Assembly: GCF_022200785.1 (NCBI RefSeq)
Contig: NZ_CP087585.1
Location: 620,001 to 684,000, forward strand
Direction of reading: 5' to 3'
Origin: Pedobacter mucosus
GTDB taxonomy: Bacteria; Bacteroidota; Bacteroidia; Sphingobacteriales; Sphingobacteriaceae
Length of the DNA stretch: 64,000 nucleotides
This document shows, one piece after another, positions 1 to 64,000 of the stretch. A program made the position numbers and the translations under genes. The notes beneath the pieces were generated by a model that saw only the letters and a program-made list of their open reading frames with translations, was not told the DNA's origin and did no database searches. Numbering within the stretch: position 1 is the stretch's first letter; each line of letters opens with the position of its first letter.

Positions 1-1
1 T

Positions 2-556
2 GCCGATTTTGTTAAGGATAATCTAACCATTCGCAATACAACGGAAAGGGTTAGAAAAGCCTCCATTGGGCAATATCCAAAAGCAGTAATTCTTTCCTGT
101 CTGGATTCGAGGGTTCCGGTTGAGGATATTTTTCACAGCGGAATCGGGAATCTTTTTGTTGCAAGGGTGGCAGGTAATATTGTAAACAATGATATCCTTG
201 GCAGTATGGAATATGCGTGCAAAGTATCTGGAGCCAAGCTGGTTCTTGTTTTGGGCCATGAATATTGTGGTGCAATTAAATCTGCGATAGATGGTGTGAA
301 GCTTGGAAATATTACCGGTTTACTTGATAAGATAAAACCTGCGGTGATCAAAATGAATAACACCTACAAGGGCGAGAAAAAATCTACCAATCCCCAGTTT
401 GTAGAAGCCGTTTGCGATGAGAACGTAAGGCTTGCTATAACGGAAATACGCAAGCGTAGTCCGATTTTAAAAGAGATGGAAATTAAAAAAGAAATCTTAA
501 TTGTTGGTGGCGTTTATGATATGAAAACAGGGAAGGTGGAGCTGTTTAATCCATGA
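2..556 (+). CDS. Beta-class carbonic anhydrase, 5' end cut off by the window
   Basis: Reversible hydration of CO2 to bicarbonate. The frame is open from base 2, so the start lies outside the window; about 184 residues remain. Visible zinc-site motifs are C-L-D-S-R near base 110, where Cys is a zinc ligand and Asp-Arg the catalytic dyad, and H-E-Y-C near base 258, giving the His and second Cys ligands. The C-terminal I-V-G-G-V-Y-D-M-K-T-G-K-V is typical of the family. Only the N-terminus is missing, so any signal peptide cannot be judged. The family assignment is firm; physiological role is not shown by the neighbours, which are an accessory patch. Confidence 0.93.
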   Translation, partial: ADFVKDNLTIRNTTERVRKASIGQYPKAVILSCLDSRVPVEDIFHSGIGNLFVARVAGNIVNNDILGSMEYACKVSGAKLVLVLGHEYCGAIKSAIDGVKLGNITGLLDKIKPAVIKMNNTYKGEKKSTNPQFVEAVCDENVRLAITEIRKRSPILKEMEIKKEILIVGGVYDMKTGKVELFNP

Positions 557-1243
557 TGTTTTAAAATAGCTTCAATACCCATTAATCCCTTTTTTTTGAT
601 TTTATTGTGCAATCAATTTTACTACCTAGGCAATAGGTTAATTGGAATTGGTTTTGGTTACTAAGTTTAAAATATAATTAATGTTGTTTTGAAAACGAAC
701 GTTCAAGCAGCAATGGCAGCCAGCAGTCCCGCTAATAGCCCATAGTCTTCCCCGAAGAAAAATCGGGTCCGGGCTATCTGGCAATATCGGGTTTAACAAA
801 CAAGGTTTTCTCGCTTCTATAGTCTAAGCATGCTCGTTATATTAAGCAGCGACCAACAAATCTGTCGCGAATTGAAGAGGCTTATGCAGCAACCGTAAGC
901 TTTGGCGTTTGCTAAATGAATTGAAAGCCAATTTTAAAGGCCTCGCTGCGAACCCTTATGTAGGTGTGCTCGAGGTGAGGTGTTTGGATAAACTGAAATC
1001 ATGCGGGTAATACCAATAAATTTTGGTTAAGCATCAGATGGCTATGTAGAAAGGGGATATGGATTCTGCGGAGGGCTTGTGGAGGAATATCGGGGCTATC
1101 GGTTGCCGTAGGGGTGATCTGATCAGCATTAAAGATTAGAATATCCTCTGTAAGCTTAAGAAACGTGGGCTATATTCTGTTACAAATGGACGCTTTTGAC
1201 AAAAGATCAAAACCCTTAATTTTAACTGAACCTGTTGTTATAC
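557..1243. other. Gene-free accessory stretch with decayed sequence
   Basis: No credible ORF. An imperfect hairpin with atagccc/gggctat ends lies near 737-778. Around 830-960 and 1020-1200 short open stretches interrupted by stops suggest decayed coding DNA, but no family could be recognised. The right end holds the first copy of a 75-bp direct repeat. Confidence 0.5.
1150..1224 (+). repeat. 75-bp direct repeat, copy 1
   Basis: About 85 percent identical to 2031-2105, at an offset of exactly 881 bp without gaps. Both begin gtaagcttaagaaacgtggg and end aacccttaatttta. The two copies bracket the 209-aa gene at 1244-1873. Read in one frame, both copies give C-K-L-K-K-R-G-L-Y-S-V, so they may be the duplicated tail of a lost gene. 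Confidence 0.8.
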
Positions 1244-1873
1244 CTAGCCATTTTTTAGATCACGAGGTTTCAAGTCTACCGCCTTTAAAGCTTGTATAAA
1301 TATTGTTAATTCCGTAATAATCTGGTCGAAATTTTCCCCATCAGCTTTTTTGATTTCAAGAACTTTTGACGAACTGCCAAGCCCAAAGTATATATCTTCC
1401 TTTTCGAAGGATTTAAAAGTCTGCTTGTAAGTCTGGTCGTCTAACTCTTTTACATCAGTTAATACAGTAAATCCAATTCTCTTTTTGTCAGTTTCGTTTA
1501 TAGGATGTATTTGTACTTGGAAACCTTCATATCTTCCTGTCAGAATTTCTTCAGTGAAACGCCATGTGTTATTTTTTCCTAAAAAGTCCTTCTGAAAGCC
1601 AAGTTTATACTCGAATTCGCTGTATGGATAATTTTTTAAAATCTTTTTTTTTCTATAAAAGGAGTAATAACCAGATAAGAAAGCTAAAATAAGGACTATA
1701 ATCCCCACATACAGCCCTATTGTCAGCGGTATAAATATTTTTTCTAAGGGAGAATAAGTCTTTGGGGAGTCAACGAAGAAGAGTAGAAACCACATGAAGC
1801 AAGTCATTACAGTCACAGGTATTAAAAAAATGTATTTGAATTTCTTAAGATTCAGTTTTATAAATTGTTGCAT
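1244..1873 (-). CDS. Hypothetical membrane protein, 209 aa
   Basis: No family recognised. Two hydrophobic segments at about residues 13-35 and 46-68 are separated by a short linker rich in Pro and Ser. A soluble C-terminal half of about 130 residues follows, mixed in charge and without Cys motifs. Topology suggests two membrane spans with the large domain on one face. It stands alone on the minus strand between two copies of a direct repeat and has no operon partner. The sequence is AT-rich with long A/T runs. The reading frame is full length with ATG and looks coding, but function is unknown; cassette-like cargo is a possibility. Confidence 0.6.
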   Translation of the reverse strand: MQQFIKLNLKKFKYIFLIPVTVMTCFMWFLLFFVDSPKTYSPLEKIFIPLTIGLYVGIIVLILAFLSGYYSFYRKKKILKNYPYSEFEYKLGFQKDFLGKNNTWRFTEEILTGRYEGFQVQIHPINETDKKRIGFTVLTDVKELDDQTYKQTFKSFEKEDIYFGLGSSSKVLEIKKADGENFDQIITELTIFIQALKAVDLKPRDLKNG

Positions 1874-2346
1874 GTCTTATGGTTGGGCATAACGGTTTGC
1901 AGGTTTAAGTTGGGCCTTGATTAACCCGCACCGAATACCCACGGCACTAAACTAATTAAATAACTTGAAATTCTCGAGTTCGCACTTTCCCGAAGCTTAA
2001 CTTGCGCCTGTTGTCGAGTGTATAGCCCCCGTAAGCTTAAGAAACGTGGGCTATATTCTGTCGCAAATGAACGCATTTAACCAGAGCTCAAAACCCTTAA
2101 TTTTAGGATAAACAATTAGTTGAAAATCTAGCAAAACTTTTTACCCTAAAGTAATCTCAGGCACTGATCTAGATAAAGTGCATCAAAGCTTTTACGGATC
2201 TGTTGCATTTGTAGTAATTAGATCACAAGCGAGACGCTTGCGCTAGATGGGGGAAATAGCATTCCGTCAGCCGAATATAGTACAAAGCTAAATAGTAGCA
2301 CAAGTGTTGAGCCCATATTCGTCAGCCGCCATAATGCCAATGCAAT
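1874..2346. other. Gene-free accessory stretch, contains repeat copy 2
   Basis: No convincing gene. It holds the second 75-bp repeat and a segment near 2220-2345 (gcgagacgcttgcgctag and following) resembling debris of mobile or cassette DNA. I could not match it to a named element. Confidence 0.45.
2031..2105 (+). repeat. 75-bp direct repeat, copy 2
   Basis: Partner of 1150-1224, offset 881 bp. The first 31 bases are identical and the remainder carries scattered substitutions, so the duplication is not recent. Confidence 0.8.
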
Positions 2347-2356
2347 GTTAGCGGTA
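2347..2356 (+). repeat. 10-bp inverted repeat, left arm
   Basis: gttagcggta at 2347-2356 is the exact reverse complement of taccgctaac at 2943-2952. The arms closely flank the 191-aa gene; the left arm overlaps its stop codon. The gttag/ctaac ends resemble the simple ends of integron attC sites, but no full attC fold or integrase is seen. Confidence 0.6.
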
Positions 2357-2923
2357 GTTTTTTTCGGCGTCTGCTGCAAATTCTCGCAATTTTGGGTCTC
2401 TTGTTTCGTCAATTGCAATTCGTCTGATTAATTCCATATGTTTTTCCTTGTCATAACGCAAAAGTCCTAAAATGCATTCTGCATATGTTAAGAAGAAGTC
2501 GCCACGCTCTTCTAATTTTTCCAACTGTATTTTTTCTGTCGTTTCTGATTCGTAGAATTTCAACAAGTTGGCTGCTTTCCAAGAAATTTCACCTGTGTTG
2601 TCGAGAATCCAAACTCGTAATTTGTCAATTAGATTTTCTGGAATGTCAATCTCGTCATTTACAGAACTTTCGTCCAACAAATTTATTACTGCGTATAAAA
2701 AATCAGTCAACCAAACGTCGCCTTTGTCTGATAAACTTATTGTCAATAGAAGTGGATTAATAAAAGTTGAATTCTTTAAGTCGCTTAAAAGAGAGGCAAA
2801 TTTGTTAGTGTCCTTTATTTTGTCTGGCTTGGAAATTAATTCTTTCAACTCGGCTTCAAGTGTCCCGAAATTGTCAACTAACAAGTCATAAAGAATTTCA
2901 AGTTTTTTGTCGATGTCTGTCAT
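2348..2923 (-). CDS. Hypothetical acidic helical protein, 191 aa
   Basis: No family recognised with confidence. The protein is predicted soluble and largely helical, acidic in its middle, with Leu-rich helices and a C-terminal segment (R-D-P-K-L-R-E-F-A-A-D-A) that resembles HEAT-like repeat proteins. It lacks Cys motifs and a signal peptide. The gene sits exactly between perfect 10-bp inverted repeats (2347-2356 and 2943-2952), has no partner gene and lies in an accessory patch, so it looks like mobile cargo. A role as an immunity-type protein is possible but nothing in the sequence proves it. Confidence 0.6.
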   Translation of the reverse strand: MTDIDKKLEILYDLLVDNFGTLEAELKELISKPDKIKDTNKFASLLSDLKNSTFINPLLLTISLSDKGDVWLTDFLYAVINLLDESSVNDEIDIPENLIDKLRVWILDNTGEISWKAANLLKFYESETTEKIQLEKLEERGDFFLTYAECILGLLRYDKEKHMELIRRIAIDETRDPKLREFAADAEKNYR

Positions 2924-2942
2924 TGTTGGTTGGTCGTAAAAT

Positions 2943-2952
2943 TACCGCTAAC
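2943..2952 (-). repeat. 10-bp inverted repeat, right arm
   Basis: taccgctaac, exact inverse of 2347-2356, 20 bp upstream of the start codon of the 191-aa gene. Confidence 0.6.
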
Positions 2953-3380
2953 TTCTAAATACACGCAACTATCTATGCTCAAATATGATCTAGATACTTT
3001 TAAAGCATCTAATTATTGCGTATTTTAAATAGTCTTTATTTGTGTATAAATGTATATAAACATTTAAATAGATAGGAGATTGAGCATAATTGTTAATTTA
3101 GGTCAGCAAGATATTAATTTTTTATTGAGTTTTATTAGTCAATAATTAGAGTGGATTATCAATTATCACCTCAAATTTGTGTAATAATATTTCCCCACAA
3201 TCAAATCTCTAAGGTTCTGTAAGATAAATCAATAATGAACAAATAAATACGGGAACCGTGATTAATAAATTCTATTGGAGTATATCTAAAATTTCCTTTT
3301 GCCGACGCACATATATCTTGAGACACATTAGCAATACCGCAAGTATTTAGGATAATTAAGACCCTCTAACAAAAAACCAT
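2953..3380. other. AT-rich intergenic stretch
   Basis: I see no gene, RNA or clear hairpin here. It separates the accessory patch from the AraC regulator and is very rich in A and T. Confidence 0.5.
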
Positions 3381-4208
3381 CTACCCCAACCTTGCCCTAA
3401 AATCGCTAGGCGTCACGCCCAATACTTTTTTAACATACCGTGTAAAAAAAGACGTACTGCTAAACTGCATTTCATCAGCAATTTCGGCAATATTCAAATG
3501 CCTATTTTGCAGCAACAGCATAAGCCTTTCTTTAACGTGACTATGTATCCAATCGGATGCGGTGCGATCGGAGTGGATTTTGCAAAGGTAGTTGAGGTAT
3601 TTCGGCGTAATGTTCAACTCATTGGCGTAAAACTGCACTTCCCTTTTGGTAAGGCAATGCTGTTGTAGGAGTTGTATAAACTGTTCATAGAGCGTTCCGG
3701 TTTGCAAACTATGTCGGCGGCGTTCATATTCGTTTGCAAAGCTATGCCACATTTCCAGGATAAACAGGCGCATCTGTAACTTCAAGGCTTCCTCATAAAA
3801 GCGGTGTTCCGTTTCCTGGAAACGAAGGTGTAGCCAATTGAAATTATTTAAAATTTTATCTTTTTCGGCTTTAGAATTAATGTCTTTAACAGGATGTACC
3901 CTGGAATGGAGCTGCGCATTGATGCTCCAACCCTGATCGGGAACATTATCGATTAGGAAATTTTTCTCCACTAGTAAAATTGTTGCCTTAAAATCTTTCG
4001 ATACTTCTATCAACGCCCAATTGCTTTCGGCAAACCAAAATAAAAATTGGCCAGATTTGCAGACCATCTGCTGGTCGTTGAAAATAAAATCCAATCGTCC
4101 ACTATGGCAATACAGGTGAACGTGGTACCTTTTCAGGAGTCTCTCGGTCGCCTCATCAATGCTGACGAGCGATAATAATAATACTCTTGAAACAGGCATT
4201 TCACTCAT
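3381..4208 (-). CDS. AraC-family transcriptional regulator, 275 aa
   Basis: Sensor-type N-terminal half of about 170 residues without a clear ligand motif, followed by a C-terminal pair of helix-turn-helix motifs. The first is around residues 180-215 (Q-F-Y-A-N-E-L-N-I-T-P-K-Y-L) and the second around 230-270 (I-A-E-I-A-D-E-M-Q-F-S-S-T-S-F-F-T-R-Y). The G-V-T-P-S-D-F-R end is the AraC hallmark. It is divergent from the acetyltransferase-cupin-CMD operon beginning at 4312, across a 100-bp gap, so it probably controls that operon. Family firm; effector unknown. Confidence 0.9.
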   Translation of the reverse strand: MSEMPVSRVLLLSLVSIDEATERLLKRYHVHLYCHSGRLDFIFNDQQMVCKSGQFLFWFAESNWALIEVSKDFKATILLVEKNFLIDNVPDQGWSINAQLHSRVHPVKDINSKAEKDKILNNFNWLHLRFQETEHRFYEEALKLQMRLFILEMWHSFANEYERRRHSLQTGTLYEQFIQLLQQHCLTKREVQFYANELNITPKYLNYLCKIHSDRTASDWIHSHVKERLMLLLQNRHLNIAEIADEMQFSSTSFFTRYVKKVLGVTPSDFRARLG

Positions 4209-4311
4209 CTGCTAAAATTTGAAGTTAAATTAAGCAATATTTGACATTTTCAGCGTAAATAGTGCCATAAATCAGAACTAAATTGGTCGGAAATTTGGTA
4301 TTTATACGAAT

Positions 4312-4893
4312 ATGGATAATTCAGTTAATTCAATCTTTGATGATTTAAAAAATGGGGAAACGATTACCTCAGCCCATCCCCAACAGGCACAACTTAGAGC
4401 ATCATCTTATGCGACTATCAAATTGGTACAGCAGATGAACAATAGTGCCGATCCGGTTATTATTAATGAAATTCTTGGTAAAATTATTGGGAAAGAGATA
4501 GGGGAAACGGTAGCTGTTTTTCCGCCACTGTACATTAATAACGGGGAAAACTTAAGCATCGGGCAGCATGTTTTCATTAACTTCGATTGTACCTTTTTAA
4601 CTTTAGGTGGGATTGAAATTGAGGATAATGTACTTATTGGTCCGAAGGTAAGTCTACTTTCAGAAGGGCATCCTTTGACGGCGGCAGACCGGGGTACATT
4701 GGTGCCGGGTAAAATCCACATTAAAAAAAATGCCTGGATTGGCGCCAATGCGATCATTTTACCAGGCGTAACCATTGGCGAAAATGCGGTGGTTGCCGCA
4801 GGGGCGGTGGTTGCTAAAAATGTTGATGATAATACGTTAGTGGGCGGGGTGCCTGCAAAGTTTATAAAACAAATTAACACGACCGACAAATGA
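4312..4893 (+). CDS. Hexapeptide-repeat sugar O-acetyltransferase (Maa/LacA/NodL type)
   Basis: Acetyl-CoA dependent O-acetyltransferase, acceptor unknown. The 193 residues match the family's usual length. An N-terminal Maa-type helical region (residues 1-55) is followed by left-handed beta-helix repeats, with L-S-I-G-Q-H-V-F-I-N and I-G-A-N-A-I-I-L-P-G-V-T-I-G visible. The loop histidine of E-G-H-P is the likely catalytic base. It is the first gene of an operon: it overlaps the cupin gene by 4 bp (ATGA). Together with the cupin and CMD genes this looks like a small redox or detoxification unit rather than sugar metabolism. Confidence 0.9.
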   Translation: MDNSVNSIFDDLKNGETITSAHPQQAQLRASSYATIKLVQQMNNSADPVIINEILGKIIGKEIGETVAVFPPLYINNGENLSIGQHVFINFDCTFLTLGGIEIEDNVLIGPKVSLLSEGHPLTAADRGTLVPGKIHIKKNAWIGANAIILPGVTIGENAVVAAGAVVAKNVDDNTLVGGVPAKFIKQINTTDK

Positions 4894-5411
4894 AAAAATT
4901 GATCATATTGGCCGTGATGGCCTCCTTTGGTTCGCTCCAGTTAAGCGCACAAACAAAACCTGAAAAAACAAAAAATAAAATGAATAAAGAAATTCCAAAA
5001 ATCAGCGATTTCCCAACGGGGGAAGAAAATACAGGCTTTGCCAAATATTTTACGGGCAAATCTTACCTGGCACCTTTAACCAATAATAAGAATCTGAATG
5101 TGCCGCTGGCCAATGTAACTTTTGAGCCGGGTTGTAGAAACAATTGGCACAGCCATACTGGTGGTCAGTTATTAATTGTAGTTGGCGGCGAAGGTTTGTA
5201 CCAGGAGCGGGGGAAAGCAGCAAGACATTTAAAGGTTGGTGATGTTGTAGAAATTGCCCCGAACGTAGAACATTGGCATGGCGCAACGGCTAGCAGTTGG
5301 TTTGCTCACCTTGCTACCAACGGTAATCCTGCTACCAACGAAAACAATTGGCTGGAGGCGGTAAGCGATGAAGAATATAAAATTGCCAACGATCAGAATC
5401 CTAAAAAATGA
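4890..5411 (+). CDS. Exported cupin-domain protein, 173 aa
   Basis: A signal peptide (residues 1-20, ending L-S-A-Q) precedes a single cupin barrel. Metal-binding motif 1 is H-S-H-T-G-G-Q near residue 86 and motif 2 is P-N-V-E-H-W-H-G near residue 129, so a mononuclear metal site with His ligands is intact. The family includes quercetinase-like dioxygenases and proteins commonly paired with carboxymuconolactone decarboxylase. The gene overlaps both neighbours by 4 bp (ATGA junctions), so the three are translationally coupled. Export to the periplasm is inferred from the signal; substrate unknown. Confidence 0.85.
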   Translation: MKKLIILAVMASFGSLQLSAQTKPEKTKNKMNKEIPKISDFPTGEENTGFAKYFTGKSYLAPLTNNKNLNVPLANVTFEPGCRNNWHSHTGGQLLIVVGGEGLYQERGKAARHLKVGDVVEIAPNVEHWHGATASSWFAHLATNGNPATNENNWLEAVSDEEYKIANDQNPKK

Positions 5412-6457
5412 AAATAATCAGCTGGCAGGTTGGATTGCTGTTTTTATTATCCAACACCTTTATTTCCAACGTTAGCGCACAGGATATGTCAATTTTAACG
5501 AAACAGGAAAAAAGCCTTGCTGGCATTTCTGCTACAACGGCAACAGGCAATTTAGACTTGCTTAAAATTCAGTTAATAGAAGGATTGGGCAACGGACTGA
5601 CGGTTAATGAAATTAAGGAAACACTTACGCAATTGTATGCATACTGTGGTTTCCCACGAAGTTTGAACGCCATCAATACTTTTTCTGCTGTTTTAGCCGA
5701 TCGCAAAGCAAAAAACATTTCAGATCCCGAAGGCGAAAAGATTATTCAAAATACCGTAAAGGATAAGTATGAACAAGGGCGTAAAACTTTGGAGCAACTA
5801 TCTAAAACCCCACAAGCCAAGCCTGCGCCAGGTTTCGGCGAGTTTGCCCCGCGTATTGATGCTTTTTTAAAAGAACATTTATTCGCTGATATTTTTGCGA
5901 GTAAAGTGCTTGATTTCCGCAAGAGAGAACTGGTTACCATTTCTGCACTGGCTGCTATGGAAGGTGTAGAAAGTCAGTTGAAATCCCATATTAGCATGGG
6001 TAGAAACACAGGAATTACAGATGCGCAACTGGAAGAACTGAGCGTTGTTATTCAGAAAACGGTCAGCACGACCCAAGCGAATACCTTATTAAGGAATATT
6101 GATAAACCTATTCTTGCCGTGATCAAACCTGATATGATGATTCGTATTTCTGAAATAGAAATTGTTCCAGAACATCTGGAAGAATACAAATCCATTTTAA
6201 AAGAAGAAGCAGCTGCATCTTTAATGAAGGAGCCGGGGGTGATTGCAATTTATCCAATGTTCCAAAAAGAAAATGCCACGCAACTGCGGATTGTAGAAAT
6301 TTATGCTGATAAAGCCGCTTATCAAGCTCATTTGCAAACACCTCACTTTCAAAAATATAAAACAACGACCTTAAAAATGGTAAAGGATTTAAAATTGGTT
6401 GATATGGAAAGTTTGGATAAGGATACGATGAAATCGATATTCAGAAAGTTGGAATAA
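5408..6457 (+). CDS. Carboxymuconolactone decarboxylase-family protein fused to an ABM-like domain
   Basis: The 349 residues contain a signal peptide (ending N-V-S-A-Q near residue 25) and two CMD/AhpD-like helical repeats. The first is at about 35-115 (Y-A-Y-C-G-F-P-R-S-L-N-A) and the second at about 140-225 (R-K-R-E-L-V-T-I-S-A-L-A). A C-terminal ferredoxin-like ABM domain follows at about 245-330 (I-R-I-S-E-I-E-I-V-P-E-H-L). Only the first repeat has a Cys, and the CxxC of AhpD is absent, so peroxidase activity is doubtful. It overlaps the cupin gene by 4 bp and ends the operon. An exported CMD-ABM fusion is uncommon to my knowledge. Confidence 0.85.
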   Translation: MKIISWQVGLLFLLSNTFISNVSAQDMSILTKQEKSLAGISATTATGNLDLLKIQLIEGLGNGLTVNEIKETLTQLYAYCGFPRSLNAINTFSAVLADRKAKNISDPEGEKIIQNTVKDKYEQGRKTLEQLSKTPQAKPAPGFGEFAPRIDAFLKEHLFADIFASKVLDFRKRELVTISALAAMEGVESQLKSHISMGRNTGITDAQLEELSVVIQKTVSTTQANTLLRNIDKPILAVIKPDMMIRISEIEIVPEHLEEYKSILKEEAAASLMKEPGVIAIYPMFQKENATQLRIVEIYADKAAYQAHLQTPHFQKYKTTTLKMVKDLKLVDMESLDKDTMKSIFRKLE

Positions 6458-6631
6458 AACGGCGCTATTATTTATTGTTGAGATTGATTGTGAAAAGAAA
6501 CTAAATGTTGATGCGTTTATTGTGATGAGTACAAATAACTCTAAAACCGATAATTCGTAATTGTTGTATTTCTAGATTTATTTCGAAATGCCAATAACAG
6601 TTTTGGCTATATTCGTGTTAGGAAACCTGAC

Positions 6632-7513
6632 ATGCTGCCAATGAAAATTTTTAAAGATTTCGCTACCTATAATGAATCCCTGGGCATTGCAGCACCATTG
6701 GATAATGATATAGATGTGGGCTATTATGATCCACCAAACATCGTGTTGGCAACGGAGCCAGTACAGGTTGATTTTTACAGAATTTCTATTAAAATAAAAT
6801 ATAAACGCAAATCAACTCCGTTAAGGGAACCTGAGACCGCAATTTTTTTTAATAGCCCAGACCTTGTTATACCACCCGGATGGGATGCCGAACCAACTTA
6901 TACCGGGATGTATCTACAGCTTTCTAAAAAAGTGATTGAAGAAAATAGGTTTCTATTTAAAACCTATCTTGATTATGGCCAACATGAAGCGCTGTTTTTG
7001 AAAGATGAGGAAGTTGAAGAAATCAAGGATGTTTTCCGGCTTATGCTCAACTATTATGAAGAGGAAAAAAAACATTTTGCTGTGCTTTTGTCTTATGTGA
7101 ATGTATTGATTTGTTTAGTGGAGGCATTTTACAAAAGGCAGTTTTCTACCGATCCTAAGCAATATAATCGGATAGTGAGTGATTTTCAACAAGGATTAGT
7201 TGATTATTATAACCAACCGGTTAAACGGCTTCCAACTGTGCTTTATTTCGCCGAAAAACTTGGCTTGACTTCTAATTACCTTGGTGATATCGTTAAACAC
7301 TTTACACATAAATCAGCATTGGAGAATATCCACGAATTTGTGATCAAAAAAGCCAAAGAACTGCTGGCTAAAAATGCGGAAATGAATACAACGCAAGTGG
7401 CTTATGAGTTGGGTTTTGAATATCCCAATTACTTTTCTAAGTTCTTCAAAAAAATGGTCGGATCCACTCCAAAAGAATATCGAACGAAACTGGACACCAA
7501 ACTTCAAAATTAA
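6632..7513 (+). CDS. AraC-family transcriptional regulator, 293 aa
   Basis: An N-terminal cupin-like sensing domain (residues 1-170) carries V-I-P-P-G-W-D-A-E-P-T-Y-T-G near residue 85. A C-terminal AraC double helix-turn-helix follows, with V-L-Y-F-A-E-K-L-G-L-T-S-N-Y-L around 205 and V-A-Y-E-L-G-F-E-Y-P-N-Y-F-S-K-F-F around 255, ending G-S-T-P-K-E-Y-R. This layout is common in Bacteroidota next to aldo-keto reductase or SDR genes, which follow at 7635 and 8800; it likely controls them. Two in-frame ATGs 9 bp apart could serve as start; the first is used. Confidence 0.9.
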   Translation: MLPMKIFKDFATYNESLGIAAPLDNDIDVGYYDPPNIVLATEPVQVDFYRISIKIKYKRKSTPLREPETAIFFNSPDLVIPPGWDAEPTYTGMYLQLSKKVIEENRFLFKTYLDYGQHEALFLKDEEVEEIKDVFRLMLNYYEEEKKHFAVLLSYVNVLICLVEAFYKRQFSTDPKQYNRIVSDFQQGLVDYYNQPVKRLPTVLYFAEKLGLTSNYLGDIVKHFTHKSALENIHEFVIKKAKELLAKNAEMNTTQVAYELGFEYPNYFSKFFKKMVGSTPKEYRTKLDTKLQN

Positions 7514-7517
7514 TATC

Positions 7518-7543
7518 AAAACGCCTTCACAAGAGGCGTTTTT
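7518..7543 (+). terminator. Rho-independent terminator after the AraC gene
   Basis: Stem aaaacgcct / aggcgtttt with a 7-nt loop, followed by a short T run. It lies 5 bp past the stop codon of the regulator. Confidence 0.85.
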
Positions 7544-7607
7544 CGCTGATCAGTAATTTGTATCTTTTTTACTGGTAATCTGTTTCCATTCTCCTTTTCG
7601 CCTGTAA

Positions 7608-8774
<1,167 letters not shown>

Positions 8775-8799
8775 AGCGAAAGCTAAAAAAAATAAAATT

Positions 8800-9642
8800 A
8801 TGAAAGAAAACAAAGTTTGGCTAATCACCGGAGCAAGCAGTGGTATTGGATTGGAAATAAGCAAAGCAGCACTCAGTGCAGGGAATAAAGTTATTGCAAC
8901 CGGAAGAAATGCAGAAAAGGTAACAAAAAATCTTGGTGGTGCCAGCGATAATTTGCTGGTTCTACACATGGATGTTACAGATTTAGTGCAGATAAATGAA
9001 GGCGTAAATGCTGCAATTGAAAAATTCGGAACTATAGATGTACTGGTCAATAATGCAGGTGCCTTTTACGCTGGTTTTTTCGAGGAATTAAGCCCAAATC
9101 AAATGGAGCGGCAAATGGCTGTTAATCTTTTTGGTCCGATGAATGTGACAAGAGCCATTCTTCCGGTTATGCGGGCAAATAAATCCGGGCACATCATTAC
9201 CATTTCCTCTACTGCAGCATTAGTAGGGTATGAACTTTGTTCAGCCTATGCAGCATCCAAGTTTGGTGTAGAAGGATGGATGGAATCTTTAGCGATTGAA
9301 ATTGCACCATTTGGAATATCTACAACTATTGTAGAACCCGGGTTTTTCAGAACCAATTTATTGGAACCATCTTCAACAATTTGGAATGAATTGCATATTG
9401 CGGATTATGCAGAACGTATTGCAATGCTTCGTCCGGGATGGCAGGCAATGAGTGGAACCCAAGGCGGAGATCCGGCTAAGTTAGCAGCTGCGTTGTTACA
9501 GATTTCAGGTGAGGAAAATCCGCCAAAGCGTTGGATGGCAGGAGCCGATAGCATTTCTGAAGCGGAAAGAAAAGCGAAAGAATTATTAGAACAAGCTGAG
9601 GCTTATCGTCAATTATCTTCTTCTTTAGGATTTGAACAGTAA
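8800..9642 (+). CDS. Short-chain dehydrogenase/reductase, 280 aa
   Basis: Classical SDR with the Rossmann motif T-G-A-S-S-G-I-G at residues 10-17, N-N-A-G near 84, the catalytic Ser in I-T-I-S-S-T near 135 and Y-A-A-S-K near 151. The C-terminal extension to 280 residues is typical of the SDR type that starts W-L-I-T-G-A-S-S-G-I-G. It follows the Tat aldo-keto reductase by 25 bp on the same strand, so both are likely induced together by the upstream AraC protein. Substrate not deducible. Confidence 0.92.
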   Translation: MKENKVWLITGASSGIGLEISKAALSAGNKVIATGRNAEKVTKNLGGASDNLLVLHMDVTDLVQINEGVNAAIEKFGTIDVLVNNAGAFYAGFFEELSPNQMERQMAVNLFGPMNVTRAILPVMRANKSGHIITISSTAALVGYELCSAYAASKFGVEGWMESLAIEIAPFGISTTIVEPGFFRTNLLEPSSTIWNELHIADYAERIAMLRPGWQAMSGTQGGDPAKLAAALLQISGEENPPKRWMAGADSISEAERKAKELLEQAEAYRQLSSSLGFEQ

Positions 9643-9791
9643 TACCAACATCTTTCTCAATTGGTGGCAGATTAGGAGATTTATATAGTAATCTTAATTA
9701 TTTGCAAAAGATTTTAATCTTTATTATTATGCTTGCTCGGCGATGATTCACTTTTAAATATTTTTCTTACCCTCATATTTATAAAATAAAA

Positions 9792-9826
9792 ACGAGACAA
9801 ACAGCTTTAAAACTGATTTGTCTCGT
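9792..9826. repeat. Perfect 10-bp stem hairpin beside a tRNA-like scrap
   Basis: acgagacaaa (9792-9801) pairs with tttgtctcgt (9817-9826). On the minus strand the preceding bases end in gcttggagcac after agttcg, resembling a tRNA T-arm and acceptor 3' half. No complete tRNA fold is present. The hairpin could end transcription on either strand. Confidence 0.55.
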
Positions 9827-10031
9827 GAGGTGCTCCAAGCAAGACCATTAACGAACTTTTTTATAGATGATTTGAAACGGATTGCCGATTTAAAAATTTC
9901 ACAAAACTATACCTAATAAGTTCAAAGAAGAACTCAGTGAAAACACTCATGAATCAGACAAACTAGTAGCCTTCCCTGATAAGTTAAAGCAATATTTTGA
10001 GTTGAGAATATAATAAGAACAGAATTTATAA

Positions 10032-10287
10032 ATGAGTTACTTTGGTTGTTAAATGCCATGAGGAAATTGATTTGGATGATTGTGGAGGCATGCTTAAAGA
10101 TGCCATTTTATATATTATAGAATTTGAAGAACATGTATATATAATTCTCACCAAGGAAGGTAAAGAATTTATTGTTGAAATAGATATAAATTGATATGGC
10201 CGCGTTTTGACATGCGAATTTAACAAGGTTGCGGAAAAACTAAGAGACGTAGTCACGCAGTTTAATATTGAGGTGAAAGGAGCATAA
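10032..10287 (+). pseudogene. Broken small gene, about 84 codons
   Basis: An ATG at 10032 reads M-S-Y-F and then meets a stop unless one base is removed near 10044. The frame then reads V-V-K-C-H-E-E-I-D-L-D-D and continues to an in-frame TGA at 10192-10194, after which it runs on (Y-G-R-V-L-T-C-E-F-N-K-V-A-E-K-L-R) to TAA at 10285-10287. Two lesions in a sequence with clear coding character show a decayed gene. The acidic alpha/beta look and size recall small immunity proteins, but I do not recognise a family. Confidence 0.55.
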
Positions 10288-10470
10288 CCAAGTGTTGTTG
10301 TACTATTCTTGCCACCGAATATACATTTTCCAACACATCAACATGCAGCACAGATGAATTCCTTAAAGACTTTACAAAAGATAATATAATAAAATGGCTA
10401 AAAGATTGGTTTAGGTTCTTAAATAGCCTATTTGATCTCTAAGCTGTAGTATTGATCATCTGTTAAAAAA

Positions 10471-10536
10471 ATGATTTCAATCAGATTTTAAAGTAATGAA
10501 TATCCCCCATGCATTAATGAAGCTTTGATAGGTTTG
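10471..10536 (+). promoter_or_regulatory. FNR-like operator and -7 box for the 10557 gene
   Basis: Operator ATGAT-TTCA-ATCAG at 10471-10484 (centre 10477.5). The -7 box TAggTTTG is at 10529-10536, core centre 10534.5, giving a spacing of 57 bp. The acetate-kinase promoter has the same 57 bp. At the 35-bp position (10493-10506) only a weak half-match is seen. Confidence 0.6.
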
Positions 10537-10556
10537 CGTAATAATACTTTAGAAAC

Positions 10557-12326
10557 ATGTTGCATACTTTTCACATCCCAGTTTTAGGTTTAGGGTTTTC
10601 TGTTGATACACCTCTAAAAGTAGCCCGCTATGGCGTTTCATCTGTTTTATCTATTGTTGATGATGAATTGATTGAGCGTATGAGGGAATATCATTCGAAA
10701 ATTAATTTTTATCAGTTTCTGCCCATTTCAAAATCAGTGGCAGATTATCGTTCCAAGAGAATAAAGTCATATTTAAACTTTCTAAATGAGGTGATCAATT
10801 GGCAGTTTAAGAGGCTAAAAAATCTGGAATTTGTTAAAGACAATGATCTTTCCCGTTATTTCGAATTGTTGCCAGAAACCTCAAAGTTGAAACATGGTTA
10901 CGATTTAATGCTCGAATATCCAGAAGGAGAAACCAAGAAAGCCTTTCAAAATGTATTGCGTAAAGCAATGAAGGTGGGCTCGATTGATGTAAATATCATG
11001 GCCAAGGTAGATAAAATGAACTACGTGAATGAGGAATATACTGGGGATATAAATACCGATGCTTTAGCGGCTTTACGTGGTTTTGCAGAAAGTAATTTAA
11101 GCGCTTCGGTGATTTTATCAGCAGGAATGAATCCAAAATTATACAGTTACATGGAAAATTTTAAAGACTTTTTCCCTGATGACCAAGGCAAGCTGAAAAA
11201 GAAGGTCATTTTAAAAGTGAGTGATTTTAGATCTGCTTTAATTCAAGCTAAATTTTTGGCAAAGAAAGGATTATGGGTTTCTGAATTTAGAATAGAATCT
11301 GGTTTGAATTGTGGCGGACATGCATTTGCGACCGAGGGCTATTTGTTAGGCCCAATTTTGGAAGAATTTAAAATAAAAAAAAATGAAATGTTTGCTGAGC
11401 TTTTTGCAATGTATCAAATAGCTTTAGCGCAAAAAAACATCTTGTTTGAAACTAAACGAAAGCAACGCATTAGTGTGCAAGGCGGTATTGGTACGGCTAA
11501 AGAACACAATTTCCTGCTCAAATATTATAACTTGGATGCAACTGGATGGGGAAGTCCCTTTCTTTTAGTGCCCGAGGTAACCAATGTAGATGCCGATACT
11601 CTAGCTCAACTGGCCAACGCTAAACAAAGTGATTTTTACTTGAGTGGAGCTTCCCCTTTAGGCATTCAATTTAATAATTTTAAGAACAGCACTATAGAAC
11701 TTCAACGCAAAGAACGAATTGAAAAAGGTAGGCCAGGAAGTCCATGCACTAAGAAATACCTTTGCAATAACACCGAATATACAGAGCAGGCCATCTGCAC
11801 GGCATCTAGAGAATATCAGCATTTAAAAATTAAAAGTTTAAAAGCGTTAGCTCTATCAAAAGATGATTATCAAAAGCAGTTTAACTTGGTTACCGAAAAA
11901 ACTTGTCTTTGTGAAGGATTGTGTTCGTCGGCGTATTTAAAATACAACATAACTAAGCCGAAAGAAAATAAGGCAGTAGCCATTTGCCCCGGGCCAAATC
12001 TTGAATACTTTTCCAACATATACTCATTTGATGAAATGGTTGGGCATATCTATGGGAAAATTAATCTTTTGGAACATGTAGAAAGGCAACATGTGTTCAT
12101 CAAGGAACTTAATTTGTACATTGATTATCTTCAAGAGGACATCAAAAAGCAGTTGCAAACTTTTAGCGATAAAAAGAGAAAGCAGTTAAACAGTTTCAAA
12201 TCACAATTGTCTGAGGGTATAAATTATTATAACAACCTGTTCATCGAGCTAACAGATCAGGCTTCTGTTCAATTAAGGGAACTTGCAATCTCAAAAGGGA
12301 AATTGGATAATATCGTGATAGAATAA
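10557..12326 (+). CDS. FabK/nitronate monooxygenase-like TIM-barrel protein with Cys-rich insert
   Basis: Function not established. The 589 residues begin H-I-P-V-L-G-L-G-F-S-V-D-T-P-L-K-V-A-R-Y-G, which resembles the start of FMN barrel enzymes of the FabK/2-nitropropane dioxygenase type. Q-G-G-I-G-T near residue 308 looks like a phosphate-binding loop. From about residue 395 there is a Cys-rich segment: C-T-K-K-Y-L-C, then a further single Cys, C-L-C-E-G-L-C and I-C-P-G-P, which could hold an Fe-S cluster or other metal. The C-terminal 80 residues are coiled-coil-like. It is followed 54 bp later by the FixL-type kinase and has its own FNR-like operator, so it belongs to the oxygen-responsive set. 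Enzymatic role is an inference only. Confidence 0.7.
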   Translation: MLHTFHIPVLGLGFSVDTPLKVARYGVSSVLSIVDDELIERMREYHSKINFYQFLPISKSVADYRSKRIKSYLNFLNEVINWQFKRLKNLEFVKDNDLSRYFELLPETSKLKHGYDLMLEYPEGETKKAFQNVLRKAMKVGSIDVNIMAKVDKMNYVNEEYTGDINTDALAALRGFAESNLSASVILSAGMNPKLYSYMENFKDFFPDDQGKLKKKVILKVSDFRSALIQAKFLAKKGLWVSEFRIESGLNCGGHAFATEGYLLGPILEEFKIKKNEMFAELFAMYQIALAQKNILFETKRKQRISVQGGIGTAKEHNFLLKYYNLDATGWGSPFLLVPEVTNVDADTLAQLANAKQSDFYLSGASPLGIQFNNFKNSTIELQRKERIEKGRPGSPCTKKYLCNNTEYTEQAICTASREYQHLKIKSLKALALSKDDYQKQFNLVTEKTCLCEGLCSSAYLKYNITKPKENKAVAICPGPNLEYFSNIYSFDEMVGHIYGKINLLEHVERQHVFIKELNLYIDYLQEDIKKQLQTFSDKKRKQLNSFKSQLSEGINYYNNLFIELTDQASVQLRELAISKGKLDNIVIE

Positions 12327-12380
12327 AAAAAGGACGATGTTGATAAATCTCTATATTTACCAATCTACACAAATATTCAA

Positions 12381-13571
12381 ATGGATAGGTCGAAATTTTT
12401 AGATGCAATTATCGAGAATGCCATTGATGGAATTATAACCATTGACGATAAGGGAATTATAGAACATTTAAATCCAGCTGCACTGGACCTTTTTGGATAT
12501 TCCAGGGCAGAATTGGTCGGAGCAAATATTTCGGTATTGATGCCAGAACCCGATCATTCCCGCCATGATTCCTATCTCTCAAAATACGAGCATAGTGGCC
12601 AGAAGAACATCATTGGAATTGGCAGAGAGGTTTCTGGCAAGCGCAGGGACGGAACTATTTTTCCCTTTAGATTGGGCGTAAGCGAGATCAAGTTTAGTGA
12701 TCGCAAGATTTATACTGGTTTTATTCATGATCTGAGTAAGGAAAAGGCAAGCGAAGAGCAGATAAAAAGCTACACCGAAAAACTAGAGGTTAAGATCAGG
12801 GAGCGCACACAGGATTTGGTCAAATTGGTTTCAGAACTGGAAATGGCCAAGGAAAACATGCGGGCACTATTTCAGAAGGAAAAAGAACTCAACCAGTTAA
12901 AAACAAGGTTTGTTTCTATGGCCTCGCATGAGTTTAGAACCCCATTAAGTTCGATTCAATTGTCAGCTTCGCTAATTGATAAATACACCACTAGGCATGA
13001 TGCTGCTAGCGTAGAAAAGCACACTTCGAAGATCAAGAACTCCATCAACAATCTCACCACCATCTTAAATGATTTTCTTTCCCTTGAAAAATTGGAAGCT
13101 GGCAAGGTTGAGGCTTCAGCACAAGCGTTTAATATCATCAGTTTCGCTGAGGAAATAGCTGAGGAAATGCAGATGATGACCAAGCAAAACCAGCATATTA
13201 TTTACGAACACACAGGAACTACGGCTGAGGTTGTAATGGATTCCAATCTGCTAAGAAACTGCATCATCAACCTCATTTCCAATTCCATCAAATATTCCGG
13301 AGAAGATACCTTGATACAGTTCAATACGATCCTAAAAAACGATGAGCTTATCTTAGAGGTAAGCGATAATGGGATCGGCATTCCCGAAGCTGATCAAAGC
13401 AATCTCTTCGAACCTTTTTTTAGGGCGCACAATACGGGCGATATTCCCGGAACTGGGCTTGGGCTGAATATTGTCAAACGCTATGTAGGCCTCATGAAAG
13501 GCTCGATAGCCTGTAGGAGCGAGCAGCATCAGGGAACAGTTTTCACGCTAACTTTTCAGCCCGGTGAATAG
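12381..13571 (+). CDS. FixL-type haem-PAS oxygen-sensor histidine kinase (copy 1)
   Basis: 396 residues: PAS domain (1-120), coiled-coil linker (120-170), HisKA with phospho-acceptor H183 in A-S-H-E-F-R-T-P, and HATPase with N-box N-L-I-S-N-S, D-N-G-I-G-I-P and G-T-G-L-G-L. In the PAS domain P-E-P-D-H-S-R-H-D-S-Y and I-I-G-I-G-R match rhizobial FixL. H62 corresponds to the haem proximal His (H200 of B. japonicum FixL), and R82, exactly 20 residues later, to the O2-contacting R220. No membrane segment is seen, so it should be a soluble cytoplasmic sensor. It is 25 bp upstream of its REC-CRP partner. O2 sensing is inferred from conserved residues. Confidence 0.92.
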   Translation: MDRSKFLDAIIENAIDGIITIDDKGIIEHLNPAALDLFGYSRAELVGANISVLMPEPDHSRHDSYLSKYEHSGQKNIIGIGREVSGKRRDGTIFPFRLGVSEIKFSDRKIYTGFIHDLSKEKASEEQIKSYTEKLEVKIRERTQDLVKLVSELEMAKENMRALFQKEKELNQLKTRFVSMASHEFRTPLSSIQLSASLIDKYTTRHDAASVEKHTSKIKNSINNLTTILNDFLSLEKLEAGKVEASAQAFNIISFAEEIAEEMQMMTKQNQHIIYEHTGTTAEVVMDSNLLRNCIINLISNSIKYSGEDTLIQFNTILKNDELILEVSDNGIGIPEADQSNLFEPFFRAHNTGDIPGTGLGLNIVKRYVGLMKGSIACRSEQHQGTVFTLTFQPGE

Positions 13572-13595
13572 ATTCACAAATCATCATCCATCCCT

Positions 13596-14630
13596 ATGAA
13601 CAAGAAGGTTTTAATTATTGAAGATAATGACGATATCCGTGAAGGTACCGCCGAAATACTGGATTTGGCTGGTTATCAAACGCTATTGGCGAAGGATGGA
13701 AAGCTCGGTGTAGCAATGGCATTGAAACATTTACCAGATATTATTCTGTGTGATATCATGATGCCTGAACTAGACGGGTATGGTGTACTCTATCTGTTAA
13801 ATAAAAATCCAGAAACCGTCAATATTCCCTTCATTTTCATGACCGCCAAAACCGACCGTTCAGATATAAGAAAGGGAATGGAAATGGGCGCCGATGATTA
13901 TCTGACCAAACCATTTGATGATCTTGAATTATTCAAGGCCATAGAAAGTAGGTTCAGGAAAAAAAAGCAGTCTTCGGGTTTTGGTTCAAAAAATGCTAAC
14001 GATAGTGAGGCAGTGATGGAAGCGCTCCGTAAAAAGGGCAAATCAAGATCGATCGGTCATAAACAGATTATTTATGTGGAGGGTGATGAGCCCATCTATC
14101 TATTTTATGTGATAAAAGGACAGGTAAAAACCTACAAGCGTTTTAAGGATGGGCGTGAATTCTCCTTTAACCTACATTATGATGGTGATTTTTTTGGCTA
14201 TGAGAGTTTATGTAATGGGGAAGCTTATTCGGACAATGCCGCCACCTTGATTGAATCTGAGATTATCCAGATTCCAAAATCTGATTTTATTGAATATTTG
14301 CTGAATCACCAGGCGGTTTCCAGGGAGTTTATTGCTCTATTATCTGGAGATGTACGCGTTAAGGAAGCGCAAATGCTTCATTTGGCTTATTCATCAGTCA
14401 GAAAGCGCGTTGCCGAAGCGATTTTACAGGTTGCAGCCAAACTCAGTCATCAGGCATCATATAGTTGTACTATTCGGATTTCAAGGGATGATCTTGCCGC
14501 ACTGGTGGGTACGGCAAGCGAAACGGTGAGTAGAATGCTCGCCGATTTCAAGGATGAAAAACTGATTGATAAAACCGGCAATGCCATCAATATTCTTTCG
14601 ATTGAGAAGCTCAAGAATATCAGGCAGTAA
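13596..14630 (+). CDS. Response regulator with CRP/FNR-type output (REC-CRP fusion, copy 1)
   Basis: 344 residues. The receiver domain (1-120) has acidic pocket E9-D10, phospho-acceptor D53 in L-C-D-I-M-M-P-E and K105. A cNMP-binding-like beta barrel (about 145-240), a dimer helix and a winged HTH follow (295-325). The recognition helix A-S-E-T-V-S-R has E309, S312 and R313, the spacing FNR uses to read TTGAT half-sites. No N-terminal Cys cluster exists, so unlike FNR it should not sense O2 directly but through phosphorylation. In rhizobia FixJ and FixK are separate; here both modules are in one protein. Its gene directly precedes the cco locus. Confidence 0.93.
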   Translation: MNKKVLIIEDNDDIREGTAEILDLAGYQTLLAKDGKLGVAMALKHLPDIILCDIMMPELDGYGVLYLLNKNPETVNIPFIFMTAKTDRSDIRKGMEMGADDYLTKPFDDLELFKAIESRFRKKKQSSGFGSKNANDSEAVMEALRKKGKSRSIGHKQIIYVEGDEPIYLFYVIKGQVKTYKRFKDGREFSFNLHYDGDFFGYESLCNGEAYSDNAATLIESEIIQIPKSDFIEYLLNHQAVSREFIALLSGDVRVKEAQMLHLAYSSVRKRVAEAILQVAAKLSHQASYSCTIRISRDDLAALVGTASETVSRMLADFKDEKLIDKTGNAINILSIEKLKNIRQ

Positions 14631-14670
14631 GCTAAAAGCCCATTACCTCCATATAAGCGAATTCACTACT

Positions 14671-14692
14671 CTAGCGCGATCGCAATCGCTAG
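14671..14692 (+). terminator. Hairpin after the REC-CRP gene
   Basis: ctagcgcgat / atcgctag pairs with a 2-nt bulge and a cgca loop, 41 bp past the stop. There is no strong T run, so terminator function is uncertain. Confidence 0.35.
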
Positions 14693-14697
14693 ATTTC

Positions 14698-14711
14698 CTG
14701 ATCCCCGTCAA
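14698..14711. promoter_or_regulatory. Extra FNR-like palindrome upstream of the cco operon
   Basis: CTGAT-CCCC-GTCAA, full TGAY-N4-RTCA core, centred 144 bp upstream of the -7 core of the cco promoter. It is not at an activating distance, so it may be a distal or auxiliary site. A 6-bp inverted repeat atgagt-gagct-actcat follows at 14729-14745. Confidence 0.45.
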
Positions 14712-14784
14712 CACGACCATCAGCAGAGATGAGTGAGCTACTCATATGTAGTTGAATAGAAAATTAGCGCGTAAGATCCAAAAT

Positions 14785-14850
14785 ATAACCAGAATCATTT
14801 TTTAGCCTAATCGTCCTCATCTAACGCGTCATTCCAGTGCCTTAGTTTTG
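14785..14850 (+). promoter_or_regulatory. Promoter of the hemN-cco operon with tandem operators
   Basis: The -7 box TAgtTTTG is at 14843-14850. An operator-like ATAAC-CAGA-ATCAT (14785-14798) is centred 57 bp upstream of the TTTG core, and CTAAT-CGTC-CTCAT (14807-14820) is centred 35 bp upstream. Both have a perfect TCAT right half and TAAY in place of TGAY on the left. The two distances equal those at the other promoters in the window. Confidence 0.65.
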
Positions 14851-14869
14851 TATATTATAAATTCTGTAT

Positions 14870-15298
14870 ATGAAAGTTATAGCTTACAACATAAGGCCCG
14901 AAGAAAAGGAATGGTTGGTCCTTGCCAATTATAAAAAACACGACATTACCATTATTGCCAATAGCTTAACGAGCGATACGCTTTCGTTTGCGGTTGGCAA
15001 GGAGGCGTTATTGGTATTCAACAATGATTACCTAAACGAGGCTATGATCCAAGGACTTAAGGCCCTAGGTATAAAATACATCGCAACTTCATCCTTTGCA
15101 ACTGACCATCTTGATTTAACGGCGGCGGGTTTTGCAGGGATAAAGGTTGCGAACGTTCTCTTGGAAACTGGTAGTAAGGATCCCAAACTTCGGATGGAAC
15201 AGGTAATCAAAAACCTGGATCAGTGGGCTGCAGGTAAATGCGTGGGTAAGGCATGTTGTTGCCAAAATGATTGCGCAACTATTAAAGCATTAAAATAA
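14870..15298 (+). CDS. Small D-lactate-dehydrogenase-like domain with Cys-rich tail, 142 aa
   Basis: The first 120 residues resemble the N-terminal catalytic half of D-2-hydroxyacid dehydrogenases (V-I-A-Y-N-I-R-P-E-E, then L-G-I-K-Y-I-A-T-S-S-F-A-T-D-H-L-D), but the NAD-binding Rossmann domain is entirely absent. The protein ends in a Cys-rich patch, C-V-G-K-A-C-C-C-Q-N-D-C. It is therefore not a functional dehydrogenase by itself; a metal-binding or redox role is plausible. It is the first gene of the hemN-cco operon; its stop codon overlaps the hemN ATG by one base. I do not know a described function. Confidence 0.8.
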   Translation: MKVIAYNIRPEEKEWLVLANYKKHDITIIANSLTSDTLSFAVGKEALLVFNNDYLNEAMIQGLKALGIKYIATSSFATDHLDLTAAGFAGIKVANVLLETGSKDPKLRMEQVIKNLDQWAAGKCVGKACCCQNDCATIKALK

Positions 15299-16644
15299 TG
15301 GAAACTGCATTACTGCTTAAAAAGTACAATGTTGCTGTGCCACGTTACACCAGTTACCCAACAGTTCCTTATTGGGATAATGAAAATTTTAATGTAAACG
15401 AGTGGCAAAAAACTGTAGCTAAAACATATTCAGATTACAAAAGCGAGGGCATAAGCTTATATATCCATCTTCCTTTTTGCGAAAGCCTTTGTACATATTG
15501 TGGTTGCAATACCCGAATAACCAAAAACCATTTGGTAGAGCAACCTTATATAGATGCCTTGCTTAAGGAATGGGAAATGTATGTTGCTATTCTAGGCGAA
15601 ATTCCTAAAATTAAAGAATTCCATCTCGGAGGCGGAACACCTACATTCTTCAGTGCAGAAAATCTGGAAGTGTTGATCAGTGTGATTTTGCAAAATGCTG
15701 AGCTGGCTAAAGATGCTGAATTTTCTTTTGAAGCGCATCCAGCGAATACAACATCAGGACATTTGAAGATTTTGAACAATCTTGGTTTTACCAGATTAAG
15801 TTTAGGAATTCAGGACTTTAATCCGAAGGTTCAGTCTTTAATCAACCGTTTTCAAACTCCGGAACAAGTGGGTCATGTATGCGCCAAAGCCCGAGAAATA
15901 GGTTATACTTCTATCAACTTCGATATAATTTATGGTCTGCCTGGACAAACGCTTTATGGTTTAAGTGAAACCATAAAAGAAGCGATCTCAATGAAACCCG
16001 ATCGGATTGCCTTTTACAGCTATGCGCATGTACCGTGGTTAAAACCTGGACAGAGAAATTACACCGAGAAAGATATTCCAGTAGGTGATGAGAAGTTTGC
16101 GCTTTATCAGTTGGGCAGGGGCTTACTTGCCGAGGCAGGTTACCAGGATGTTGGAATGGATCATTTTGCGTTACAGGGCGATTCTCTATTTAAGGCCATG
16201 AGGGAACAAAAGCTTCACCGCAATTTTATGGGTTACACCAATCAGCATACGCATTTGCTAATTGGTTTGGGGGTTTCATCTATTAGCGATGGATGGACTG
16301 CTTTTGCCCAGAACCCGAAGACGGTCGAGGGATATCTAGAGAAAATACAGCAGGGAATTCTTTCTGTGGAAAAAGGTCATCTACTAAGCGATGCGGACTT
16401 AGAGATCAGAAGGCATATCCTGAATATCATGTGCCGAGAATATACCATTTACAGAAATGGGATTCCCGAATCCGTGTATGGTAGATTGCTGCCCCTTTTA
16501 AAGGATAAACTCATATGGGTAACTGAAAAGGAAATCAAAATTACCTCTAAGGGAAGGCCATTTTTGAGAAACATCTGCATGGCATTCGATGAAAAATTGT
16601 GGCTTAAGCAACCAAAAGCTCAACTTTTCAGTTCATCAATTTAA
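15298..16644 (+). CDS. hemN: Oxygen-independent coproporphyrinogen III oxidase
   Basis: Radical SAM enzyme converting coproporphyrinogen III to protoporphyrinogen IX without O2, needed for haem supply when oxygen is low. The 448 residues are of normal length. The [4Fe-4S]/SAM motif is C-E-S-L-C-T-Y-C-G-C near residue 61; G-G-G-T-P-T near 115 is the SAM-binding glycine motif. The extra Cys after C-x-x-x-C-x-x-C is the mark of true HemN rather than HemW. It lies between the small Cys-rich gene (1-bp overlap) and ccoI, feeding haem to the cbb3 oxidase encoded downstream. Confidence 0.95.
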   Translation: METALLLKKYNVAVPRYTSYPTVPYWDNENFNVNEWQKTVAKTYSDYKSEGISLYIHLPFCESLCTYCGCNTRITKNHLVEQPYIDALLKEWEMYVAILGEIPKIKEFHLGGGTPTFFSAENLEVLISVILQNAELAKDAEFSFEAHPANTTSGHLKILNNLGFTRLSLGIQDFNPKVQSLINRFQTPEQVGHVCAKAREIGYTSINFDIIYGLPGQTLYGLSETIKEAISMKPDRIAFYSYAHVPWLKPGQRNYTEKDIPVGDEKFALYQLGRGLLAEAGYQDVGMDHFALQGDSLFKAMREQKLHRNFMGYTNQHTHLLIGLGVSSISDGWTAFAQNPKTVEGYLEKIQQGILSVEKGHLLSDADLEIRRHILNIMCREYTIYRNGIPESVYGRLLPLLKDKLIWVTEKEIKITSKGRPFLRNICMAFDEKLWLKQPKAQLFSSSI

Positions 16645-16654
16645 ATTATTTAAT

Positions 16655-19039
16655 ATGGAAGATCAGAATAAAAACATGATAAAAGCTGTTTGCTATCACT
16701 GTGGAGAAGATCTGCCCAAAGTTAAATACCAGATAGATGATAAAGAATTTTGCTGTGCAGGTTGCTTGGGCGTTTTTAAAATTCTTTCGGATAATAATCT
16801 ATGCAACTATTATGTTTACAATAATAATCCTGGTCAGCAACTTAAAAGTGAAAGCCATTTAGAATATCTGGATGAACCCAAAATTATTACCCAATTACTT
16901 GATTATCGGCATGAAAGTTCGAGCATCATTACTTTTTACATTCCAGCAATTCATTGCAGTTCCTGCATTTGGTTGTTAGAACATCTCTATAAAATCGATC
17001 CGGCTATTTTCAGTTCGAGGATAGATTTTCTCAAAAGACAGGTTACCATTAATTTCAATCATGAGGGAATCTCGCTACGGAAACTGGTAGAAACGCTTAA
17101 TCATATTGGTTACGAACCCTTGATCAGTTTACAGGATGTTGTAAAAGAACATAAAAATTCTGTAGATAAAGCATTGGTTTTAAAAATTGCAGTGGCCGGA
17201 TTTTGCATGGGCAACGTAATGCTTTTTAGCTTTCCTGAATATTTTGGCCTCTCTAGTTTTGAGAAGCAATTTCAGTCACTTTTTGGCTGGTTAAATTTAG
17301 CTTTTAGTATTCCCGTAGCCTTTTATTGTGGTAGGGATTACTCCACTTCAGCAATCACAAGCATTAAACATAAACACATCAATCTGGATACGCCATTAGC
17401 CCTGATTATTGCTGTACTTTTTTTACGAACGGCATTTGAAGTTATTTTTAGCTTAGGACCAGGCTTTGCCGATACCTTAACGGGATTGGTTTTTTTGCTT
17501 CTGATGGGTAAGTATTTAAAGCAACGAACTTATCATCACATTTCCTTTAATCGAGATTACCGTTCATATTTTCCGATTGCGGTAACCACACTGCTAAATG
17601 GTAAGGAAAAACCTGTTTCCATCAATGAAATAAATGTGGGTGATCGATTGTGGATTCGAAATGGTGAATTGGTCCCTGCAGATTCTATTTTAATGAAAGG
17701 TGATGCGTGGATGGATATGAGCTTTGTTACAGGAGAATCTCAGCCTGTACACAAAGTTCTGGGTGAAATTATTTATGCCGGTGGCAGACAAACAAGCGAA
17801 GCTATTGAGTTGGAGGTAATCAAACCGGTTTCTCAAAGTTATCTAACCGAATTGTGGAACAAAGACAATTATAAAAACAATAGCGATAGGCAAAATTTTA
17901 ACGATAGTGTAGCTAAATATTTTAGCATTGGCGTTTTTATAATCGCTTTTTCGGCAACAGCGTATTGGTTGTTCAAAAACGATAGCCATAAGGCTTGGTC
18001 GGCATTTACGGCTGTAATTATCGTGGCCTGTCCCTGCGTGTTGGCTTTAAGTACACCATTTACTTTGTCAGCCATTCTATCCGTGATGGACAAGAAAGGG
18101 TTTTATGTAAAAAATACAGATGCGGTTGAAGAATTGGCCAAATGTGATACCATCATTTTCGATAAAACTGGAACGCTAACGAGTAGCGAAAATGCTGAAA
18201 TTCGGTTTAGCGGGGCATTAAATCAAGATGAAAGTATCATTGTTGCTTCCTTATTGCGCAACTCTACACACCCACTGAGCAGACATATATTAAAAGCACT
18301 GAACGTTGATCAATATTATTCCCTTACGGATTACCAAGAGGTAATCGGGAAAGGCTTAACGGCTGTAATCAGCAACCACAACATTTACGCAGGGCATTTG
18401 TCTATGCTTCCGATTGGAATCCAAGCAGATAGCGAAACTGGCGTTCATATCGTAATCGATCGATCTTACAAAGGTTATTTTGAAATTAAACATCAATGGA
18501 GATTGGGTTTAGCTCAACTTATTTTAAAACTTCAAAAATTTAGCTTACAGGTTTTATCTGGCGATACGGATAAAGATTTCTGGATGCTTCAAACCATTTT
18601 TTCCAACTCCACAATAATCAGGTTTAAGCAAAGCCCACATCAAAAACTAAACAGCATTTTGGAACTTCAACAGGGTGGAAACAAGGTAATAATGCTTGGT
18701 GATGGATTAAATGATGCAGGGGCTTTAAAGCAAAGCGATTTTGGGATCGCCATTACCGATAACATCAACAATTTTACACCAGGTTGCGATGCTATTCTGA
18801 AAGGCAGTTCGCTTAATTTTTTACCAGACTTCATTCAGCTAAGTAAAGATGGAATGAAAATTATAAAAGTCAGCTTTGCCATTGCGATAGCTTACAACTG
18901 TATTGGGATTTATTCTGCTGTACAGGGAACACTTTATCCGCTGGTTGCGGCGATATTGATGCCCGTCAGTACCATAACAATTATCTCATTTACAACATTG
19001 GCAACCAGATGGTATGCCCGAAAAAATAAGCTGATATGA
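16655..19039 (+). CDS. ccoI: Copper-transporting P1B ATPase for cbb3 oxidase assembly
   Basis: FixI/CcoI-type ATPase delivering copper for the CuB site of cbb3 oxidase. The 794 residues begin at ATG 16655, 10 bp after hemN; an in-frame ATG inside hemN is rejected. The N-terminus has a Cys-rich metal-binding domain (C-Y-H-C-G-E, C-C-A-G-C), followed by an HMA-like C-S-S-C near residue 105. The transmembrane C-P-C motif is near 458, D-K-T-G-T-L-T near 503 and G-D-G-L-N-D near 683. It overlaps ccoS by 4 bp (ATGA). The C-C-x-G-C N-terminal domain is typical of CcoI in Bacteroidota. Confidence 0.94.
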   Translation: MEDQNKNMIKAVCYHCGEDLPKVKYQIDDKEFCCAGCLGVFKILSDNNLCNYYVYNNNPGQQLKSESHLEYLDEPKIITQLLDYRHESSSIITFYIPAIHCSSCIWLLEHLYKIDPAIFSSRIDFLKRQVTINFNHEGISLRKLVETLNHIGYEPLISLQDVVKEHKNSVDKALVLKIAVAGFCMGNVMLFSFPEYFGLSSFEKQFQSLFGWLNLAFSIPVAFYCGRDYSTSAITSIKHKHINLDTPLALIIAVLFLRTAFEVIFSLGPGFADTLTGLVFLLLMGKYLKQRTYHHISFNRDYRSYFPIAVTTLLNGKEKPVSINEINVGDRLWIRNGELVPADSILMKGDAWMDMSFVTGESQPVHKVLGEIIYAGGRQTSEAIELEVIKPVSQSYLTELWNKDNYKNNSDRQNFNDSVAKYFSIGVFIIAFSATAYWLFKNDSHKAWSAFTAVIIVACPCVLALSTPFTLSAILSVMDKKGFYVKNTDAVEELAKCDTIIFDKTGTLTSSENAEIRFSGALNQDESIIVASLLRNSTHPLSRHILKALNVDQYYSLTDYQEVIGKGLTAVISNHNIYAGHLSMLPIGIQADSETGVHIVIDRSYKGYFEIKHQWRLGLAQLILKLQKFSLQVLSGDTDKDFWMLQTIFSNSTIIRFKQSPHQKLNSILELQQGGNKVIMLGDGLNDAGALKQSDFGIAITDNINNFTPGCDAILKGSSLNFLPDFIQLSKDGMKIIKVSFAIAIAYNCIGIYSAVQGTLYPLVAAILMPVSTITIISFTTLATRWYARKNKLI

Positions 19040-19215
19040 ACATTCTTTACTTTTTAGTGGGTTGTAGCGTTTTAATGGCCCTCATTTTTCTTGGTGCGTT
19101 TGTATGGGCTTATAAAACGGGTCAGAATGATGATACCCATACTCCAGGCATTAGAATACTTTTTGATGATGATATAGTTGGAGAAAAAAGTGAAGAAGAT
19201 CACTTTTCCAGTTAA
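19036..19215 (+). CDS. ccoS: Cbb3-type oxidase assembly protein CcoS, 59 aa
   Basis: Short single-span membrane protein required for cofactor insertion into cbb3 oxidase. It starts M-N-I-L-Y-F-L-V-G-C with a hydrophobic helix at residues 3-25, followed by W-A-Y-K-T-G-Q-N-D-D, and the conserved tail acidic motif near I-L-F-D-D-D, ending at TAA 19213-19215. The ATG overlaps the ccoI stop (ATGA). Its 59 codons fall below common ORF cut-offs. Identity rests on position between ccoI and ccoN plus the helix and D-D-x tail. Confidence 0.9.
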   Translation: MNILYFLVGCSVLMALIFLGAFVWAYKTGQNDDTHTPGIRILFDDDIVGEKSEEDHFSS

Positions 19216-19255
19216 CCTGCGTCATCCTTTACCTGCTTGGATCAATATACCTTTG
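19212..19255 (+). promoter_or_regulatory. Internal promoter and operator in front of ccoN
   Basis: Operator-like TTAAC-CTGC-GTCAT at 19212-19225 (centre 19218.5) and -7 box TAccTTTG at 19248-19255 (core centre 19253.5), spacing 35 bp exactly. The left half is TAAC, as at the main cco promoter. It overlaps the ccoS stop and lies 33 bp before the ccoN ATG. Confidence 0.65.
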
Positions 19256-19287
19256 ATGTATAAACCAAACAAAACCTCTTTTCTATT

Positions 19288-21429
19288 ATGCAGCTGGAAA
19301 AATTTACCTACGATAACAAGATTGTCCGAAACTTTGGGATTGCCACACTGGTTTGGGGCATTATCGGCATGACCGTCGGTCTGCTCGCTGCCATGCAATT
19401 GTTCAGGCCAGCCATGAATCTGGGCAATCAGTACACCACCTTCGGGAGGATTAGACCTTTACACACCAATGCGGTAATTTTTGCCTTTGTGGGTAATGCC
19501 ATTTTTATGGGCGTGTATTATTCGCTCCAGCGCTTGCTAAAAGCGAGGATGTTTAGCGATGTATTGAGCAAAATCCACTTTTGGGGCTGGCAGCTTATCA
19601 TTGTTTCGGCCGTAATTACACTGCCTTTGGGTTTTACCACCTCACACGAATATGCAGAGCTCGAATGGCCGATTGATATCGCCATCACGATAATCTGGGT
19701 GGTATTCGGCGTTAATATGTTCGGTACAATTATTAAAAGAAGAGAGCGACATTTATATGTAGCCATTTGGTTTTACATTGCCACTTTTGTAACCATCGCA
19801 GTTTTGCATATTGTAAACTCCTTTGAGCTTCCAATATCTTTCATGAAAAGCTACTACGTATATGCCGGGGTTCAGGATGCGTTGGTCCAATGGTGGTATG
19901 GACATAATGCGGTAGCCTTTTTCTTAACCACGCCTTATTTGGGAATGATGTATTACTTCTTGCCAAAAATGGCAGGCAGACCCGTTTACTCTTACAGATT
20001 AAGTATTCTTCACTTTTGGTCGCTCATTTTTATTTACATCTGGGCCGGCCCCCATCACTTATTATACACCTCCTTACCGGGCTGGGCACAATCATTAGGT
20101 GTCGCATTCTCCATTATGTTGATTGCACCAAGTTGGGGCGGGATGATTAACGGTTTGTTAACCCTGCGTGGTGCTTGGGATAAGGTTAGAGAGGATGTGA
20201 CCCTTAAATTTATGGTGGTTGCATTAACTGCTTATGGAATGGCGACTTTCGAGGGGCCATTATTATCGCTTAAACAAATTAATGGAGTTGCACACTTTAC
20301 CGATTGGATTGTAGCACACGTACACGTTGGTGCATTGGGCTGGAATGGTTTCTTAACGTTTGGGGTGTTATACTGGTTAATTCCACGTATTTATAAGACA
20401 GGACTGTACTCAAAAAAATTAGCTGGTTTTCATTTTTGGATTGGCACTTTGGGAATCTTGTTCTATGCCGTACCGATGTATTGGGCAGGATTTACCCAAG
20501 GTTTAATGTGGAAAGAATTTACCCCTGAAGGTTTGTTGAAATATCCAAATTTCCTGGCAACCACCTTGCAGATTATTCCAATGCATGTTCTACGTTCCAT
20601 TGGTGGAGCACTTTATTTAACAGGCGTTATTGCCATGACTTACAACTTGGCGAAAACGATGTTAAGCTCCAAGTTAGTTGCAAATGAGCCTGCAGAAGCC
20701 ATGCCTTTAAGCAAAATTATTGTGGATAGTTCTCCTGCTGATAAAGCTTGGCATCGGGTTCTAGAAAGAAAACCAATGAAGTTTATGGTGCTTTCATTAA
20801 TCATAATCTTAATTGGTGGGATGGTCGAAATGATGCCGACTTTTACAATCCAGTCCAATATTCCAACCATTGCAAGCGTAAAACCTTATACGGCTTTAGA
20901 ACTACAAGGAAGAGATCTATACATTAGGGAGGGCTGTGTAAACTGCCACTCGCAAACTGTTCGTCCGTTCCGTTCAGAGACTGAACGCTATGGCGAATAT
21001 AGTAAGGCTGGTGAATTTGTTTATGATCATCCTTTTTTATGGGGAAGTAAACGTACCGGACCAGATTTACATCGGATTGGCGGGAAATATTCTGATGCCT
21101 GGCATTACAATCACTTAATGGACCCTACTTCCATGTCGCCGGGAAGTATAATGCCTTCCTACCCTTGGCTCGTGGAGCAGAAATTGGATACCACAACCAC
21201 GGCAAGCAAAATTAGGGCGATGCAAACTCTAGGCGTTCCTTATGAAAAGGATTATGATCAGCAAGCCAATGGTGACCTAAAAATTCAGGCGGAAAAAATA
21301 GCTTTGGATCTCAAACAGAACAACATCAAGGTTAAAAGCGACAGAGAAATTGTGGCTATCGTCGCTTATCTGCAACGTTTGGGCACCGACATAAAGGCCA
21401 ATAAAGAAACTATTCCTTCAAATCAATAA
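19288..21429 (+). CDS. ccoN: Cbb3 cytochrome oxidase CcoN-CcoO fusion
   Basis: Catalytic core of the high-affinity cbb3 oxidase: O2 reduction to water with proton pumping in the inner membrane. The 713 residues are a fusion. Residues 1-480 are the 12-helix CcoN with haem/copper ligands in W-Y-G-H-N-A-V (about 203), G-P-H-H-L-L-Y (about 254) and H-V-H-V-G-A-L-G-W-N-G (about 344). From about 500 comes CcoO, one membrane anchor and one c-type haem, G-C-V-N-C-H at about 549. Fusion of CcoN and CcoO is known in Bacteroidota. It is followed 5 bp later by ccoQ. It has its own operator/promoter 33 bp upstream. Confidence 0.96.
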   Translation: MQLEKFTYDNKIVRNFGIATLVWGIIGMTVGLLAAMQLFRPAMNLGNQYTTFGRIRPLHTNAVIFAFVGNAIFMGVYYSLQRLLKARMFSDVLSKIHFWGWQLIIVSAVITLPLGFTTSHEYAELEWPIDIAITIIWVVFGVNMFGTIIKRRERHLYVAIWFYIATFVTIAVLHIVNSFELPISFMKSYYVYAGVQDALVQWWYGHNAVAFFLTTPYLGMMYYFLPKMAGRPVYSYRLSILHFWSLIFIYIWAGPHHLLYTSLPGWAQSLGVAFSIMLIAPSWGGMINGLLTLRGAWDKVREDVTLKFMVVALTAYGMATFEGPLLSLKQINGVAHFTDWIVAHVHVGALGWNGFLTFGVLYWLIPRIYKTGLYSKKLAGFHFWIGTLGILFYAVPMYWAGFTQGLMWKEFTPEGLLKYPNFLATTLQIIPMHVLRSIGGALYLTGVIAMTYNLAKTMLSSKLVANEPAEAMPLSKIIVDSSPADKAWHRVLERKPMKFMVLSLIIILIGGMVEMMPTFTIQSNIPTIASVKPYTALELQGRDLYIREGCVNCHSQTVRPFRSETERYGEYSKAGEFVYDHPFLWGSKRTGPDLHRIGGKYSDAWHYNHLMDPTSMSPGSIMPSYPWLVEQKLDTTTTASKIRAMQTLGVPYEKDYDQQANGDLKIQAEKIALDLKQNNIKVKSDREIVAIVAYLQRLGTDIKANKETIPSNQ

Positions 21430-21434
21430 ATTAT

Positions 21435-21617
21435 ATGTTCAATCAGATAAAAGATTTAGCTGGAGGTGAAATTTACCTAATCACTTCTTTACTCATGTTC
21501 ATGGTCTTCTTTGTAATAGTTGGTTTATACCTATTTAAATTAAACAAAAGGCATATCGAAGTGATGAGCGCACTTCCTATTCACGAAAATAATCCTCAAG
21601 AAAATGAAGAAGATTAA
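21435..21617 (+). CDS. ccoQ: Cbb3 oxidase small subunit CcoQ-like
   Basis: 60-residue single-span membrane protein with a hydrophobic helix at about residues 14-36 (Y-L-I-T-S-L-L-M-F-M-V-F-F-V) and a charged C-terminus ending N-E-E-D. Size, topology and position between ccoNO and ccoP identify it as the CcoQ-type stabilising subunit; sequence similarity of CcoQ is always low. It overlaps ccoP by 14 bp, so the two are coupled. Confidence 0.85.
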   Translation: MFNQIKDLAGGEIYLITSLLMFMVFFVIVGLYLFKLNKRHIEVMSALPIHENNPQENEED

Positions 21618-22572
21618 TCTGGCTGTTTTATTTCTTTTTTTATCGATCACAGCTTTTGCTGCTAATGAAAAAGTTCCAGCTGTAGTAATTTCCGCTGAGC
21701 CAAGCCTGGGACTTAGTCAGTCGGAAATGTTAATCGTCCTCCTTTTATTGTTCGTTCTTGTACTGCTTTTCGTTTCCATAACATTACTAAATGCATTTAA
21801 GGTGATGTATTCAGAACAGTTAAATCCGACGCCCTATATGGAAACGGTAACCGAGCCTGTTTTGGATTACGATAAATGGTTGAGCCTTCAGCCTAAAAAG
21901 CCCTCTATCTGGACTAAACTTTTAAGCTTAAGACCAATTGAAGAGGAGGGTGATTTGGTAATTGATCATGCTTATGATGGGATTAAAGAACTCAATAATC
22001 CCGTCCCCACCTGGTTTAATGTGCTGTTTTTTGGCACAATGATTTTTGCGGTTAGCTATCTGTTTTATTATCACATTGGTGGATATGGAGATTTGCAGGA
22101 TCAGGAATACGAAAATGAGATGGTAAAAGCACAGGTTGAGAAAGCCGCCTATTTGGAAAAATCAGCCAATACCATTGATGAGAACTCCGTTAAATTTGAT
22201 AATACGCCAACCATTTTGCAAGATGGAAGAACCATTTTTACTACAAATTGTGTGGTTTGCCATGGCAATAAAGGGCAGGGAATCATCGGTCCCAATTTAA
22301 CGGATGAATATTGGTTGCATGGTGGCGGGATCAACAATGTTTTCAAAACGATAAAATATGGCATTCCAGATAAGGGGATGATCAGTTGGGAAAAGAATTT
22401 GAATCCCAAACAGATTAGTGCTGTAGCCAATTTCATACTTTCTTTAAAAGGATCAAACCCTGCAGGTGCAAAAGCGCCACAAGGCGATAAATACGATGAA
22501 AAGAACCCAAGGGATAACGAAATGAAAACCGCGAAAGATACGGTAAAGAAAGATGATGTTACCAGAAAGTAA
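21604..22572 (+). CDS. ccoP: Cbb3 oxidase CcoP subunit, monohaem type
   Basis: Membrane-anchored cytochrome c subunit passing electrons to CcoO/CcoN. The 322 residues contain an N-terminal signal or span (residues 1-20), spans near 38-62 and 140-160, and one c-type haem site C-V-V-C-H near residue 217, with the distal Met probably in K-G-M-I-S-W. Proteobacterial CcoP has two haems; here only one is present, as often in Bacteroidota. The extra N-terminal helices and the Lys/Asp-rich tail (from about 285) are lineage features. It overlaps ccoQ by 14 bp and ccoG by 20 bp. Confidence 0.94.
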   Translation: MKKINLAVLFLFLSITAFAANEKVPAVVISAEPSLGLSQSEMLIVLLLLFVLVLLFVSITLLNAFKVMYSEQLNPTPYMETVTEPVLDYDKWLSLQPKKPSIWTKLLSLRPIEEEGDLVIDHAYDGIKELNNPVPTWFNVLFFGTMIFAVSYLFYYHIGGYGDLQDQEYENEMVKAQVEKAAYLEKSANTIDENSVKFDNTPTILQDGRTIFTTNCVVCHGNKGQGIIGPNLTDEYWLHGGGINNVFKTIKYGIPDKGMISWEKNLNPKQISAVANFILSLKGSNPAGAKAPQGDKYDEKNPRDNEMKTAKDTVKKDDVTRK

Positions 22573-23932
22573 AACCGAAGCTAAGAATCAGGGCAGGAAT
22601 TTTCTCTACCCCAAAAAACCGAATGGCAAATTATACGCCAAGCGTAAATGGGTAAGTTATATTTTACTTTTGTTCTTGTTTTCGTGCCCATTTTTGAGAC
22701 TTAATGGAGAACAATTGGTGCTCTTAAATTTTATTGAGCGAAAATTTGTTTTCTTCGGATTGATTTTTACACCACAGGATTTCTACCTTTTTGCCCTTGC
22801 GATGCTCATTTTCATAATGTTTATTGTGTGCTTTACTGTTGTGCTGGGTAGATTATGGTGCGGTTGGGCCTGTCCACAAACCATTTTTATGGAAATGATT
22901 TTCCGAAGGATTGAATACTGGATTGAAGGCGATGCAAGCAAACAAAAAAAATTAGATGAGGGCGAATGGAGTGCAGAAAAAATATTTAAAAAAGGAGCTA
23001 AACATTTAATTTTTCTAATCATTTCTTTTGCCATTGCCAATACTTTTCTGGCCTATATGATCGGTTCGGACGCATTGATTAAAATTATAACCGAACCCAT
23101 TGCTGGTCATGTTTCCGGATTTATTTCCATTTGGCTTTTTACGTTAATATTCTATGCCGTGTTCGCCTATGTACGTGAAGTAGTTTGTACGGTAATCTGT
23201 CCTTATGGTCGGTTACAAGGTGTTTTATTAGATAACCAAAGCCTAGTTGTGGCTTACGATTTTACAAGAGGAGAACCTCGGGGTCGATTGCAGAAAGAAG
23301 CTTCATCATTAAAAAAAGGCGATTGTATTGATTGCAATCTATGTGTGCAAGTTTGCCCAACGGGAATCGACATTAGACAGGGAACGCAGCTCGAGTGTAT
23401 AAATTGTACGGCCTGCATTGATTCTTGCAATGAGGTAATGCTTAAGATCGGTAAGCCGAGAAATCTGATCGGGTTTTTCAATCAGGATTTCATTAATGAG
23501 AGAAAATCCTATAAAGTTGGCTTAAAATCATATGGTTATGTAGCGGTTCTATGTATTGTATTGATTATTTTTTCTTCCCTGATCTACAAGCGGGAAGACA
23601 TCCAGACTACTGTATTGAGGGCCAGCGGAACATTGTATCAAAGTAGAGGAGCTGATCAAACCAGCAACCTCTACAATGCCGAGCTCGTTAATAAGACCAA
23701 TAAAACATTGATGTTTAGGTTCAGGTCGCAGAATAGTGGTGATAAAATCGATTTTATTCAAAAGGCAGATATATTACCAAAAGAGGGGTCAGCTCACGTT
23801 ACTTTCTTTTTGATTAGAAAAAACAGTACCATTAAGAAATACAAGACAGATGCCGTTTTTGAAATCCTTGTTGATGGTGAGGTTTTGAGTACAGCGACCA
23901 CAAGTTTTTTTGCACCCCCTAAAGGGGAGTAG
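22553..23932 (+). CDS. ccoG: Cytochrome oxidase accessory protein CcoG (FixG), 459 aa
   Basis: Membrane-bound polyferredoxin needed for cbb3 assembly, thought to reduce copper during CuB insertion. Five or so membrane spans are visible (about 34-50, 78-103, 149-170, 185-206, 325-345). C-G-W-A-C-P-Q near residue 103 is the family signature; two ferredoxin-type clusters follow in C-I-D-C-N-L-C-V-Q-V-C-P (about 259) and C-I-N-C-T-A-C-I-D-S-C (about 282). A C-terminal Ig-like periplasmic domain completes the normal length. Its start overlaps ccoP by 20 bp; ATG 22556 is an alternative start. ccoH follows after 40 bp. Confidence 0.95.
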   Translation: MMLPESKTEAKNQGRNFLYPKKPNGKLYAKRKWVSYILLLFLFSCPFLRLNGEQLVLLNFIERKFVFFGLIFTPQDFYLFALAMLIFIMFIVCFTVVLGRLWCGWACPQTIFMEMIFRRIEYWIEGDASKQKKLDEGEWSAEKIFKKGAKHLIFLIISFAIANTFLAYMIGSDALIKIITEPIAGHVSGFISIWLFTLIFYAVFAYVREVVCTVICPYGRLQGVLLDNQSLVVAYDFTRGEPRGRLQKEASSLKKGDCIDCNLCVQVCPTGIDIRQGTQLECINCTACIDSCNEVMLKIGKPRNLIGFFNQDFINERKSYKVGLKSYGYVAVLCIVLIIFSSLIYKREDIQTTVLRASGTLYQSRGADQTSNLYNAELVNKTNKTLMFRFRSQNSGDKIDFIQKADILPKEGSAHVTFFLIRKNSTIKKYKTDAVFEILVDGEVLSTATTSFFAPPKGE

Positions 23933-23972
23933 GGGCTGAGTGATAAAATGGACTTAGTCTAAATAAAAACAT

Positions 23973-24401
23973 ATGAACTGGGGAACAAAAATAGTGCTTG
24001 GAATGATTGCATTCATGTTATTTATTGTCTGCATGGTGGTTTATATGTTTCATGTTCACGGAAGAGATGCCCTGATTGAAGAAAATTATTACGAAAAGGG
24101 AATCAATTATAATGCAGAATACAATGCAAGGCAAAATGTATTAAATGATCATGCAAAACCAGTGATTACCATTACACAGAATCAAATTATAATTCAGATA
24201 AAAGAAAGCGCGAATTACGATCTCATTTTAATGCGTCCATCTAACAATCTGGATGATGTTAAAATGAAAGGAAAAACGACCGGGAGCGCTAATCTCATTC
24301 TAGTTGATAAAACCAAAATGCCCAAAGGCTTGTGGTTCTTGAACTTGCAGTGGAGCTGTGGAAATAAAGATTATCTCTACAAAACAAATATCACCCTGTG
24401 A
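23973..24401 (+). CDS. ccoH: FixH/CcoH family protein
   Basis: 142-residue protein with a single N-terminal membrane span (residues 5-27: I-V-L-G-M-I-A-F-M-L-F-I-V) and an extracytoplasmic beta-rich domain, as in FixH/CcoH cbb3 assembly factors. E-E-N-Y-Y-E-K-G-I-N-Y near residue 38 is the family signature. It overlaps the next gene by 4 bp (GTGATGG junction) and follows ccoG by 40 bp. Confidence 0.92.
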   Translation: MNWGTKIVLGMIAFMLFIVCMVVYMFHVHGRDALIEENYYEKGINYNAEYNARQNVLNDHAKPVITITQNQIIIQIKESANYDLILMRPSNNLDDVKMKGKTTGSANLILVDKTKMPKGLWFLNLQWSCGNKDYLYKTNITL

Positions 24402-25099
24402 TGGATTATTTACCATTGGCATTTTTAATGGGCTTGTTTGGGAGCCTGCATTGTGCTGTAATGTGCGGACCTATTATGCTCGGGATGCCCTTTAAAAAGA
24501 TAAGTATAGTAGAATCCGGATTTCAGCTTTTGCTCTATCAATTCGGACGGATATTGGTTTATACGCTCTTGGGGCTAATGGTTGGTGTGTTAGGGAATAG
24601 CATAAAAGTATTTAGCAATCAGAAAATATTAAGTTTGGCTATCGGAATTGTGCTGGTTGTGTTTACAGCTTTGCAATTTAGCCAACGCTATAAGAATCAG
24701 TATCTGAAAATTCAAGTTAAGGTATTAAATCCAGTTAGCAAATTGATGGGTAAGGTTTTCAATTTATCCATGTGGGGATTGTTTGCAGGGATGCTTAATG
24801 GTATAATTCCTTGTGGCATGGTTTATCTCGCATTAGCAACTGCCTTAAATACAGGGGATGTTGAATCTGGAGCCATCTTTATGTTTCTTTTTGGTTTGGG
24901 TACGGCGCCCTTAATGATGATGATTTCCTTGGGTGGAATATTTCTGAAAAAATTTATCCGCTTCAACACTAATAAACTTGTGCCCTGGTTTATGTTTTTT
25001 ATGGGCATTTTATTCATCTTAAGGGCTGCAGACTTAGGTATTCCTTTTTTATCGCCAAAAACCACCAACTCATTTAGCCATTCAGTAGAATGCAAATAG
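24398..25099 (+). CDS. Sulfite exporter TauE/SafE-like membrane protein (COG2836 type)
   Basis: 233 residues with six predicted membrane spans. The H-C-A-V-M-C-G-P motif near residue 17 and I-P-C-G-M-V-Y near 135 mark the subfamily regularly found at the end of cco clusters in Bacteroidota and Proteobacteria, where copper or redox handling in oxidase maturation is suspected. The paired Cys in membrane-embedded motifs would suit metal transfer. It overlaps ccoH by 4 bp and is the last gene of the operon. The TauE name does not imply sulfite transport here. Confidence 0.85.
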   Translation: MMDYLPLAFLMGLFGSLHCAVMCGPIMLGMPFKKISIVESGFQLLLYQFGRILVYTLLGLMVGVLGNSIKVFSNQKILSLAIGIVLVVFTALQFSQRYKNQYLKIQVKVLNPVSKLMGKVFNLSMWGLFAGMLNGIIPCGMVYLALATALNTGDVESGAIFMFLFGLGTAPLMMMISLGGIFLKKFIRFNTNKLVPWFMFFMGILFILRAADLGIPFLSPKTTNSFSHSVECK

Positions 25100-25511
25100 T
25101 TACTAATTTAGTCCCAATGAGCATAACCGAATTACGTTGACTTGCCATGGTTTGCTCAGACCCCATTCCAGTTTATTGCTCAGGTGTTAATTATCATATA
25201 ATTAAGAATGTTTTGTTTAATGCTGATATTTCTTAGCTGAAATAAATAGATTTTGAAGATAACAATGCAGATTGAAATCCTTTACAAGAAAATTTTGAAC
25301 TTTTTGTAGTCTGACCTGCAGTATTTGGCTTAAGTTGCACATCATTTTACAAGTTAATTGAACTTTGCTATACAATTTTTCAACTAATTTAATAAATCAA
25401 ACTAAGGCAGGGTTAACTCTTATAAAGTTATGTATGACTCGTAATAAAGGAAATTGATATTTAAAACAACAGCAAATTTAAAGAAACACTATTTCGCAGC
25501 TGACAAACATT
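25100..25511. other. Gene-free stretch after the cco operon
   Basis: I see no gene, operator or strong hairpin. It separates the plus-strand cco operon from the minus-strand nitroreductase remnant. Confidence 0.5.
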
Positions 25512-25922
25512 CTAATGATTCAGAGCTCCTGCTGTTTGGTTGGAAATTGCCATCAGTTACAATGAGTCTTATATCCTAAGCTATCTGCTGCATACTCCAA
25601 GTTCTGCAGGATCGCCCCTACTGAAAAGATTGCTTCCCCTTGGGTAGGTTAATGAGCTGGCAACCACTTTTTTTTATCCTTGAGGATAATCCATTGGTAT
25701 GGGCGCGATGCATTTAATCAACCACGACTTGTATCGTCACCGCTTTAGGCGAGGAAGCCAGGGGATAAAATCTTTATTTCATTAGCTTTCGGTCCCGTTT
25801 TTTTGTTTTGCTCGAGAGCGAATTCAGTTCTTACAAAGTTATGCTTATCACTTAGCAAATAGACTGTAGTCCCGGCAATAACTACAGTTGCGGCGGATCC
25901 CGCTAAATGCTCTTCTATTGAT
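25512..25922 (-). pseudogene. Nitroreductase-family (Acg-like) oxidoreductase remnant
   Basis: No intact ORF, but three frames give recognisable pieces in order on the minus strand. First comes an N-terminal I-N-R-R-A-F followed by G-S-A-A-T-V-V-I-A-G-T-T, like a Tat-type signal. Next is Y-Q-W-I-I-L-K-D-K-K-K-W-L-P-A-H, a stop, then P-T-Q-G-E-A-I-F-S-V-G-A-I-L-Q-N-L-E-Y-A-A, typical of Acg/nitroreductase proteins. Last is A-I-S-N-Q-T-A-G-A-L-N-H before TAG. The start codon has become ATC and at least two frameshifts and one internal deletion are present. The Acg family in M. tuberculosis belongs to the hypoxic DosR regulon, fitting the neighbourhood. Confidence 0.7.
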
Positions 25923-25956
25923 TATGTTATCTCACACTATGAAGTTTTAATCCTTT

Positions 25957-26982
25957 TTAATCTCTTCTTTCCATCTCATCACTATAAAGCCCTATGTTTG
26001 CTGCCCTATTGCACTTTACACGATGATAAATTTCCTGTTGCGCACTGACTTTATTCAAGTCATCCCCTTCCCAGATGGCGAGGGCCGTCTGTTGGAGTGC
26101 CCGTCCAAACGAAAATGTAAGTTTCCACGGCAAGTTTGATGCCGAGATCTGATTCATGGCATTCAGTCTATTGGAAGCCTCCCGAGGAGACTGTCCGCCC
26201 GATAGAAAGGCAATGCCGGGAACTGCGGGCGGAACACATTCCATCAAACATTTGATGGTATTCTCCGCGATTTTTTCAGCAGTATTCTTTTCGCCCGAAT
26301 CCTGTCCGGGCAATATCATATTTGGTTTTAGGATCATGCTTTCCAGTGTTATGTTTTGAAGATAAAGTTGTTCGAATACCGTCGATAGAACCTCTCTGGT
26401 AACCTGGTAACATTTTTTTGAAGAATGACTGCCGAGCATCATTACCTCAGGTTCTACAATTGGAACCAAGCTGCATTCTTGGCAGAGTGCTGCGTACCTG
26501 GCGAGTGCATTTGCGTTTGAGATAATACAGTTTCTTGATGGGATTTCCTGCCCAATCAAGATAGCAGCTCTCCATTTGGCAAATCTGGCACCCATCCTTG
26601 CGTATTCCTTCAGCCGGTATCTCAACCCGTCCAGACCTTCTGTTATCTTTTCTCCTAGAAATCCGGCCAAATCCTCCGTGCCGATATCAACTTTAATTCC
26701 TGGAACGATTCCTGCATCTTCAATGGTCTTGATAAAAGGAATTCCTGCCTCGTCACTTTGACGAATGGTTTCATGATATAAAATGATCCCACTAATGCTT
26801 TCATTAAGACCAGTGGTCTTAATGATCAATTCCCTGTACGTCCTTCGGTTTTCTTCCGTTTTAGGAATGCCTGCATCCGAAAAACGTTTGTTGCAGGTGG
26901 AAATGCTTTCGTCCATGGCAAAAAGACCCTTATGATCCGCAAGCAGTGCCACAGTGGTTTCGGAGAGTTTTTTCACATTCAT
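25957..26982 (-). CDS. Class I fructose-bisphosphate aldolase
   Basis: Schiff-base aldolase interconverting fructose-1,6-bisphosphate with DHAP and GAP. The family mark G-L-F-A-M-D-E-S near residue 20 is followed by C-N-K-R-F; F-A-K-W-R near 140 and the Lys of L-K-P-N-M-I-L-P near 225 are in the active-site region, and F-L-S-G-G-Q-S follows near 265. ATG 26982 gives 341 residues and a 4-bp ATGA overlap with the phosphoketolase stop; an ATG at 27003 would give a 25-bp overlap. It is the last gene of the HAD-phosphoketolase-aldolase operon, linking upper glycolysis to the phosphoketolase shunt. Confidence 0.93.
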
Positions 26983-29363
26983 GGCTTGATGTTCCATTTC
27001 CATTCCAATATTTCGGGCATATCTTTCCCATACCGATTTACATAGTGTTTATGTTCAATGAGCTTGTCTTTTAACTGCTGTTTCAAATATGCTCCTTTAC
27101 TGCCCAAATTGGGTACACGGTCGATCACATCTATAACCAGGTGGAAGCGGTCAATTTCGTTCTGAACCCTCAGGTCAAAAGGCGTTGTAATCGTTCCTTC
27201 TTCCTTATAACCCCGTACATGTAGATTGCGGTTGGCCCTGCGGTAGCTGATCCGGTGCACCAACCAAGGATAGCCGTGAAAGTTAAATATGATGTGTTTG
27301 TCTTTAGTAAATATCGAATCGTAATCCACTTCGCTCAAGCCATGCGGATGCTCGGAACTCGACTGCATTTTCATCAGATCAACTACGTTTACAACCCTGA
27401 TCTTAAGCTCTGGCAGATGTTCCCTCAATATCGAAACTGCTGCAAGGAGTTCCAATGTTACAGTATCTCCACAACTTGCCATAATGACATTAGGTTCAGA
27501 GCCCTGATCATTGCTCGCCCATTGCCAGATGCCGATACCTTCGGTGCAATGAGTTTCCGCCTCCTGCATGTTCAGCCATTGCGGCAAAGCATGCTTTCCG
27601 GCCACAACAACATTTACATAGTGTTTTGTGCGAAGACAATGATCGAATATGGAGAGCAGGCAGTTCGCATCTGGTGGTAGATAAACCCTAACCACATCTG
27701 CTTTTTTACTGATCACATGATCTAGAAAGCCGGGATCCTGATGGGTAAATCCATTGTGGTCTTGTTGCCAAACATGTGAAGCTAAAAGATAATTCAGCGA
27801 TGCGATATTCCGTCTCCATGGAAGTTCTCTGGTAACCTTCAGCCATTTGGCGTGCTGACTGAACATGGAATCAACGATGCGGATAAATGCTTCGTAACTA
27901 TTGAAAATCCCATGCCTTCCGGTAAGCAGGTAACCTTCCAACCAGCCCTCGCATTGGTGTTCGCTAAGCTGAGCATCCAATATGCGTCCTGAAGGAGAAA
28001 GGAATTCATCGTTTTCCTGCATTCCGGCATCCCATTGACGGTTACTTACCTGAAAAATAGCACCTAAAAGATTGGATAGTGTTTCATCCGGGCCAAATAC
28101 CCGAAAATTATTTTTGTTGAGCATAATTACTTCGCTCAGGAATTTTGCCAATACCATCGTGTCCTGTCCCTGAATTGATCCTGGTGAGGGTACATCAAGT
28201 GCGAACTTTCGGAAATCCGGCATTCTGAGCTCTTCGAGCAATAGGCCACCATTGGCATGGGGATTGGAGCCCATACGGCTGTTGCCTTTAGGAGCAAGGT
28301 CCGCAACTTCCGGGATCAGCCTGCCTTTTTCATCAAAAAGTTCTTCCGCCCTGTAGCTTTTCATCCAGTTTTCGAGTAGGACAACATTTTGCGGATGTTT
28401 TTCGTCCACCAGGATTGGAACCTGATGCGAGCGAAAGGTACCTTCATTCTGCAGGCCATCTACAACCTTTGGACCTGTCCAGCCCTTTGGCGAACGAAGC
28501 ACAATCATCGGCCAACGCGGTCTGCTGTTATCGGATGTTATTCTTGCATGCTCCTGAAAGCTGCGAATATCTGTTATTGCTTTTTCAGTTGCGAGCGCCA
28601 TTTCCATGTGCATTTTTTCAGGATCGTCTCCTTCAACGAAATAGGGGGTCCATCCACATCCTTTAAAGAATTGTTCCAATTCTTCATGGTCTATGCGAGC
28701 CAGCAGCGTAGGATTACTGATCTTATACCCGTTTAGGTGAAGTATCGGCAATACCGCCCCGTCAGTAATGGGGTTAAGGAATTTGTTTGAATGCCATGAG
28801 GTAGCCAAAGGACCGGTCTCTGCCTCGCCATCACCCACAATACAGGCGACGATAAGGTCAGGGTTATCAAAAACAGCCCCGAAGGCATGGCTCAGTGAAT
28901 AACCTAATTCGCCACCTTCGTGAATTGAACCCGGAGTACTGGGCGCTACGTGGCTGGAAATTCCACCTGGAAAAGAAAACTGTGTGAATAGCTTTTTCAT
29001 CCCTTCTTCATCCTGGCTGATATTAGGGTAAACTTCACTATAGCTACCCTCCAGATAGGTGTTGGCAACCAGCGCGGGACCTCCATGCCCAGGACCTGAA
29101 ATGTAAAACATGTTCAGATCAAATTTTTTGATTAGCCGGTTAAGATGAACATAGATAAAGTTTTGACCTGGAGTAGTTCCCCAATGACCAACGACAATAG
29201 GTTTTACATGGGATAATAGGAGTTTTTTCCTGAGCATCGCATTGTCATACAGGTAGATCTGCCCGACTGAAAGGTAGTTGGCAGCCCTCCAATAAGCATC
29301 CATCTTGTTTAAAAGTTCGGGTGAGATCTGCTCAAACTCGGTATCTAATAATAATTCTTCCAT
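26979..29363 (-). CDS. Xylulose-5-phosphate/fructose-6-phosphate phosphoketolase
   Basis: TPP enzyme splitting xylulose-5-P to acetyl-P and GAP, or fructose-6-P to acetyl-P and erythrose-4-P. The 794 residues from ATG 29363 match the family length. Markers are [13 protein letters not shown] near residue 18, G-H-W-G-T-T-P-G-Q near 58, G-P-G-H-G-G-P near 91, the TPP motif G-D-G-E-A-E-T-G near 170 and the C-terminal S-Y-R-R-A-N-R-N. An ATG 27 bp upstream (29390) is less typical of the family. It sits between a HAD phosphatase and class I aldolase; acetyl-P would feed acetate kinase at 54316 for substrate-level ATP when respiration is limited. Confidence 0.96.
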
Positions 29364-29406
29364 TTTTTTATATGTTTTACAGCGCAGCATATTCTTGCCA
29401 TGCCTT

Positions 29407-30075
29407 TTATGTGATCAATGTGATTTCTTCAGTAAGCATTGCGCAGTCGGAAGAAAGGGGTTCGAGCCCGAACCTAGTGAGTTCATCTAGTGTGCCCTTA
29501 TAATTATGGTGCAAAATACTTCTGATACCTATCTGCTCTGCATTCTGGATGAAAATAGGCTGGTTTTCAATGTATAGGATTTCTGAAGCCGGGCTTTGAA
29601 CAATGTCCATCGCCATTTGAAAAATATCCATATCCGGTTTGCGCAGATGTACGAAAGAAGAGGAAATAAAGGAATCTATAATATCGTCCAGTCTGAATTT
29701 TCGTATCCGGTATTCATTGAGCTCGCGGCCTTCGTTACTGACCGCTGCAATTTTTAAGCTGTATTTTTCTTTTAAGGCCTTGAACAGGGTTAGCATTTTA
29801 GGATAGGGCCTAGAGGCTGAGAACATAACTTGCCTAAAATCGTCTTCTGTGAACCTCCTTTTTTCATAGAAAACAACACTTTTCAGATAGGTATCCAGGG
29901 AAATCTTACCAAGTTCATAGGTCTCGAAGTTGATCCAGTGCCTTTCTTCCATCTCCTGATGGTTAATGTCGAATTTCTGCGCAGCGCTCTTTCGTGCGTT
30001 TCTATCCCAGCCATCGCTCAGCAGTACGCCGCCGATATCCAGAAACAGGGTTGTTATACGTTGTGTCGTTTCCAT
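29407..30075 (-). CDS. HAD-family hydrolase (subfamily IA), 222 aa
   Basis: Phosphatase-type HAD protein. Motif I is L-F-L-D-I-G-G-V-L near residue 10, in which the second Asp is replaced by Gly as in several HAD-IA subgroups. Motif II is A-V-S-N-E near 111, motif III R-K-P-D near 141 and motif IV Y-I-E-N near 165. The substrate is unknown; a sugar phosphate is likely from its place as first gene of the phosphoketolase-aldolase operon (44 bp gap to phosphoketolase). Missing the second catalytic Asp of motif I makes phosphatase activity uncertain. Confidence 0.87.
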
Positions 30076-30111
30076 TCACTAATCATCTAAGCCTTAAGTA
30101 TATTTTTAAGG

Positions 30112-30175
30112 TAAAGATGGCTACATTAACGAGTTAAGAAGTTGCACAAATGCGATTGAATATTATAGAATTCAC
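30112..30175 (-). promoter_or_regulatory. Type-2 motif promoter of the HAD-phosphoketolase-aldolase operon
   Basis: Minus-strand motif GTGAATTCTATAAT (30162-30175, centre 30168.5) lies 55 bp upstream of the -7 core TTTA (CAtcTTTA, core at 30112-30115), 37 bp before the ATG at 30075. The motif resembles the NTGAY-N4-RTCAN operator with a degenerate right half. Confidence 0.5.
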
Positions 30176-30248
30176 ACTTTTGGTGAAACCCCGGTTTCTA
30201 TTTTAATAATTCTGTTATATTTTTAACGAATCTGAGGGATGTCTATAT

Positions 30249-30312
30249 GTGAATTGTATAAAGATTTCATTAAAACGTATAACATCCGCAGGGACCAATT
30301 AGGCAACCTTTG
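30249..30312 (+). promoter_or_regulatory. Type-2 motif promoter of the BON gene at 30347
   Basis: GTGAATTGTATAAA (30249-30262, centre 30255.5) is 55 bp upstream of the TTTG core of AAccTTTG (30305-30312). It is a mirror copy of the arrangement serving the divergent HAD operon. Confidence 0.5.
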
Positions 30313-30316
30313 AAGC

Positions 30317-30330
30317 GTGAAATAATTCAC
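30317..30330. promoter_or_regulatory. Perfect palindrome at the expected transcription start
   Basis: GTGAA-ATAA-TTCAC, a complete 5-4-5 palindrome with CRP-like core GTGA-N6-TCAC. It begins about 5 bp after the -7 box, where a bound protein would block initiation. Confidence 0.45.
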
Positions 30331-30346
30331 TCTAAAATCATCAAAA

Positions 30347-31018
30347 ATGAAAAGCAACGAAAGTTTACAGAAAGACGTTCAGGAGGCCATTAAATGGGAA
30401 CCACTTTTGAATGCAGCAGAAATAGGCGTGACAGTTAAGGATGGTGTAGTGACCCTTACAGGGACCGTTGACAGTTATGTTAAAAAAACAGAAGCAGAAG
30501 ACGCAGCTAAAAAGGTAAGTGGCGTTTCGGCCGTAGTTGAAAATATCGAAGTCAAATTTGGTGACTGGGGTGCAAAAGAAGATGGTGATATTGCCAGAGC
30601 GGTATTAAATGCATTAAAATGGAGCTGGCAGGTACCTAATGATAAAATAGAGGTAAAAGTGGAAAAAGGTTGGGTAACGCTTGAGGGCGAACTAAGCTGG
30701 AATTATCAGAAAGATGCAGCGAAAACAGCTATCAAAAATCTTCTAGGTGTTAAGGGCGTGATTAATAGTATCAAGATTGCCTCTGAGGTTAAAGACGCCG
30801 TAGAGAAAGGGGATATCGAAAGAGCGATAGCACGTAATTGGTCTATTAACGATCAGGATATCCATGTTAATGTTTCTGAAAACCGCGTAACTTTGAGCGG
30901 CGAGGTAAGTTCATTGTTCCAAAAAGATGAGGCTCAGCGCATCGCCTGGAACGCGCCGGGCGTTTGGTTTGTAAATAACGAAATTGCGGTGCAGTATGAT
31001 TATTTAATGATGGACTAA
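30347..31018 (+). CDS. Triple BON-domain protein, 223 aa
   Basis: Three BON domains at about residues 5-68, 78-145 and 152-218, each with the G-x-V-T-L-x-G-x-V core. Examples are V-V-T-L-T-G-T-V, W-V-T-L-E-G-E and R-V-T-L-S-G-E-V. BON domains (OsmY, Kon) bind membranes or phospholipid and appear in osmotic and stress responses. There is no signal peptide, so this copy should be cytoplasmic. Three close paralogues are in the window (33292, 36456, 59960), which also fix the M-K-x-N-E start. A strong terminator follows at once. Confidence 0.92.
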   Translation: MKSNESLQKDVQEAIKWEPLLNAAEIGVTVKDGVVTLTGTVDSYVKKTEAEDAAKKVSGVSAVVENIEVKFGDWGAKEDGDIARAVLNALKWSWQVPNDKIEVKVEKGWVTLEGELSWNYQKDAAKTAIKNLLGVKGVINSIKIASEVKDAVEKGDIERAIARNWSINDQDIHVNVSENRVTLSGEVSSLFQKDEAQRIAWNAPGVWFVNNEIAVQYDYLMMD

Positions 31019-31020
31019 AA

Positions 31021-31057
31021 ATATGAGGGGAGCTTGTGCTCCCCTCATATTTTTTTG
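31021..31057 (+). terminator. Strong rho-independent terminator
   Basis: Stem atatgaggggagc / gctcccctcatat (13 bp, perfect), loop ttgt, then a T7 run. The A-rich left side lets it serve the convergent minus-strand operon as well. Confidence 0.95.
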
Positions 31058-31141
31058 ATTTCCTGGATTCATTTCATTATTATAACTGTTAATAAATCAG
31101 TTTAATGGATAAAAATAGGATGAAGAACTAAAATTTACAGA

Positions 31142-31531
31142 TCAATTTACTTCCGCTTTGAAAAATCTGCTTACGAAGGCATCCTGCTGGTTTTCGGTCA
31201 TTTTGTCTGCCGGCCTGATCTCAACCTTTATTTTAGAGAATAGGTGATTATCCTTAAAGGTATTGTACAGCTCGGTTTTAGCTTCAGTAGGGCCAAAGAG
31301 TAGCACTTCATCATATTTCCTGATGAGGTCAGCTAATTCCCTATAGTAATCTGCCTGCTCCCCCTGTTCCTTGGTATGCATGGTACTTTCCCCACGCGTT
31401 AGTGCTTCTTCTTTAGCCTTGCTGGTAAAATTGCATTCAATTGTTCTTGTCAGGATGGGCGTCGCTGGGTAGTCCATTAGATTGGCTACTGAATGATCCA
31501 TCCAGATGCCTATTTTTGTCTTTTTTTCCAT
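31142..31531 (-). CDS. Conserved protein resembling bacterial eRF1-like (baeRF) domains
   Basis: 129 residues from ATG M-E-K-K-T (31531); an ORF extension of 10 codons upstream is less likely. It begins I-G-I-W-M-D-H-S-V-A-N-L and carries L-L-F-G-P-T-E-A-K-T-E-L near residue 85, like the C-terminal fold of eRF1/Pelota-type proteins annotated as baeRF in bacteria. I make this comparison from memory with moderate certainty. It is the last gene of a minus-strand stress operon and converges on the terminator of the BON gene. Function unknown. Confidence 0.75.
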   Translation of the reverse strand: MEKKTKIGIWMDHSVANLMDYPATPILTRTIECNFTSKAKEEALTRGESTMHTKEQGEQADYYRELADLIRKYDEVLLFGPTEAKTELYNTFKDNHLFSKIKVEIRPADKMTENQQDAFVSRFFKAEVN

Positions 31532-31603
31532 GTTGTTTTTTTTTAGATGGGGCAATATCAAGACAGGGCTTTTAATACGCTTTGCCTGAGATGGTGGGTA
31601 GAA

Positions 31604-31900
31604 TTAATTCAGATTAAGCTCCAGAAAATAGGTGAGCTGTTTTTCCAAGGCCTCACTGTTGTTTGCAGGAATGGTATTGTCTGTTGAAAGAATGATTTCC
31701 TTTTCAGAAACAACGATATGAAATGCAACGCCAACAATGATCTCCGGAAAGGACACATCGATAATATCATATACACGTGCAAATTCTACCGCAACTGCGG
31801 CATCAAGTTTTTTGTTGAGGTAATCTGCAAAATCTGTTTTCAAGGTTGCAAAAAGATCTTCTGCGGTAACCATTCTTATATTTTCTATTTCAGTAGTCAT
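31604..31900 (-). CDS. Hypothetical protein, 98 aa
   Basis: A small acidic alpha/beta protein without signal peptide, Cys or recognisable motif. The central I-D-V-S-F-P-E-I-I-V-G-V-A-F-H-I-V-V segment predicts paired strands. It lies 73 bp before the eRF1-like gene and 87 bp after the broken cupin gene on the same strand, so it probably belongs to the same stress transcript. No family recognised. Confidence 0.7.
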   Translation of the reverse strand: MTTEIENIRMVTAEDLFATLKTDFADYLNKKLDAAVAVEFARVYDIIDVSFPEIIVGVAFHIVVSEKEIILSTDNTIPANNSEALEKQLTYFLELNLN

Positions 31901-31987
31901 TGGGTTAGGGTTTAAATTATGGAGTTGACGGAGCGTATCAGGGTCAAATTTTTTACTTCATTCTCTTTAAATATTTTTACGATTATT

Positions 31988-32385
31988 TTACTCTGTGGTC
32001 ATGCCATCGAATTTCTCACAATCCTGCTCCGCTACTTTTTTTGTCGCCCTTATAATCCCATCCTTGTGGTTAGGTGGACCGTAGATAGTATATAGGCTCA
32101 GATCAACTTCGCTATCGGTATTGATCACATTGTGGCTCGCGCCGGCGGGAACTACAATCGCATCCCGGCCTTTATGTAATATTCATTTCCATCGATAATG
32201 CATATGCCTTGCCCGCCCTCAAAACGGAAAAACTGATCGTTCGACTGGTGGATCTCTTCACCAATATCCGTTCCCGGTGGCAGGCTCATCAACACCAATT
32301 GCAGGTTTATGCCTGTATAGATCACTTTTCTGAAATTTGTATTTTCGAGCGTCTCGCTCCCGATACTGCTTTTAAATCCTTTCAT
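31988..32385 (-). pseudogene. Cupin-domain protein broken by a 1-base deletion
   Basis: The first 77 codons encode a cupin with L-V-L-M-S-L-P-P-G-T-D-I-G-E-E-I-H, then I-K-A-G before an early stop. Restoring one G in the G run near 32163 continues the frame: D-A-I-V-V-P-A-G-A-S-H-N-V-I-N to TAA at 31988-31990. That gives 132 residues with both metal motifs intact (H..Q motif 1; P-A-G-A-S-H-N motif 2). It could be a recent mutation or a sequencing error in a homopolymer. Surrounded by stress genes on the same strand. Confidence 0.85.
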
Positions 32386-32454
32386 TTAACCCTGATTTTA
32401 AGTTTTGAAAAATGGCCCAGAAAGGCCATCCTTTAATTGATATATTTAAAAAGC

Positions 32455-32670
32455 TCATGAAGCCATAAGGAAATCTTTTCTTTCCTTGAATTCTTCCTTA
32501 CTGATTTCTCCTGAGGCAAATCTTCGGTTCAGAATATCAAGCGGTGTATCCTTTCTGTGTCGTTGTCCAGGTATTTGGTAAGGAAGAGCAAATATCCAAA
32601 AGAGAAATACTAACCATATACACCACCAGATGAAATCCATTCCCCAGTAGTTATTTTCATAAAACATCAT
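32455..32670 (-). CDS. SHOCT-domain membrane protein, 71 aa
   Basis: A single hydrophobic helix (about residues 11-31, M-D-F-I-W-W-C-I-W-L-V-F-L-F-W-I-F), then P-G-Q-R-H-R-K and a C-terminal SHOCT motif I-L-N-R-R-F-A-S-G-E-I-S-K-E-E-F. A close paralogue is at 59688-59915, also next to a BON gene, so the pair BON plus SHOCT is duplicated. Probably a small inner-membrane anchor of unknown partner. Confidence 0.85.
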   Translation of the reverse strand: MMFYENNYWGMDFIWWCIWLVFLFWIFALPYQIPGQRHRKDTPLDILNRRFASGEISKEEFKERKDFLMAS

Positions 32671-32706
32671 AATTTTCTTGATTTACGACCGGACATCCGG
32701 ACCTTT

Positions 32707-32770
32707 CAAATCTGCGTGTTTTAATGCCCTAGCAGGTTATGGAATTCTGTTTATTCCTTACATGATTCTC
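32707..32770 (-). promoter_or_regulatory. Type-2 motif promoter before the SHOCT gene
   Basis: Minus-strand GAGAATCATGTAAG (32757-32770, centre 32763.5) lies 55 bp upstream of the TTTG core of CAgaTTTG (core at 32707-32710). It overlaps the 3' end of the preceding gene. The match to GWGAATNNTATAAW is partial. Confidence 0.4.
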
Positions 32771-33177
32771 ACTTTTGCTATATTTTCTTTCGGGGCTTCC
32801 TTTAAGTTGGTAATGATCTCGCGGATTTCAGCCTTCTCCTTTGAGATGTCCTGACGGATAAGTCCGAAAAGGCTCATGTAGGTGTTGGCGATCCAGACCA
32901 GTGACAAGCCAGCGATCAGATATCCTCTCCAATCCTCCATTAAAAGATGAAAGTCAGTGAGGATTATAAAAATAATCGAAATGTAATGGCTGAAACAGTA
33001 TTCACAGGTAAACAGGTAAAAGAATTTCCTAACCAGAATATTTTTACCATTCAGGCTTCTTTTTATGCAATATTCCCTGGGCTCCCGGAAAACCTCCTCA
33101 TGTGTGACCGTCCAAGCCACACAGGCAATTGGGATCGATAATAAAAAGAGCCATGTAATCTCTTGTTGAATTGACAT
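32758..33177 (-). CDS. Hypothetical membrane protein, 139 aa
   Basis: Hydrophobic segments at about residues 5-25, 65-78 and 82-105 suggest two to three membrane spans; C-E-Y-C-F-S-H-Y near residue 57 gives a C-x-x-C pair at a membrane edge. It resembles the DUF1360-like small membrane proteins, an assignment I hold loosely. It is in the minus-strand series BON, this gene, SHOCT, cupin remnant, two small genes, likely one stress operon. Confidence 0.7.
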   Translation of the reverse strand: MSIQQEITWLFLLSIPIACVAWTVTHEEVFREPREYCIKRSLNGKNILVRKFFYLFTCEYCFSHYISIIFIILTDFHLLMEDWRGYLIAGLSLVWIANTYMSLFGLIRQDISKEKAEIREIITNLKEAPKENIAKVRIM

Positions 33178-33291
33178 CAGTTGATCGATTATTAATTTGT
33201 ATGCACTAAAATTCTGTCGGATGTTTTAAAAGATAAGGCACCGGATAGCATTATGCCTCCAATGCCTTAAACATTTATTATCTTAAAATTG

Positions 33292-33945
33292 CTAATGTTC
33301 AACTAGCAAGTCATTGCCTACCATCGTTACCCCAGTGGCGTTCCAGGCCATTCTGCCAGCCTCATCTTTTTGGTAGAAAGTACTTACATGTCCGTGAAGG
33401 TTTACGTGGTTGCCCGAAACCTGGACTTTGATCATACAATCCTTTAGAGAGGAATTACGCTTGATTGCTTTTTCGATATCCTTCTTTTCGATATCATCTC
33501 CATGATCAGATCTGATTTCGATGTAGTTAGAAATTCCTTTTACACCCGCAAGGTTTGTAGCTGCTTTTTCCGCAGCTTCACGCTGATAGTTCCACTTTAC
33601 CTTTCCGCTCAAAGTAACCCATCCCTGTTCCACTTCAACGCTTAGGTGATCATCAGGCACTTCGGAATCTCCCTTGAAAGTATTGACAACGTTGGCTGCA
33701 ATATCGGTATCATTACTGCTGGAGGCTGAACCCAGATTAACCGTTATTTCTTCTGCTACTCCCTTAACACCCGACACATTTTTAGCGGCCTCTTCAGCCT
33801 CCAGCTTTTTTCGATAGCTGTCAACTGCTCCTGTTAAGGTAATAATACCGTCCTTAGCCGTTACTCCGATCTCTGCGGCATGCAAAAGCGGTTCCCATCT
33901 GATGGCATCCTGCACATCTTTTTGTAATTCCTCGTTTTTTTTCAT
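33292..33945 (-). CDS. Triple BON-domain protein, 217 aa
   Basis: Paralogue of the BON protein at 30347. The start M-K-K-N-E-E-L at 33945 is chosen by comparison with the other copies; an ORF extension of 23 codons upstream is unsupported. Three BON repeats carry I-I-T-L-T-G-A-V, W-V-T-L-S-G-K-V and H-V-N-L-H-G-H-V. A conserved end, R-M-A-W-N-A-T-G-V, matches W-N-A-P-G-V of the others. First gene of the minus-strand stress operon running to 31142. No operator was found upstream. Confidence 0.9.
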   Translation of the reverse strand: MKKNEELQKDVQDAIRWEPLLHAAEIGVTAKDGIITLTGAVDSYRKKLEAEEAAKNVSGVKGVAEEITVNLGSASSSNDTDIAANVVNTFKGDSEVPDDHLSVEVEQGWVTLSGKVKWNYQREAAEKAATNLAGVKGISNYIEIRSDHGDDIEKKDIEKAIKRNSSLKDCMIKVQVSGNHVNLHGHVSTFYQKDEAGRMAWNATGVTMVGNDLLVEH

Positions 33946-34116
33946 CTTTTCTCTGTTTTGTATCCAGTACCAGTTTAATATCCTGATCCGGATGAGTTTT
34001 TTTATGAGCGGCATTTCAATCTTTTTGATTTTTCTGCAGATCCATTTTATAGGGATATTCAGTTTAGAACCTGAGCGGATTACTTAGTCTCATTTAGGTC
34101 TTTCTCTTTTTCTTAT

Positions 34117-34537
34117 TTACATAACCAGTACTACGGCGGCACCGGTTATTTTCCCGGCTCGGAGTGCATCGAGTGCTTCGGTTGCTTCTTCCAGTTTAAA
34201 TAGCGTAGTTTCTTTTCTTACAGGATTCTTAAGGGCTAAGCTCAGGTATTCTCTCGCATCCTTTCGCGTTAGATTGGCCACCGAACGCACAATCCGCACT
34301 TCCCAAAGACTTGAATATGGGAATGAAGGGATGTCGCTCATGCGGATTAAGCTCGCCGCCCATGATGTGCACATCAGTCTGGTACACGCCGCAGGCAATC
34401 ACTTCGATGAGTACCTGCTTTGATGTAGAAGTGGGGATCTCCAGCTTTTTGAGCTGCAGAGGCTGTTCAGGTTTTTCCATAACCATTGCGCTCATTATAG
34501 GTAAGGCTAGTTCTTTGTACTCCAGTTCTACTTTCAT
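34117..34537 (-). pseudogene. Zinc alcohol dehydrogenase with a large internal deletion
   Basis: The first ~75 codons give an intact N-terminus: E-I-P-T-S-T-S-K-Q-V-L-I-E-V, then C-G-V-Y-Q-T-D-V-H, the catalytic-zinc Cys motif. The frame then shifts. A second frame carries the C-terminal V-A-N-L-T-R-K-D-A-R-E-Y and L-D-A-L-R-A-G-K-I-T-G-A-A-V-V-L. The Rossmann domain and most of the core (roughly 200 residues) are missing, so the gene is dead. It lies just downstream of the AraC-like regulator on the same strand and was probably under its operator. Confidence 0.85.
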
Positions 34538-34586
34538 GCAATAGAAAATTTTATGGATTAGTTTATAATTTTTTAATTATTGAGCG

Positions 34587-35147
34587 TTATACATTTTCAA
34601 GTGCAATACGGCTATCAAACGGTGCATTCCTAAAAAATGATGCTGTCAGTCCGGTTACCTGTTTAAACTGTCTTGAAAGATGGGCAACGCTGCTGTAATT
34701 TAAAAGGTAAGAGATTTCGGTAAGATTTAATTCATCATAAAGAATAAGCTCTTTCGCACGCTCTATCTTATGATTGATGATGTAATGTTCGATGGTCATT
34801 CCAGTTTCCTGCGAGAATACATTTGCCAGATAGGTGTAATCATGTTCGATTTTTTCGCTGATATAATTGGAGTTCTTTACTTTGGGCAGCTCTTCTGTAT
34901 AATGCACCATATCGATTATCGTATTCTTGATGCGCTCGATCAGCATCGCTTTCTTGTCTACCATAAGTTCAAGACCGAACCTGATCAGTCCTGCTCTTAG
35001 CAATCTGTATTCATCTTTGGTTGGGACATCCCGCATCTCAACCTCGCCCAGCGCTATGCTTTCATACTTCAAACCAATCAGCTCGAGCTCGTTTTTTACG
35101 ATCATTTTACACGGGTTGCTGACCATATTCCTGATATGTAACTTCAT
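34587..35147 (-). CDS. AraC-family regulator without a sensor domain, 186 aa
   Basis: The start at 35147 (M-K-L-H-I-R-N-M) is preferred over an upstream ATG at 35207, because the operator/-7 box at 35212-35255 places transcription start near 35205. An N-terminal helical segment (1-85) is followed by the AraC double HTH with L-A-N-V-F-S-Q-E-T-G-M-T around 105 and L-T-E-I-S-Y-L-L-N-Y-S-S-V-A-H-L-S-R-Q-F around 150, ending T-G-L-T-A-S-F-F-R. It carries a perfect FNR-like operator, so it may relay the oxygen signal to other genes. Confidence 0.88.
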   Translation of the reverse strand: MKLHIRNMVSNPCKMIVKNELELIGLKYESIALGEVEMRDVPTKDEYRLLRAGLIRFGLELMVDKKAMLIERIKNTIIDMVHYTEELPKVKNSNYISEKIEHDYTYLANVFSQETGMTIEHYIINHKIERAKELILYDELNLTEISYLLNYSSVAHLSRQFKQVTGLTASFFRNAPFDSRIALENV

Positions 35148-35211
35148 AGTTGAATAGCTTAAATTTGATTGAAAGCAAAAAAGCATCTTAGAATGTGATC
35201 TGCTCATTCAA

Positions 35212-35255
35212 CAAAATTCAGTATTGACCGCTGTTTTGGGAATGATGCCCGTCAT
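35212..35255 (-). promoter_or_regulatory. FNR-like operator and -7 box of the AraC-like gene
   Basis: Operator ATGAT-GCCC-GTCAT at 35242-35255 (centre 35248.5). The minus-strand -7 box GAatTTTG has its core at 35212-35215 (centre 35213.5), spacing exactly 35 bp. Confidence 0.8.
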
Positions 35256-35476
35256 GCGGATTATAGACGTTCATCATCAGCCTACTTAAGATGATAGGCC
35301 ATTAAATGAGTGGTTATGCAGGTTGAGTTTTTTTTTTGATTAAAGGCAACGCTTATTGTGAATCCTGCAACGCTTTACTTTAAGGTGCAACACATAAGCT
35401 TAACAGACAGGCAGCCTTTAATTATTCCTTTTGCTAGATTTTTGGCCTTAAGGGGAAAGTTAATCAAAAATTAAAT

Positions 35477-36218
35477 ATGACAAAACTACTGGATAAATTG
35501 TATTCAGTTCCGGGGGAACTTGGGAATTGGTAAGGCAGCAACATTGGAAGTTGCACGTGAAGGTCTACAGCTGTTATCGCCAATCTGGTCGGATCAGACC
35601 ATCATAAGAGCCTGGAGGAGATCTTCGCCTTGGGAGGAGAATCCCTTTTGTACCCATTGATGTCTCTGATGTAGAAAGTGTTAAACTGGCCATCAGTTCG
35701 ACCGTTTTAAAGTTCGGTAGGCTTGACGTAGCTTTCAATAATAATGTGGGAATCGGCGCAGCCTCTTCGGGCATACATGATCTTCCCGACGAGGTATGGA
35801 ACAGGGTAATCTCGATTATTCTGACCGGGTCAGTTTTATTGTGTCAAATATGAACTTCATTAGTTTTTAAAACAAGGCGGTGGCCTAATCATAAATATGT
35901 CCTCTCTGGGGGGCTCAAAGCTGAACATGGCTTGGTTCCATACACAGCCGCAAAGCATGGTGTACTCGGAATCACCAAACATATAGCCGATCAATATGCT
36001 GACCAAAACATCCGAGCAAATGCAATTTGTCTCTATTATATAGAAACTCTACTGATCAATTCCACAAAGGAAATTCATCAAGCCTGGATTGAAGGTAACC
36101 ATCCAAGAGACTGGGTAGAGCGGAAGAAGTGACCAACGCGTTTATTTATCTTGCCTGTGATGATTCCAGTTATTGTAACCGAACACAGACCATTCTGGAT
36201 GGCGTCGTGATGGCGTAA
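35477..36218 (+). pseudogene. Short-chain dehydrogenase, multiply disrupted
   Basis: SDR pieces are readable in alternating frames. The glycine-rich T-G-x-x-x-G-I-G motif is damaged near 35505; L-D-V-A-F-N-N-N-V-G-I-G near 35735 is the N-N-A-G region, and Y-T-A-A-K-H-G-V-L-G-I-T-K near 35940 is the Y-x-x-x-K site. The end Y-C-N-R-T-Q-T-I-L-D-G near 36170 is typical. At least three frameshifts and stops separate them. Adjacent to BON and regulator genes. It was likely of the same type as the intact SDR at 47078. Confidence 0.85.
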
Positions 36219-36300
36219 CATATTGATATATCTCTACACTGATTTTTTAGTATTTGCTCGTCATCAGCATTTTCATCATTGATGAACATCTTATCCCGGC

Positions 36301-36344
36301 ATGACCTGCATCATTTGGGAAGGGAAAGAATAATCAGACCTTTA
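36301..36344 (+). promoter_or_regulatory. FNR-like operator and -7 box of the BON-ALDH unit
   Basis: Operator ATGAC-CTGC-ATCAT at 36301-36314 (centre 36307.5). -7 box GAccTTTA at 36337-36344, core centre 36342.5, spacing 35 bp. A second weaker match TTGAT-GAAC-ATCTT lies at 36279-36292, 22 bp upstream, the same 57-bp position used elsewhere. Confidence 0.8.
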
Positions 36345-36455
36345 TCAGATTAATAATTTCAATACGTGTCTACGGGAACTTCCAGGTACAAAATGGACAG
36401 CGCAACGTACAAAATAATAAAGGAGGCCATTCACCGGATAATAATTCAACAGCAA

Positions 36456-37115
36456 ATGAAACACAATGAAACACTAAAAAATGAAGTAATGGAGGCTATA
36501 AGGCTCGAGCCATTACTTAATACAGCACAGATAGAGGTTAACACAGATGAAGGCATCGTTACCTTATCGGGAACGGTTGACAGCTACGTTAAAAAAAGAG
36601 CAGCTGAACATGTTGTAGGCAAGGTTCCCGGTGTGCGAGCAGTAGCGGAAAAGATCAAGGTTAAATTCGGAGCGGATGATACTAAAACCGATGAAGCCTT
36701 GGCATCGGAGATATTGAAAGCTTTACAGTTCACCCCAGGTTTACTCAAGTACAGTATAAGCGTACTTGTTGAGGACGGCTGGGTTACGCTTGTGGGGAAA
36801 GTCAAATGGATCGCCCAGAAAGAGGAGGTGGAAAGAGCAGTCCATCATCTTTCAGGGGTAAGGATGATTACCAATAATATAAGCATCCGTTCCGAAAGAG
36901 AAGATGATGTTGAAAAGGCGACTATAAAGAATGCATTTCTGAGAAACTGGGCTATAGATGATCAGGAAATCGAAGTTTCCGTTCTTGGAAACCAGGTGAC
37001 CTTGATGGGGAAAGTACATTCCCTTTATCAGCGCAATACCGCAGAACGGATTGCCTGGAACGCACCTGGAGTTTGTAACGTACATAATAAACTGACCATA
37101 GAATACCCCGATTAA
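36456..37115 (+). CDS. Triple BON-domain protein, 219 aa
   Basis: Third BON paralogue. ATG 36456 (M-K-H-N-E-T-L) is chosen because the other copies start alike; an upstream in-frame GTG at 36366 would add 30 atypical residues. Repeats carry I-V-T-L-S-G-T-V, W-V-T-L-V-G-K-V and Q-V-T-L-M-G-K-V. The ending W-N-A-P-G-V-C-N-V-H-N matches the copy at 59960 most closely (W-N-A-P-G-V-W-N-V-H-N). It is followed 63 bp later by the aldehyde dehydrogenase gene and is under a strong FNR-like operator. Confidence 0.9.
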   Translation: MKHNETLKNEVMEAIRLEPLLNTAQIEVNTDEGIVTLSGTVDSYVKKRAAEHVVGKVPGVRAVAEKIKVKFGADDTKTDEALASEILKALQFTPGLLKYSISVLVEDGWVTLVGKVKWIAQKEEVERAVHHLSGVRMITNNISIRSEREDDVEKATIKNAFLRNWAIDDQEIEVSVLGNQVTLMGKVHSLYQRNTAERIAWNAPGVCNVHNKLTIEYPD

Positions 37116-37178
37116 TGATCCAAGAATAGCTATTATCAGTTAACTAAAAATATATAACAAATACCTTAATTTTTAAAC

Positions 37179-38562
37179 ATGGCCATACAAACCATTAATC
37201 CTTTTAATAATCAGGTTATTAAAAGCTACGAGGAAATGACTCCCGATGCGGTAGAAATCGCAATTTCCATTGCAGATGAAGCGTTTCAGCATTGGAAAAA
37301 AAACTCCATTTTCGGAGCGTGCAGCACTGCTGCGCAAAGTTGCAGGCCTTATGCGTAAGCAAAAGGATATCCTTGCCAAACTCATTACCCTTGAAATGGG
37401 CAAACTGCTTGCACAAAGTTATGGCGAAATTGCCCTCAGTGCAGATATTGTAGATTACTATGCCGAAAATGCAGAAATTTTTTTGGAAGACCAGCGTCTT
37501 GAACCGGAATATGGGGAAGCATATATCAAGAGTACACCAATAGGCGTGCTGCTTGGAGTAGAGCCCTGGAACTTTCCATTTTATCAGGTAGCCCGTTTTG
37601 CAGCACCCAATATCATGGCGGGAAACGTAGTATTGGTGAAACATGCCAGTAATGTTCCCCAGTGTGCACTGGCCATACACAAGCTTTTCGAGGAAGCAGG
37701 CGCACCCGAAGGCGTTTACACCAATCTTTTTCTGAGCGGAAGCCGCATTGATCAGGTTGTGGCTGACGAACGGATAAAAGGGGTATCCCTTACAGGAAGT
37801 GAAACAGCAGGTGCAAGCATTGCTGCCGCAGCTGGAAAAGCGCTTAAAAAATCTGTACTTGAGCTTGGTGGCAGTGATGCCTTCATCGTACTTGCTGATG
37901 CAGATATCGATCGGTCGGTTGATTGGGCAGTGATCGGAAGAATGAACAATACCGGGCAGTGCTGCGTTGCTGCAAAAAGAATCATTGTTGTGGAGGAGAT
38001 TGCGGACGAATTCCTGGCCAAATTTAAAGCCAAACTGAGCGGACTGAAGGTGGGGGATCCTATGGATAGTGATACCCAGCTAGGGCCATTGAGCTCTGAA
38101 GGTGCAGTGATCCAGCTGATCGAACAGGTGCAGCGGAGCGTAAGCGGCGGGGCAAAGGTTCTGCTTGGCGGAAAGCTCATAGACCGTCAGGGTGCCTTCA
38201 TCGAGGCCACAATCCTAGGTGATATAAAGCCAGGAATGGCCGCGTATCACGAAGAATTATTCGGGCCTGTTGCGGCCTTTTACAGGGTAAAGGATGAACA
38301 GGCTGCAATTGATCTTGCCAACGATTCACCATTTGGACTTGGTGGAAGTATTTTTACCGGAGATATTGAAAAAGGGAAACGCCTTGCCGAGCAGATCGAT
38401 ACCGGTATGGTCTTTATCAACCATCCAACCTGGACACAGGCTGACCTTCCCTTTGGCGGCACCAAGCGTTCAGGATATGGCAGGGAACTGTCAAGCCTTG
38501 GCGTACAGGAATTTGTAAACAAAAAACTAATCAGGGTTAGTGCACTAAGTGATCCATTTTAG
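37179..38562 (+). pseudogene. NAD-dependent aldehyde dehydrogenase (GabD type), frameshifted near the start
   Basis: From ATG 37179 the sequence reads I-N-P-F-N-N-Q-V-I-K-S-Y to H-W-K-K, then shifts in an A8 run near 37292 where one A is extra. Without it the frame continues T-P-F-S-E-R-A-A-L-L-R-K and remains open to 38562, about 460 residues. All catalytic parts are present downstream: P-W-N-F-P near 128, L-E-L-G-G-S-D near 230, G-Q-C-C near 263 and E-E-L-F-G-P near 360. It resembles succinate-semialdehyde dehydrogenases. Either a single homopolymer sequencing error or a fresh mutation; function could be intact. Confidence 0.88.
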
Positions 38563-38579
38563 TATCATTAATAAATATT

Positions 38580-38620
38580 AATGCCTTTTCTAATCCTTAA
38601 CCGGTTGGGGAAGGCATTTT
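38580..38620 (+). terminator. Terminator after the aldehyde dehydrogenase
   Basis: aatgcctt (38580-38587) pairs with aaggcatt (38611-38618) across a 23-nt loop, followed by ttattttg. Confidence 0.6.
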
Positions 38621-38683
38621 ATTTTGCAGATCAAAAACCATATAAATATATAAACCGGGCGTTTATTAAGTAAAGCGACGGAT

Positions 38684-39424
38684 ATGAAAAAACTTATGGT
38701 ATTCGATCTTGATGGTACACTTGCCTTAAGCAAATCACCCATTGATAGTGAAATGAGCATATTATTGGATCAGCTACTGGCATCAATCAAAGTAGCGGTT
38801 ATTGCTGGCGGAAACTGGCCCCAGTTTCAAAAGCAGGTACTCTCACAGTTATCTATACGAAATGCGCTGAATAATTTACCGATTCTGCCCGTATGTGGTA
38901 CAAAATATTACTTCTATGATTCGGATTGGAAAAAGCTTTATGAAGAAGATTTTAATGAAACGGATAGATCATTCATTATCGACTCTGTTGAGCAGGCCAT
39001 TTCGTATACAGGTCTTTTGCTAAAAAAAAATGGGGTGAACTTATCGAGGACCGTGGAAGTCAGATTACCTATTCAGGACTAGGGCAACACGCTCCCCTGA
39101 AAGAAAAACAAACTGGGACCCAGATTTTTTCAAACGGAAAATATTGAAAACTGCTTTGAATAAGGTTTTTGGGGATTATTCAGTCAACATAGGTGGCTCT
39201 ACATCTATAGATATTATTGCCAAAGGGTTAGATAAGTCTTATGGCATAGAAAAGCTTCATGAAAAGCTTGGTATATAGGTTGCCGAAATGATTTTTATCG
39301 GTGACGCCCTTTTTAAAGGGGGCAATGATGAGCCGGTGCGAAAAACAGGTGCATATTGTATTAAGGTCAGAGACCCCGAAGAAACCAAAAGGATCATCGA
39401 GGCCGTTCTGGCTTTCTTGGGCTA
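38684..39424 (+). pseudogene. HAD-IIB phosphatase, disrupted by frameshifts and a stop
   Basis: The N-terminus M-V-F-D-L-D-G-T-L-A is a clean HAD motif I and reads to about residue 115. An A9 run near 39026 shifts the frame, after which another frame reads E-D-R-G-S-Q-I-T-Y-S-G-L-G-Q-H-A-P. A second shift near 39110 leads to W-D-P-D-F-F-K-R, then V-N-I-G-G-S-T-S-I-D-I and an in-frame TAG near 39278 before F-I-G-D-A-L-F-K-G-G-N-D, motif IV. This order matches the phosphomannomutase-like HAD-IIB group. Three lesions make this a true pseudogene. Confidence 0.85.
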
Positions 39425-39430
39425 ATTTTT

Positions 39431-40120
39431 TCAGGAATTGAACAGCATCAGGGACTTTACTGATTCGATATTGATGTCTACGATAACAAGTGAGTCTTCC
39501 CATCGGATTTCTTTGACATGTTCAACCTTCAGCAAAACTTTCTTTCCGCCGATCCCATTATTGGTATCAATAACAAGGTATTCGATCTCCCAGTCCATAT
39601 CATCCATCATAAAATCTGAAAGGTGACCGATCTCTCCGTCAGTGGCACGGATATGATAACCGGAAACCAGATGCGTGCTCTGCAAATGCAGGTCATTTTT
39701 CTTTCCTTCCAGACGATGTTCCGGAACTACAATCCTTTCATCAATTTTCAGCGGCTGATCCATCACCGGATCCGAAGGACCTGCGTAAAAACCACTTCCC
39801 CCATACCGCTGCCAGGCATAATGACCGTATAGTTCAATCTCCTGTTGCAATGAAACCGGTTTTTCTGTATCAATATCCGGGCTATCCTTTACCTGATCCA
39901 AAGATAGATCGACCGGAAAAATTCTGTTTTTCCAATCTGGGCTTAGCAATGCCTGAGGTGCAATGAGTTTCTTTTTTTCCATAAACCAGTTTCCTGTTTC
40001 AACCACCAGGTAACGGATGGCCCAGGAGGTATCCTCAAAATAAAAATCTTTTACACGTCCTATCTCGCCATCCCTGGCACCTATTTTATATCCGAGCAGA
40101 CTTTTGATATTGTGTTGCAT
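39431..40120 (-). CDS. PRC-barrel domain protein, 229 aa
   Basis: Two PRC-barrel modules: one at about residues 5-75 (L-L-G-Y-K-I-G-A-R-D-G-E-I-G-R-V-K-D-F) and one at about 150-215 (S-G-Y-H-I-R-A-T-D-G-E-I-G-H-L-S-D-F). A linker between them carries Y-G-G-S-G-F-Y-A-G-P-S. Such proteins are soluble and common in stress islands; the PRC fold binds partner proteins or RNA in other systems. It is encoded 51 bp downstream of mlaD on the same strand, perhaps as the end of that operon. Confidence 0.88.
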   Translation of the reverse strand: MQHNIKSLLGYKIGARDGEIGRVKDFYFEDTSWAIRYLVVETGNWFMEKKKLIAPQALLSPDWKNRIFPVDLSLDQVKDSPDIDTEKPVSLQQEIELYGHYAWQRYGGSGFYAGPSDPVMDQPLKIDERIVVPEHRLEGKKNDLHLQSTHLVSGYHIRATDGEIGHLSDFMMDDMDWEIEYLVIDTNNGIGGKKVLLKVEHVKEIRWEDSLVIVDINIESVKSLMLFNS

Positions 40121-40171
40121 AATTGATCTGATTTAACTATTTAATTGCTATACTGGTCGTTATTGTTGTTG

Positions 40172-41161
40172 CTATTCTTTTGGTTTGTTTTTTTGCTGCT
40201 TCTGCTCCTGTTTCCTGAAATATCCGCGGAAGAGAAAACTATGCTTGGTGGCATCCATAAGATCAGAGAACCCATCCGTTCCCTTCTGCAGGTTATCAAG
40301 GCTGGTACCGAGCTTTATTGTAAAAGATGAATCCCGTAACAGGGCATGCAATGGTCCTTTTCCATAGTTCAATTCATAATCAATCCCTTTTACCATATCG
40401 CCAAGCTGGCTAGTAACCTTTTTGGCATTTCCACCCGTGGCCCTAAAATCAGCAACAGCATATTTGAGATCGGAAGAGAGCACTGTATCTGTCAATATTA
40501 GCCCGAGGATACCTTTTCCCTTACGGATATTGCTAACTAGGGCATTTAATCCATAAGTCACCTGGTTGGCGTTTTTTGTAGCCATATTGATTTCCTCAAG
40601 TGAAGATTTTAAGCTTATCCCAATTGCTGGATCATTCATCAGGTTGAATATTTCACTGGTATCTAACCTAAGAACTGTTTCTTTTAAGGCTTTGGCAATC
40701 GCAGCTACATCGTTATTGGTCTTAGAGAGTGTTTTGAGCATCTCATCGGTACTGACCAGTTTCTGCGCCCCAAGCATATCTCCTTCATCTATTTTCGCTC
40801 CCGGGAGTTTTACAGGCTCGATATTGATCACTTTATTGCCCATCAACCCCTCTGTACCTATTGCTGCCTGGGCATTTTTGTGGATGTAGGGACGAACTCT
40901 GTTGTTGATCTGCATAATCACCTCTATAGTGGTATCATTGACCATATCTATAGTTTTAACCGTTCCTGCCTGGATACCTGAGAAGAGTACATTATTTCCT
41001 TCCATCAAGCCGTTGAGGTTATTAAATCTTGCCTTGATCTCAAAGTCCCTTCCGAATATATTCCTACTCCTGCCGATCATGTAAAATGAGACAACCAGCA
41101 CCAGCAGGCCCGCCATCACGAATATGCCAAGTTTGATATTTTTTGCTTCTGTCTTTGCCAT
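40172..41161 (-). CDS. mlaD: MlaD-type MCE lipid-transport protein
   Basis: Periplasmic substrate-binding subunit of the Mla phospholipid-transport complex. The start at 41161 (M-A-K-T-E-A-K-N-I-K) gives 329 residues; an ORF extension overlapping mlaF is rejected. One N-terminal anchor (residues 12-32, F-V-M-A-G-L-L-V-L-V-V-S-F) precedes the MCE domain, with F-N-N-L-N-G-L-M-E-G-N-N-V near 50 and I-G-T-E-G-L-M-G near 100. A helical C-terminal tail ends in a basic, Gln-rich patch. It follows mlaF by 5 bp. Confidence 0.93.
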   Translation of the reverse strand: MAKTEAKNIKLGIFVMAGLLVLVVSFYMIGRSRNIFGRDFEIKARFNNLNGLMEGNNVLFSGIQAGTVKTIDMVNDTTIEVIMQINNRVRPYIHKNAQAAIGTEGLMGNKVINIEPVKLPGAKIDEGDMLGAQKLVSTDEMLKTLSKTNNDVAAIAKALKETVLRLDTSEIFNLMNDPAIGISLKSSLEEINMATKNANQVTYGLNALVSNIRKGKGILGLILTDTVLSSDLKYAVADFRATGGNAKKVTSQLGDMVKGIDYELNYGKGPLHALLRDSSFTIKLGTSLDNLQKGTDGFSDLMDATKHSFLFRGYFRKQEQKQQKNKPKE

Positions 41162-41166
41162 AATAC

Positions 41167-41946
41167 TTATTGAAAAAATTGATTGATTTTGGGATCGCTC
41201 GAACTTTCGAGCGTTTTGTATGTGCCGTCCGCATAACACCTGCCTTCTAAAAGCAAAATCACGCGGTCTGCAATATTTCTCACACAGTTCATATCGTGTG
41301 AGATAATAATAGAGGAAGTGTTGTATTTTTTCTGCAGGGTAAGAATTAACTGATCGATTTCTCTGGCCGTTACCGGATCAAGTCCGGTTGTGGGTTCATC
41401 ATATAGGATGATCTCCGGTTTTAATATCAACGTTCTAGCAAGGGCAATTCTTTTTAGCATGCCTCCGGAAAGCTCAGATGGCATCATCTCTGAAGTATGT
41501 ATTAGACCAACATTTTCAAGTGCCTCCTTTACCATCTCATCAACCTCTTTCTCATCAAGACTCGTCCAGTGCCTGCGTAGGGGGAATTCCAGATTCTCCC
41601 TGACTGTCATCGAATCATATATCGCATTTGCCTGAAATAGAAAGCCGATCTTCATCCGTGCCTTTGCCAGCTCATCCTCGTCCATTACCGTTATATCCTC
41701 TCCAAATACCATGATCTTTCCCTTATCGGGTTTCAAGAGCCCGATAATGCATTTTATCAACACAGATTTCCCCGCGCCGGACTTTCCAAGAACCACTACA
41801 TTTTCTTCCCTTTCCACACTCAAAGAAAAATCCTCCAGCACAATGTTGGTCCCAAATTTTTTGAAAAGGTGTTCCATAACAATTACCGGCCCGCTGACCA
41901 GCTTTGGATTGTTGTCTGCTGCATCTGCAATCTCTATTGTTTTCAT
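41167..41946 (-). CDS. mlaF: Mla ABC transporter ATP-binding protein
   Basis: ATPase of the MlaFED complex, 259 residues. Walker A G-K-S-G-A-G-K-S near residue 54, Q-loop in F-L-F-Q-A-N near 100, ABC signature L-S-G-G-M near 158, Walker B I-I-L-Y-D-E-P near 178 and H-loop I-S-H-D near 213. The family-specific L-S-G-G-M-L-K-R instead of L-S-G-G-Q is typical of MlaF. It lies between mlaE (5 bp gap) and mlaD (5 bp gap), so the three are one operon moving phospholipid between the membranes. Confidence 0.94.
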   Translation of the reverse strand: MKTIEIADAADNNPKLVSGPVIVMEHLFKKFGTNIVLEDFSLSVEREENVVVLGKSGAGKSVLIKCIIGLLKPDKGKIMVFGEDITVMDEDELAKARMKIGFLFQANAIYDSMTVRENLEFPLRRHWTSLDEKEVDEMVKEALENVGLIHTSEMMPSELSGGMLKRIALARTLILKPEIILYDEPTTGLDPVTAREIDQLILTLQKKYNTSSIIISHDMNCVRNIADRVILLLEGRCYADGTYKTLESSSDPKINQFFQ

Positions 41947-41951
41947 AGCCG

Positions 41952-42722
41952 TTAATTTAAACCCAGTAAGTTCGTTATTTGAACCGTGAGCAGATCCAGC
42001 ACGAAAATCAGCACAGAGGAGAGTACAACTGCGGAATTTGCCGAACTTCCAACGCCCTGTGTGCCTTTGGTTGAGTTAAAGCCTTTATAACAACCAATCA
42101 GGCCAACGGCAAAGCCGAAGAATATAGTTTTGATTATCGCCGGAAGTACATCGCTAAAGCTTAGGCTGTCGAACACCTGGATAAAAAAGAATCTGATATT
42201 GGTTACCGACTTAATGTTGACACCGATATAGGCACCAAATAGGGAAACGGCATCTCCAAGGATGGTTAGTATGGGAAGCATCAGACTGGTCGCGATTACC
42301 CTTGTGGCGACCAGGTATTTGAACGGATTGGTTCCGCTTACATCCATGGAATCGATCTGCTCGGTTACTTTCATTGAACCCAGTTCGGCTCCAATACTGC
42401 TTCCGATTTTTCCCGCAAAAATAAGTGCGGTAATCACCGGACCGATTTCCCTTACAATCGCAATGCCCACCATTACCGGAAGTTCGGACTGTACACCATA
42501 GCTTACCAGTGATGGACGAAGCTGCATGGTGAGTACCAGACCCATAATAAATCCAGTTAGCCCTACAAGGGGAAAAGATTTATAGCCAATCAGATAGCAT
42601 TGAGCCAGGAGTTCTCTGATCTCAAACTTCGGTTTGAGCCCATGGGAGAAGAAACGGCCCGCGAACCTGGAGATCTGACCGGTCTGATCCAGAAAATCTT
42701 TAGCCTCAGAAATTATTGACAT
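41952..42722 (-). CDS. mlaE: Mla ABC transporter permease
   Basis: MlaE-family permease of 256 residues with an N-terminal amphipathic stretch and five or so membrane spans. The permease signature I-V-R-E-I-G-P-V-I-T-A-L near residue 107 and G-S-S-I-G-A-E-L-G-S-M-K-V-T-E-Q-I near 125 are clear. First gene of mlaE-F-D; the -7 box and type-2 motif lie 100-160 bp upstream. Mla systems keep outer-membrane lipid asymmetry, consistent with an envelope-stress role. Confidence 0.94.
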   Translation of the reverse strand: MSIISEAKDFLDQTGQISRFAGRFFSHGLKPKFEIRELLAQCYLIGYKSFPLVGLTGFIMGLVLTMQLRPSLVSYGVQSELPVMVGIAIVREIGPVITALIFAGKIGSSIGAELGSMKVTEQIDSMDVSGTNPFKYLVATRVIATSLMLPILTILGDAVSLFGAYIGVNIKSVTNIRFFFIQVFDSLSFSDVLPAIIKTIFFGFAVGLIGCYKGFNSTKGTQGVGSSANSAVVLSSVLIFVLDLLTVQITNLLGLN

Positions 42723-42819
42723 ATATGTTGTATTTTAATTGGACTGTAAGTATTGAAACTCCTTATCCGAAAACTAGTTGATGAATGATCCTTTCTAGCA
42801 GAAAGAGATCCTTTTGATG

Positions 42820-42882
42820 CAAAATTGCCTTTTTATTAGTTTTAAAGATTATGGAATTCTTCTAATTTATTATATGATTCAC
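42820..42882 (-). promoter_or_regulatory. Type-2 motif promoter of the mlaEFD operon
   Basis: Minus-strand GTGAATCATATAAT (42869-42882, centre 42875.5) lies 54 bp upstream of the core of CAatTTTG (core at 42820-42823), about 98 bp before the mlaE ATG. Confidence 0.5.
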
Positions 42883-42884
42883 AC

Positions 42885-43976
42885 TTATGCATTGTTGTTC
42901 GCTGCAGGAAGTACTGTGGGCATGTCCAACCTTGCTACGCCAATCCGGTTGTCTGCCATTCCATAGTACACATCATAACGATCCGGGCAGCCAATATCAT
43001 TGCGCTGATCTATACCGGTCGGGAAAACAACGTCTCCAATGATTCCGATACGCTCTTCCTGCATTTCGGGCGTTAGTACCGGGTCAGTAGAACGGTAAAG
43101 GATTTTATCAGGACAGGTAGCATCCAGGATCATCACCCCTGCAGAATAGACCAGCTCATCATAGATGTCCGGGGTCAGCGATCCCTGCATTACACCATGG
43201 TAAAGTAAAAGCCAGCCGTGCCTGCTCATCACAGGAGGTGCACCGGCACCGATCTTTAGTTTTTCCCAGGGTGCCTCTGGAAGTGCAAGCGGGCTATTGG
43301 AAACAAACATCGGTAGTGGACTGCTGTGGTAGGGTTTACTGCTGATATGGCTATATGATATCCAGATGCATTCATGGTGATCTCTTATCCGCCTGTCGAG
43401 CGGATCTTTTGCGATATCCTCCGGCCGCGTACCCGGGAATAGGGGGCGATGCAGCATGACAAGTGATGGATGCCCATGAGGGCTGTTTAATGCGATGGGG
43501 AAAATACAGGCATCTTTGTTATTCACCCCATTGAACTCAATATTTTTATAGGGTGCAAAATTTGCAAGCCCTAGCCTTTCCCAGTGCAGAAGGTCAGCCG
43601 AAACGGCAATCGCGATTCTTGGACCTGCAGAGGAAAATGCGGTATAGGTCATTACGTAACTGTTAAGGGGCTCAACGAAGGTGATTCTCGGATCCTCGCA
43701 GCCACCCGTACCATCAGCTCTTTTCTCATAATCAGCTTCTGGTTCCAGGGCAATTCCGATTCGTTTCACCCCTACAGGATTACCCTCTGGACTGAAGATC
43801 ACCCTGGCAATACCGATCCTTGAATAGTTACCCTTTGACACCAGTCTGGGGAAAAGATACAGATTGCCATCTGGGCCACGTATAGCGGCAGGGTTCAGCA
43901 CGCCCTCGGCTTCGAGTTCGTTCCCATCCTCAGGTTCCATAATGATGCCCAGGCGCTGCAGTTTAAATGGATTCAT
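42885..43976 (-). CDS. Glycoside hydrolase family 130-like enzyme (mannoside phosphorylase type)
   Basis: 363 residues with a five-bladed propeller pattern. The GH130 signature G-G-C-E-D-P-R-I near residue 91 and N-P-A-A-I near 27 are present. H-R-P near 175 and G-A-G-A-P-P near 237 fit phosphate and sugar subsites. GH130 enzymes phosphorolyse or hydrolyse beta-mannosides; exact linkage cannot be read. It follows an L,D-transpeptidase gene by 60 bp on the same strand, so it may act on envelope or storage mannan, and yields sugar phosphates that could feed the phosphoketolase route. Confidence 0.88.
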   Translation of the reverse strand: MNPFKLQRLGIIMEPEDGNELEAEGVLNPAAIRGPDGNLYLFPRLVSKGNYSRIGIARVIFSPEGNPVGVKRIGIALEPEADYEKRADGTGGCEDPRITFVEPLNSYVMTYTAFSSAGPRIAIAVSADLLHWERLGLANFAPYKNIEFNGVNNKDACIFPIALNSPHGHPSLVMLHRPLFPGTRPEDIAKDPLDRRIRDHHECIWISYSHISSKPYHSSPLPMFVSNSPLALPEAPWEKLKIGAGAPPVMSRHGWLLLYHGVMQGSLTPDIYDELVYSAGVMILDATCPDKILYRSTDPVLTPEMQEERIGIIGDVVFPTGIDQRNDIGCPDRYDVYYGMADNRIGVARLDMPTVLPAANNNA

Positions 43977-44036
43977 AGTCTTCGTATATGAGATTCTTAA
44001 GGTTTATAATGCTTTTAAGCTGGTATCGGAGCGCCA

Positions 44037-45665
44037 TTAACGATCCGTAATCAGTGAAGATGCCATGGCCTCATCGAGATTATAAATGTCGTTTCTGAAG
44101 TTAAGGACATTGTTCCGGTCACAGAAAGCAGTCAAATAGGCAATATATACAGGGACTTGTTTTTTCATGGTCACATAACTTTCTCTGCCCGAGTTCATAG
44201 CCGCGGCAATCCTTTCCTTATTCCAACCCTTTTGGTTATCCAACAGAAATCCTGCAAGTTTTACAGGTTCCATTACCCGTATACAACCATGACTAAAAGC
44301 ACGATCAGTTTCTCCAAAAAGGGATTTGCTCGGCGTGTCATGCATGTATATGCTATAGCTATTGGGAAAAAGAAACTTGACCTGGCCCAGAGAATTTCTT
44401 GGTCCTGGTTTTTGCCTTATTATAGGTATCTGGCCTGTGTAGCCCATTATCTCCATGTTATGTTTGTTTAGATAAGCAGGATCCTTATCTATGCCCGGGA
44501 TAACTTCATTTTTGACGATGCTTTCCGGGAGGTTCCAGTAAGGGCTGAATACAACATTTTTTAGGTTGCCAAAAAATACAGTCGTTCTCGTCCAGCTTTG
44601 CCCAACCACTACATTACAGCTCCATAGAAGGCTGTCGCGGTGGTATACATGCAGTTTGTACTCCGGAATATTGACCGCCAAGTAATCTGCATCCGAACTG
44701 ACCGGAAGCCACCTGCAGCGTTCCATATTGACTATGATCTGCTTTATGCGCCGGTCTAAGGGTATGTTGAGCTGAGCGAAGGTATCAGGCCCCAAAAGTC
44801 CATCCTCCTTTAATCCATGCCTTTGCTGAAAATGTTTCAGTCCCTCAATAAGCCCCTCATCGTATCTTGTGCTAACGGTGTCGCCAATAAAATCTTCGAG
44901 CCTGAAAAGCCGCAACCTGACCTGGACAATTACACGAGCTGAATCACCTGGCCTTAACGGTCCCACGCTATCCAACAGGATGGGCCAGGGCAGCGAAGAC
45001 AGGTTGCGGTACTTTTTAAGAAATGATTTTAGCAGTTCATATTGCCTGTAAACAGGTTCATGGAAAATTTCCTTCGCATCCTTTTCGCTAAGCAAGCTAT
45101 CGAGGAGCTCGGAGAAAGCAATTTTTTTTCTTGGAATGAACCAGCCCGAGGCAAGGCTTAGCGAGTCGTCCTGTCCCTGCCAGGCTATTTTGGAAAAAAG
45201 AAAGTATTGCGATGTGAGCATAAGCTCTGTTGTAAGATCCGGCTGAAGCTTTTTCGTTTTGTCCTTTAGGCTATTTACAAGAGAATCCAGTGCTTTTAAA
45301 TAAGGCGGACTTCGATAGATGCCATCCTCGCGTATGTTAAGTACGCGGTTGCTCAGGTTGTACGCCTGGAAGGTAAGCAGTTTTTTGTCATACCAGACAT
45401 AGGCAAATTTTCTTTTCCGGTAAAAGTCCCTAAGTGCGGGCTGGTATCTGGCAAGATCTGGGTAGCGGGAAAAGAAAGTTTCGACTCCCGAACTATCGAA
45501 AACAGCGAGTTGTTGATCGCTGAATTTTCCGGCGAGCGAAAGCGAATCTAAACTGGGATGCTCTTTTTTCTGTTGCGCTTTGCAGTTAAGTATTGCAGAA
45601 ATCAACATGCCAGATAGCAAGGTTTTATATAGGCATTTAAACAAAAGGTTTGTTTTTAAGCTCAT
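44037..45665 (-). CDS. L,D-transpeptidase lipoprotein (YkuD domain)
   Basis: Cell-wall cross-linking enzyme of the YcbB type. Start M-S-L-K-T-N (45665) exposes a signal with lipobox I-L-N-C near residue 28, so it is a lipoprotein; the ORF extension upstream is rejected. A helical scaffold (60-270) is followed by a peptidoglycan-binding motif (G-L-K-E-D-G-L-L-G-P-D-T, about 300) and a YkuD domain from about 335. The catalytic motif S-H-G-C-I-R-V near 490 is intact. 542 residues is normal. Forms 3-3 peptidoglycan links in stationary or stressed cells. GH130 follows 60 bp downstream. Confidence 0.92.
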   Translation of the reverse strand: MSLKTNLLFKCLYKTLLSGMLISAILNCKAQQKKEHPSLDSLSLAGKFSDQQLAVFDSSGVETFFSRYPDLARYQPALRDFYRKRKFAYVWYDKKLLTFQAYNLSNRVLNIREDGIYRSPPYLKALDSLVNSLKDKTKKLQPDLTTELMLTSQYFLFSKIAWQGQDDSLSLASGWFIPRKKIAFSELLDSLLSEKDAKEIFHEPVYRQYELLKSFLKKYRNLSSLPWPILLDSVGPLRPGDSARVIVQVRLRLFRLEDFIGDTVSTRYDEGLIEGLKHFQQRHGLKEDGLLGPDTFAQLNIPLDRRIKQIIVNMERCRWLPVSSDADYLAVNIPEYKLHVYHRDSLLWSCNVVVGQSWTRTTVFFGNLKNVVFSPYWNLPESIVKNEVIPGIDKDPAYLNKHNMEIMGYTGQIPIIRQKPGPRNSLGQVKFLFPNSYSIYMHDTPSKSLFGETDRAFSHGCIRVMEPVKLAGFLLDNQKGWNKERIAAAMNSGRESYVTMKKQVPVYIAYLTAFCDRNNVLNFRNDIYNLDEAMASSLITDR

Positions 45666-45720
45666 CTTGAAAATTTTGGGTAACAGAAAAAGGCAATCTT
45701 TTCCGATGGAATACAAATAA

Positions 45721-45756
45721 TGCAGCTCTATAGCCTTTCGGTCTGGTAGAGCTGCA
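45721..45756 (-). other. Leader hairpin of the L,D-transpeptidase mRNA
   Basis: tgcagctcta and tagagctgca form a perfect 10-bp stem with a 16-nt loop, between the -7 box (45779-45786) and the ATG at 45665. It would form near the 5' end of the message and may stabilise it. Confidence 0.55.
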
Positions 45757-45778
45757 ATAGGTTAACAATATGGGAAGA

Positions 45779-45841
45779 CCAATATCTGCTTTTAATACTT
45801 CAGTACGTTATCTTATTATACCCATATTTTGCATGATTCAC
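45779..45841 (-). promoter_or_regulatory. Type-2 motif promoter of the L,D-transpeptidase
   Basis: Minus-strand GTGAATCATGCAAA (45828-45841, centre 45834.5) lies 54 bp upstream of GAtaTTGG (core at 45779-45782), a -7 box with one mismatch. Confidence 0.4.
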
Positions 45842-45890
45842 ACATTTCTATTTCTCCGCGGGATAACTGTGTCGGAAATCATGCCTCACC

Positions 45891-45934
45891 TTGATGATCA
45901 TCATTGGCCCGTGCCCCGTGATTCCCAACATTTG
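45891..45934 (+). promoter_or_regulatory. FNR-like operator and -7 box of the USP gene at 46038
   Basis: Operator TTGAT-GATC-ATCAT at 45891-45904 (centre 45897.5). This is the closest match in the window to the E. coli FNR site TTGAT-N4-ATCAA. AAcaTTTG at 45927-45934, core centre 45932.5, spacing 35 bp. Confidence 0.8.
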
Positions 45935-46037
45935 TATATCAAAAGATAAATCAATGAAACCATCATGATTTCCAAAGCCAAAGTGGGACTAATAAATCAT
46001 GATAGCTTCATCACCAAAAAAAACAAATCATAAAGGG

Positions 46038-46910
46038 ATGAAAAAAATACTCATAGCTACAGATTTTTCGGTAGCTGCGGATGACGCCGCCAGATATGCT
46101 ATAAGTCTTGCCCGCAAAATCAGGACCGATACCGTACTTATTAACGCAGCGACAGTTACCACGGACTCTCCAGTGGAGGTTTTGTGGCCTATGGAAGATT
46201 ACCAGACGCTCATCAAGCGTACAGATATCCGTCTGAAAGATCTTTCAAAAGCATTATTGGAAAGTATGCCCGAGCCTGCGGAAAATACCCCAGACTGTCC
46301 AAAGATTTCTATCAAGTCTGACCTGGGATCTGTGACCGATCTGCTAAGGGAAACTGTCCAGCAGGAAGGAATAGGTATCGTGGTCATGGGACTCTCTGGT
46401 GCGGGAAATATGAAACGCTTTATCCTTGGCAGCAGCAGCCGCGAGGTAATCGATTCTGCGGATTATCCCGTACTTCTTATCCCAAAAGGCACCCCTTTTA
46501 AGCCTGTCCGGAAAATTGCCTTTGCAACCGATCTCGGTCTAGATGACATGGAGGCCATCCAGGCTGTAGCTTCGTTTGCCGGCCTGCTAAATGCGGAGCT
46601 GCTTATCGTACATGTAATCGGGAAGAACATCGATAAAGGTATGACCGGGCGCATTGATGCTTTTATGAGCGAGGTTAAAAATAAGATCAATTATGACCGA
46701 ATTTATTATGAGAATGTATACCGATTTAAAGTAGAGGATGGTCTAGAATGGTTAAAGGATCACGGCGAAACGGATTTATTGGTCATGGTTCACCGAAGAC
46801 GTGGTGTTATGAATGACTTCGTAAACGGAAGCCATGCCCAGAAGATGGCGCGTCAGACAAAACTCCCCTTACTGGTCATACCCGAAGGTTATCTGGGTAC
46901 GATTTGCTGA
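46038..46910 (+). CDS. Tandem universal stress protein, 290 aa
   Basis: Two USP domains: residues 1-150 and 155-290. The start M-K-K-I-L-I-A-T-D-F-S at 46038 has a purine-rich aaaggg just upstream; the upstream in-frame ATG at 45999 adds 13 atypical residues. In domain 1, V-M-G-L-S-G-A-G-N and G-S-S-S-R-E-V match the ATP-binding G-x2-G-x9-G-S pattern. Domain 2 keeps the I-A-F-A-T-D-L start but lacks a clear nucleotide loop (H-R-R-R-G-V-M-N-D-F-V-N-G-S-H). Linked to hypoxia survival in other bacteria. Confidence 0.92.
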   Translation: MKKILIATDFSVAADDAARYAISLARKIRTDTVLINAATVTTDSPVEVLWPMEDYQTLIKRTDIRLKDLSKALLESMPEPAENTPDCPKISIKSDLGSVTDLLRETVQQEGIGIVVMGLSGAGNMKRFILGSSSREVIDSADYPVLLIPKGTPFKPVRKIAFATDLGLDDMEAIQAVASFAGLLNAELLIVHVIGKNIDKGMTGRIDAFMSEVKNKINYDRIYYENVYRFKVEDGLEWLKDHGETDLLVMVHRRRGVMNDFVNGSHAQKMARQTKLPLLVIPEGYLGTIC

Positions 46911-47013
46911 TCAACAAACTTCTTGTTTTTGAACCATTGAACCGGCCTTTCTTCCTGCTAATTGTACAATTGCTGAAAAGGTTGTGCGCTAATGTTTTTT
47001 ATCACGCGCAACG

Positions 47014-47057
47014 GTGATCTAGGTCATGGTACTTCCTTTGCGATCCACTTAGATTTG
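47014..47057 (+). promoter_or_regulatory. FNR-like operator and -7 box of the SDR-CbpA unit
   Basis: Operator GTGAT-CTAG-GTCAT at 47014-47027 (centre 47020.5). A perfect -7 box TAgaTTTG at 47050-47057, core centre 47055.5, spacing 35 bp. ATG follows at 47078. Confidence 0.85.
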
Positions 47058-47077
47058 CCCGGTAATATAAACGAGCC

Positions 47078-47818
47078 ATGAAAGGAAAAACAGTAATCAT
47101 TACCGGAGGTGCTTCCGGAATCGGAAAAGCTACAGCCGGATTATTTGCGCAGGCAGGCGCAAACGTGATCATTTCAGATATAGACAAACTTCAGGGAGAT
47201 CAACTCGCCCGAGAAATTGTTTCAAATGGAGGAATTGCCTCTTTTTATACAACAGATGTAGCCATACCAGCGCAGATGGAAGCCCTTGTTCACTACGCGG
47301 TGGAGACATATGGTAAACTGGATATTGCCGTGAACAATGCGGGAATCGGAGGCGAACAGAATACCATCACAGATATGAGCCTGGAGGGCTGGCAGAAAAT
47401 AATATCCATTAACCTCAGCAGTGTTTTTTACGGTATGAAATACCAGATTGCAGCTATGCTGAAAAGTGGCGGAGGCAGTGTAATTAATATTTCTTCAATA
47501 CTTGGGGCAGTAGGTTTTGCCAGCTCCGCAGGATACAGCGCGGCAAAGCATGGCATAATCGGATTGACCCAGACAGCTGCACTTGAATATTCTGCCAAGA
47601 ATATCCGCATTAATGCAGTTGGCCCGGGCTTTATTGATACGCCCCTGCTGAATGCAATGGATGCTGAAATGAAAAACCAGTTAATTGCCATGCACCCTAT
47701 TGGCCGTTTGGGCAAAAGTGGGGAAGTAGCTGAGCTGATATTATGGCTCGGAAGCGAAAAGGCTTCATTTGTGACGGGAAGCTACTATCCTATTGACGGC
47801 GGATATCTTTCCAAATAG
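47078..47818 (+). CDS. Short-chain dehydrogenase/reductase, 246 aa
   Basis: Classical SDR: T-G-G-A-S-G-I-G at residues 9-16, D-I-D at 37 (NAD preference), N-N-A-G near 87, the catalytic Ser in I-N-I-S-S near 140 and Y-S-A-A-K near 153. The end V-T-G-S-Y-Y-P-I-D-G-G-Y is typical of glucose dehydrogenase-like SDRs. It starts a unit followed after 30 bp by the CbpA-like gene. The operator upstream ties it to the oxygen-responsive set. Its broken relative is at 35477-36218. Confidence 0.92.
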   Translation: MKGKTVIITGGASGIGKATAGLFAQAGANVIISDIDKLQGDQLAREIVSNGGIASFYTTDVAIPAQMEALVHYAVETYGKLDIAVNNAGIGGEQNTITDMSLEGWQKIISINLSSVFYGMKYQIAAMLKSGGGSVINISSILGAVGFASSAGYSAAKHGIIGLTQTAALEYSAKNIRINAVGPGFIDTPLLNAMDAEMKNQLIAMHPIGRLGKSGEVAELILWLGSEKASFVTGSYYPIDGGYLSK

Positions 47819-47848
47819 CTTTTTACCATACAGGCTCACCCAAATACA

Positions 47849-48734
47849 ATGGAGTATATAGATTACTATCAGTTGCTCGGTATTACCAAAGCGGCGACAG
47901 CTACTGAGGTTAAAACCGCATACCGAAAATTTGCCCGCAAATACCATCCGGACCTTAATCCGGACAATAAAGAAGCCGAGCAGAAGTTCAAAGCGATCAA
48001 TGAAGCCAACGAGGTTTTAAGCGATCCTGAAAAACGTAAGAAATACGATAAATACGGGAATGACTGGAAAAATGCCGAACAATTTGAAAAAGCAGGGCAA
48101 CATCAGCAACAAACCCATCAGGGGCAAAACGCGGGACAATCATTCGGTACTGATGATTTTTCTGAATTCTTTGAATCCATGTATGGAGCAGGTAACCGGG
48201 GCAGGCAGACCAAATTCCGCGGAAAGGATCTCAATGCTGAGGTTAATCTTAATCTAAGGGATATCTATGAAAGCCGGAAACAGACCTTAACGGTGAATGG
48301 TAAGCAGATCAGGCTTACTTTTCCTGCAGGAATAGAAAATGGACAGATCATCAAGATAAAAGATCATGGTAGCCTGGGAGCCAATGGCGGACCTAACGGG
48401 GATCTTTATATCACCTTTCTGGTTAAGAACGATACCCCCGTTTAAAAGAAACGGAAATAATCTGCATCTCGATGTTGATCTTGACCTATATAAAGCTATG
48501 TTGGGCGGAGAGATTTTTGTCGAAACATTTAACGGGAAGGTAAAACTGAAAGTAGCACCCGGGACACAGAGCGAAACAAAAGTAAAACTGAAAGGGAAGG
48601 GTTTCCCCATCTACAAAAAAGAAAATGAGTATGGCGATCTTTACATTACCTTCAAGGTAAAGCTCCCATCAAATCTTTCTGAGCGGGAAAAAGAATTGTT
48701 CACCGAATTAAGCAACATCAGAAATGGAAACTGA
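47849..48734 (+). pseudogene. cbpA: CbpA/DnaJ-type co-chaperone split by a 1-base insertion
   Basis: A J-domain at residues 3-68 has the H-P-D motif (K-Y-H-P-D-L-N). After a Gly/Gln/His-rich linker, C-terminal domain I begins near 120 ([10 protein letters not shown]). At a C5 run near 48437 the frame ends prematurely (N-D-T-P-V); with one C removed it continues [13 protein letters not shown] through domain II to TGA at 48734, about 295 residues. Length and order then equal CbpA, which lacks the zinc-finger of DnaJ. It overlaps the cbpM-like gene by 11 bp. Sequencing error or recent mutation are both possible. Confidence 0.88.
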
Positions 48735-49008
48735 GCATTTAGTGTCATTGAAGATATTCTGTCTGCATAATGAAATAGAGCTTTCATTTATTTATCGCCT
48801 GCACGAATTCGGTATAATAGACATTTTTAGAATAGCAGAGCAGGATTACCTCCTTAGGGATGAACTTGCCCATCTGGAAAAAATGATACGTCTGTACGAT
48901 GAACTTGAGATAAACCTGGAAGGGTTACATGCAATAAAGGGGCTTTTGGAACAGATTGCCCTGTTAAAGCTTGAACTGAAAAATGCAAATAACAAACTTC
49001 TTCCTTGA
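48724..49008 (+). CDS. cbpM: CbpM-like chaperone modulator, 94 aa
   Basis: Small protein with a MerR-type helical fold. L-V-S-L-K-I-F-C-L-H-N-E at the start and F-G-I-I-D-I near residue 27 followed by the D-E-L-A-H-L-E-K-M-I-R-L-Y-D-E-L-E-I-N-L-E-G segment are the mark of CbpM/HTH-MerR-2 proteins. It modulates the J-protein encoded upstream; overlap of 11 bp with that gene (in the restored frame) supports coupling. Confidence 0.85.
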   Translation: METEHLVSLKIFCLHNEIELSFIYRLHEFGIIDIFRIAEQDYLLRDELAHLEKMIRLYDELEINLEGLHAIKGLLEQIALLKLELKNANNKLLP

Positions 49009-49026
49009 TTTGCCCTGTTACCTTTT

Positions 49027-51555
49027 TTAAATATTGGTGTTTTTTAATCTTAACGCATTAAGGATTACCGAGACAGAACTCAGGCTCATTGCCAAAGCCG
49101 CAACCATGGGAGAGAGCAGGATTCCCGAAAATGGATATAAAATACCTGCCGCAACCGGAATGCCCAGTACATTGTAGCCAAGAGCAAATATTAAGTTTCC
49201 TTTTATATTGGACATCACCTTTTTGCTTAAGGCTCGGGCTTTCACAATGCCTGAAAGGTCTCCGTTGATCAGTGTGATAGAAGCGCTCTGAATGGCGACA
49301 TCTGTTCCCGTGCCCATGGCAATGCCAATATCTGCCTGTGAAAGTGCAGGTGCATCATTGATCCCATCTCCCGCCATAGCCACCTTTTTTCCAGAGGACT
49401 GTAGCTTTTTGATCTCGATAAGTTTGTCTTCCGGCAGCATCTGAGCATGGAACCCGTCTAATTTAAGGCACTCGCTAACAGCCTTTGCCGTATCGCTATT
49501 GTCACCGGTAAACATAACAACGCTCAGCCCTTCGTCCTGAAGATTCCGGATTGCTGATCGGCTGGTCTCTTTGATCCTGTCCGAAATCACCACAAATCCG
49601 GTAACCTGCCCGTTAATGGAAAGATAGGAAACCGTTTTGCCCATTTTCTGTTCAGCACTTACCTTTTCACCTAAATCCTGATTAATAGTTGCGCCAACCT
49701 GATCCATCAAGCTTTGATTACCCAATGCCAGATGTTCTTTTCCGAGTATTCCCATCACACCTTTTCCGGAAATGGACTCGAAATGAATAATTGTCTCCGC
49801 TGTAACTCCCTTTTCTTCGCCATACTCTACAGTGGCCCGGGCAAGCGGATGCTCGCTGCTGCTATTCAGGGCAACGATTCTGCTGAGCAGGTCTTGCTCT
49901 GTAATTTTTGAATCGATGCTGACTACACGCTCTACCGATGGCCTGCCCTCTGTAAGGGTTCCCGTCTTATCAATAATCAGCACGTCTATAGCATTCATTT
50001 TTTCCAATGATGCTGCATCCTTAATGAGTATACCCATTTGGGCACCTTTGCCAATCCCCACCATGACGGACATCGGGGTAGCCAGGCCTAGTGCACAGGG
50101 GCAGGCTATGATCAATACCGAGATTGCATTTACCATTGCATAAATACAGACGGGTTCGGGTCCATAGAATACCCAAATGAAGAATGTTATTGCAAAAATA
50201 AGTACGACAATAGGTACAAAATAGCCGGATAGCCTGTCCGCAATTTTTTGTATGGGTGCCTTTGACCTGCTTGCCGTATTGACCATTTCAATGATCCTGG
50301 ACAGCAGCGTTTCAGAACCGATTTTTTCTGCGGTCATAATAAATGTCGTATTGCTGTTGATCGTTCCAGATCTAACCATATCACCAGACTTTTTATCCAT
50401 TGGGATTGGTTCCCCAGAGATCATGGATTCATCAATCGTTGCCTCGCCCTTCTTGATGCTTCCATCAACAGGGATTTTTTCTCCCGGTTTTACCCGAAGC
50501 AGGTCGCCTTTTTCGATCTCGGTTATACTTACTGTAATTTCCCTGTTGTCGACAATTTTTGTGGCAGTAGCGGGAGCAAGTTCTAACAGTTCTCTGATAG
50601 CTGTCGAGGTCCTTTGATGCGCTTTTGCCTCAAGTAATTGCCCTGATAACGCCAATGTTAGGATAACGGTTGCTGCCTCAAAATAAACATAAACCGTACC
50701 TTGGTGTGTCATGAAATGATGTGGGAAGATTGACGGAAAAAATAGGGCCACTAGACTAAACAGCCATGCTACCCCGGCCCCAAGGCCAATTAGGGTGAAC
50801 ATATTCAGTTTCCAGCTTATAACTGACTTCCATGCCCGCTGGAAAAACATCCAAGTTGCATAAAAAATTACTGGTAAAGAGAATATCAGCTGTACAATGT
50901 TCCAGTACTTAAGATCCATGATCTTGAAAAGCGGATTTGCAGGTATCATTTCTGACATTGAAATCAAGAAAATCGGCAAGGTAAAGCCTGCAGCCACCAC
51001 GATTTTTTTCTTAAGCACAGAATAGCCCTCATCCTCCAGGCCTGCTCCGTTTTCAATCTGGACAAGACCCATTCCGCAAATGGGGCACACTCCTGGAGAA
51101 TTCCTGATGATTTCAGGGTGCATCGGACAGGCATATTCAGCTCGGCTGCTTTTTAGGTCAGGAGCTTTAATCAGGTCCATGCCACATACAGGGCAGCTTC
51201 CGCTATGCCCATAATTCTTTTCTCCCTCACAATGCATAGGGCAATAAAAAATTCCCTGATTACCTGTTTTATTGTTGTCTGTTTTTTGGTTATGATATAA
51301 ATCCCTTGGTTCACCCTTTTTTTTGCCAGCGGCAATTACCTGCATAACTTCAGCGTTTTTGATCTTGTAGTTCCCCACTTTTGAAAGCTCCTTTTGAAGG
51401 ATATCCACAGAAATGGGACTGCTAGTTGTAACTGTGGCCATTGGAGGATCAAGGCTGACAACCGAAGATAAACCACCAATAGTATTCAGTGCATCTTCGA
51501 CTTTTTTGCGGCAGCCCTTACAGCTCATGCCTTCTATCTGGTGGGTATATTTCAT
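49027..51555 (-). CDS. copA: Copper-translocating P1B-type ATPase
   Basis: 842 residues. An HMA domain with C-x-x-C (C12, C15) is followed by two heavy-metal-binding modules, C-P-M-H-C-E...C-P-V-C-G-M-D near 105 and C-P-M-H-P-E...C-P-I-C-G-M-G near 145, then the pump core. T-G-E-S is replaced by S-G-E-P as usual in CopA, C-P-C is near 485, D-K-T-G-T-L-T near 525 and G-D-G-I-N-D near 730. It likely exports or supplies Cu+; paired with ccoI it gives two copper ATPases in one window. A type-2 motif promoter lies upstream. Confidence 0.94.
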   Translation of the reverse strand: MKYTHQIEGMSCKGCRKKVEDALNTIGGLSSVVSLDPPMATVTTSSPISVDILQKELSKVGNYKIKNAEVMQVIAAGKKKGEPRDLYHNQKTDNNKTGNQGIFYCPMHCEGEKNYGHSGSCPVCGMDLIKAPDLKSSRAEYACPMHPEIIRNSPGVCPICGMGLVQIENGAGLEDEGYSVLKKKIVVAAGFTLPIFLISMSEMIPANPLFKIMDLKYWNIVQLIFSLPVIFYATWMFFQRAWKSVISWKLNMFTLIGLGAGVAWLFSLVALFFPSIFPHHFMTHQGTVYVYFEAATVILTLALSGQLLEAKAHQRTSTAIRELLELAPATATKIVDNREITVSITEIEKGDLLRVKPGEKIPVDGSIKKGEATIDESMISGEPIPMDKKSGDMVRSGTINSNTTFIMTAEKIGSETLLSRIIEMVNTASRSKAPIQKIADRLSGYFVPIVVLIFAITFFIWVFYGPEPVCIYAMVNAISVLIIACPCALGLATPMSVMVGIGKGAQMGILIKDAASLEKMNAIDVLIIDKTGTLTEGRPSVERVVSIDSKITEQDLLSRIVALNSSSEHPLARATVEYGEEKGVTAETIIHFESISGKGVMGILGKEHLALGNQSLMDQVGATINQDLGEKVSAEQKMGKTVSYLSINGQVTGFVVISDRIKETSRSAIRNLQDEGLSVVMFTGDNSDTAKAVSECLKLDGFHAQMLPEDKLIEIKKLQSSGKKVAMAGDGINDAPALSQADIGIAMGTGTDVAIQSASITLINGDLSGIVKARALSKKVMSNIKGNLIFALGYNVLGIPVAAGILYPFSGILLSPMVAALAMSLSSVSVILNALRLKNTNI

Positions 51556-51669
51556 GTCGGATTTTGGCTCGATTATCTCATCCTGCCAGGAAATGTCGTT
51601 TTATTCTTTAGTGGGATATCCACATTTGATATTTCGTTTTCTCGTACCCCGTCAGTTTGAAAGCCTCTG

Positions 51670-51732
51670 TAAAGTTTGGATTATATCCAGAGAACAGCTT
51701 ATACAATTTCGGTTATTGTTTATATAATTCTC
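51670..51732 (-). promoter_or_regulatory. Type-2 motif promoter of copA
   Basis: Minus-strand GAGAATTATATAAA (51719-51732, centre 51725.5) fully matches GWGAATNNTATAAW and lies 54 bp upstream of the TTTA core (AAacTTTA, core at 51670-51673). Confidence 0.45.
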
Positions 51733-51823
51733 TATGCCATTACTACTGAACTGTAGCAACTTCCTAAAAAATTATTCTTACTGAACATAAATTCAGGCTA
51801 TGGATTTCTAATCCCTCGATAAG

Positions 51824-52873
51824 TTAATTCTTCATTTTGGAGAGTCCATTAAGGTCCAGTAGGGTAATACGAGAACCGATCCGGTCTATCAATTTTTCAT
51901 CCTTGAAATCTGAAAGCGTTCGGCTAACCGTTTCGGTAGCCATGCAGGCCATCGCAGCTAGATCCTCCCTGGTAATGGTGAAAAAATCATTTTTCATATC
52001 CTTGCTGTGCAGCTTAACCAGTGTCCCGGCCATTTTTTTTCTGACCGAATGATAGGCCAGTTGCAGTAGCTGATCCTCTTTTTCACGGTTGTCCCTGGAA
52101 AGCAGATGGATAAATTTCCTGGAAACCTCAGGATATAGATTAAAAACACTTTCCATCTGCTCGGTAGGTATCAAACAGAGCAGGCTATCTTCAATTGTGG
52201 TTGCCGTATCGGCATAAGTGCTTCCGCTTAACACCGCATTTATTCCGATATAATCTCCTTCGGAATACATTCCGGTCATAAGCTCACGGCCGTCCTGGGC
52301 CAGCTTAATGGTTTTGACCCTACCGCTCGTAATCAGGTAAAGCCCTTTTCCATGGTCGTCCTCATAATAGATGACCTGGTTTTTTTTGAATTCCCTGCTT
52401 TTTCTCCCCTCGATGATCTTATTGAATTCTGCAAGACCATCAGTTTTAGCCACAAGGACCGCAAATTCTGCTGAATTGGTTTTGTGCAGGTCTGCCGCCA
52501 CTGCTTTTTTTCTCAATCTGATATCGATTGCGTTGAGCAGCTCCATGTCGTCAAATGGCTTGATCAGATAATCATCAGCGCCCAGTTCCATTCCCTTTCG
52601 AAGGTCTGCATGTTCCGCCTTCGCAGTCAGGAAAATAAAGGGTATTCCAGAAGTCTCCACATGTTTGTTGAGCATGTACAGCACGCCATATCCATCCAGT
52701 TCTGGCATCATAATGTCGCATAAAATGATATCCGGTATGTTGGTTAGTGCCATATCAACACCGATCTTTCCGTTTTCTGCCTGAAATACGGTATAGCGGG
52801 CCATCTCTAAAATTTCTACCACGTTTGCGCGGATGGCATCATGATCTTCAATGATCAGTATTTTCTTGCTCAT
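51824..52873 (-). CDS. Response regulator with CRP/FNR-type output (REC-CRP fusion, copy 2)
   Basis: 349 residues from ATG 52873; a TTG 9 bp upstream is rejected. Receiver D53 in L-C-D-I-M-M-P-E, the same as copy 1, and K105; then a cNMP-like barrel (about 150-245) and a winged HTH with recognition helix A-T-E-T-V-S-R (E314, S317, R318). No Cys cluster. It lies 5 bp after the FixL-type kinase stop, in one operon with it. Paralogue of 13596-14630, about half identical by eye, suggesting an old duplication of the whole sensor-regulator pair. Confidence 0.93.
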   Translation of the reverse strand: MSKKILIIEDHDAIRANVVEILEMARYTVFQAENGKIGVDMALTNIPDIILCDIMMPELDGYGVLYMLNKHVETSGIPFIFLTAKAEHADLRKGMELGADDYLIKPFDDMELLNAIDIRLRKKAVAADLHKTNSAEFAVLVAKTDGLAEFNKIIEGRKSREFKKNQVIYYEDDHGKGLYLITSGRVKTIKLAQDGRELMTGMYSEGDYIGINAVLSGSTYADTATTIEDSLLCLIPTEQMESVFNLYPEVSRKFIHLLSRDNREKEDQLLQLAYHSVRKKMAGTLVKLHSKDMKNDFFTITREDLAAMACMATETVSRTLSDFKDEKLIDRIGSRITLLDLNGLSKMKN

Positions 52874-52878
52874 GTTTA

Positions 52879-54066
52879 TCAATTTTGTGGAAAGGTTAGT
52901 GTAAATAATGTGCCCCGGTTGACTCTGCTCCTGAAATTGACCTTGCCGTTCATCAGCCCAGTGTATCTGGAAAGGATGCTCAGACCAAGCCCATTTCCGG
53001 AAATATTGCCTGTATTATGAGCCCTGAAAAATGCTTCAAAAAGATGTTTATGATCATTATCTGGAATACCAATGCCATTATCACAGATCCTGATGGAAAA
53101 GTTGTTTTCATTGATCTTGGTATAGAATTGGATTTTGCTGTCATCTCCCGAATATTTGATTGCATTATCGATGAGTATCACGATACAGTTCTTAAGCAGG
53201 TTCTGATCCAGGTTGATCATTAGGCCAGGTCCCCGGTGCTTAAAGATAATCTTCTGTTTTCCCTTGAGCGTAATCTGCATTTCTCGGGCAATCTCCTCGG
53301 CCATTTCCGAGAGATTGAAGTGGCTGAGCTGTGGCTGGACCATTCCTGAATCAAGTTTTTCTAGCGAAAGAAAATCATTGAGTATGGCCGTAATATTAAG
53401 TACCGCATCCTTGATCTTGACAACATGCTTTCCAATACTCTCTCTATCCTGGTTTTCTGCATATCGGTCAATGAGCGATGCGGAAAGCTGTACCATGCTC
53501 AAGGGCGTCCGGAATTCGTGGGATGCAATGGATACAAACCTGCTTTTGAGCTGGCCAAGTTCCTTTTCCTTGTTAAGGGAATGATTTAGATCATCCTGGG
53601 TTTTTTGCAGGGCCTTCACGCTCGTTTTTAGTGAATGTGTTCTTTCCTCAACCTGTTCTTCCAGTAATGCTGCATAATCCTGTAATTTCCCTTCAGCTTC
53701 TTTTTCCCTGGTCAGATCATGTATAAAGCCTGCATAGATAATTCTTCCGGAATATTTAACCTCGCTAACGCCAAGCCGAAAAGGGAACTGGCTCCCGTTT
53801 TTCTTAAGTCCTACCAGTTCTCTACCGATACCAATGATGCTGGCATTTCCTGTTTTTTTATACTGAAAAAGGTAGCCGTCATGTCGGGCCCGGTCTGGCT
53901 GCGGCATCAACATGGCGATATTCTGGCCCACGACCTCCTCCTGGGAATAGTGAAAGAGCTTACATGCAGATGGATTTATGGATTCAATAATCCCACGGTC
54001 GTCAATGGTAATCAGCCCGTCTATTGCATTTTCAATGATTGCTTTCAGCAATACGGTGTTTTCCAT
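52879..54066 (-). CDS. FixL-type haem-PAS oxygen-sensor histidine kinase (copy 2)
   Basis: 395 residues, same layout as copy 1. The PAS motif P-Q-P-D-R-A-R-H-D-G-Y has the haem-ligand H62, and I-I-G-I-G-R provides R82 at +20, the O2-contacting position. HisKA H183 lies in A-S-H-E-F-R-T-P; HATPase boxes V-I-L-I-D-N-A-I-K-Y, D-N-G-I-G-I-P and G-N-G-L-G-L-S are present. Soluble, with a coiled-coil linker. Residues around H62 differ enough from copy 1 (S-R-H-D-S-Y against A-R-H-D-G-Y) to allow a different O2 affinity. Divergent from acetate kinase. Confidence 0.92.
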   Translation of the reverse strand: MENTVLLKAIIENAIDGLITIDDRGIIESINPSACKLFHYSQEEVVGQNIAMLMPQPDRARHDGYLFQYKKTGNASIIGIGRELVGLKKNGSQFPFRLGVSEVKYSGRIIYAGFIHDLTREKEAEGKLQDYAALLEEQVEERTHSLKTSVKALQKTQDDLNHSLNKEKELGQLKSRFVSIASHEFRTPLSMVQLSASLIDRYAENQDRESIGKHVVKIKDAVLNITAILNDFLSLEKLDSGMVQPQLSHFNLSEMAEEIAREMQITLKGKQKIIFKHRGPGLMINLDQNLLKNCIVILIDNAIKYSGDDSKIQFYTKINENNFSIRICDNGIGIPDNDHKHLFEAFFRAHNTGNISGNGLGLSILSRYTGLMNGKVNFRSRVNRGTLFTLTFPQN

Positions 54067-54194
54067 AAATTATTGATTAACAGATAAATAATTAACTGTT
54101 TTAAGTTAGACAATTGGCAGTTGGATTGTTTCGTTTTCTTAACCGCCTGGCCTTTGCTTATCTGTACAATGTAGTTACAATTATCCGCTAATCC

Positions 54195-54260
54195 GTGATG
54201 GTAATCATTATTCGCTTGGGGCAAGGTCATTTTGGACGGCTCACCCCTGAGGTACCTTTG
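54195..54260 (+). promoter_or_regulatory. FNR-like operator and -7 box of the acetate-kinase operon
   Basis: Operator GTGAT-GGTA-ATCAT at 54195-54208 (centre 54201.5) and a perfect -7 box TAccTTTG at 54253-54260, core centre 54258.5, spacing 57 bp. At the 35-bp position (54217-54230) the right half GTCAT is kept but the left half is lost. The site lies in the gap shared with the divergent FixL-type kinase. Confidence 0.65.
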
Positions 54261-54315
54261 TTTTAGGTGGACGTTGATGGACCGATTCAGCGCTCCTAAA
54301 GTTAAATAGAGAAAT

Positions 54316-55557
54316 ATGGACAAGGATTTACAATTAACCGGGGAGCATTTTATATTGGTACTCAATTCAGGATCGTCAAGCCTAAAATTTGCGGTTTATC
54401 ACCAGGCGACTGGGCATAGGCAATGGTCGGGCGTGATAAAAGGGATAGGTAGGCCAATGGGTACTATGGATTTAACCGATAGCCACGGAGATTCTACGGC
54501 CTTAAAAAAAGAATATTACCGGAACATTGAGGATGCTGCAGTTGCAATAATCAGGTGGCTCAAGGAAAACAAGAAACACTGCCTGATCTCCGCCATTGGT
54601 TACCGTTTGGTACAGGGGGGAGCAGCGCACCGAAGACCTGAGATCATTACTGAAAAATTATTGGAGGATTTAAAAGAACTCATCTTTTTAGCCCCCAATC
54701 ACCTGCCTGACGAGCTCAGACTTATCAATACTTTTCTGATGGAGTTTTCAGCCCTTAAGCATGTAGCATGTTTTGATACCAACTTTCACCGGGATATGCC
54801 CGATCAGAATAAATATTACGCACTTCCAGTTGAATATAAGGATCAGGGCTTGATGAGGTATGGTTTTCATGGCCTTTCTTATGAATACATCATGCAAAAA
54901 CTAAATCACCACCTTGCATCCATTGATAAAAAAAAGATCATCATAGCCCATCTAGGTAATGGTTCAAGTATGGCAGCTGTTGCATTGGGAAAGGGTTTTG
55001 ACACAACTATGGGCGTTAGCCCAATGGGGGGGATGGTAATGGCCACACGCTGTGGAGACCTTGATCCTGGTGCTTTGTTGTTTATACTCAAGCAAAATGA
55101 TATTACCCCTGAGGAACTTGATGTTGAGCTCAGCAAGGAATCAGGACTCAAGGCCATTGCCGGAACGGGTGATATGGAAGAGATTCTGAATAGCCTTCGT
55201 AATAACAAAAAAGCGGAAGCCGCACTAACCCTTTATTGCCATCAGGCTAAGAAATTCATTGGCTCACTTGCGGCCTCGCTAGGGGGGCTGGATATGCTTA
55301 TCTTCACAGGAGGCATCGGGCAAAATTCCCCGGAGGTCAGAGAGCGGATCTGTACCGGCATGGATTTCATGGGAGTAAAAATTGACCATTGCCTTAATCA
55401 GGATGCTAGAAAGATCATATCCCATCGGAACAGCCGCGTTAATATCTGGGTAATGGCTACCAATGAAGAATATGTGATTGCAATGCATACTAAGGATTTT
55501 TTATTACATGATGAGCGAAATAAATCGTCATCTGTACTTTACGACGCAAAAACATAG
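54316..55557 (+). CDS. ackA: Acetate kinase
   Basis: Converts acetyl-P plus ADP to acetate plus ATP. The 413 residues match the family. N-S-G-S-S-S-L-K-F near residue 18 and H-L-G-N-G-S-S near 216 are the acetokinase signatures. F-D-T-N-F-H near 155 is a catalytic-site block and F-T-G-G-I-G-Q-N-S-P-E-V-R near 335 is present. With phosphoketolase (26979-29363) it completes a two-enzyme ATP-yielding bypass that needs neither pyruvate dehydrogenase nor phosphotransacetylase. A cation ATPase gene follows after 5 bp. Confidence 0.95.
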   Translation: MDKDLQLTGEHFILVLNSGSSSLKFAVYHQATGHRQWSGVIKGIGRPMGTMDLTDSHGDSTALKKEYYRNIEDAAVAIIRWLKENKKHCLISAIGYRLVQGGAAHRRPEIITEKLLEDLKELIFLAPNHLPDELRLINTFLMEFSALKHVACFDTNFHRDMPDQNKYYALPVEYKDQGLMRYGFHGLSYEYIMQKLNHHLASIDKKKIIIAHLGNGSSMAAVALGKGFDTTMGVSPMGGMVMATRCGDLDPGALLFILKQNDITPEELDVELSKESGLKAIAGTGDMEEILNSLRNNKKAEAALTLYCHQAKKFIGSLAASLGGLDMLIFTGGIGQNSPEVRERICTGMDFMGVKIDHCLNQDARKIISHRNSRVNIWVMATNEEYVIAMHTKDFLLHDERNKSSSVLYDAKT

Positions 55558-55562
55558 ATCTT

Positions 55563-58283
55563 ATGGACATTGAGTATCCTATTGAAGCAGCTTATTCACT
55601 AAAGGTTGAGAGTCTGCTAAATGCCCTTTTAACAAATCAGCAGAATGGCATCAGCGGAGCGGAGGCCGGTATACGATCAAAGCGGTTCGGACTTAATATT
55701 TACAAAAGCCAAAAGCAGAAAAGCCTATGGCGTATGGCTTTTGAGCAGTTCAATAGTCCGATAGTCTATCTTCTTTTTCTCGCAAGCCTTGCCTCTCTGT
55801 ATTTCAAAAATCCGGTAGAAGCGATCGCTATATTTATAGTTATTCTAGTTAACGCTATGATCGGTTTTTTTATGGAACTGCAGGCCAGAAGTTCTATGCG
55901 TGCCTTAAGGGAAATGGATGTTAGCTATTCCAGAATAATAAGGGGCGGTAAAAAAAGCGAAATCCCATCTGAGCAGCTTACCCCGGGAGATCTGGTAGTG
56001 CTGGAAGCGGGCGATGTGGTTTCGGGCGACGGACGGATCGTGCATATCAATGGTCTTCAGGTTGATGAGTCTTCTCTTACAGGGGAGTCTTTTCCTGTCT
56101 TTAAAACAGTCGAAACATTGAACGCTGATACAGAACCTTCAGCCGCCCTAAACATGGTTTACAAGGGAACATCAGTAATAAATGGAAATGCTAAAGTAAT
56201 CATTACAGGGATTGCTGAAAATACAGCGCTCGGAAAGATCAGTGAGCTAGTTGGACGCTCCGCACCAACAAAAACGCCTCTTGACATTAAGATCAGCAAA
56301 CTGACCAAAAAACTGATCTGGATTACCCTGATAATGACCGGCATTTTTGCTATTTCAGGAATAATCGAGCGAAAACCCTGGCTACAGATACTGGAAACCT
56401 CTATAGCGCTGGCGGTTGCAGCGTTTCCTGAGGGGCTTCCAATTGTTGCTACCGTAGCGCTTGCGTATGGGATGCTGTTAATGGCCAGAAAGAATGCAAT
56501 AGTGAAAAAATTATCATCGGTAGAAACCCTTGGAGGGGTAAACGTTATCTTGACTGATAAGACAGGCACACTGACCGAAAATAAGATTTTTGTTGAGGTA
56601 CTCTCTTTCCCTGAGGAAGAACTGAATGTTTCGATAAATAAGGGAATACTTGAATATAAGGGAGCCAGGGTTGAAAGAAGCCAGGAGAATTTTGAACTGC
56701 TTGTCCGGATCGGTAGTCTTTGCAATGATGCATCATTTGAGGGGGCAGACAAAGGAAAAAAATCTTCCGGTGATCCTATCGAAATTGCACTGTTGATTCT
56801 TGCCGGTGCTGCAGGATTTCATGCAGAAAACAATATCGGTGAATTTAAGCGGATATCTGAAATGCCTTTCAGCTCTGAGACCAAGATCATGGGCACCCTG
56901 CACAAGGGAAAAACTAATTTTTTTGTCTCTGCAAAGGGATCTGTAGAAGATTTGCTGTCAAAGTGCAAAAAGATCCAACTCGGCAGTGCTCAAGGGAATT
57001 TGGATGGCAGTGGAAGAGAAAAAATCCTTTCGCGGGCAGAAGCCCTTTCCTCATCCGGTCTTCGGGTGCTTGCTTTTGCTTACCTGATATCGACTGAAAG
57101 ACCCGGGGATAATTATCTCCAGGAACTCATTTACGTTGGGATGGTCAGCTTTTTGGATCCGCCCAGAACCGACATAAAAGATGCGATCAGCGCCTGCCAT
57201 TCAGCAGGTATCAGGATTGTCATGATCACAGGAGACCATCCGATGACTGCATTGAACATTGCCAAAAAGGTAGGCATAACCGCGCTGGAAGATAATAAGG
57301 TAATCGCGGGGAGCGAACTGCCTGAAATGGAACTTCTTGGAGATGAATGGAAAGAGCGGATTCTTTCCACCACTGTATTTGCAAGGACAACACCTAAGCA
57401 GAAACTGGAAATTGTTGATGTCTATCAAAAGGCAGGCTATATAGTGGCGATGACCGGAGATGGTGTAAATGATGCACCCGCCCTTAAAAAAGCAGATGTA
57501 GGCATCGCAATGGGACTTAGGGGAACACAGGTGGCTAAGGAAACCGCGAGTATTGTACTTAAAGATGATTCTTTTACTTCTATTTCTCAGGCCGTAGCCC
57601 ATGGAAGGGAAATCTTTCAGAATATTCAGCGCTTTGTAATCTATCTGGTATCCTGCAACCTCAGCGAAATTTTTATTGTTACCCTACTTGGTTTTTTTGC
57701 TCAGGGATCTATGCTATTTCCATTACAGATTTTATTTCTCAACATGGTTACTGACGTATTTCCTGCCCTTGCACTTGGGTTAGGCAAAGGGGATTCTACT
57801 ATTATGCAAAGGCCACCTAGAGACCCCAGAATGGATATTGTCTCTAGCCGAAACTGGATGGTCATATTGATCTATGCCCTGATGATGACCTGTTCTGTAT
57901 TGCTGTCTATTTTCCTTTGCAGGATTTATGTGGGTAGCGATGTAAGGGTAATTAATAATGTAGCTTTTCTAACCCTGGCATCCTCACAGCTTTTTCATGT
58001 TTTTAATATGTCATCTCTGCATTCGGGAATGCTGGGCAATGAGGTAACCAAAAACAAATTTGTATGGATTGCCCTTCTGCTCTGCTTTTTTCTAATCGCA
58101 GTCGTCTACCTGTTTCAACAAAGCCGTGATGCACTAAATCTTGATATAATCCCATTTCAGGCATGGGTTCTCGCAGGCCTTTCCAGCATGCTTCCTTTAG
58201 TATTGGTGCAGCTTTATAAGCTGGTATTTAAAAAAAGATCTATACCTGGTTGTTCCAAAAAAACTTTAGTACGACCGGCTTAA
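55563..58283 (+). CDS. P2-type cation-transporting ATPase
   Basis: 906-residue pump of the SERCA/PMCA-like class. N-terminal cation-ATPase domain (about 1-75), T-G-E-S near 172, P-E-G-L-P in span M4 near 295, D-K-T-G-T-L-T near 334, G-D-G-V-N-D-A-P near 635 and N-M-V-T-D near 725 in M6. P-E-G-L-P with N-L-S-E suggests Ca2+ (or Mg2+, Na+) export rather than proton pumping; the ion cannot be fixed from motifs. It shares an operon with ackA (5-bp gap), so ATP made by acetate kinase and an ATP-driven pump are induced together. Confidence 0.92.
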   Translation: MDIEYPIEAAYSLKVESLLNALLTNQQNGISGAEAGIRSKRFGLNIYKSQKQKSLWRMAFEQFNSPIVYLLFLASLASLYFKNPVEAIAIFIVILVNAMIGFFMELQARSSMRALREMDVSYSRIIRGGKKSEIPSEQLTPGDLVVLEAGDVVSGDGRIVHINGLQVDESSLTGESFPVFKTVETLNADTEPSAALNMVYKGTSVINGNAKVIITGIAENTALGKISELVGRSAPTKTPLDIKISKLTKKLIWITLIMTGIFAISGIIERKPWLQILETSIALAVAAFPEGLPIVATVALAYGMLLMARKNAIVKKLSSVETLGGVNVILTDKTGTLTENKIFVEVLSFPEEELNVSINKGILEYKGARVERSQENFELLVRIGSLCNDASFEGADKGKKSSGDPIEIALLILAGAAGFHAENNIGEFKRISEMPFSSETKIMGTLHKGKTNFFVSAKGSVEDLLSKCKKIQLGSAQGNLDGSGREKILSRAEALSSSGLRVLAFAYLISTERPGDNYLQELIYVGMVSFLDPPRTDIKDAISACHSAGIRIVMITGDHPMTALNIAKKVGITALEDNKVIAGSELPEMELLGDEWKERILSTTVFARTTPKQKLEIVDVYQKAGYIVAMTGDGVNDAPALKKADVGIAMGLRGTQVAKETASIVLKDDSFTSISQAVAHGREIFQNIQRFVIYLVSCNLSEIFIVTLLGFFAQGSMLFPLQILFLNMVTDVFPALALGLGKGDSTIMQRPPRDPRMDIVSSRNWMVILIYALMMTCSVLLSIFLCRIYVGSDVRVINNVAFLTLASSQLFHVFNMSSLHSGMLGNEVTKNKFVWIALLLCFFLIAVVYLFQQSRDALNLDIIPFQAWVLAGLSSMLPLVLVQLYKLVFKKRSIPGCSKKTLVRPA

Positions 58284-58320
58284 TTAAAAAGGGTTTTACT
58301 GATGATAAACATTTGCAAAG

Positions 58321-58364
58321 GTGACCACTATCACGGCGGACAATATTTATATTTTCCAATTTTA
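58321..58364 (+). promoter_or_regulatory. FNR-like operator and -7 box of the USP gene at 58411
   Basis: Operator GTGAC-CACT-ATCAC at 58321-58334 (centre 58327.5). CAatTTTA at 58357-58364, core centre 58362.5, spacing 35 bp. A gene call starting at the GTG here would be wrong because these bases are regulatory. Confidence 0.8.
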
Positions 58365-58410
58365 TAGGGTGGAAAAATACTATGGATTTGCCGCACTTAA
58401 CATAGAAAAA

Positions 58411-59286
58411 ATGAAAAATTTATTGGTACTTACCGATTTCTCCTCGCTCGCTAAACATGCTGCAGAATATGCCTATTCGCTTGCCAAAAAAATTAACGCA
58501 GATATTATTCTCTGCAACGCCGTAATTGTGCCTGCCGAGATGCCACAGGCAGGACTTGTTGTCTGGCCAATGGAAGAGTCCAGTGTTCTGGAAGAAGAAA
58601 GTACAGGCGAGCTTGAAAAACTAAAGGAGCACCTTAAAAAAGCAGATCCCACACATGATAAAAAACCGCAGATCGGTATTATGAATCAGTCCGGCTATCT
58701 TCAGGATGTAGTAGGTGGACTGATTGCCGATGAGTTAATAGACTTTGTGGTCATGGGGACACATGGAGATGGGGTTGGCGGCTTTTTGCTTGGAAACCAT
58801 ACACGCAATATGATTGAATCCCTGAGTGTACCCCTTTTACTTGTTCCATCCAAAGTAAGCATTGCTCCCTTCAAAAATATTTATTTTGCTTCTGATCTCA
58901 GCGATCCTCATGGGGACAGTGTTTTTTTAAAACAGCTTATCTCGTTGGCAAGCGCATTTAAGGCGGAAATTTCTATCGCCCACATCTCGACCCCTAAAAC
59001 CGTAGCAAGGGATATCTCAGAAAAAACAAAAGCAATGGTTTTTGATTTTAGTAGCGATCTTGGTTATCCCGGCATCCATTTCATCAGGATCAATGCGGAT
59101 AAGGCAATAGAGGGTCTTGACAAGTTGATGTCTCATGCACCTATGGATCTTCTGGTGATGGTTCATCGCGAGAAAAGCTTTCTAGCTGGCCTTTTGAATG
59201 GAAGCCTAACTGAAAAATTAGCAAATGATCTTAATTTTCCTATGCTCATCTTCAAGGCTATGCCAGTCGCTGAACACATAGCATAA
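58411..59286 (+). CDS. Tandem universal stress protein, 291 aa
   Basis: Two USP domains, about 1-150 and 155-290. ATG 58411 (M-K-N-L-L-V-L-T-D-F-S) gives the standard USP start; an in-frame GTG at 58321 lies within the operator. Domain 1 has V-M-G-T-H-G-D-G and G-N-H-T-R-N-M, the G-x2-G-x9-G ATP-binding pattern. Domain 2 starts I-Y-F-A-S-D-L and ends in a degenerate loop H-R-E-K-S-F-L-A-G-L-L-N-G-S-L. Paralogue of 46038-46910. Confidence 0.92.
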   Translation: MKNLLVLTDFSSLAKHAAEYAYSLAKKINADIILCNAVIVPAEMPQAGLVVWPMEESSVLEEESTGELEKLKEHLKKADPTHDKKPQIGIMNQSGYLQDVVGGLIADELIDFVVMGTHGDGVGGFLLGNHTRNMIESLSVPLLLVPSKVSIAPFKNIYFASDLSDPHGDSVFLKQLISLASAFKAEISIAHISTPKTVARDISEKTKAMVFDFSSDLGYPGIHFIRINADKAIEGLDKLMSHAPMDLLVMVHREKSFLAGLLNGSLTEKLANDLNFPMLIFKAMPVAEHIA

Positions 59287-59334
59287 CATTGTAAGCCTCA
59301 GCCAGTAAGTTCGTGATGAATGTCTCCGTCGGCA

Positions 59335-59378
59335 ATGACGATCATCATTTCCTGGGCAGATGCTTAAGGCGATATTTA
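59335..59378 (+). promoter_or_regulatory. FNR-like operator and -7 box of the 59392 unit
   Basis: Operator ATGAC-GATC-ATCAT at 59335-59348 (centre 59341.5). GAtaTTTA at 59371-59378, core centre 59376.5, spacing 35 bp. ATG follows 14 bp after the box. Confidence 0.8.
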
Positions 59379-59391
59379 CAATAACATAAAA

Positions 59392-59640
59392 ATGGATTTA
59401 TATACTGCCTTTCAAATCGAACAGCATATTCAAGATGCCGGCAATTTGTGCGAGTCGGATTACCTGGAGCACCTTTCAAGAATAGAGGAAAAATTCCGGA
59501 TCTGGAAAAACAAGGACTTTTTGGAAAGGGCAACTATTTTCAAAAAGGTAGCCGCTTTAAGCAGAAACCATGGAGATAGTCTTTCTGAGTGGGTGGTAAG
59601 CGAAATGGGGATACTTCTCGAAAATAGTGAGGTAGGCTAA
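59392..59640 (+). CDS. Short protein matching the N-terminal region of aldehyde dehydrogenases, 82 aa
   Basis: F-R-I-W-K-N-K-D-F-L-E-R-A-T-I-F-K-K-V-A-A-L lines up with the A-F-Q-H-W-K-K-T-P-F-S-E-R-A-A-L-L-R-K segment of the aldehyde dehydrogenase at 37179, and V-S-E-M-G-I-L-L-E-N-S with L-E-M-G-K-L-L-A-Q-S. The catalytic and cofactor domains are absent; the frame stops right after this region. It is either an ALDH gene truncated with a new end or a free-standing domain kept for another use. It is first behind a strong operator, followed by SHOCT and BON genes. Confidence 0.65.
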   Translation: MDLYTAFQIEQHIQDAGNLCESDYLEHLSRIEEKFRIWKNKDFLERATIFKKVAALSRNHGDSLSEWVVSEMGILLENSEVG

Positions 59641-59687
59641 TATCCTGCAAAATATAAAAAAACTAATCACCCTTAAATAAACCCAAA

Positions 59688-59915
59688 ATGTTCTTTACAA
59701 ATCTTTTTTTTGGAATGGATTTTCTCTGGTGGATCTTATGGTCTGCATTACTGGTATGGATATTTCTTGTTCCATACGATATTCCCGGACAGCGCAACAG
59801 AAAACGCTCTGCAATACTCATCCTTCAGGAACGTTTTGCCAAAGGCGCAATTGATCTCAAGGAATATGAGCGGAACAAAAAAATATTGGAGCGTGATAAA
59901 ATCGGGCCATCATGA
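59688..59915 (+). CDS. SHOCT-domain membrane protein, 75 aa
   Basis: Paralogue of 32455-32670: membrane helix at residues 9-30 (M-D-F-L-W-W-I-L-W-S-A-L-L-V-W-I-F), P-G-Q-R-N-R-K, and a C-terminal short helix pair I-L-Q-E-R-F-A-K-G-A-I-D-L-K-E-Y. It follows the ALDH-like short gene by 47 bp and precedes BON by 44 bp, so all three likely share the operator at 59335. Confidence 0.85.
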   Translation: MFFTNLFFGMDFLWWILWSALLVWIFLVPYDIPGQRNRKRSAILILQERFAKGAIDLKEYERNKKILERDKIGPS

Positions 59916-59959
59916 TGAAGGCCGTCAGATTTAGTCCGCAGATCTTAAAAATTATAAAA

Positions 59960-60622
59960 ATGAGACACAACGAAAAATTACAGCTTGATGTGCTTGAGGC
60001 AATTAAGTGGGAACCCTTATTGCATGCTGCGGAGATTGGCGTAATTGCTCAGGAGGGAATTATTACCCTTACCGGTACAGTAGATAGCTATGCTAAAAAA
60101 AGAGAGGCAGAACATGCCGCCAAAACCGTTGCCGGAGTTCGTGCTGTGGTAGAGAAAATAGAGGTGGATTTTGGCGCCCACGGGAAGAAGACCGACCTGG
60201 AACTCGCTGCTGAAATCCTCAAGTCCATAAAACTTAATCCCGAAATTCCGCAGGATAAAATTTTTATCAAGGTTGAGAACAGCTGGGTCACAATAGAGGG
60301 AGAAGTAAAGTGGTATACACAGAAAGAGGCAGTTCAAAAATCAGTAGAGGTACTCTCCGGGATTAAGAACCTGACCAATAGCATACAGGTAAAATCAGAA
60401 ACTGCGGATGATGTCGAAAAGGTAGCAATTGAAAATGCACTTGTGCGGAACTGGGCAATTGATGATCATCATATTCTGGTGAATGTCTTCGGAAACCGGG
60501 TCACCCTGAGCGGTAAGGTAAAATCAATCTATCAGAAAGACGAGGCCGAGCGTATTGCCTGGAATGCACCAGGGGTCTGGAATGTTCACAACGAACTGCT
60601 TATCGATCATGCAACGATCTGA
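59960..60622 (+). CDS. Triple BON-domain protein, 220 aa
   Basis: Fourth BON paralogue, start M-R-H-N-E-K-L at 59960 by comparison with the other three; the ORF start at 59912 overlaps the SHOCT gene by 4 bp and adds 16 unusual residues. Repeats carry I-I-T-L-T-G-T-V, W-V-T-I-E-G-E-V and R-V-T-L-S-G-K-V. It is most like the copy at 36456 (N-H-I-L/W-A-I-D-D-H blocks). A small ORF overlaps its end by 14 bp. Confidence 0.9.
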   Translation: MRHNEKLQLDVLEAIKWEPLLHAAEIGVIAQEGIITLTGTVDSYAKKREAEHAAKTVAGVRAVVEKIEVDFGAHGKKTDLELAAEILKSIKLNPEIPQDKIFIKVENSWVTIEGEVKWYTQKEAVQKSVEVLSGIKNLTNSIQVKSETADDVEKVAIENALVRNWAIDDHHILVNVFGNRVTLSGKVKSIYQKDEAERIAWNAPGVWNVHNELLIDHATI

Positions 60623-60812
60623 AAAAGATAATTCGGAAGATCATTCTATTGACTTTACAAGAATCTATCTCCGCTCGAGACTTGCGGTTTTAAACTGGGT
60701 GTCCAGTCGTTATCTACTAATCGAACTTTCCAGGCAATTAACCCTCTGGCCATACATGGCCTTTATGCTTTATGCAAAAAGGATATTGGGAATATCCAAA
60801 AATGACCCTTAA
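60609..60812 (+). CDS. Small protein of unknown function, 67 aa
   Basis: An ATG at 60609 overlaps the end of the BON gene by 14 bp and opens a frame rich in Arg and aromatic residues: F-T-R-I-Y-L-R-S-R-L, then W-P-Y-M-A-F-M-L-Y-A-K-R-I-L. It has no recognisable domain, and only one weak hydrophobic stretch near the C-terminus. The codon pattern looks coding, but no homologue comes to mind. Confidence 0.45.
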   Translation: MQRSEKDNSEDHSIDFTRIYLRSRLAVLNWVSSRYLLIELSRQLTLWPYMAFMLYAKRILGISKNDP

Positions 60813-60901
60813 ATTTCTTGGTTAGAAGCCTCTATGATGGGGCTAATCAATATATACGCTCCAGATTCGATTTTAGTTAGTGATGATAAACAATCTACAA
60901 C

Positions 60902-60945
60902 ATGATTGCCATCATTTAGTTTCCTTAGCGCTATACCGATATTTA
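60902..60945 (+). promoter_or_regulatory. FNR-like operator and -7 box of the USP gene at 60977
   Basis: Perfect palindrome ATGAT-TGCC-ATCAT at 60902-60915 (centre 60908.5). GAtaTTTA at 60938-60945, core centre 60943.5, spacing 35 bp. ATG at 60977. Confidence 0.85.
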
Positions 60946-60976
60946 TGGTCGGCAGCATGCTTAAACAATAATCCAA

Positions 60977-61807
60977 ATGAAAACAATACTTATCATCAAC
61001 GATCATACTCCGGAAGCAGAACATGCGGCCGGGTTTGCGCTCGTACTTGCCCAGCGTATGCGAGCGAACATCATCCTTGCCAGCAGTACGGAGCCCAAAC
61101 TTGATTTGCAACATTACGAATGGGCAGGGAGTTCCCACGATGAAACCATTGCAGAACCGGTCCATACCCCTTTGATGAAAAGGTTGTTCTGGAGGAAAAA
61201 ACTTCATCCAGGGTTCAGCCCGCTGATTCAGGAGGTTCAGCTTGATAATGATAGGGAAGGCCTTTTTCTGCTGGCATCAAGAAATGATATTTATATGGTG
61301 ATCAAAGGAATGGATGAGTTCCTGCCCCAGGCATTACTGAATGTAAACCTGGCCATTAATACCTTATTAGATAAGCTTCAGGTTCCCTTATTACTTGTTC
61401 CTTCCTCATGGTCCGAAAATGAATTTACCAGGCTGGTCTATCTGACCGATCTGCGTTTCTGTGGAATCGAAACGGTTAGATTTCTTGCGGATCTTGCAGG
61501 ATGCTGGAAAGCCAACCTCGTTATCGCACACACTTCAGCAAGCGGGCTTCCGGAAATGGAGGAGCAAGAGGCGGAGAATATTTTCAACCAGGAGGTGAGC
61601 CTAAATGTAGGTTATAAAAAGCTTTTCCTGAATATGCTGGACAAAAACGATGAGCTGAATACCCTTGAAATTATGGTAAGTGGAATGCAGGCTGATCTGT
61701 TGGTTCTGGTAAACCAGCATTTTCATTTCAACAGCCTAACCAAACAATATTTCAAAGATAAATGTGCACTATATAAGCCTGTGCCTTTGTTAATTTTTCC
61801 ATCCTGA
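60977..61807 (+). CDS. Divergent universal stress protein-like protein, 276 aa
   Basis: Tandem USP fold by layout: M-K-T-I-L-I-I-N-D-H-T-P-E-A-E-H-A-A-G-F at the start and L-V-Y-L-T-D-L near residue 153 opening the second domain, ending V-P-L-L-I-F-P. Both ATP-binding glycine loops are missing, so it should not bind ATP in the classical way. It has its own perfect operator and leads a unit with the 138-aa gene downstream (27 bp gap). Confidence 0.78.
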   Translation: MKTILIINDHTPEAEHAAGFALVLAQRMRANIILASSTEPKLDLQHYEWAGSSHDETIAEPVHTPLMKRLFWRKKLHPGFSPLIQEVQLDNDREGLFLLASRNDIYMVIKGMDEFLPQALLNVNLAINTLLDKLQVPLLLVPSSWSENEFTRLVYLTDLRFCGIETVRFLADLAGCWKANLVIAHTSASGLPEMEEQEAENIFNQEVSLNVGYKKLFLNMLDKNDELNTLEIMVSGMQADLLVLVNQHFHFNSLTKQYFKDKCALYKPVPLLIFPS

Positions 61808-61833
61808 CTCTCCTTAATCAGAACATTCTACTT

Positions 61834-62250
61834 ATGAACGACATAAACAGCACCTCTGCAGCGTATCGTCAATATCACGAAATAGCCAGACACTGGGCAT
61901 CGGATGTAGATTTTTTTAAGATTGAAACCGTTTTTCTGCACCACCTTTTAGACGATTATTTTATCCGGCTGTCAGGTCCTAATTATCTTGAAGCATTAAA
62001 AAGTGTAGGTACCAAATTATTGCAGCTTGAAAAGGATAAGTATAGTGCAGATATCCATCTGATTGAGCACCTTAAGAACCTGGAAGGGCAGACCGAAGAC
62101 CTGGTGTTTGACGGGGGCGAGTTCCTGGCAGAAAAGCATGAGCAGATGGAACATGCGATGACCCACCTGACAATGACTTACAGAACACTAAAAAAAGAAC
62201 TTTTTTTACTCATAGAGCAGGTTATAAAAGCTCAACGAGAAATATCATAA
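61834..62250 (+). CDS. Hypothetical helical protein, 138 aa
   Basis: No family recognised. All-helical and charged, with H-x3-H-x-type positions (Y-H-E-I-A-R-H-W, F-L-H-H-L-L-D-D-Y, K-H-E-Q-M-E-H-A-M-T-H). The spacing of these His, Glu and Asp residues would suit a four-helix bundle with a metal site, like hemerythrin-type or ferritin-like folds, but this is only a structural guess. It follows the divergent USP gene by 27 bp and ends the transcript before the hairpin at 62297. Confidence 0.65.
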   Translation: MNDINSTSAAYRQYHEIARHWASDVDFFKIETVFLHHLLDDYFIRLSGPNYLEALKSVGTKLLQLEKDKYSADIHLIEHLKNLEGQTEDLVFDGGEFLAEKHEQMEHAMTHLTMTYRTLKKELFLLIEQVIKAQREIS

Positions 62251-62296
62251 ACTCATAAACGGCCTTAAGTCTTCTGTCCATAGTATGGTGGTGTGC

Positions 62297-62320
62297 AAGG
62301 TCAGCCGAAAGGCTGACCTT
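62297..62320 (+). terminator. Hairpin between the 138-aa gene and the transpeptidase-like gene
   Basis: aaggtcagcc / ggctgacctt is a perfect 10-bp stem with a gaaa tetraloop. It lacks a T run. Its right arm overlaps the operator at 62313-62326. Confidence 0.6.
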
Positions 62321-62356
62321 AATCATTTCAGGAGAAAAGGATTAAGGCGAAATTTG
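62313..62356 (+). promoter_or_regulatory. FNR-like operator and -7 box of the transpeptidase-like gene
   Basis: Operator CTGAC-CTTA-ATCAT at 62313-62326 (centre 62319.5). GAaaTTTG at 62349-62356, core centre 62354.5, spacing 35 bp. ATG at 62412. Confidence 0.8.
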
Positions 62357-62411
62357 CTGCTCAAAGATCATGATGAAATTTACTTCCCTTTCTTAACTTC
62401 AAAAAATAAAG

Positions 62412-63914
62412 ATGAAAAATATCTTCAAAACCGAGCACCTTTCAAAAAGATACAGAACCGCGTTTATCGTATGGATGATCTGCCTGCTTGCACATATATC
62501 CTTTAATGTACTGGCGCAGAATCCTGCAATAACTTTCACCAAAGAGGGAGAAAAACGGACTGCGTTTATATCTGAACAGACCAAGGCGCAGCTCTTGGCC
62601 TGCCAAGGCACGCTCAACTATCCCAAATCCGTAGAGCGTTTTTATAAATCCAAAGGTTATACATTGGCCTGGGTGGAAGAGGAGAATCATAACAGACAGC
62701 TGGCTCCGGCAATGATGATCCTGGACTGCGTTTCCCAGTTTGGCCTTAACCGTCAGGACTTTCATGCTGGTGAACTTATCTATCAGCAGGCGAAGGTATT
62801 GGCCGAGGAGCCCGATATGCTGGGTGGCGGTCAGCGTGCAATCTTTGATGTATTGATGACTGATGCTATGATTACTTTTATGAACCACTTGCATTATGGG
62901 AAATTTAATGTCGCATTTACGCCATCCCGGATCGATGAGGGAGGTTATGGGGACTTCAATGCTGAAGCCCGTTTGCTCCAGTTAATGGAAAGAAAGGATT
63001 TCTATAACGAAATTGCAAGCGTACAGCCCTCATCAAAGGAATATGATGAGCTGCAAAAATATATGCACCTGGTGCGTGGCCAGTATCTTGAGGACAGTTA
63101 TGAGTTTCCCGAAGAAAGCGTTAAGAAAATGACGATAAATATGGAGCGATTAAGATGGCTTTCTGCCAGCCAGACACCAAGCCTGATCATCAACATTCCT
63201 GCTTTTACAGCAAAGATGAAGGTAGCAGACTCTGTATATATCTTTAAAATTATTGTGGGTAAACCTTCTTCGCCAACGCCGGTATTTGAAAGTAAGTTAG
63301 CTGCTCTCACCGCTGCGCCAGATCACAGGGTGACTGCGAAGATGTTTGTTGCTGAGATTTTGCCCGGAGCGATAAAAAATCCAGGCTATCTGGAAAACAA
63401 CCATTATGCCCTTTATGATTCAAAGGGCCAATTTGTCCAGATCTCGGCGAAAAAACTCTTGCAGATAAAATCGCATCCAAAACTTTACTACGCAAAGCAG
63501 TCCGCGGCCTGCGGAAATACAATGGGCAAAATTGTATTTCGCTTTGCTGGGCCTTCCGATATTTATCTCCATGATATGCCCTTATCCAAATTGGCCCGCT
63601 TGCCACAAAGGGACCTAAGTGCGGGCTGTATCCAGATTGAACAGGCCGAAAAACTGGCCGGATTACTATTGACCCAAGATGGCTCATCGAAAATTAGATC
63701 TTTATTGCATAGCGCTATAACAAATGATAAAACAACTGATTTTAAATTGAATAGATACGTTCCGATCAAAATAACCTACCTGACCTGTGAAATGATCGAC
63801 AGCCAGCTCGTGATATACAAAGATATCTATGCCCAGGATAGGGCGCTTGAAATGGCTATGTACGGTTACGAAAGACTACTTGCCTCAGATAAGAAAATCA
63901 GCTCAAGGCGGTAA
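62412..63914 (+). CDS. L,D-transpeptidase-like exported protein with altered active site, 500 aa
   Basis: An N-terminal signal (residues about 15-36, F-I-V-W-M-I-C-L-L-A-H-I-S, ending L-A-Q) leads into a YcbB-like helical scaffold and a YkuD-like C-terminal domain. K-M-T-I-N-M-E-R-L-R-W-L near residue 236 is the conserved block before YkuD and I-Y-L-H-D-M near 383 belongs to it. The usual S-H-G-C-I-R reads S-A-G-C-I-Q (about 399): Cys is kept but the His and Arg are lost. Activity is therefore doubtful; it may bind rather than cross-link peptidoglycan. Operator upstream is strong. Confidence 0.87.
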   Translation: MKNIFKTEHLSKRYRTAFIVWMICLLAHISFNVLAQNPAITFTKEGEKRTAFISEQTKAQLLACQGTLNYPKSVERFYKSKGYTLAWVEEENHNRQLAPAMMILDCVSQFGLNRQDFHAGELIYQQAKVLAEEPDMLGGGQRAIFDVLMTDAMITFMNHLHYGKFNVAFTPSRIDEGGYGDFNAEARLLQLMERKDFYNEIASVQPSSKEYDELQKYMHLVRGQYLEDSYEFPEESVKKMTINMERLRWLSASQTPSLIINIPAFTAKMKVADSVYIFKIIVGKPSSPTPVFESKLAALTAAPDHRVTAKMFVAEILPGAIKNPGYLENNHYALYDSKGQFVQISAKKLLQIKSHPKLYYAKQSAACGNTMGKIVFRFAGPSDIYLHDMPLSKLARLPQRDLSAGCIQIEQAEKLAGLLLTQDGSSKIRSLLHSAITNDKTTDFKLNRYVPIKITYLTCEMIDSQLVIYKDIYAQDRALEMAMYGYERLLASDKKISSRR

Positions 63915-63930
63915 TTTTTTGAGGGATCTG

Positions 63931-64000
63931 TTACAGGGACCCCTCTTCCGTACTCCATTCGGCACTGAAGCCTCCCAAGCGCTGGTGGTACATTTCATCG
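63931..64000 (-). CDS. Possible C-terminal end of a minus-strand gene, cut by the window
   Basis: An open minus-strand frame from the window edge ends in TAA at 63931-63933, reading D-E-M-Y-H-Q-R-L-G-G-F-S-A-E-W before the stop. Too short for a family. It would converge on the preceding gene. Confidence 0.3.
   Translation of the reverse strand, partial: DEMYHQRLGGFSAEWSTEEGSL

Follow-up and report, generated by a model that had tools for sequence, protein, structure and literature searches.

A 64,000-nucleotide stretch of the Pedobacter mucosus genome (contig NZ_CP087585.1, positions 620,001 to 684,000; hereafter 'the window') carries palindromic operators at one fixed distance from the Bacteroidota -7 box, which raises the question of what regulator reads them and what signal it conveys. 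A preliminary description of the window listed eight NTGAY-N4-RTCAN operators (at 35242, 36301, 45891, 47014, 58321, 59335, 60902 and 62313), each taken as the single class II site of a promoter in an oxygen-type regulon. All eight 14-mers are present at these positions, in 8/8 cases exactly 35.0 bp separate the operator centre from the centre of the TTTR core, and nAnn precedes every core. Across 100 dinucleotide shuffles of the window, the exact spacing is matched 0.01 times on average and at most once, compared to eight times in the real sequence. The window holds 15 TGAYN4RTCA palindromes in total; the seven that had not been named have no core at the 35-bp spacing, and one of them, at 54196, is the distal half of an operator pair, as the palindrome at 10472 may also be.

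Genome-wide, the exact pattern is matched 15 times, with nine matches falling within 655-685 kb, against two for a reversed control and four when the spacing is shifted by 2 bp (N25). Pooled over gaps of 8 to 38, there are 184 genome-wide matches, about 5.9 per gap. Because the six exact-spacing matches beyond the cluster do not exceed this background level, the regulon is local.

Each of the nine clustered promoters has a second operator, overlooked in the preliminary description, exactly 22 bp upstream of the first. This distal operator is slightly degenerate in 8/9 promoters (at the eight named sites it never fits the full consensus, with one mismatch in seven and two in one), and its positions -22/-21 (T, G) and -12 (C) are invariant across all nine. 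PMC9723704 places the -7 box at -12 to -5; together with the 35-bp distance, this would position the operator pair near -41.5 and -63.5 of predicted start sites. A tandem weight matrix, trained on 80 loci encoding a receiver fused to a CRP/FNR-type activator (REC-CRP), identifies 11 clear promoters in the window, newly adding those of hemN, ccoNO and ackA, and a twelfth tandem promoter lies just beyond it, ahead of fumarase and fumarate-reductase-type genes. The list of eight operators is thus real but incomplete, since those at 14808, 19213, 54218 and 64428 (the last outside the window) also belong, and the view of one operator per promoter gives way to two (near -41.5 and -63.5), with a larger target set confined to one stretch of chromosome. 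Allowing up to three mismatches, 18 of 21 genome-wide matches to the tandem pattern fall inside one 70-kb stretch, a count that includes the places (665839, 679283 and 684375) where the same palindromes are read on the opposite strand and which are not taken as promoters. The tandem sites of the window, given as predicted promoters with their matrix scores, are the following:

10472..10536, + strand: weak, doubtful tandem site ahead of an ORF at 10557-12326 (no NCBIfam match); 16.9 bits
14786..14850, + strand: promoter of 14870-15298 and hemN; distal operator 14786-14797, proximal 14808-14819 (3 mismatches in total), -7 box 14843-14850; 32.3 bits; new
19191..19255, + strand: promoter of ccoNO (19288-21429); distal 19191-19202, proximal 19213-19224 (2 mismatches in total), -7 box 19248-19255; 37.1 bits; new
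35212..35276, - strand: promoter of the AraC-like gene (34587-35207); distal 35265-35276 (1 mismatch), proximal 35243-35254, -7 box 35212-35219; 35.3 bits
36280..36344, + strand: promoter of the BON gene (36366-37115); distal 36280-36291 (1 mismatch), proximal 36302-36313, -7 box 36337-36344; 28.0 bits
45870..45934, + strand: promoter of USP1 (45999-46910); distal 45870-45881 (1 mismatch), proximal 45892-45903, -7 box 45927-45934; 28.9 bits
46993..47057, + strand: promoter of the SDR and DnaJ/CbpA-like genes (47078-48445); distal 46993-47004 (1 mismatch), proximal 47015-47026, -7 box 47050-47057 (full TAnnTTTG); 29.5 bits
54196..54260, + strand: promoter of ackA and a cation ATPase (54316-58283); distal 54196-54207 (perfect), proximal 54218-54229 (degenerate), -7 box 54253-54260; 31.5 bits; new
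58300..58364, + strand: promoter of USP2; distal 58300-58311 (1 mismatch), proximal 58322-58333, -7 box 58357-58364; 30.7 bits
59314..59378, + strand: promoter of a small-ORF/SHOCT-like (by eye)/BON unit (about 59393-60622); distal 59314-59325 (1 mismatch), proximal 59336-59347, -7 box 59371-59378; 32.2 bits
60881..60945, + strand: promoter of a weakly USP-like gene (60977-61807), then 61834-62250; distal 60881-60892 (1 mismatch), proximal 60903-60914, -7 box 60938-60945; 35.1 bits
62292..62356, + strand: promoter of the YkuD transpeptidase gene (62412-63914); distal 62292-62303 (2 mismatches), proximal 62314-62325, -7 box 62349-62356; 28.9 bits

The GTG start listed for USP2 at 58321 overlaps the operator, and coding probably begins at 58411. 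Two sites elsewhere are left out of the set: the exact-spacing match at 716243, which is without a second operator and is taken as chance, and a divergent pair at 699.1 kb, which reaches only 16.2 bits by the tandem matrix and is not claimed.

Most gene names given in the preliminary description hold, as USP1, USP2, BON, SDR, DnaJ-type (CbpA), AraC-type HTH and YkuD all score above Pfam cut-offs; the third 'USP' (60977) has a sub-threshold Usp match (18.6 bits against a cut-off of 24), and SHOCT was assigned by eye. Among the added targets, which include hemN, ccoNO (cbb3), ackA and fumC-DASS-frdA/B, hemN (TIGR00538), ccoN and ccoO match their models above cut-off, and the set contains a fumarate-reductase/succinate-dehydrogenase flavoprotein. 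The frd unit's cytochrome-b gene (L017:4638) has no match above cut-off. The phosphoketolase unit of the island has no tandem promoter in this genome according to the tandem matrix.

The window also holds two pairs of genes, each joining a FixL-like haem-PAS kinase to a REC-CRP:

12381..13571, + strand: HK1, FixL-like PAS histidine kinase (PAS, HisKA, HATPase); E=2.3e-32 to the FixL haem-PAS domain 1dp6, with RHDSY and GIGR aligned
13596..14630, + strand: RR1, REC-CRP regulator (Response_reg, cNMP_binding, HTH_Crp_2)
51824..52882, - strand: RR2, REC-CRP regulator (receiver fused to CRP/FNR-type activator domains)
52879..54066, - strand: HK2, FixL-like PAS histidine kinase (PAS, HisKA, HATPase); E=1.5e-29 to the FixL haem-PAS domain 1dp6

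Besides the HisKA and HATPase domains found by profile, both kinases align with FixL at the haem-ligand His and at the GIGR (GxGR) Arg, the O2 contact. The REC-CRP regulators belong to the CRP/FNR superfamily, with PF00027 and PF13545 above cut-off, and the recognition helix of the three REC-CRPs reads ETVSR or ETISR. Their N-terminus is a receiver domain, and a reading of the translation by eye shows no FNR-type cysteine cluster. A REC-LuxR FixJ activating a separate fixK is not what is found at the window loci; the kinase partner there is REC-cNMP-HTH_Crp in one chain.

We consider it likely that these elements form a low-oxygen regulon under the control of a shortened FixL->[FixJ+FixK] circuit, which activates a low-oxygen gene island resembling lxa and the DosR regulon. 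More specifically, the FixL-like haem-PAS kinase would autophosphorylate upon losing O2 and phosphorylate the receiver of the REC-CRP activator, a fusion that would do the jobs of FixJ and FixK in one protein. Two activator dimers would then occupy neighbouring TGAY-N4-RTCA palindromes on the same face of the DNA, 22 bp apart with centres at about -63.5 and -41.5. The proximal dimer is predicted to overlap the region where a -33 element would lie and to make the class II contact with polymerase, the distal dimer may help it cooperatively or in a class I-like manner, and RNA polymerase would thus be recruited to an often weak -7 box. The targets would serve micro-oxic respiration (cbb3, hemN), fermentation to acetate (ackA) and, probably, fumarate respiration, and would also include survival proteins (USP, BON, transpeptidase). 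The oxygen-type, class II assignment made earlier is supported in its core by independent evidence, namely the FixL-like haem-PAS kinases, the REC-CRPs, the targets and the conservation of spacing in relatives.

The pattern occurs in 164/301 genomes of the family, with 498 sites, compared to five genomes for the reversed control. In the 80 REC-CRP loci from named genomes, operator-to-core gaps counted with no training peak at 23 (128) and 45 (172; 45 = 23+22), while every other gap from 0 to 60 occurs 0-11 times, except 20 (18) and 44 (31). A TG-N8-C element is found at 22 bp in 75/128 gap-23 sites, and at most eight times at every other offset of 12-60. In a phylum sample of 158 genomes (own genome included, kinship ignored), the pattern is present in 17/24 genomes with REC-CRP and in 3/134 without; leaving out the own genome, the former is 16/23. 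Within the class the figures are 17/24 and 3/15 (Fisher P=0.003, or 0.007 without the own genome; kinship ignored). REC-CRP presence was called at E<=1e-40 in the family and 1e-60 in the phylum, and under these cut-offs the pattern occurs despite no REC-CRP match in 12/55 family and the said 3/134 phylum genomes; 7/24 REC-CRP genomes have no exact pattern match.

A plain FNR/CRP-family protein could instead read the paired operators, with the REC-CRPs as mere neighbours or co-targets. Of the seven CRP-type HTH matches in this genome, four, including one that stays below cut-off, lie outside the REC-CRPs, and the protein encoded at 119239-119925 combines a CxxC near its N-terminus with an E..R helix; its homologues occur in 7/20 pattern-positive phylum genomes, including 2/3 of those without REC-CRP. 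We judge this unlikely, however, as REC-CRP is present in 17/20 pattern-positive phylum genomes, whereas that protein occurs in only 10/158 genomes (E<=1e-30) and in 5/17 of those with both pattern and REC-CRP. Its helix, ETVFR, departs from the ExxSR form (which the match below cut-off at 3944641 does show), and 78/80 REC-CRP loci carry a site of at least 22 bits by the matrix trained on these same loci. It is also rather improbable that the upstream element is another factor's site or a duplication relic and the promoters simple class II ones. Among 127 dereplicated sites, selected so that at least one of the two operators fits the full consensus, 33 do so at the proximal operator only, as do all eight named window sites; but the distal box repeats the palindrome of the proximal one, with full consensus at the distal operator only in 75 and at both in 19, and the 22-bp spacing is kept though the linker is nearly random.

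If the regulon is real, its signal might still not be O2: the PAS kinase could sense redox, NO or another ligand via haem, or be a non-haem sensor. NO and CO also bind FixL-type haem, and USP and BON genes are associated with stress in general. The close FixL match with its aligned His and Arg nevertheless argues against this, as do cbb3, hemN and the flavoprotein among the targets, and we give it a small probability, somewhat above that of a foreign upstream element. The haem motif is kept in the adjacent kinase in 61/80 loci of relatives, a count that leaves out one false match (L112); of the 19/80 loci without it, some are incomplete in sequence.

DosR of mycobacteria is a LuxR/NarL-type regulator without a CRP fold, and its motif is unrelated to the one described here. 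The DosS/T-DosR dormancy system, which is mentioned in PMC6127331, resembles the system predicted here in that a haem sensor kinase and its response regulator govern a hypoxia regulon rich in USPs through paired operators. The FixLJ-FixK cascade of rhizobia (PMC4999443) likewise has a haem-PAS FixL-type kinase, an FNR/FixK-type palindrome near -40 and cbb3 and hemN-type targets, whereas here the roles of FixJ and FixK would be fused in one REC-CRP protein, operators are in 22-bp tandem and the -7 box is that of Bacteroidota. The lxa locus of Burkholderia cenocepacia, as presented in PMC6127331, also groups USPs and a BON protein in one cluster, is induced at low oxygen and is suspected to answer to a CRP/FNR-type (Anr/FixK-like) regulator; it differs in phylum, and here the REC-CRP genes lie inside the cluster, promoters have tandem operators and induction at low oxygen is a prediction. 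The two-component control of cbb3, hemN and USP genes predicted here is shared with the NmpRSTU oxygen-utilisation regulon of Myxococcus xanthus (PMC11841059), whose regulator is NtrC-like, with sigma-54 logic, and has no CRP fold. In the part of the open-access literature covered, we found no oxygen regulator of this kind described in Bacteroidota.

If true, the circuit would place a FixL-type oxygen response and an lxa/DosR-like survival island in Sphingobacteriaceae and Flavobacterium; its sensor and regulator, the exact promoter code and the listed targets could all be tested in ordinary soil strains, and the promoters would form a natural set for studying how phosphorylation switches a CRP-fold activator. 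More tentatively, and with somewhat less than even confidence, we hypothesize that many Bacteroidota use such a one-step oxygen circuit, with phosphate passing directly from a FixL-type kinase to a CRP/FNR activator that bears its own receiver. Receivers of adjacent dimers would pair on DNA and so fix the 22-bp spacing, phosphorylation-dependent cooperativity would replace the Fe-S cluster or cAMP as the CRP-fold switch, and proximal operator strength would be traded against -7 box strength, setting how tightly each gene is off.

Within the genus, genomes with an RR2-like regulator have 88 sites in 25 genomes (own included), those with an RR1-like regulator only have 31 sites in 38, and those with neither have 0 in 6. 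As to autoregulation of HK2-RR2, no site lies ahead of HK2 in this genome; in relatives, 23 sites lie ahead of HK2-like ORFs.

The TGAYN4RTCA-type operators that the preliminary description placed at 35242, 36301, 45891, 47014, 58321, 59335, 60902 and 62313 are all present there, and all eight stand at one distance from an nAnnTTTR core: a gap of 23 bases, or exactly 35.0 bp between the centres of operator and TTTR. These belong to 15 such palindromes in the window, the remaining seven being without a core at that distance. Shuffling the window 100 times with dinucleotide content preserved gave a mean of 0.01 and a maximum of one exact-spacing match, against eight in the real sequence. The whole genome, a single contig of 4.93 Mb, contains 15 copies of the pattern, of which nine fall at 655-685 kb; the reversed control gives 2 matches. 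Gaps of 8-38 pooled yield 184 matches across the genome, or about 5.9 per gap. Because the 6 exact-spacing matches outside the cluster are only at this background level, the regulon is confined locally and is not genome-global.

Alignment of the nine clustered promoters (the eight named sites and 64428) revealed, exactly 22 bp upstream of the proximal operator, a further block in which three positions never vary (9/9): T at -22, G at -21 and C at -12. The block is palindromic like the proximal operator and stands two turns of the helix away from it. The distal operator is one base off TGAYN4RTCA in seven of the eight named sites and two bases off in one, and at 64428 both operators are perfect. 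The single-operator promoters first described keep their proximal operator and exact spacing, but their upstream operator had been overlooked. The finding itself is confirmed and strengthened, and the promoter code is exact and open to testing.

Two kinase/regulator pairs are encoded in the window, HK1/RR1 (12381..13571 and 13596..14630, forward strand) and HK2/RR2 (52879..54066 and 51824..52882, reverse strand), and a third lies at 707.3-709.6 kb of the genome. The kinases carry PAS, HisKA and HATPase domains. In HK1 (E=2.3e-32) and HK2 (E=1.5e-29), the PAS domain matches the FixL haem domain and aligns with its histidine and GIGR arginine, whose roles (the histidine as haem ligand) we assume to be those in FixL. 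Each regulator (REC-CRP) combines a receiver, a cNMP-type domain and HTH_Crp_2 in a single chain. The recognition helices of the three read ETVSR, ETVSR and ETISR. Elsewhere in the genome, four more CRP-type matches carry ETVFR, ENVIR, ETVIR and, in one below cut-off, ESLSR. An ExxSR helix presumably suits TGA-N6-TCA palindromes, as in FNR/FixK.

The tandem geometry is not peculiar to the Pedobacter mucosus genome. In the best 80 of 584 confirmed REC-CRP loci, drawn from titled genome records, untrained operator-to-core gap histograms peak at 23 (128 sites) and 45 (172), the latter equal to 23+22. Remaining gaps from 0 to 60 hold 0-11 sites each, apart from gap 20 (18), a smaller peak, and gap 44 (31), which perhaps reflects a -7 box displaced by one base. 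TG-N8-C stands at 22 bp in 75/128 gap-23 sites, and at every other offset in at most 8. A weight matrix built from 127 dereplicated tandem sites holds most of its information in both palindromes, in a short run of T that follows each of them, and in the -7 box. Scanned over the 80 loci, it gives 303 sites of at least 22 bits at the 22/23 geometry, compared with 0-15 for the alternative distal spacings that were tried and 5-47 when the -7 gap is altered instead. Since the matrix was trained on these same loci, the untrained histograms are the independent test of the geometry.

In 110 kb around the window, the matrix places twelve promoters at 28-39 bits, the next scores being 16.9 and 16.2. The eight sites of the original target list hold, but the list was incomplete, lacking four promoters:

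Tandem promoters beyond the original eight in the matrix scan
14808, before gene 14870 and hemN
19213, before ccoNO
54218, before ackA and a cation ATPase
64428, outside the window, before a fumarase-led six-gene unit

The genes after 64428 encode a fumarase, a porin-type protein, a DASS anion symporter, a membrane protein, a fumarate-reductase/succinate-dehydrogenase flavoprotein and an Fe-S subunit. The membrane gene, which has no Pfam match over cut-off, we read as cytochrome b. The hemN, ccoN, ccoO, ackA, fumC and DASS models all score over NCBIfam cut-offs. Among the genes called USPs earlier, 45999 and 58411 exceed the Usp cut-off but 60977 falls below it. Allowing up to 3 mismatches, the tandem pattern has 21 matches genome-wide, 18 at 630-700 kb (including three mirror readings and weak sites) and 3 elsewhere, and the reversed control has 4. 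The matrix scan found no tandem promoter for the phosphoketolase-aldolase-HAD unit (25957-30075) inside the island, unlike relatives' loci, where 3 tandem sites precede phosphoketolase homologues.

Co-occurrence bears on which protein reads these sites. The tandem pattern is found in 164/301 family genomes (498 sites) and its reversed control in 5. Tandem sites per family genome average 3.31 where an RR2-like regulator is present (n=125), 0.58 with only RR1-like (n=121) and 0.25 with none (n=55), the cut between the two types (1e-103) having been chosen after the match list was seen. Within the genus, these three groups number 25, 38 and 6 genomes and have 88, 31 and 0 sites, respectively. A tandem site occurs in 78 of the 80 REC-CRP loci on which the matrix was trained, including all 7 from Flavobacterium. 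In a 158-genome phylum sample, 17/24 genomes with REC-CRP carry the pattern versus 3/134 without (own genome included, kinship ignored); within the class the figures are 17/24 and 3/15 (P=0.003, or 0.007 minus the own genome, kinship again ignored). REC-CRP, the candidate reader, may not be the only one. A CxxC FNR-like protein is present in 10 of the 158 genomes. Seven of these carry the pattern, among them two of the three exceptions without REC-CRP, so this protein may recognise such sites in some lineages. Likewise, four genomes of one genus (G010, G033, G060 and G070; 1.7-2.0 Mb) share a near-identical AT-rich tandem site and show no REC-CRP match (G060 and G070 being absent among the matches listed), so another regulator may use the tandem geometry there.

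In a map of flavobacterial start sites the -7 box spans -12 to -5 (PMC9723704); by this position the operators would centre at -41.5 and -63.5, which predicts a class II site and, on a common DNA face with it, a class I-like partner. Among the dereplicated sites, a full TAnnTTTG occurs in 1/33 with only the proximal operator perfect versus 38/75 with only the distal (P=6e-7), and in 4/19 with both perfect; the window follows the same trend (1/8 named versus 3/3 added sites). We read this trade-off between operator and -7 box strength as keeping activator-dependent promoters silent. Because strong proximal operators pair with weak -7 boxes, and the converse, it also suggests two promoter classes inside one regulon. 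Under the proposed mechanism, low oxygen would activate the kinase, the phosphorylated receiver would favour paired dimers, and these would recruit polymerase. PMC9723704 also reports that a Flavobacterium short of oxygen upregulates its cbb3 oxidase and haem-synthesis genes, a response that would fit this mechanism but is no test of it.

The circuit logic resembles FixLJ-FixK, with the difference that the FixJ and FixK roles are fused. In gene content the island is similar to the lxa locus of Burkholderia cenocepacia, described in PMC6127331 as a low-oxygen cluster of six USPs and a BON protein, controlled by a suspected Anr/FixK-like regulator, and likened by its authors to the DosR regulon. 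Among the open-access matches listed, we found no account of a FixL/REC-CRP tandem-operator system in Bacteroidetes, Mucilaginibacter or Flavobacterium, nor of a Pedobacter low-oxygen USP regulon.

The third FixL-like/REC-CRP pair belongs to a stretch beyond the window in locus L018 (L018:7341-11834, genome 707341-711834), where it is followed by a HemN-like ORF (by eye) and a short CcoI-like fragment. The ORF matches no Pfam family and apparently lacks the radical-SAM cysteines; the fragment's ATPase-cat_bd match is sub-threshold. This stretch, perhaps a decayed duplicate of window block 12381-19039, adjoins a recombinase with a Resolvase domain (L018:5454-7061), and the DNA there is lower in GC (0.349 for L018).
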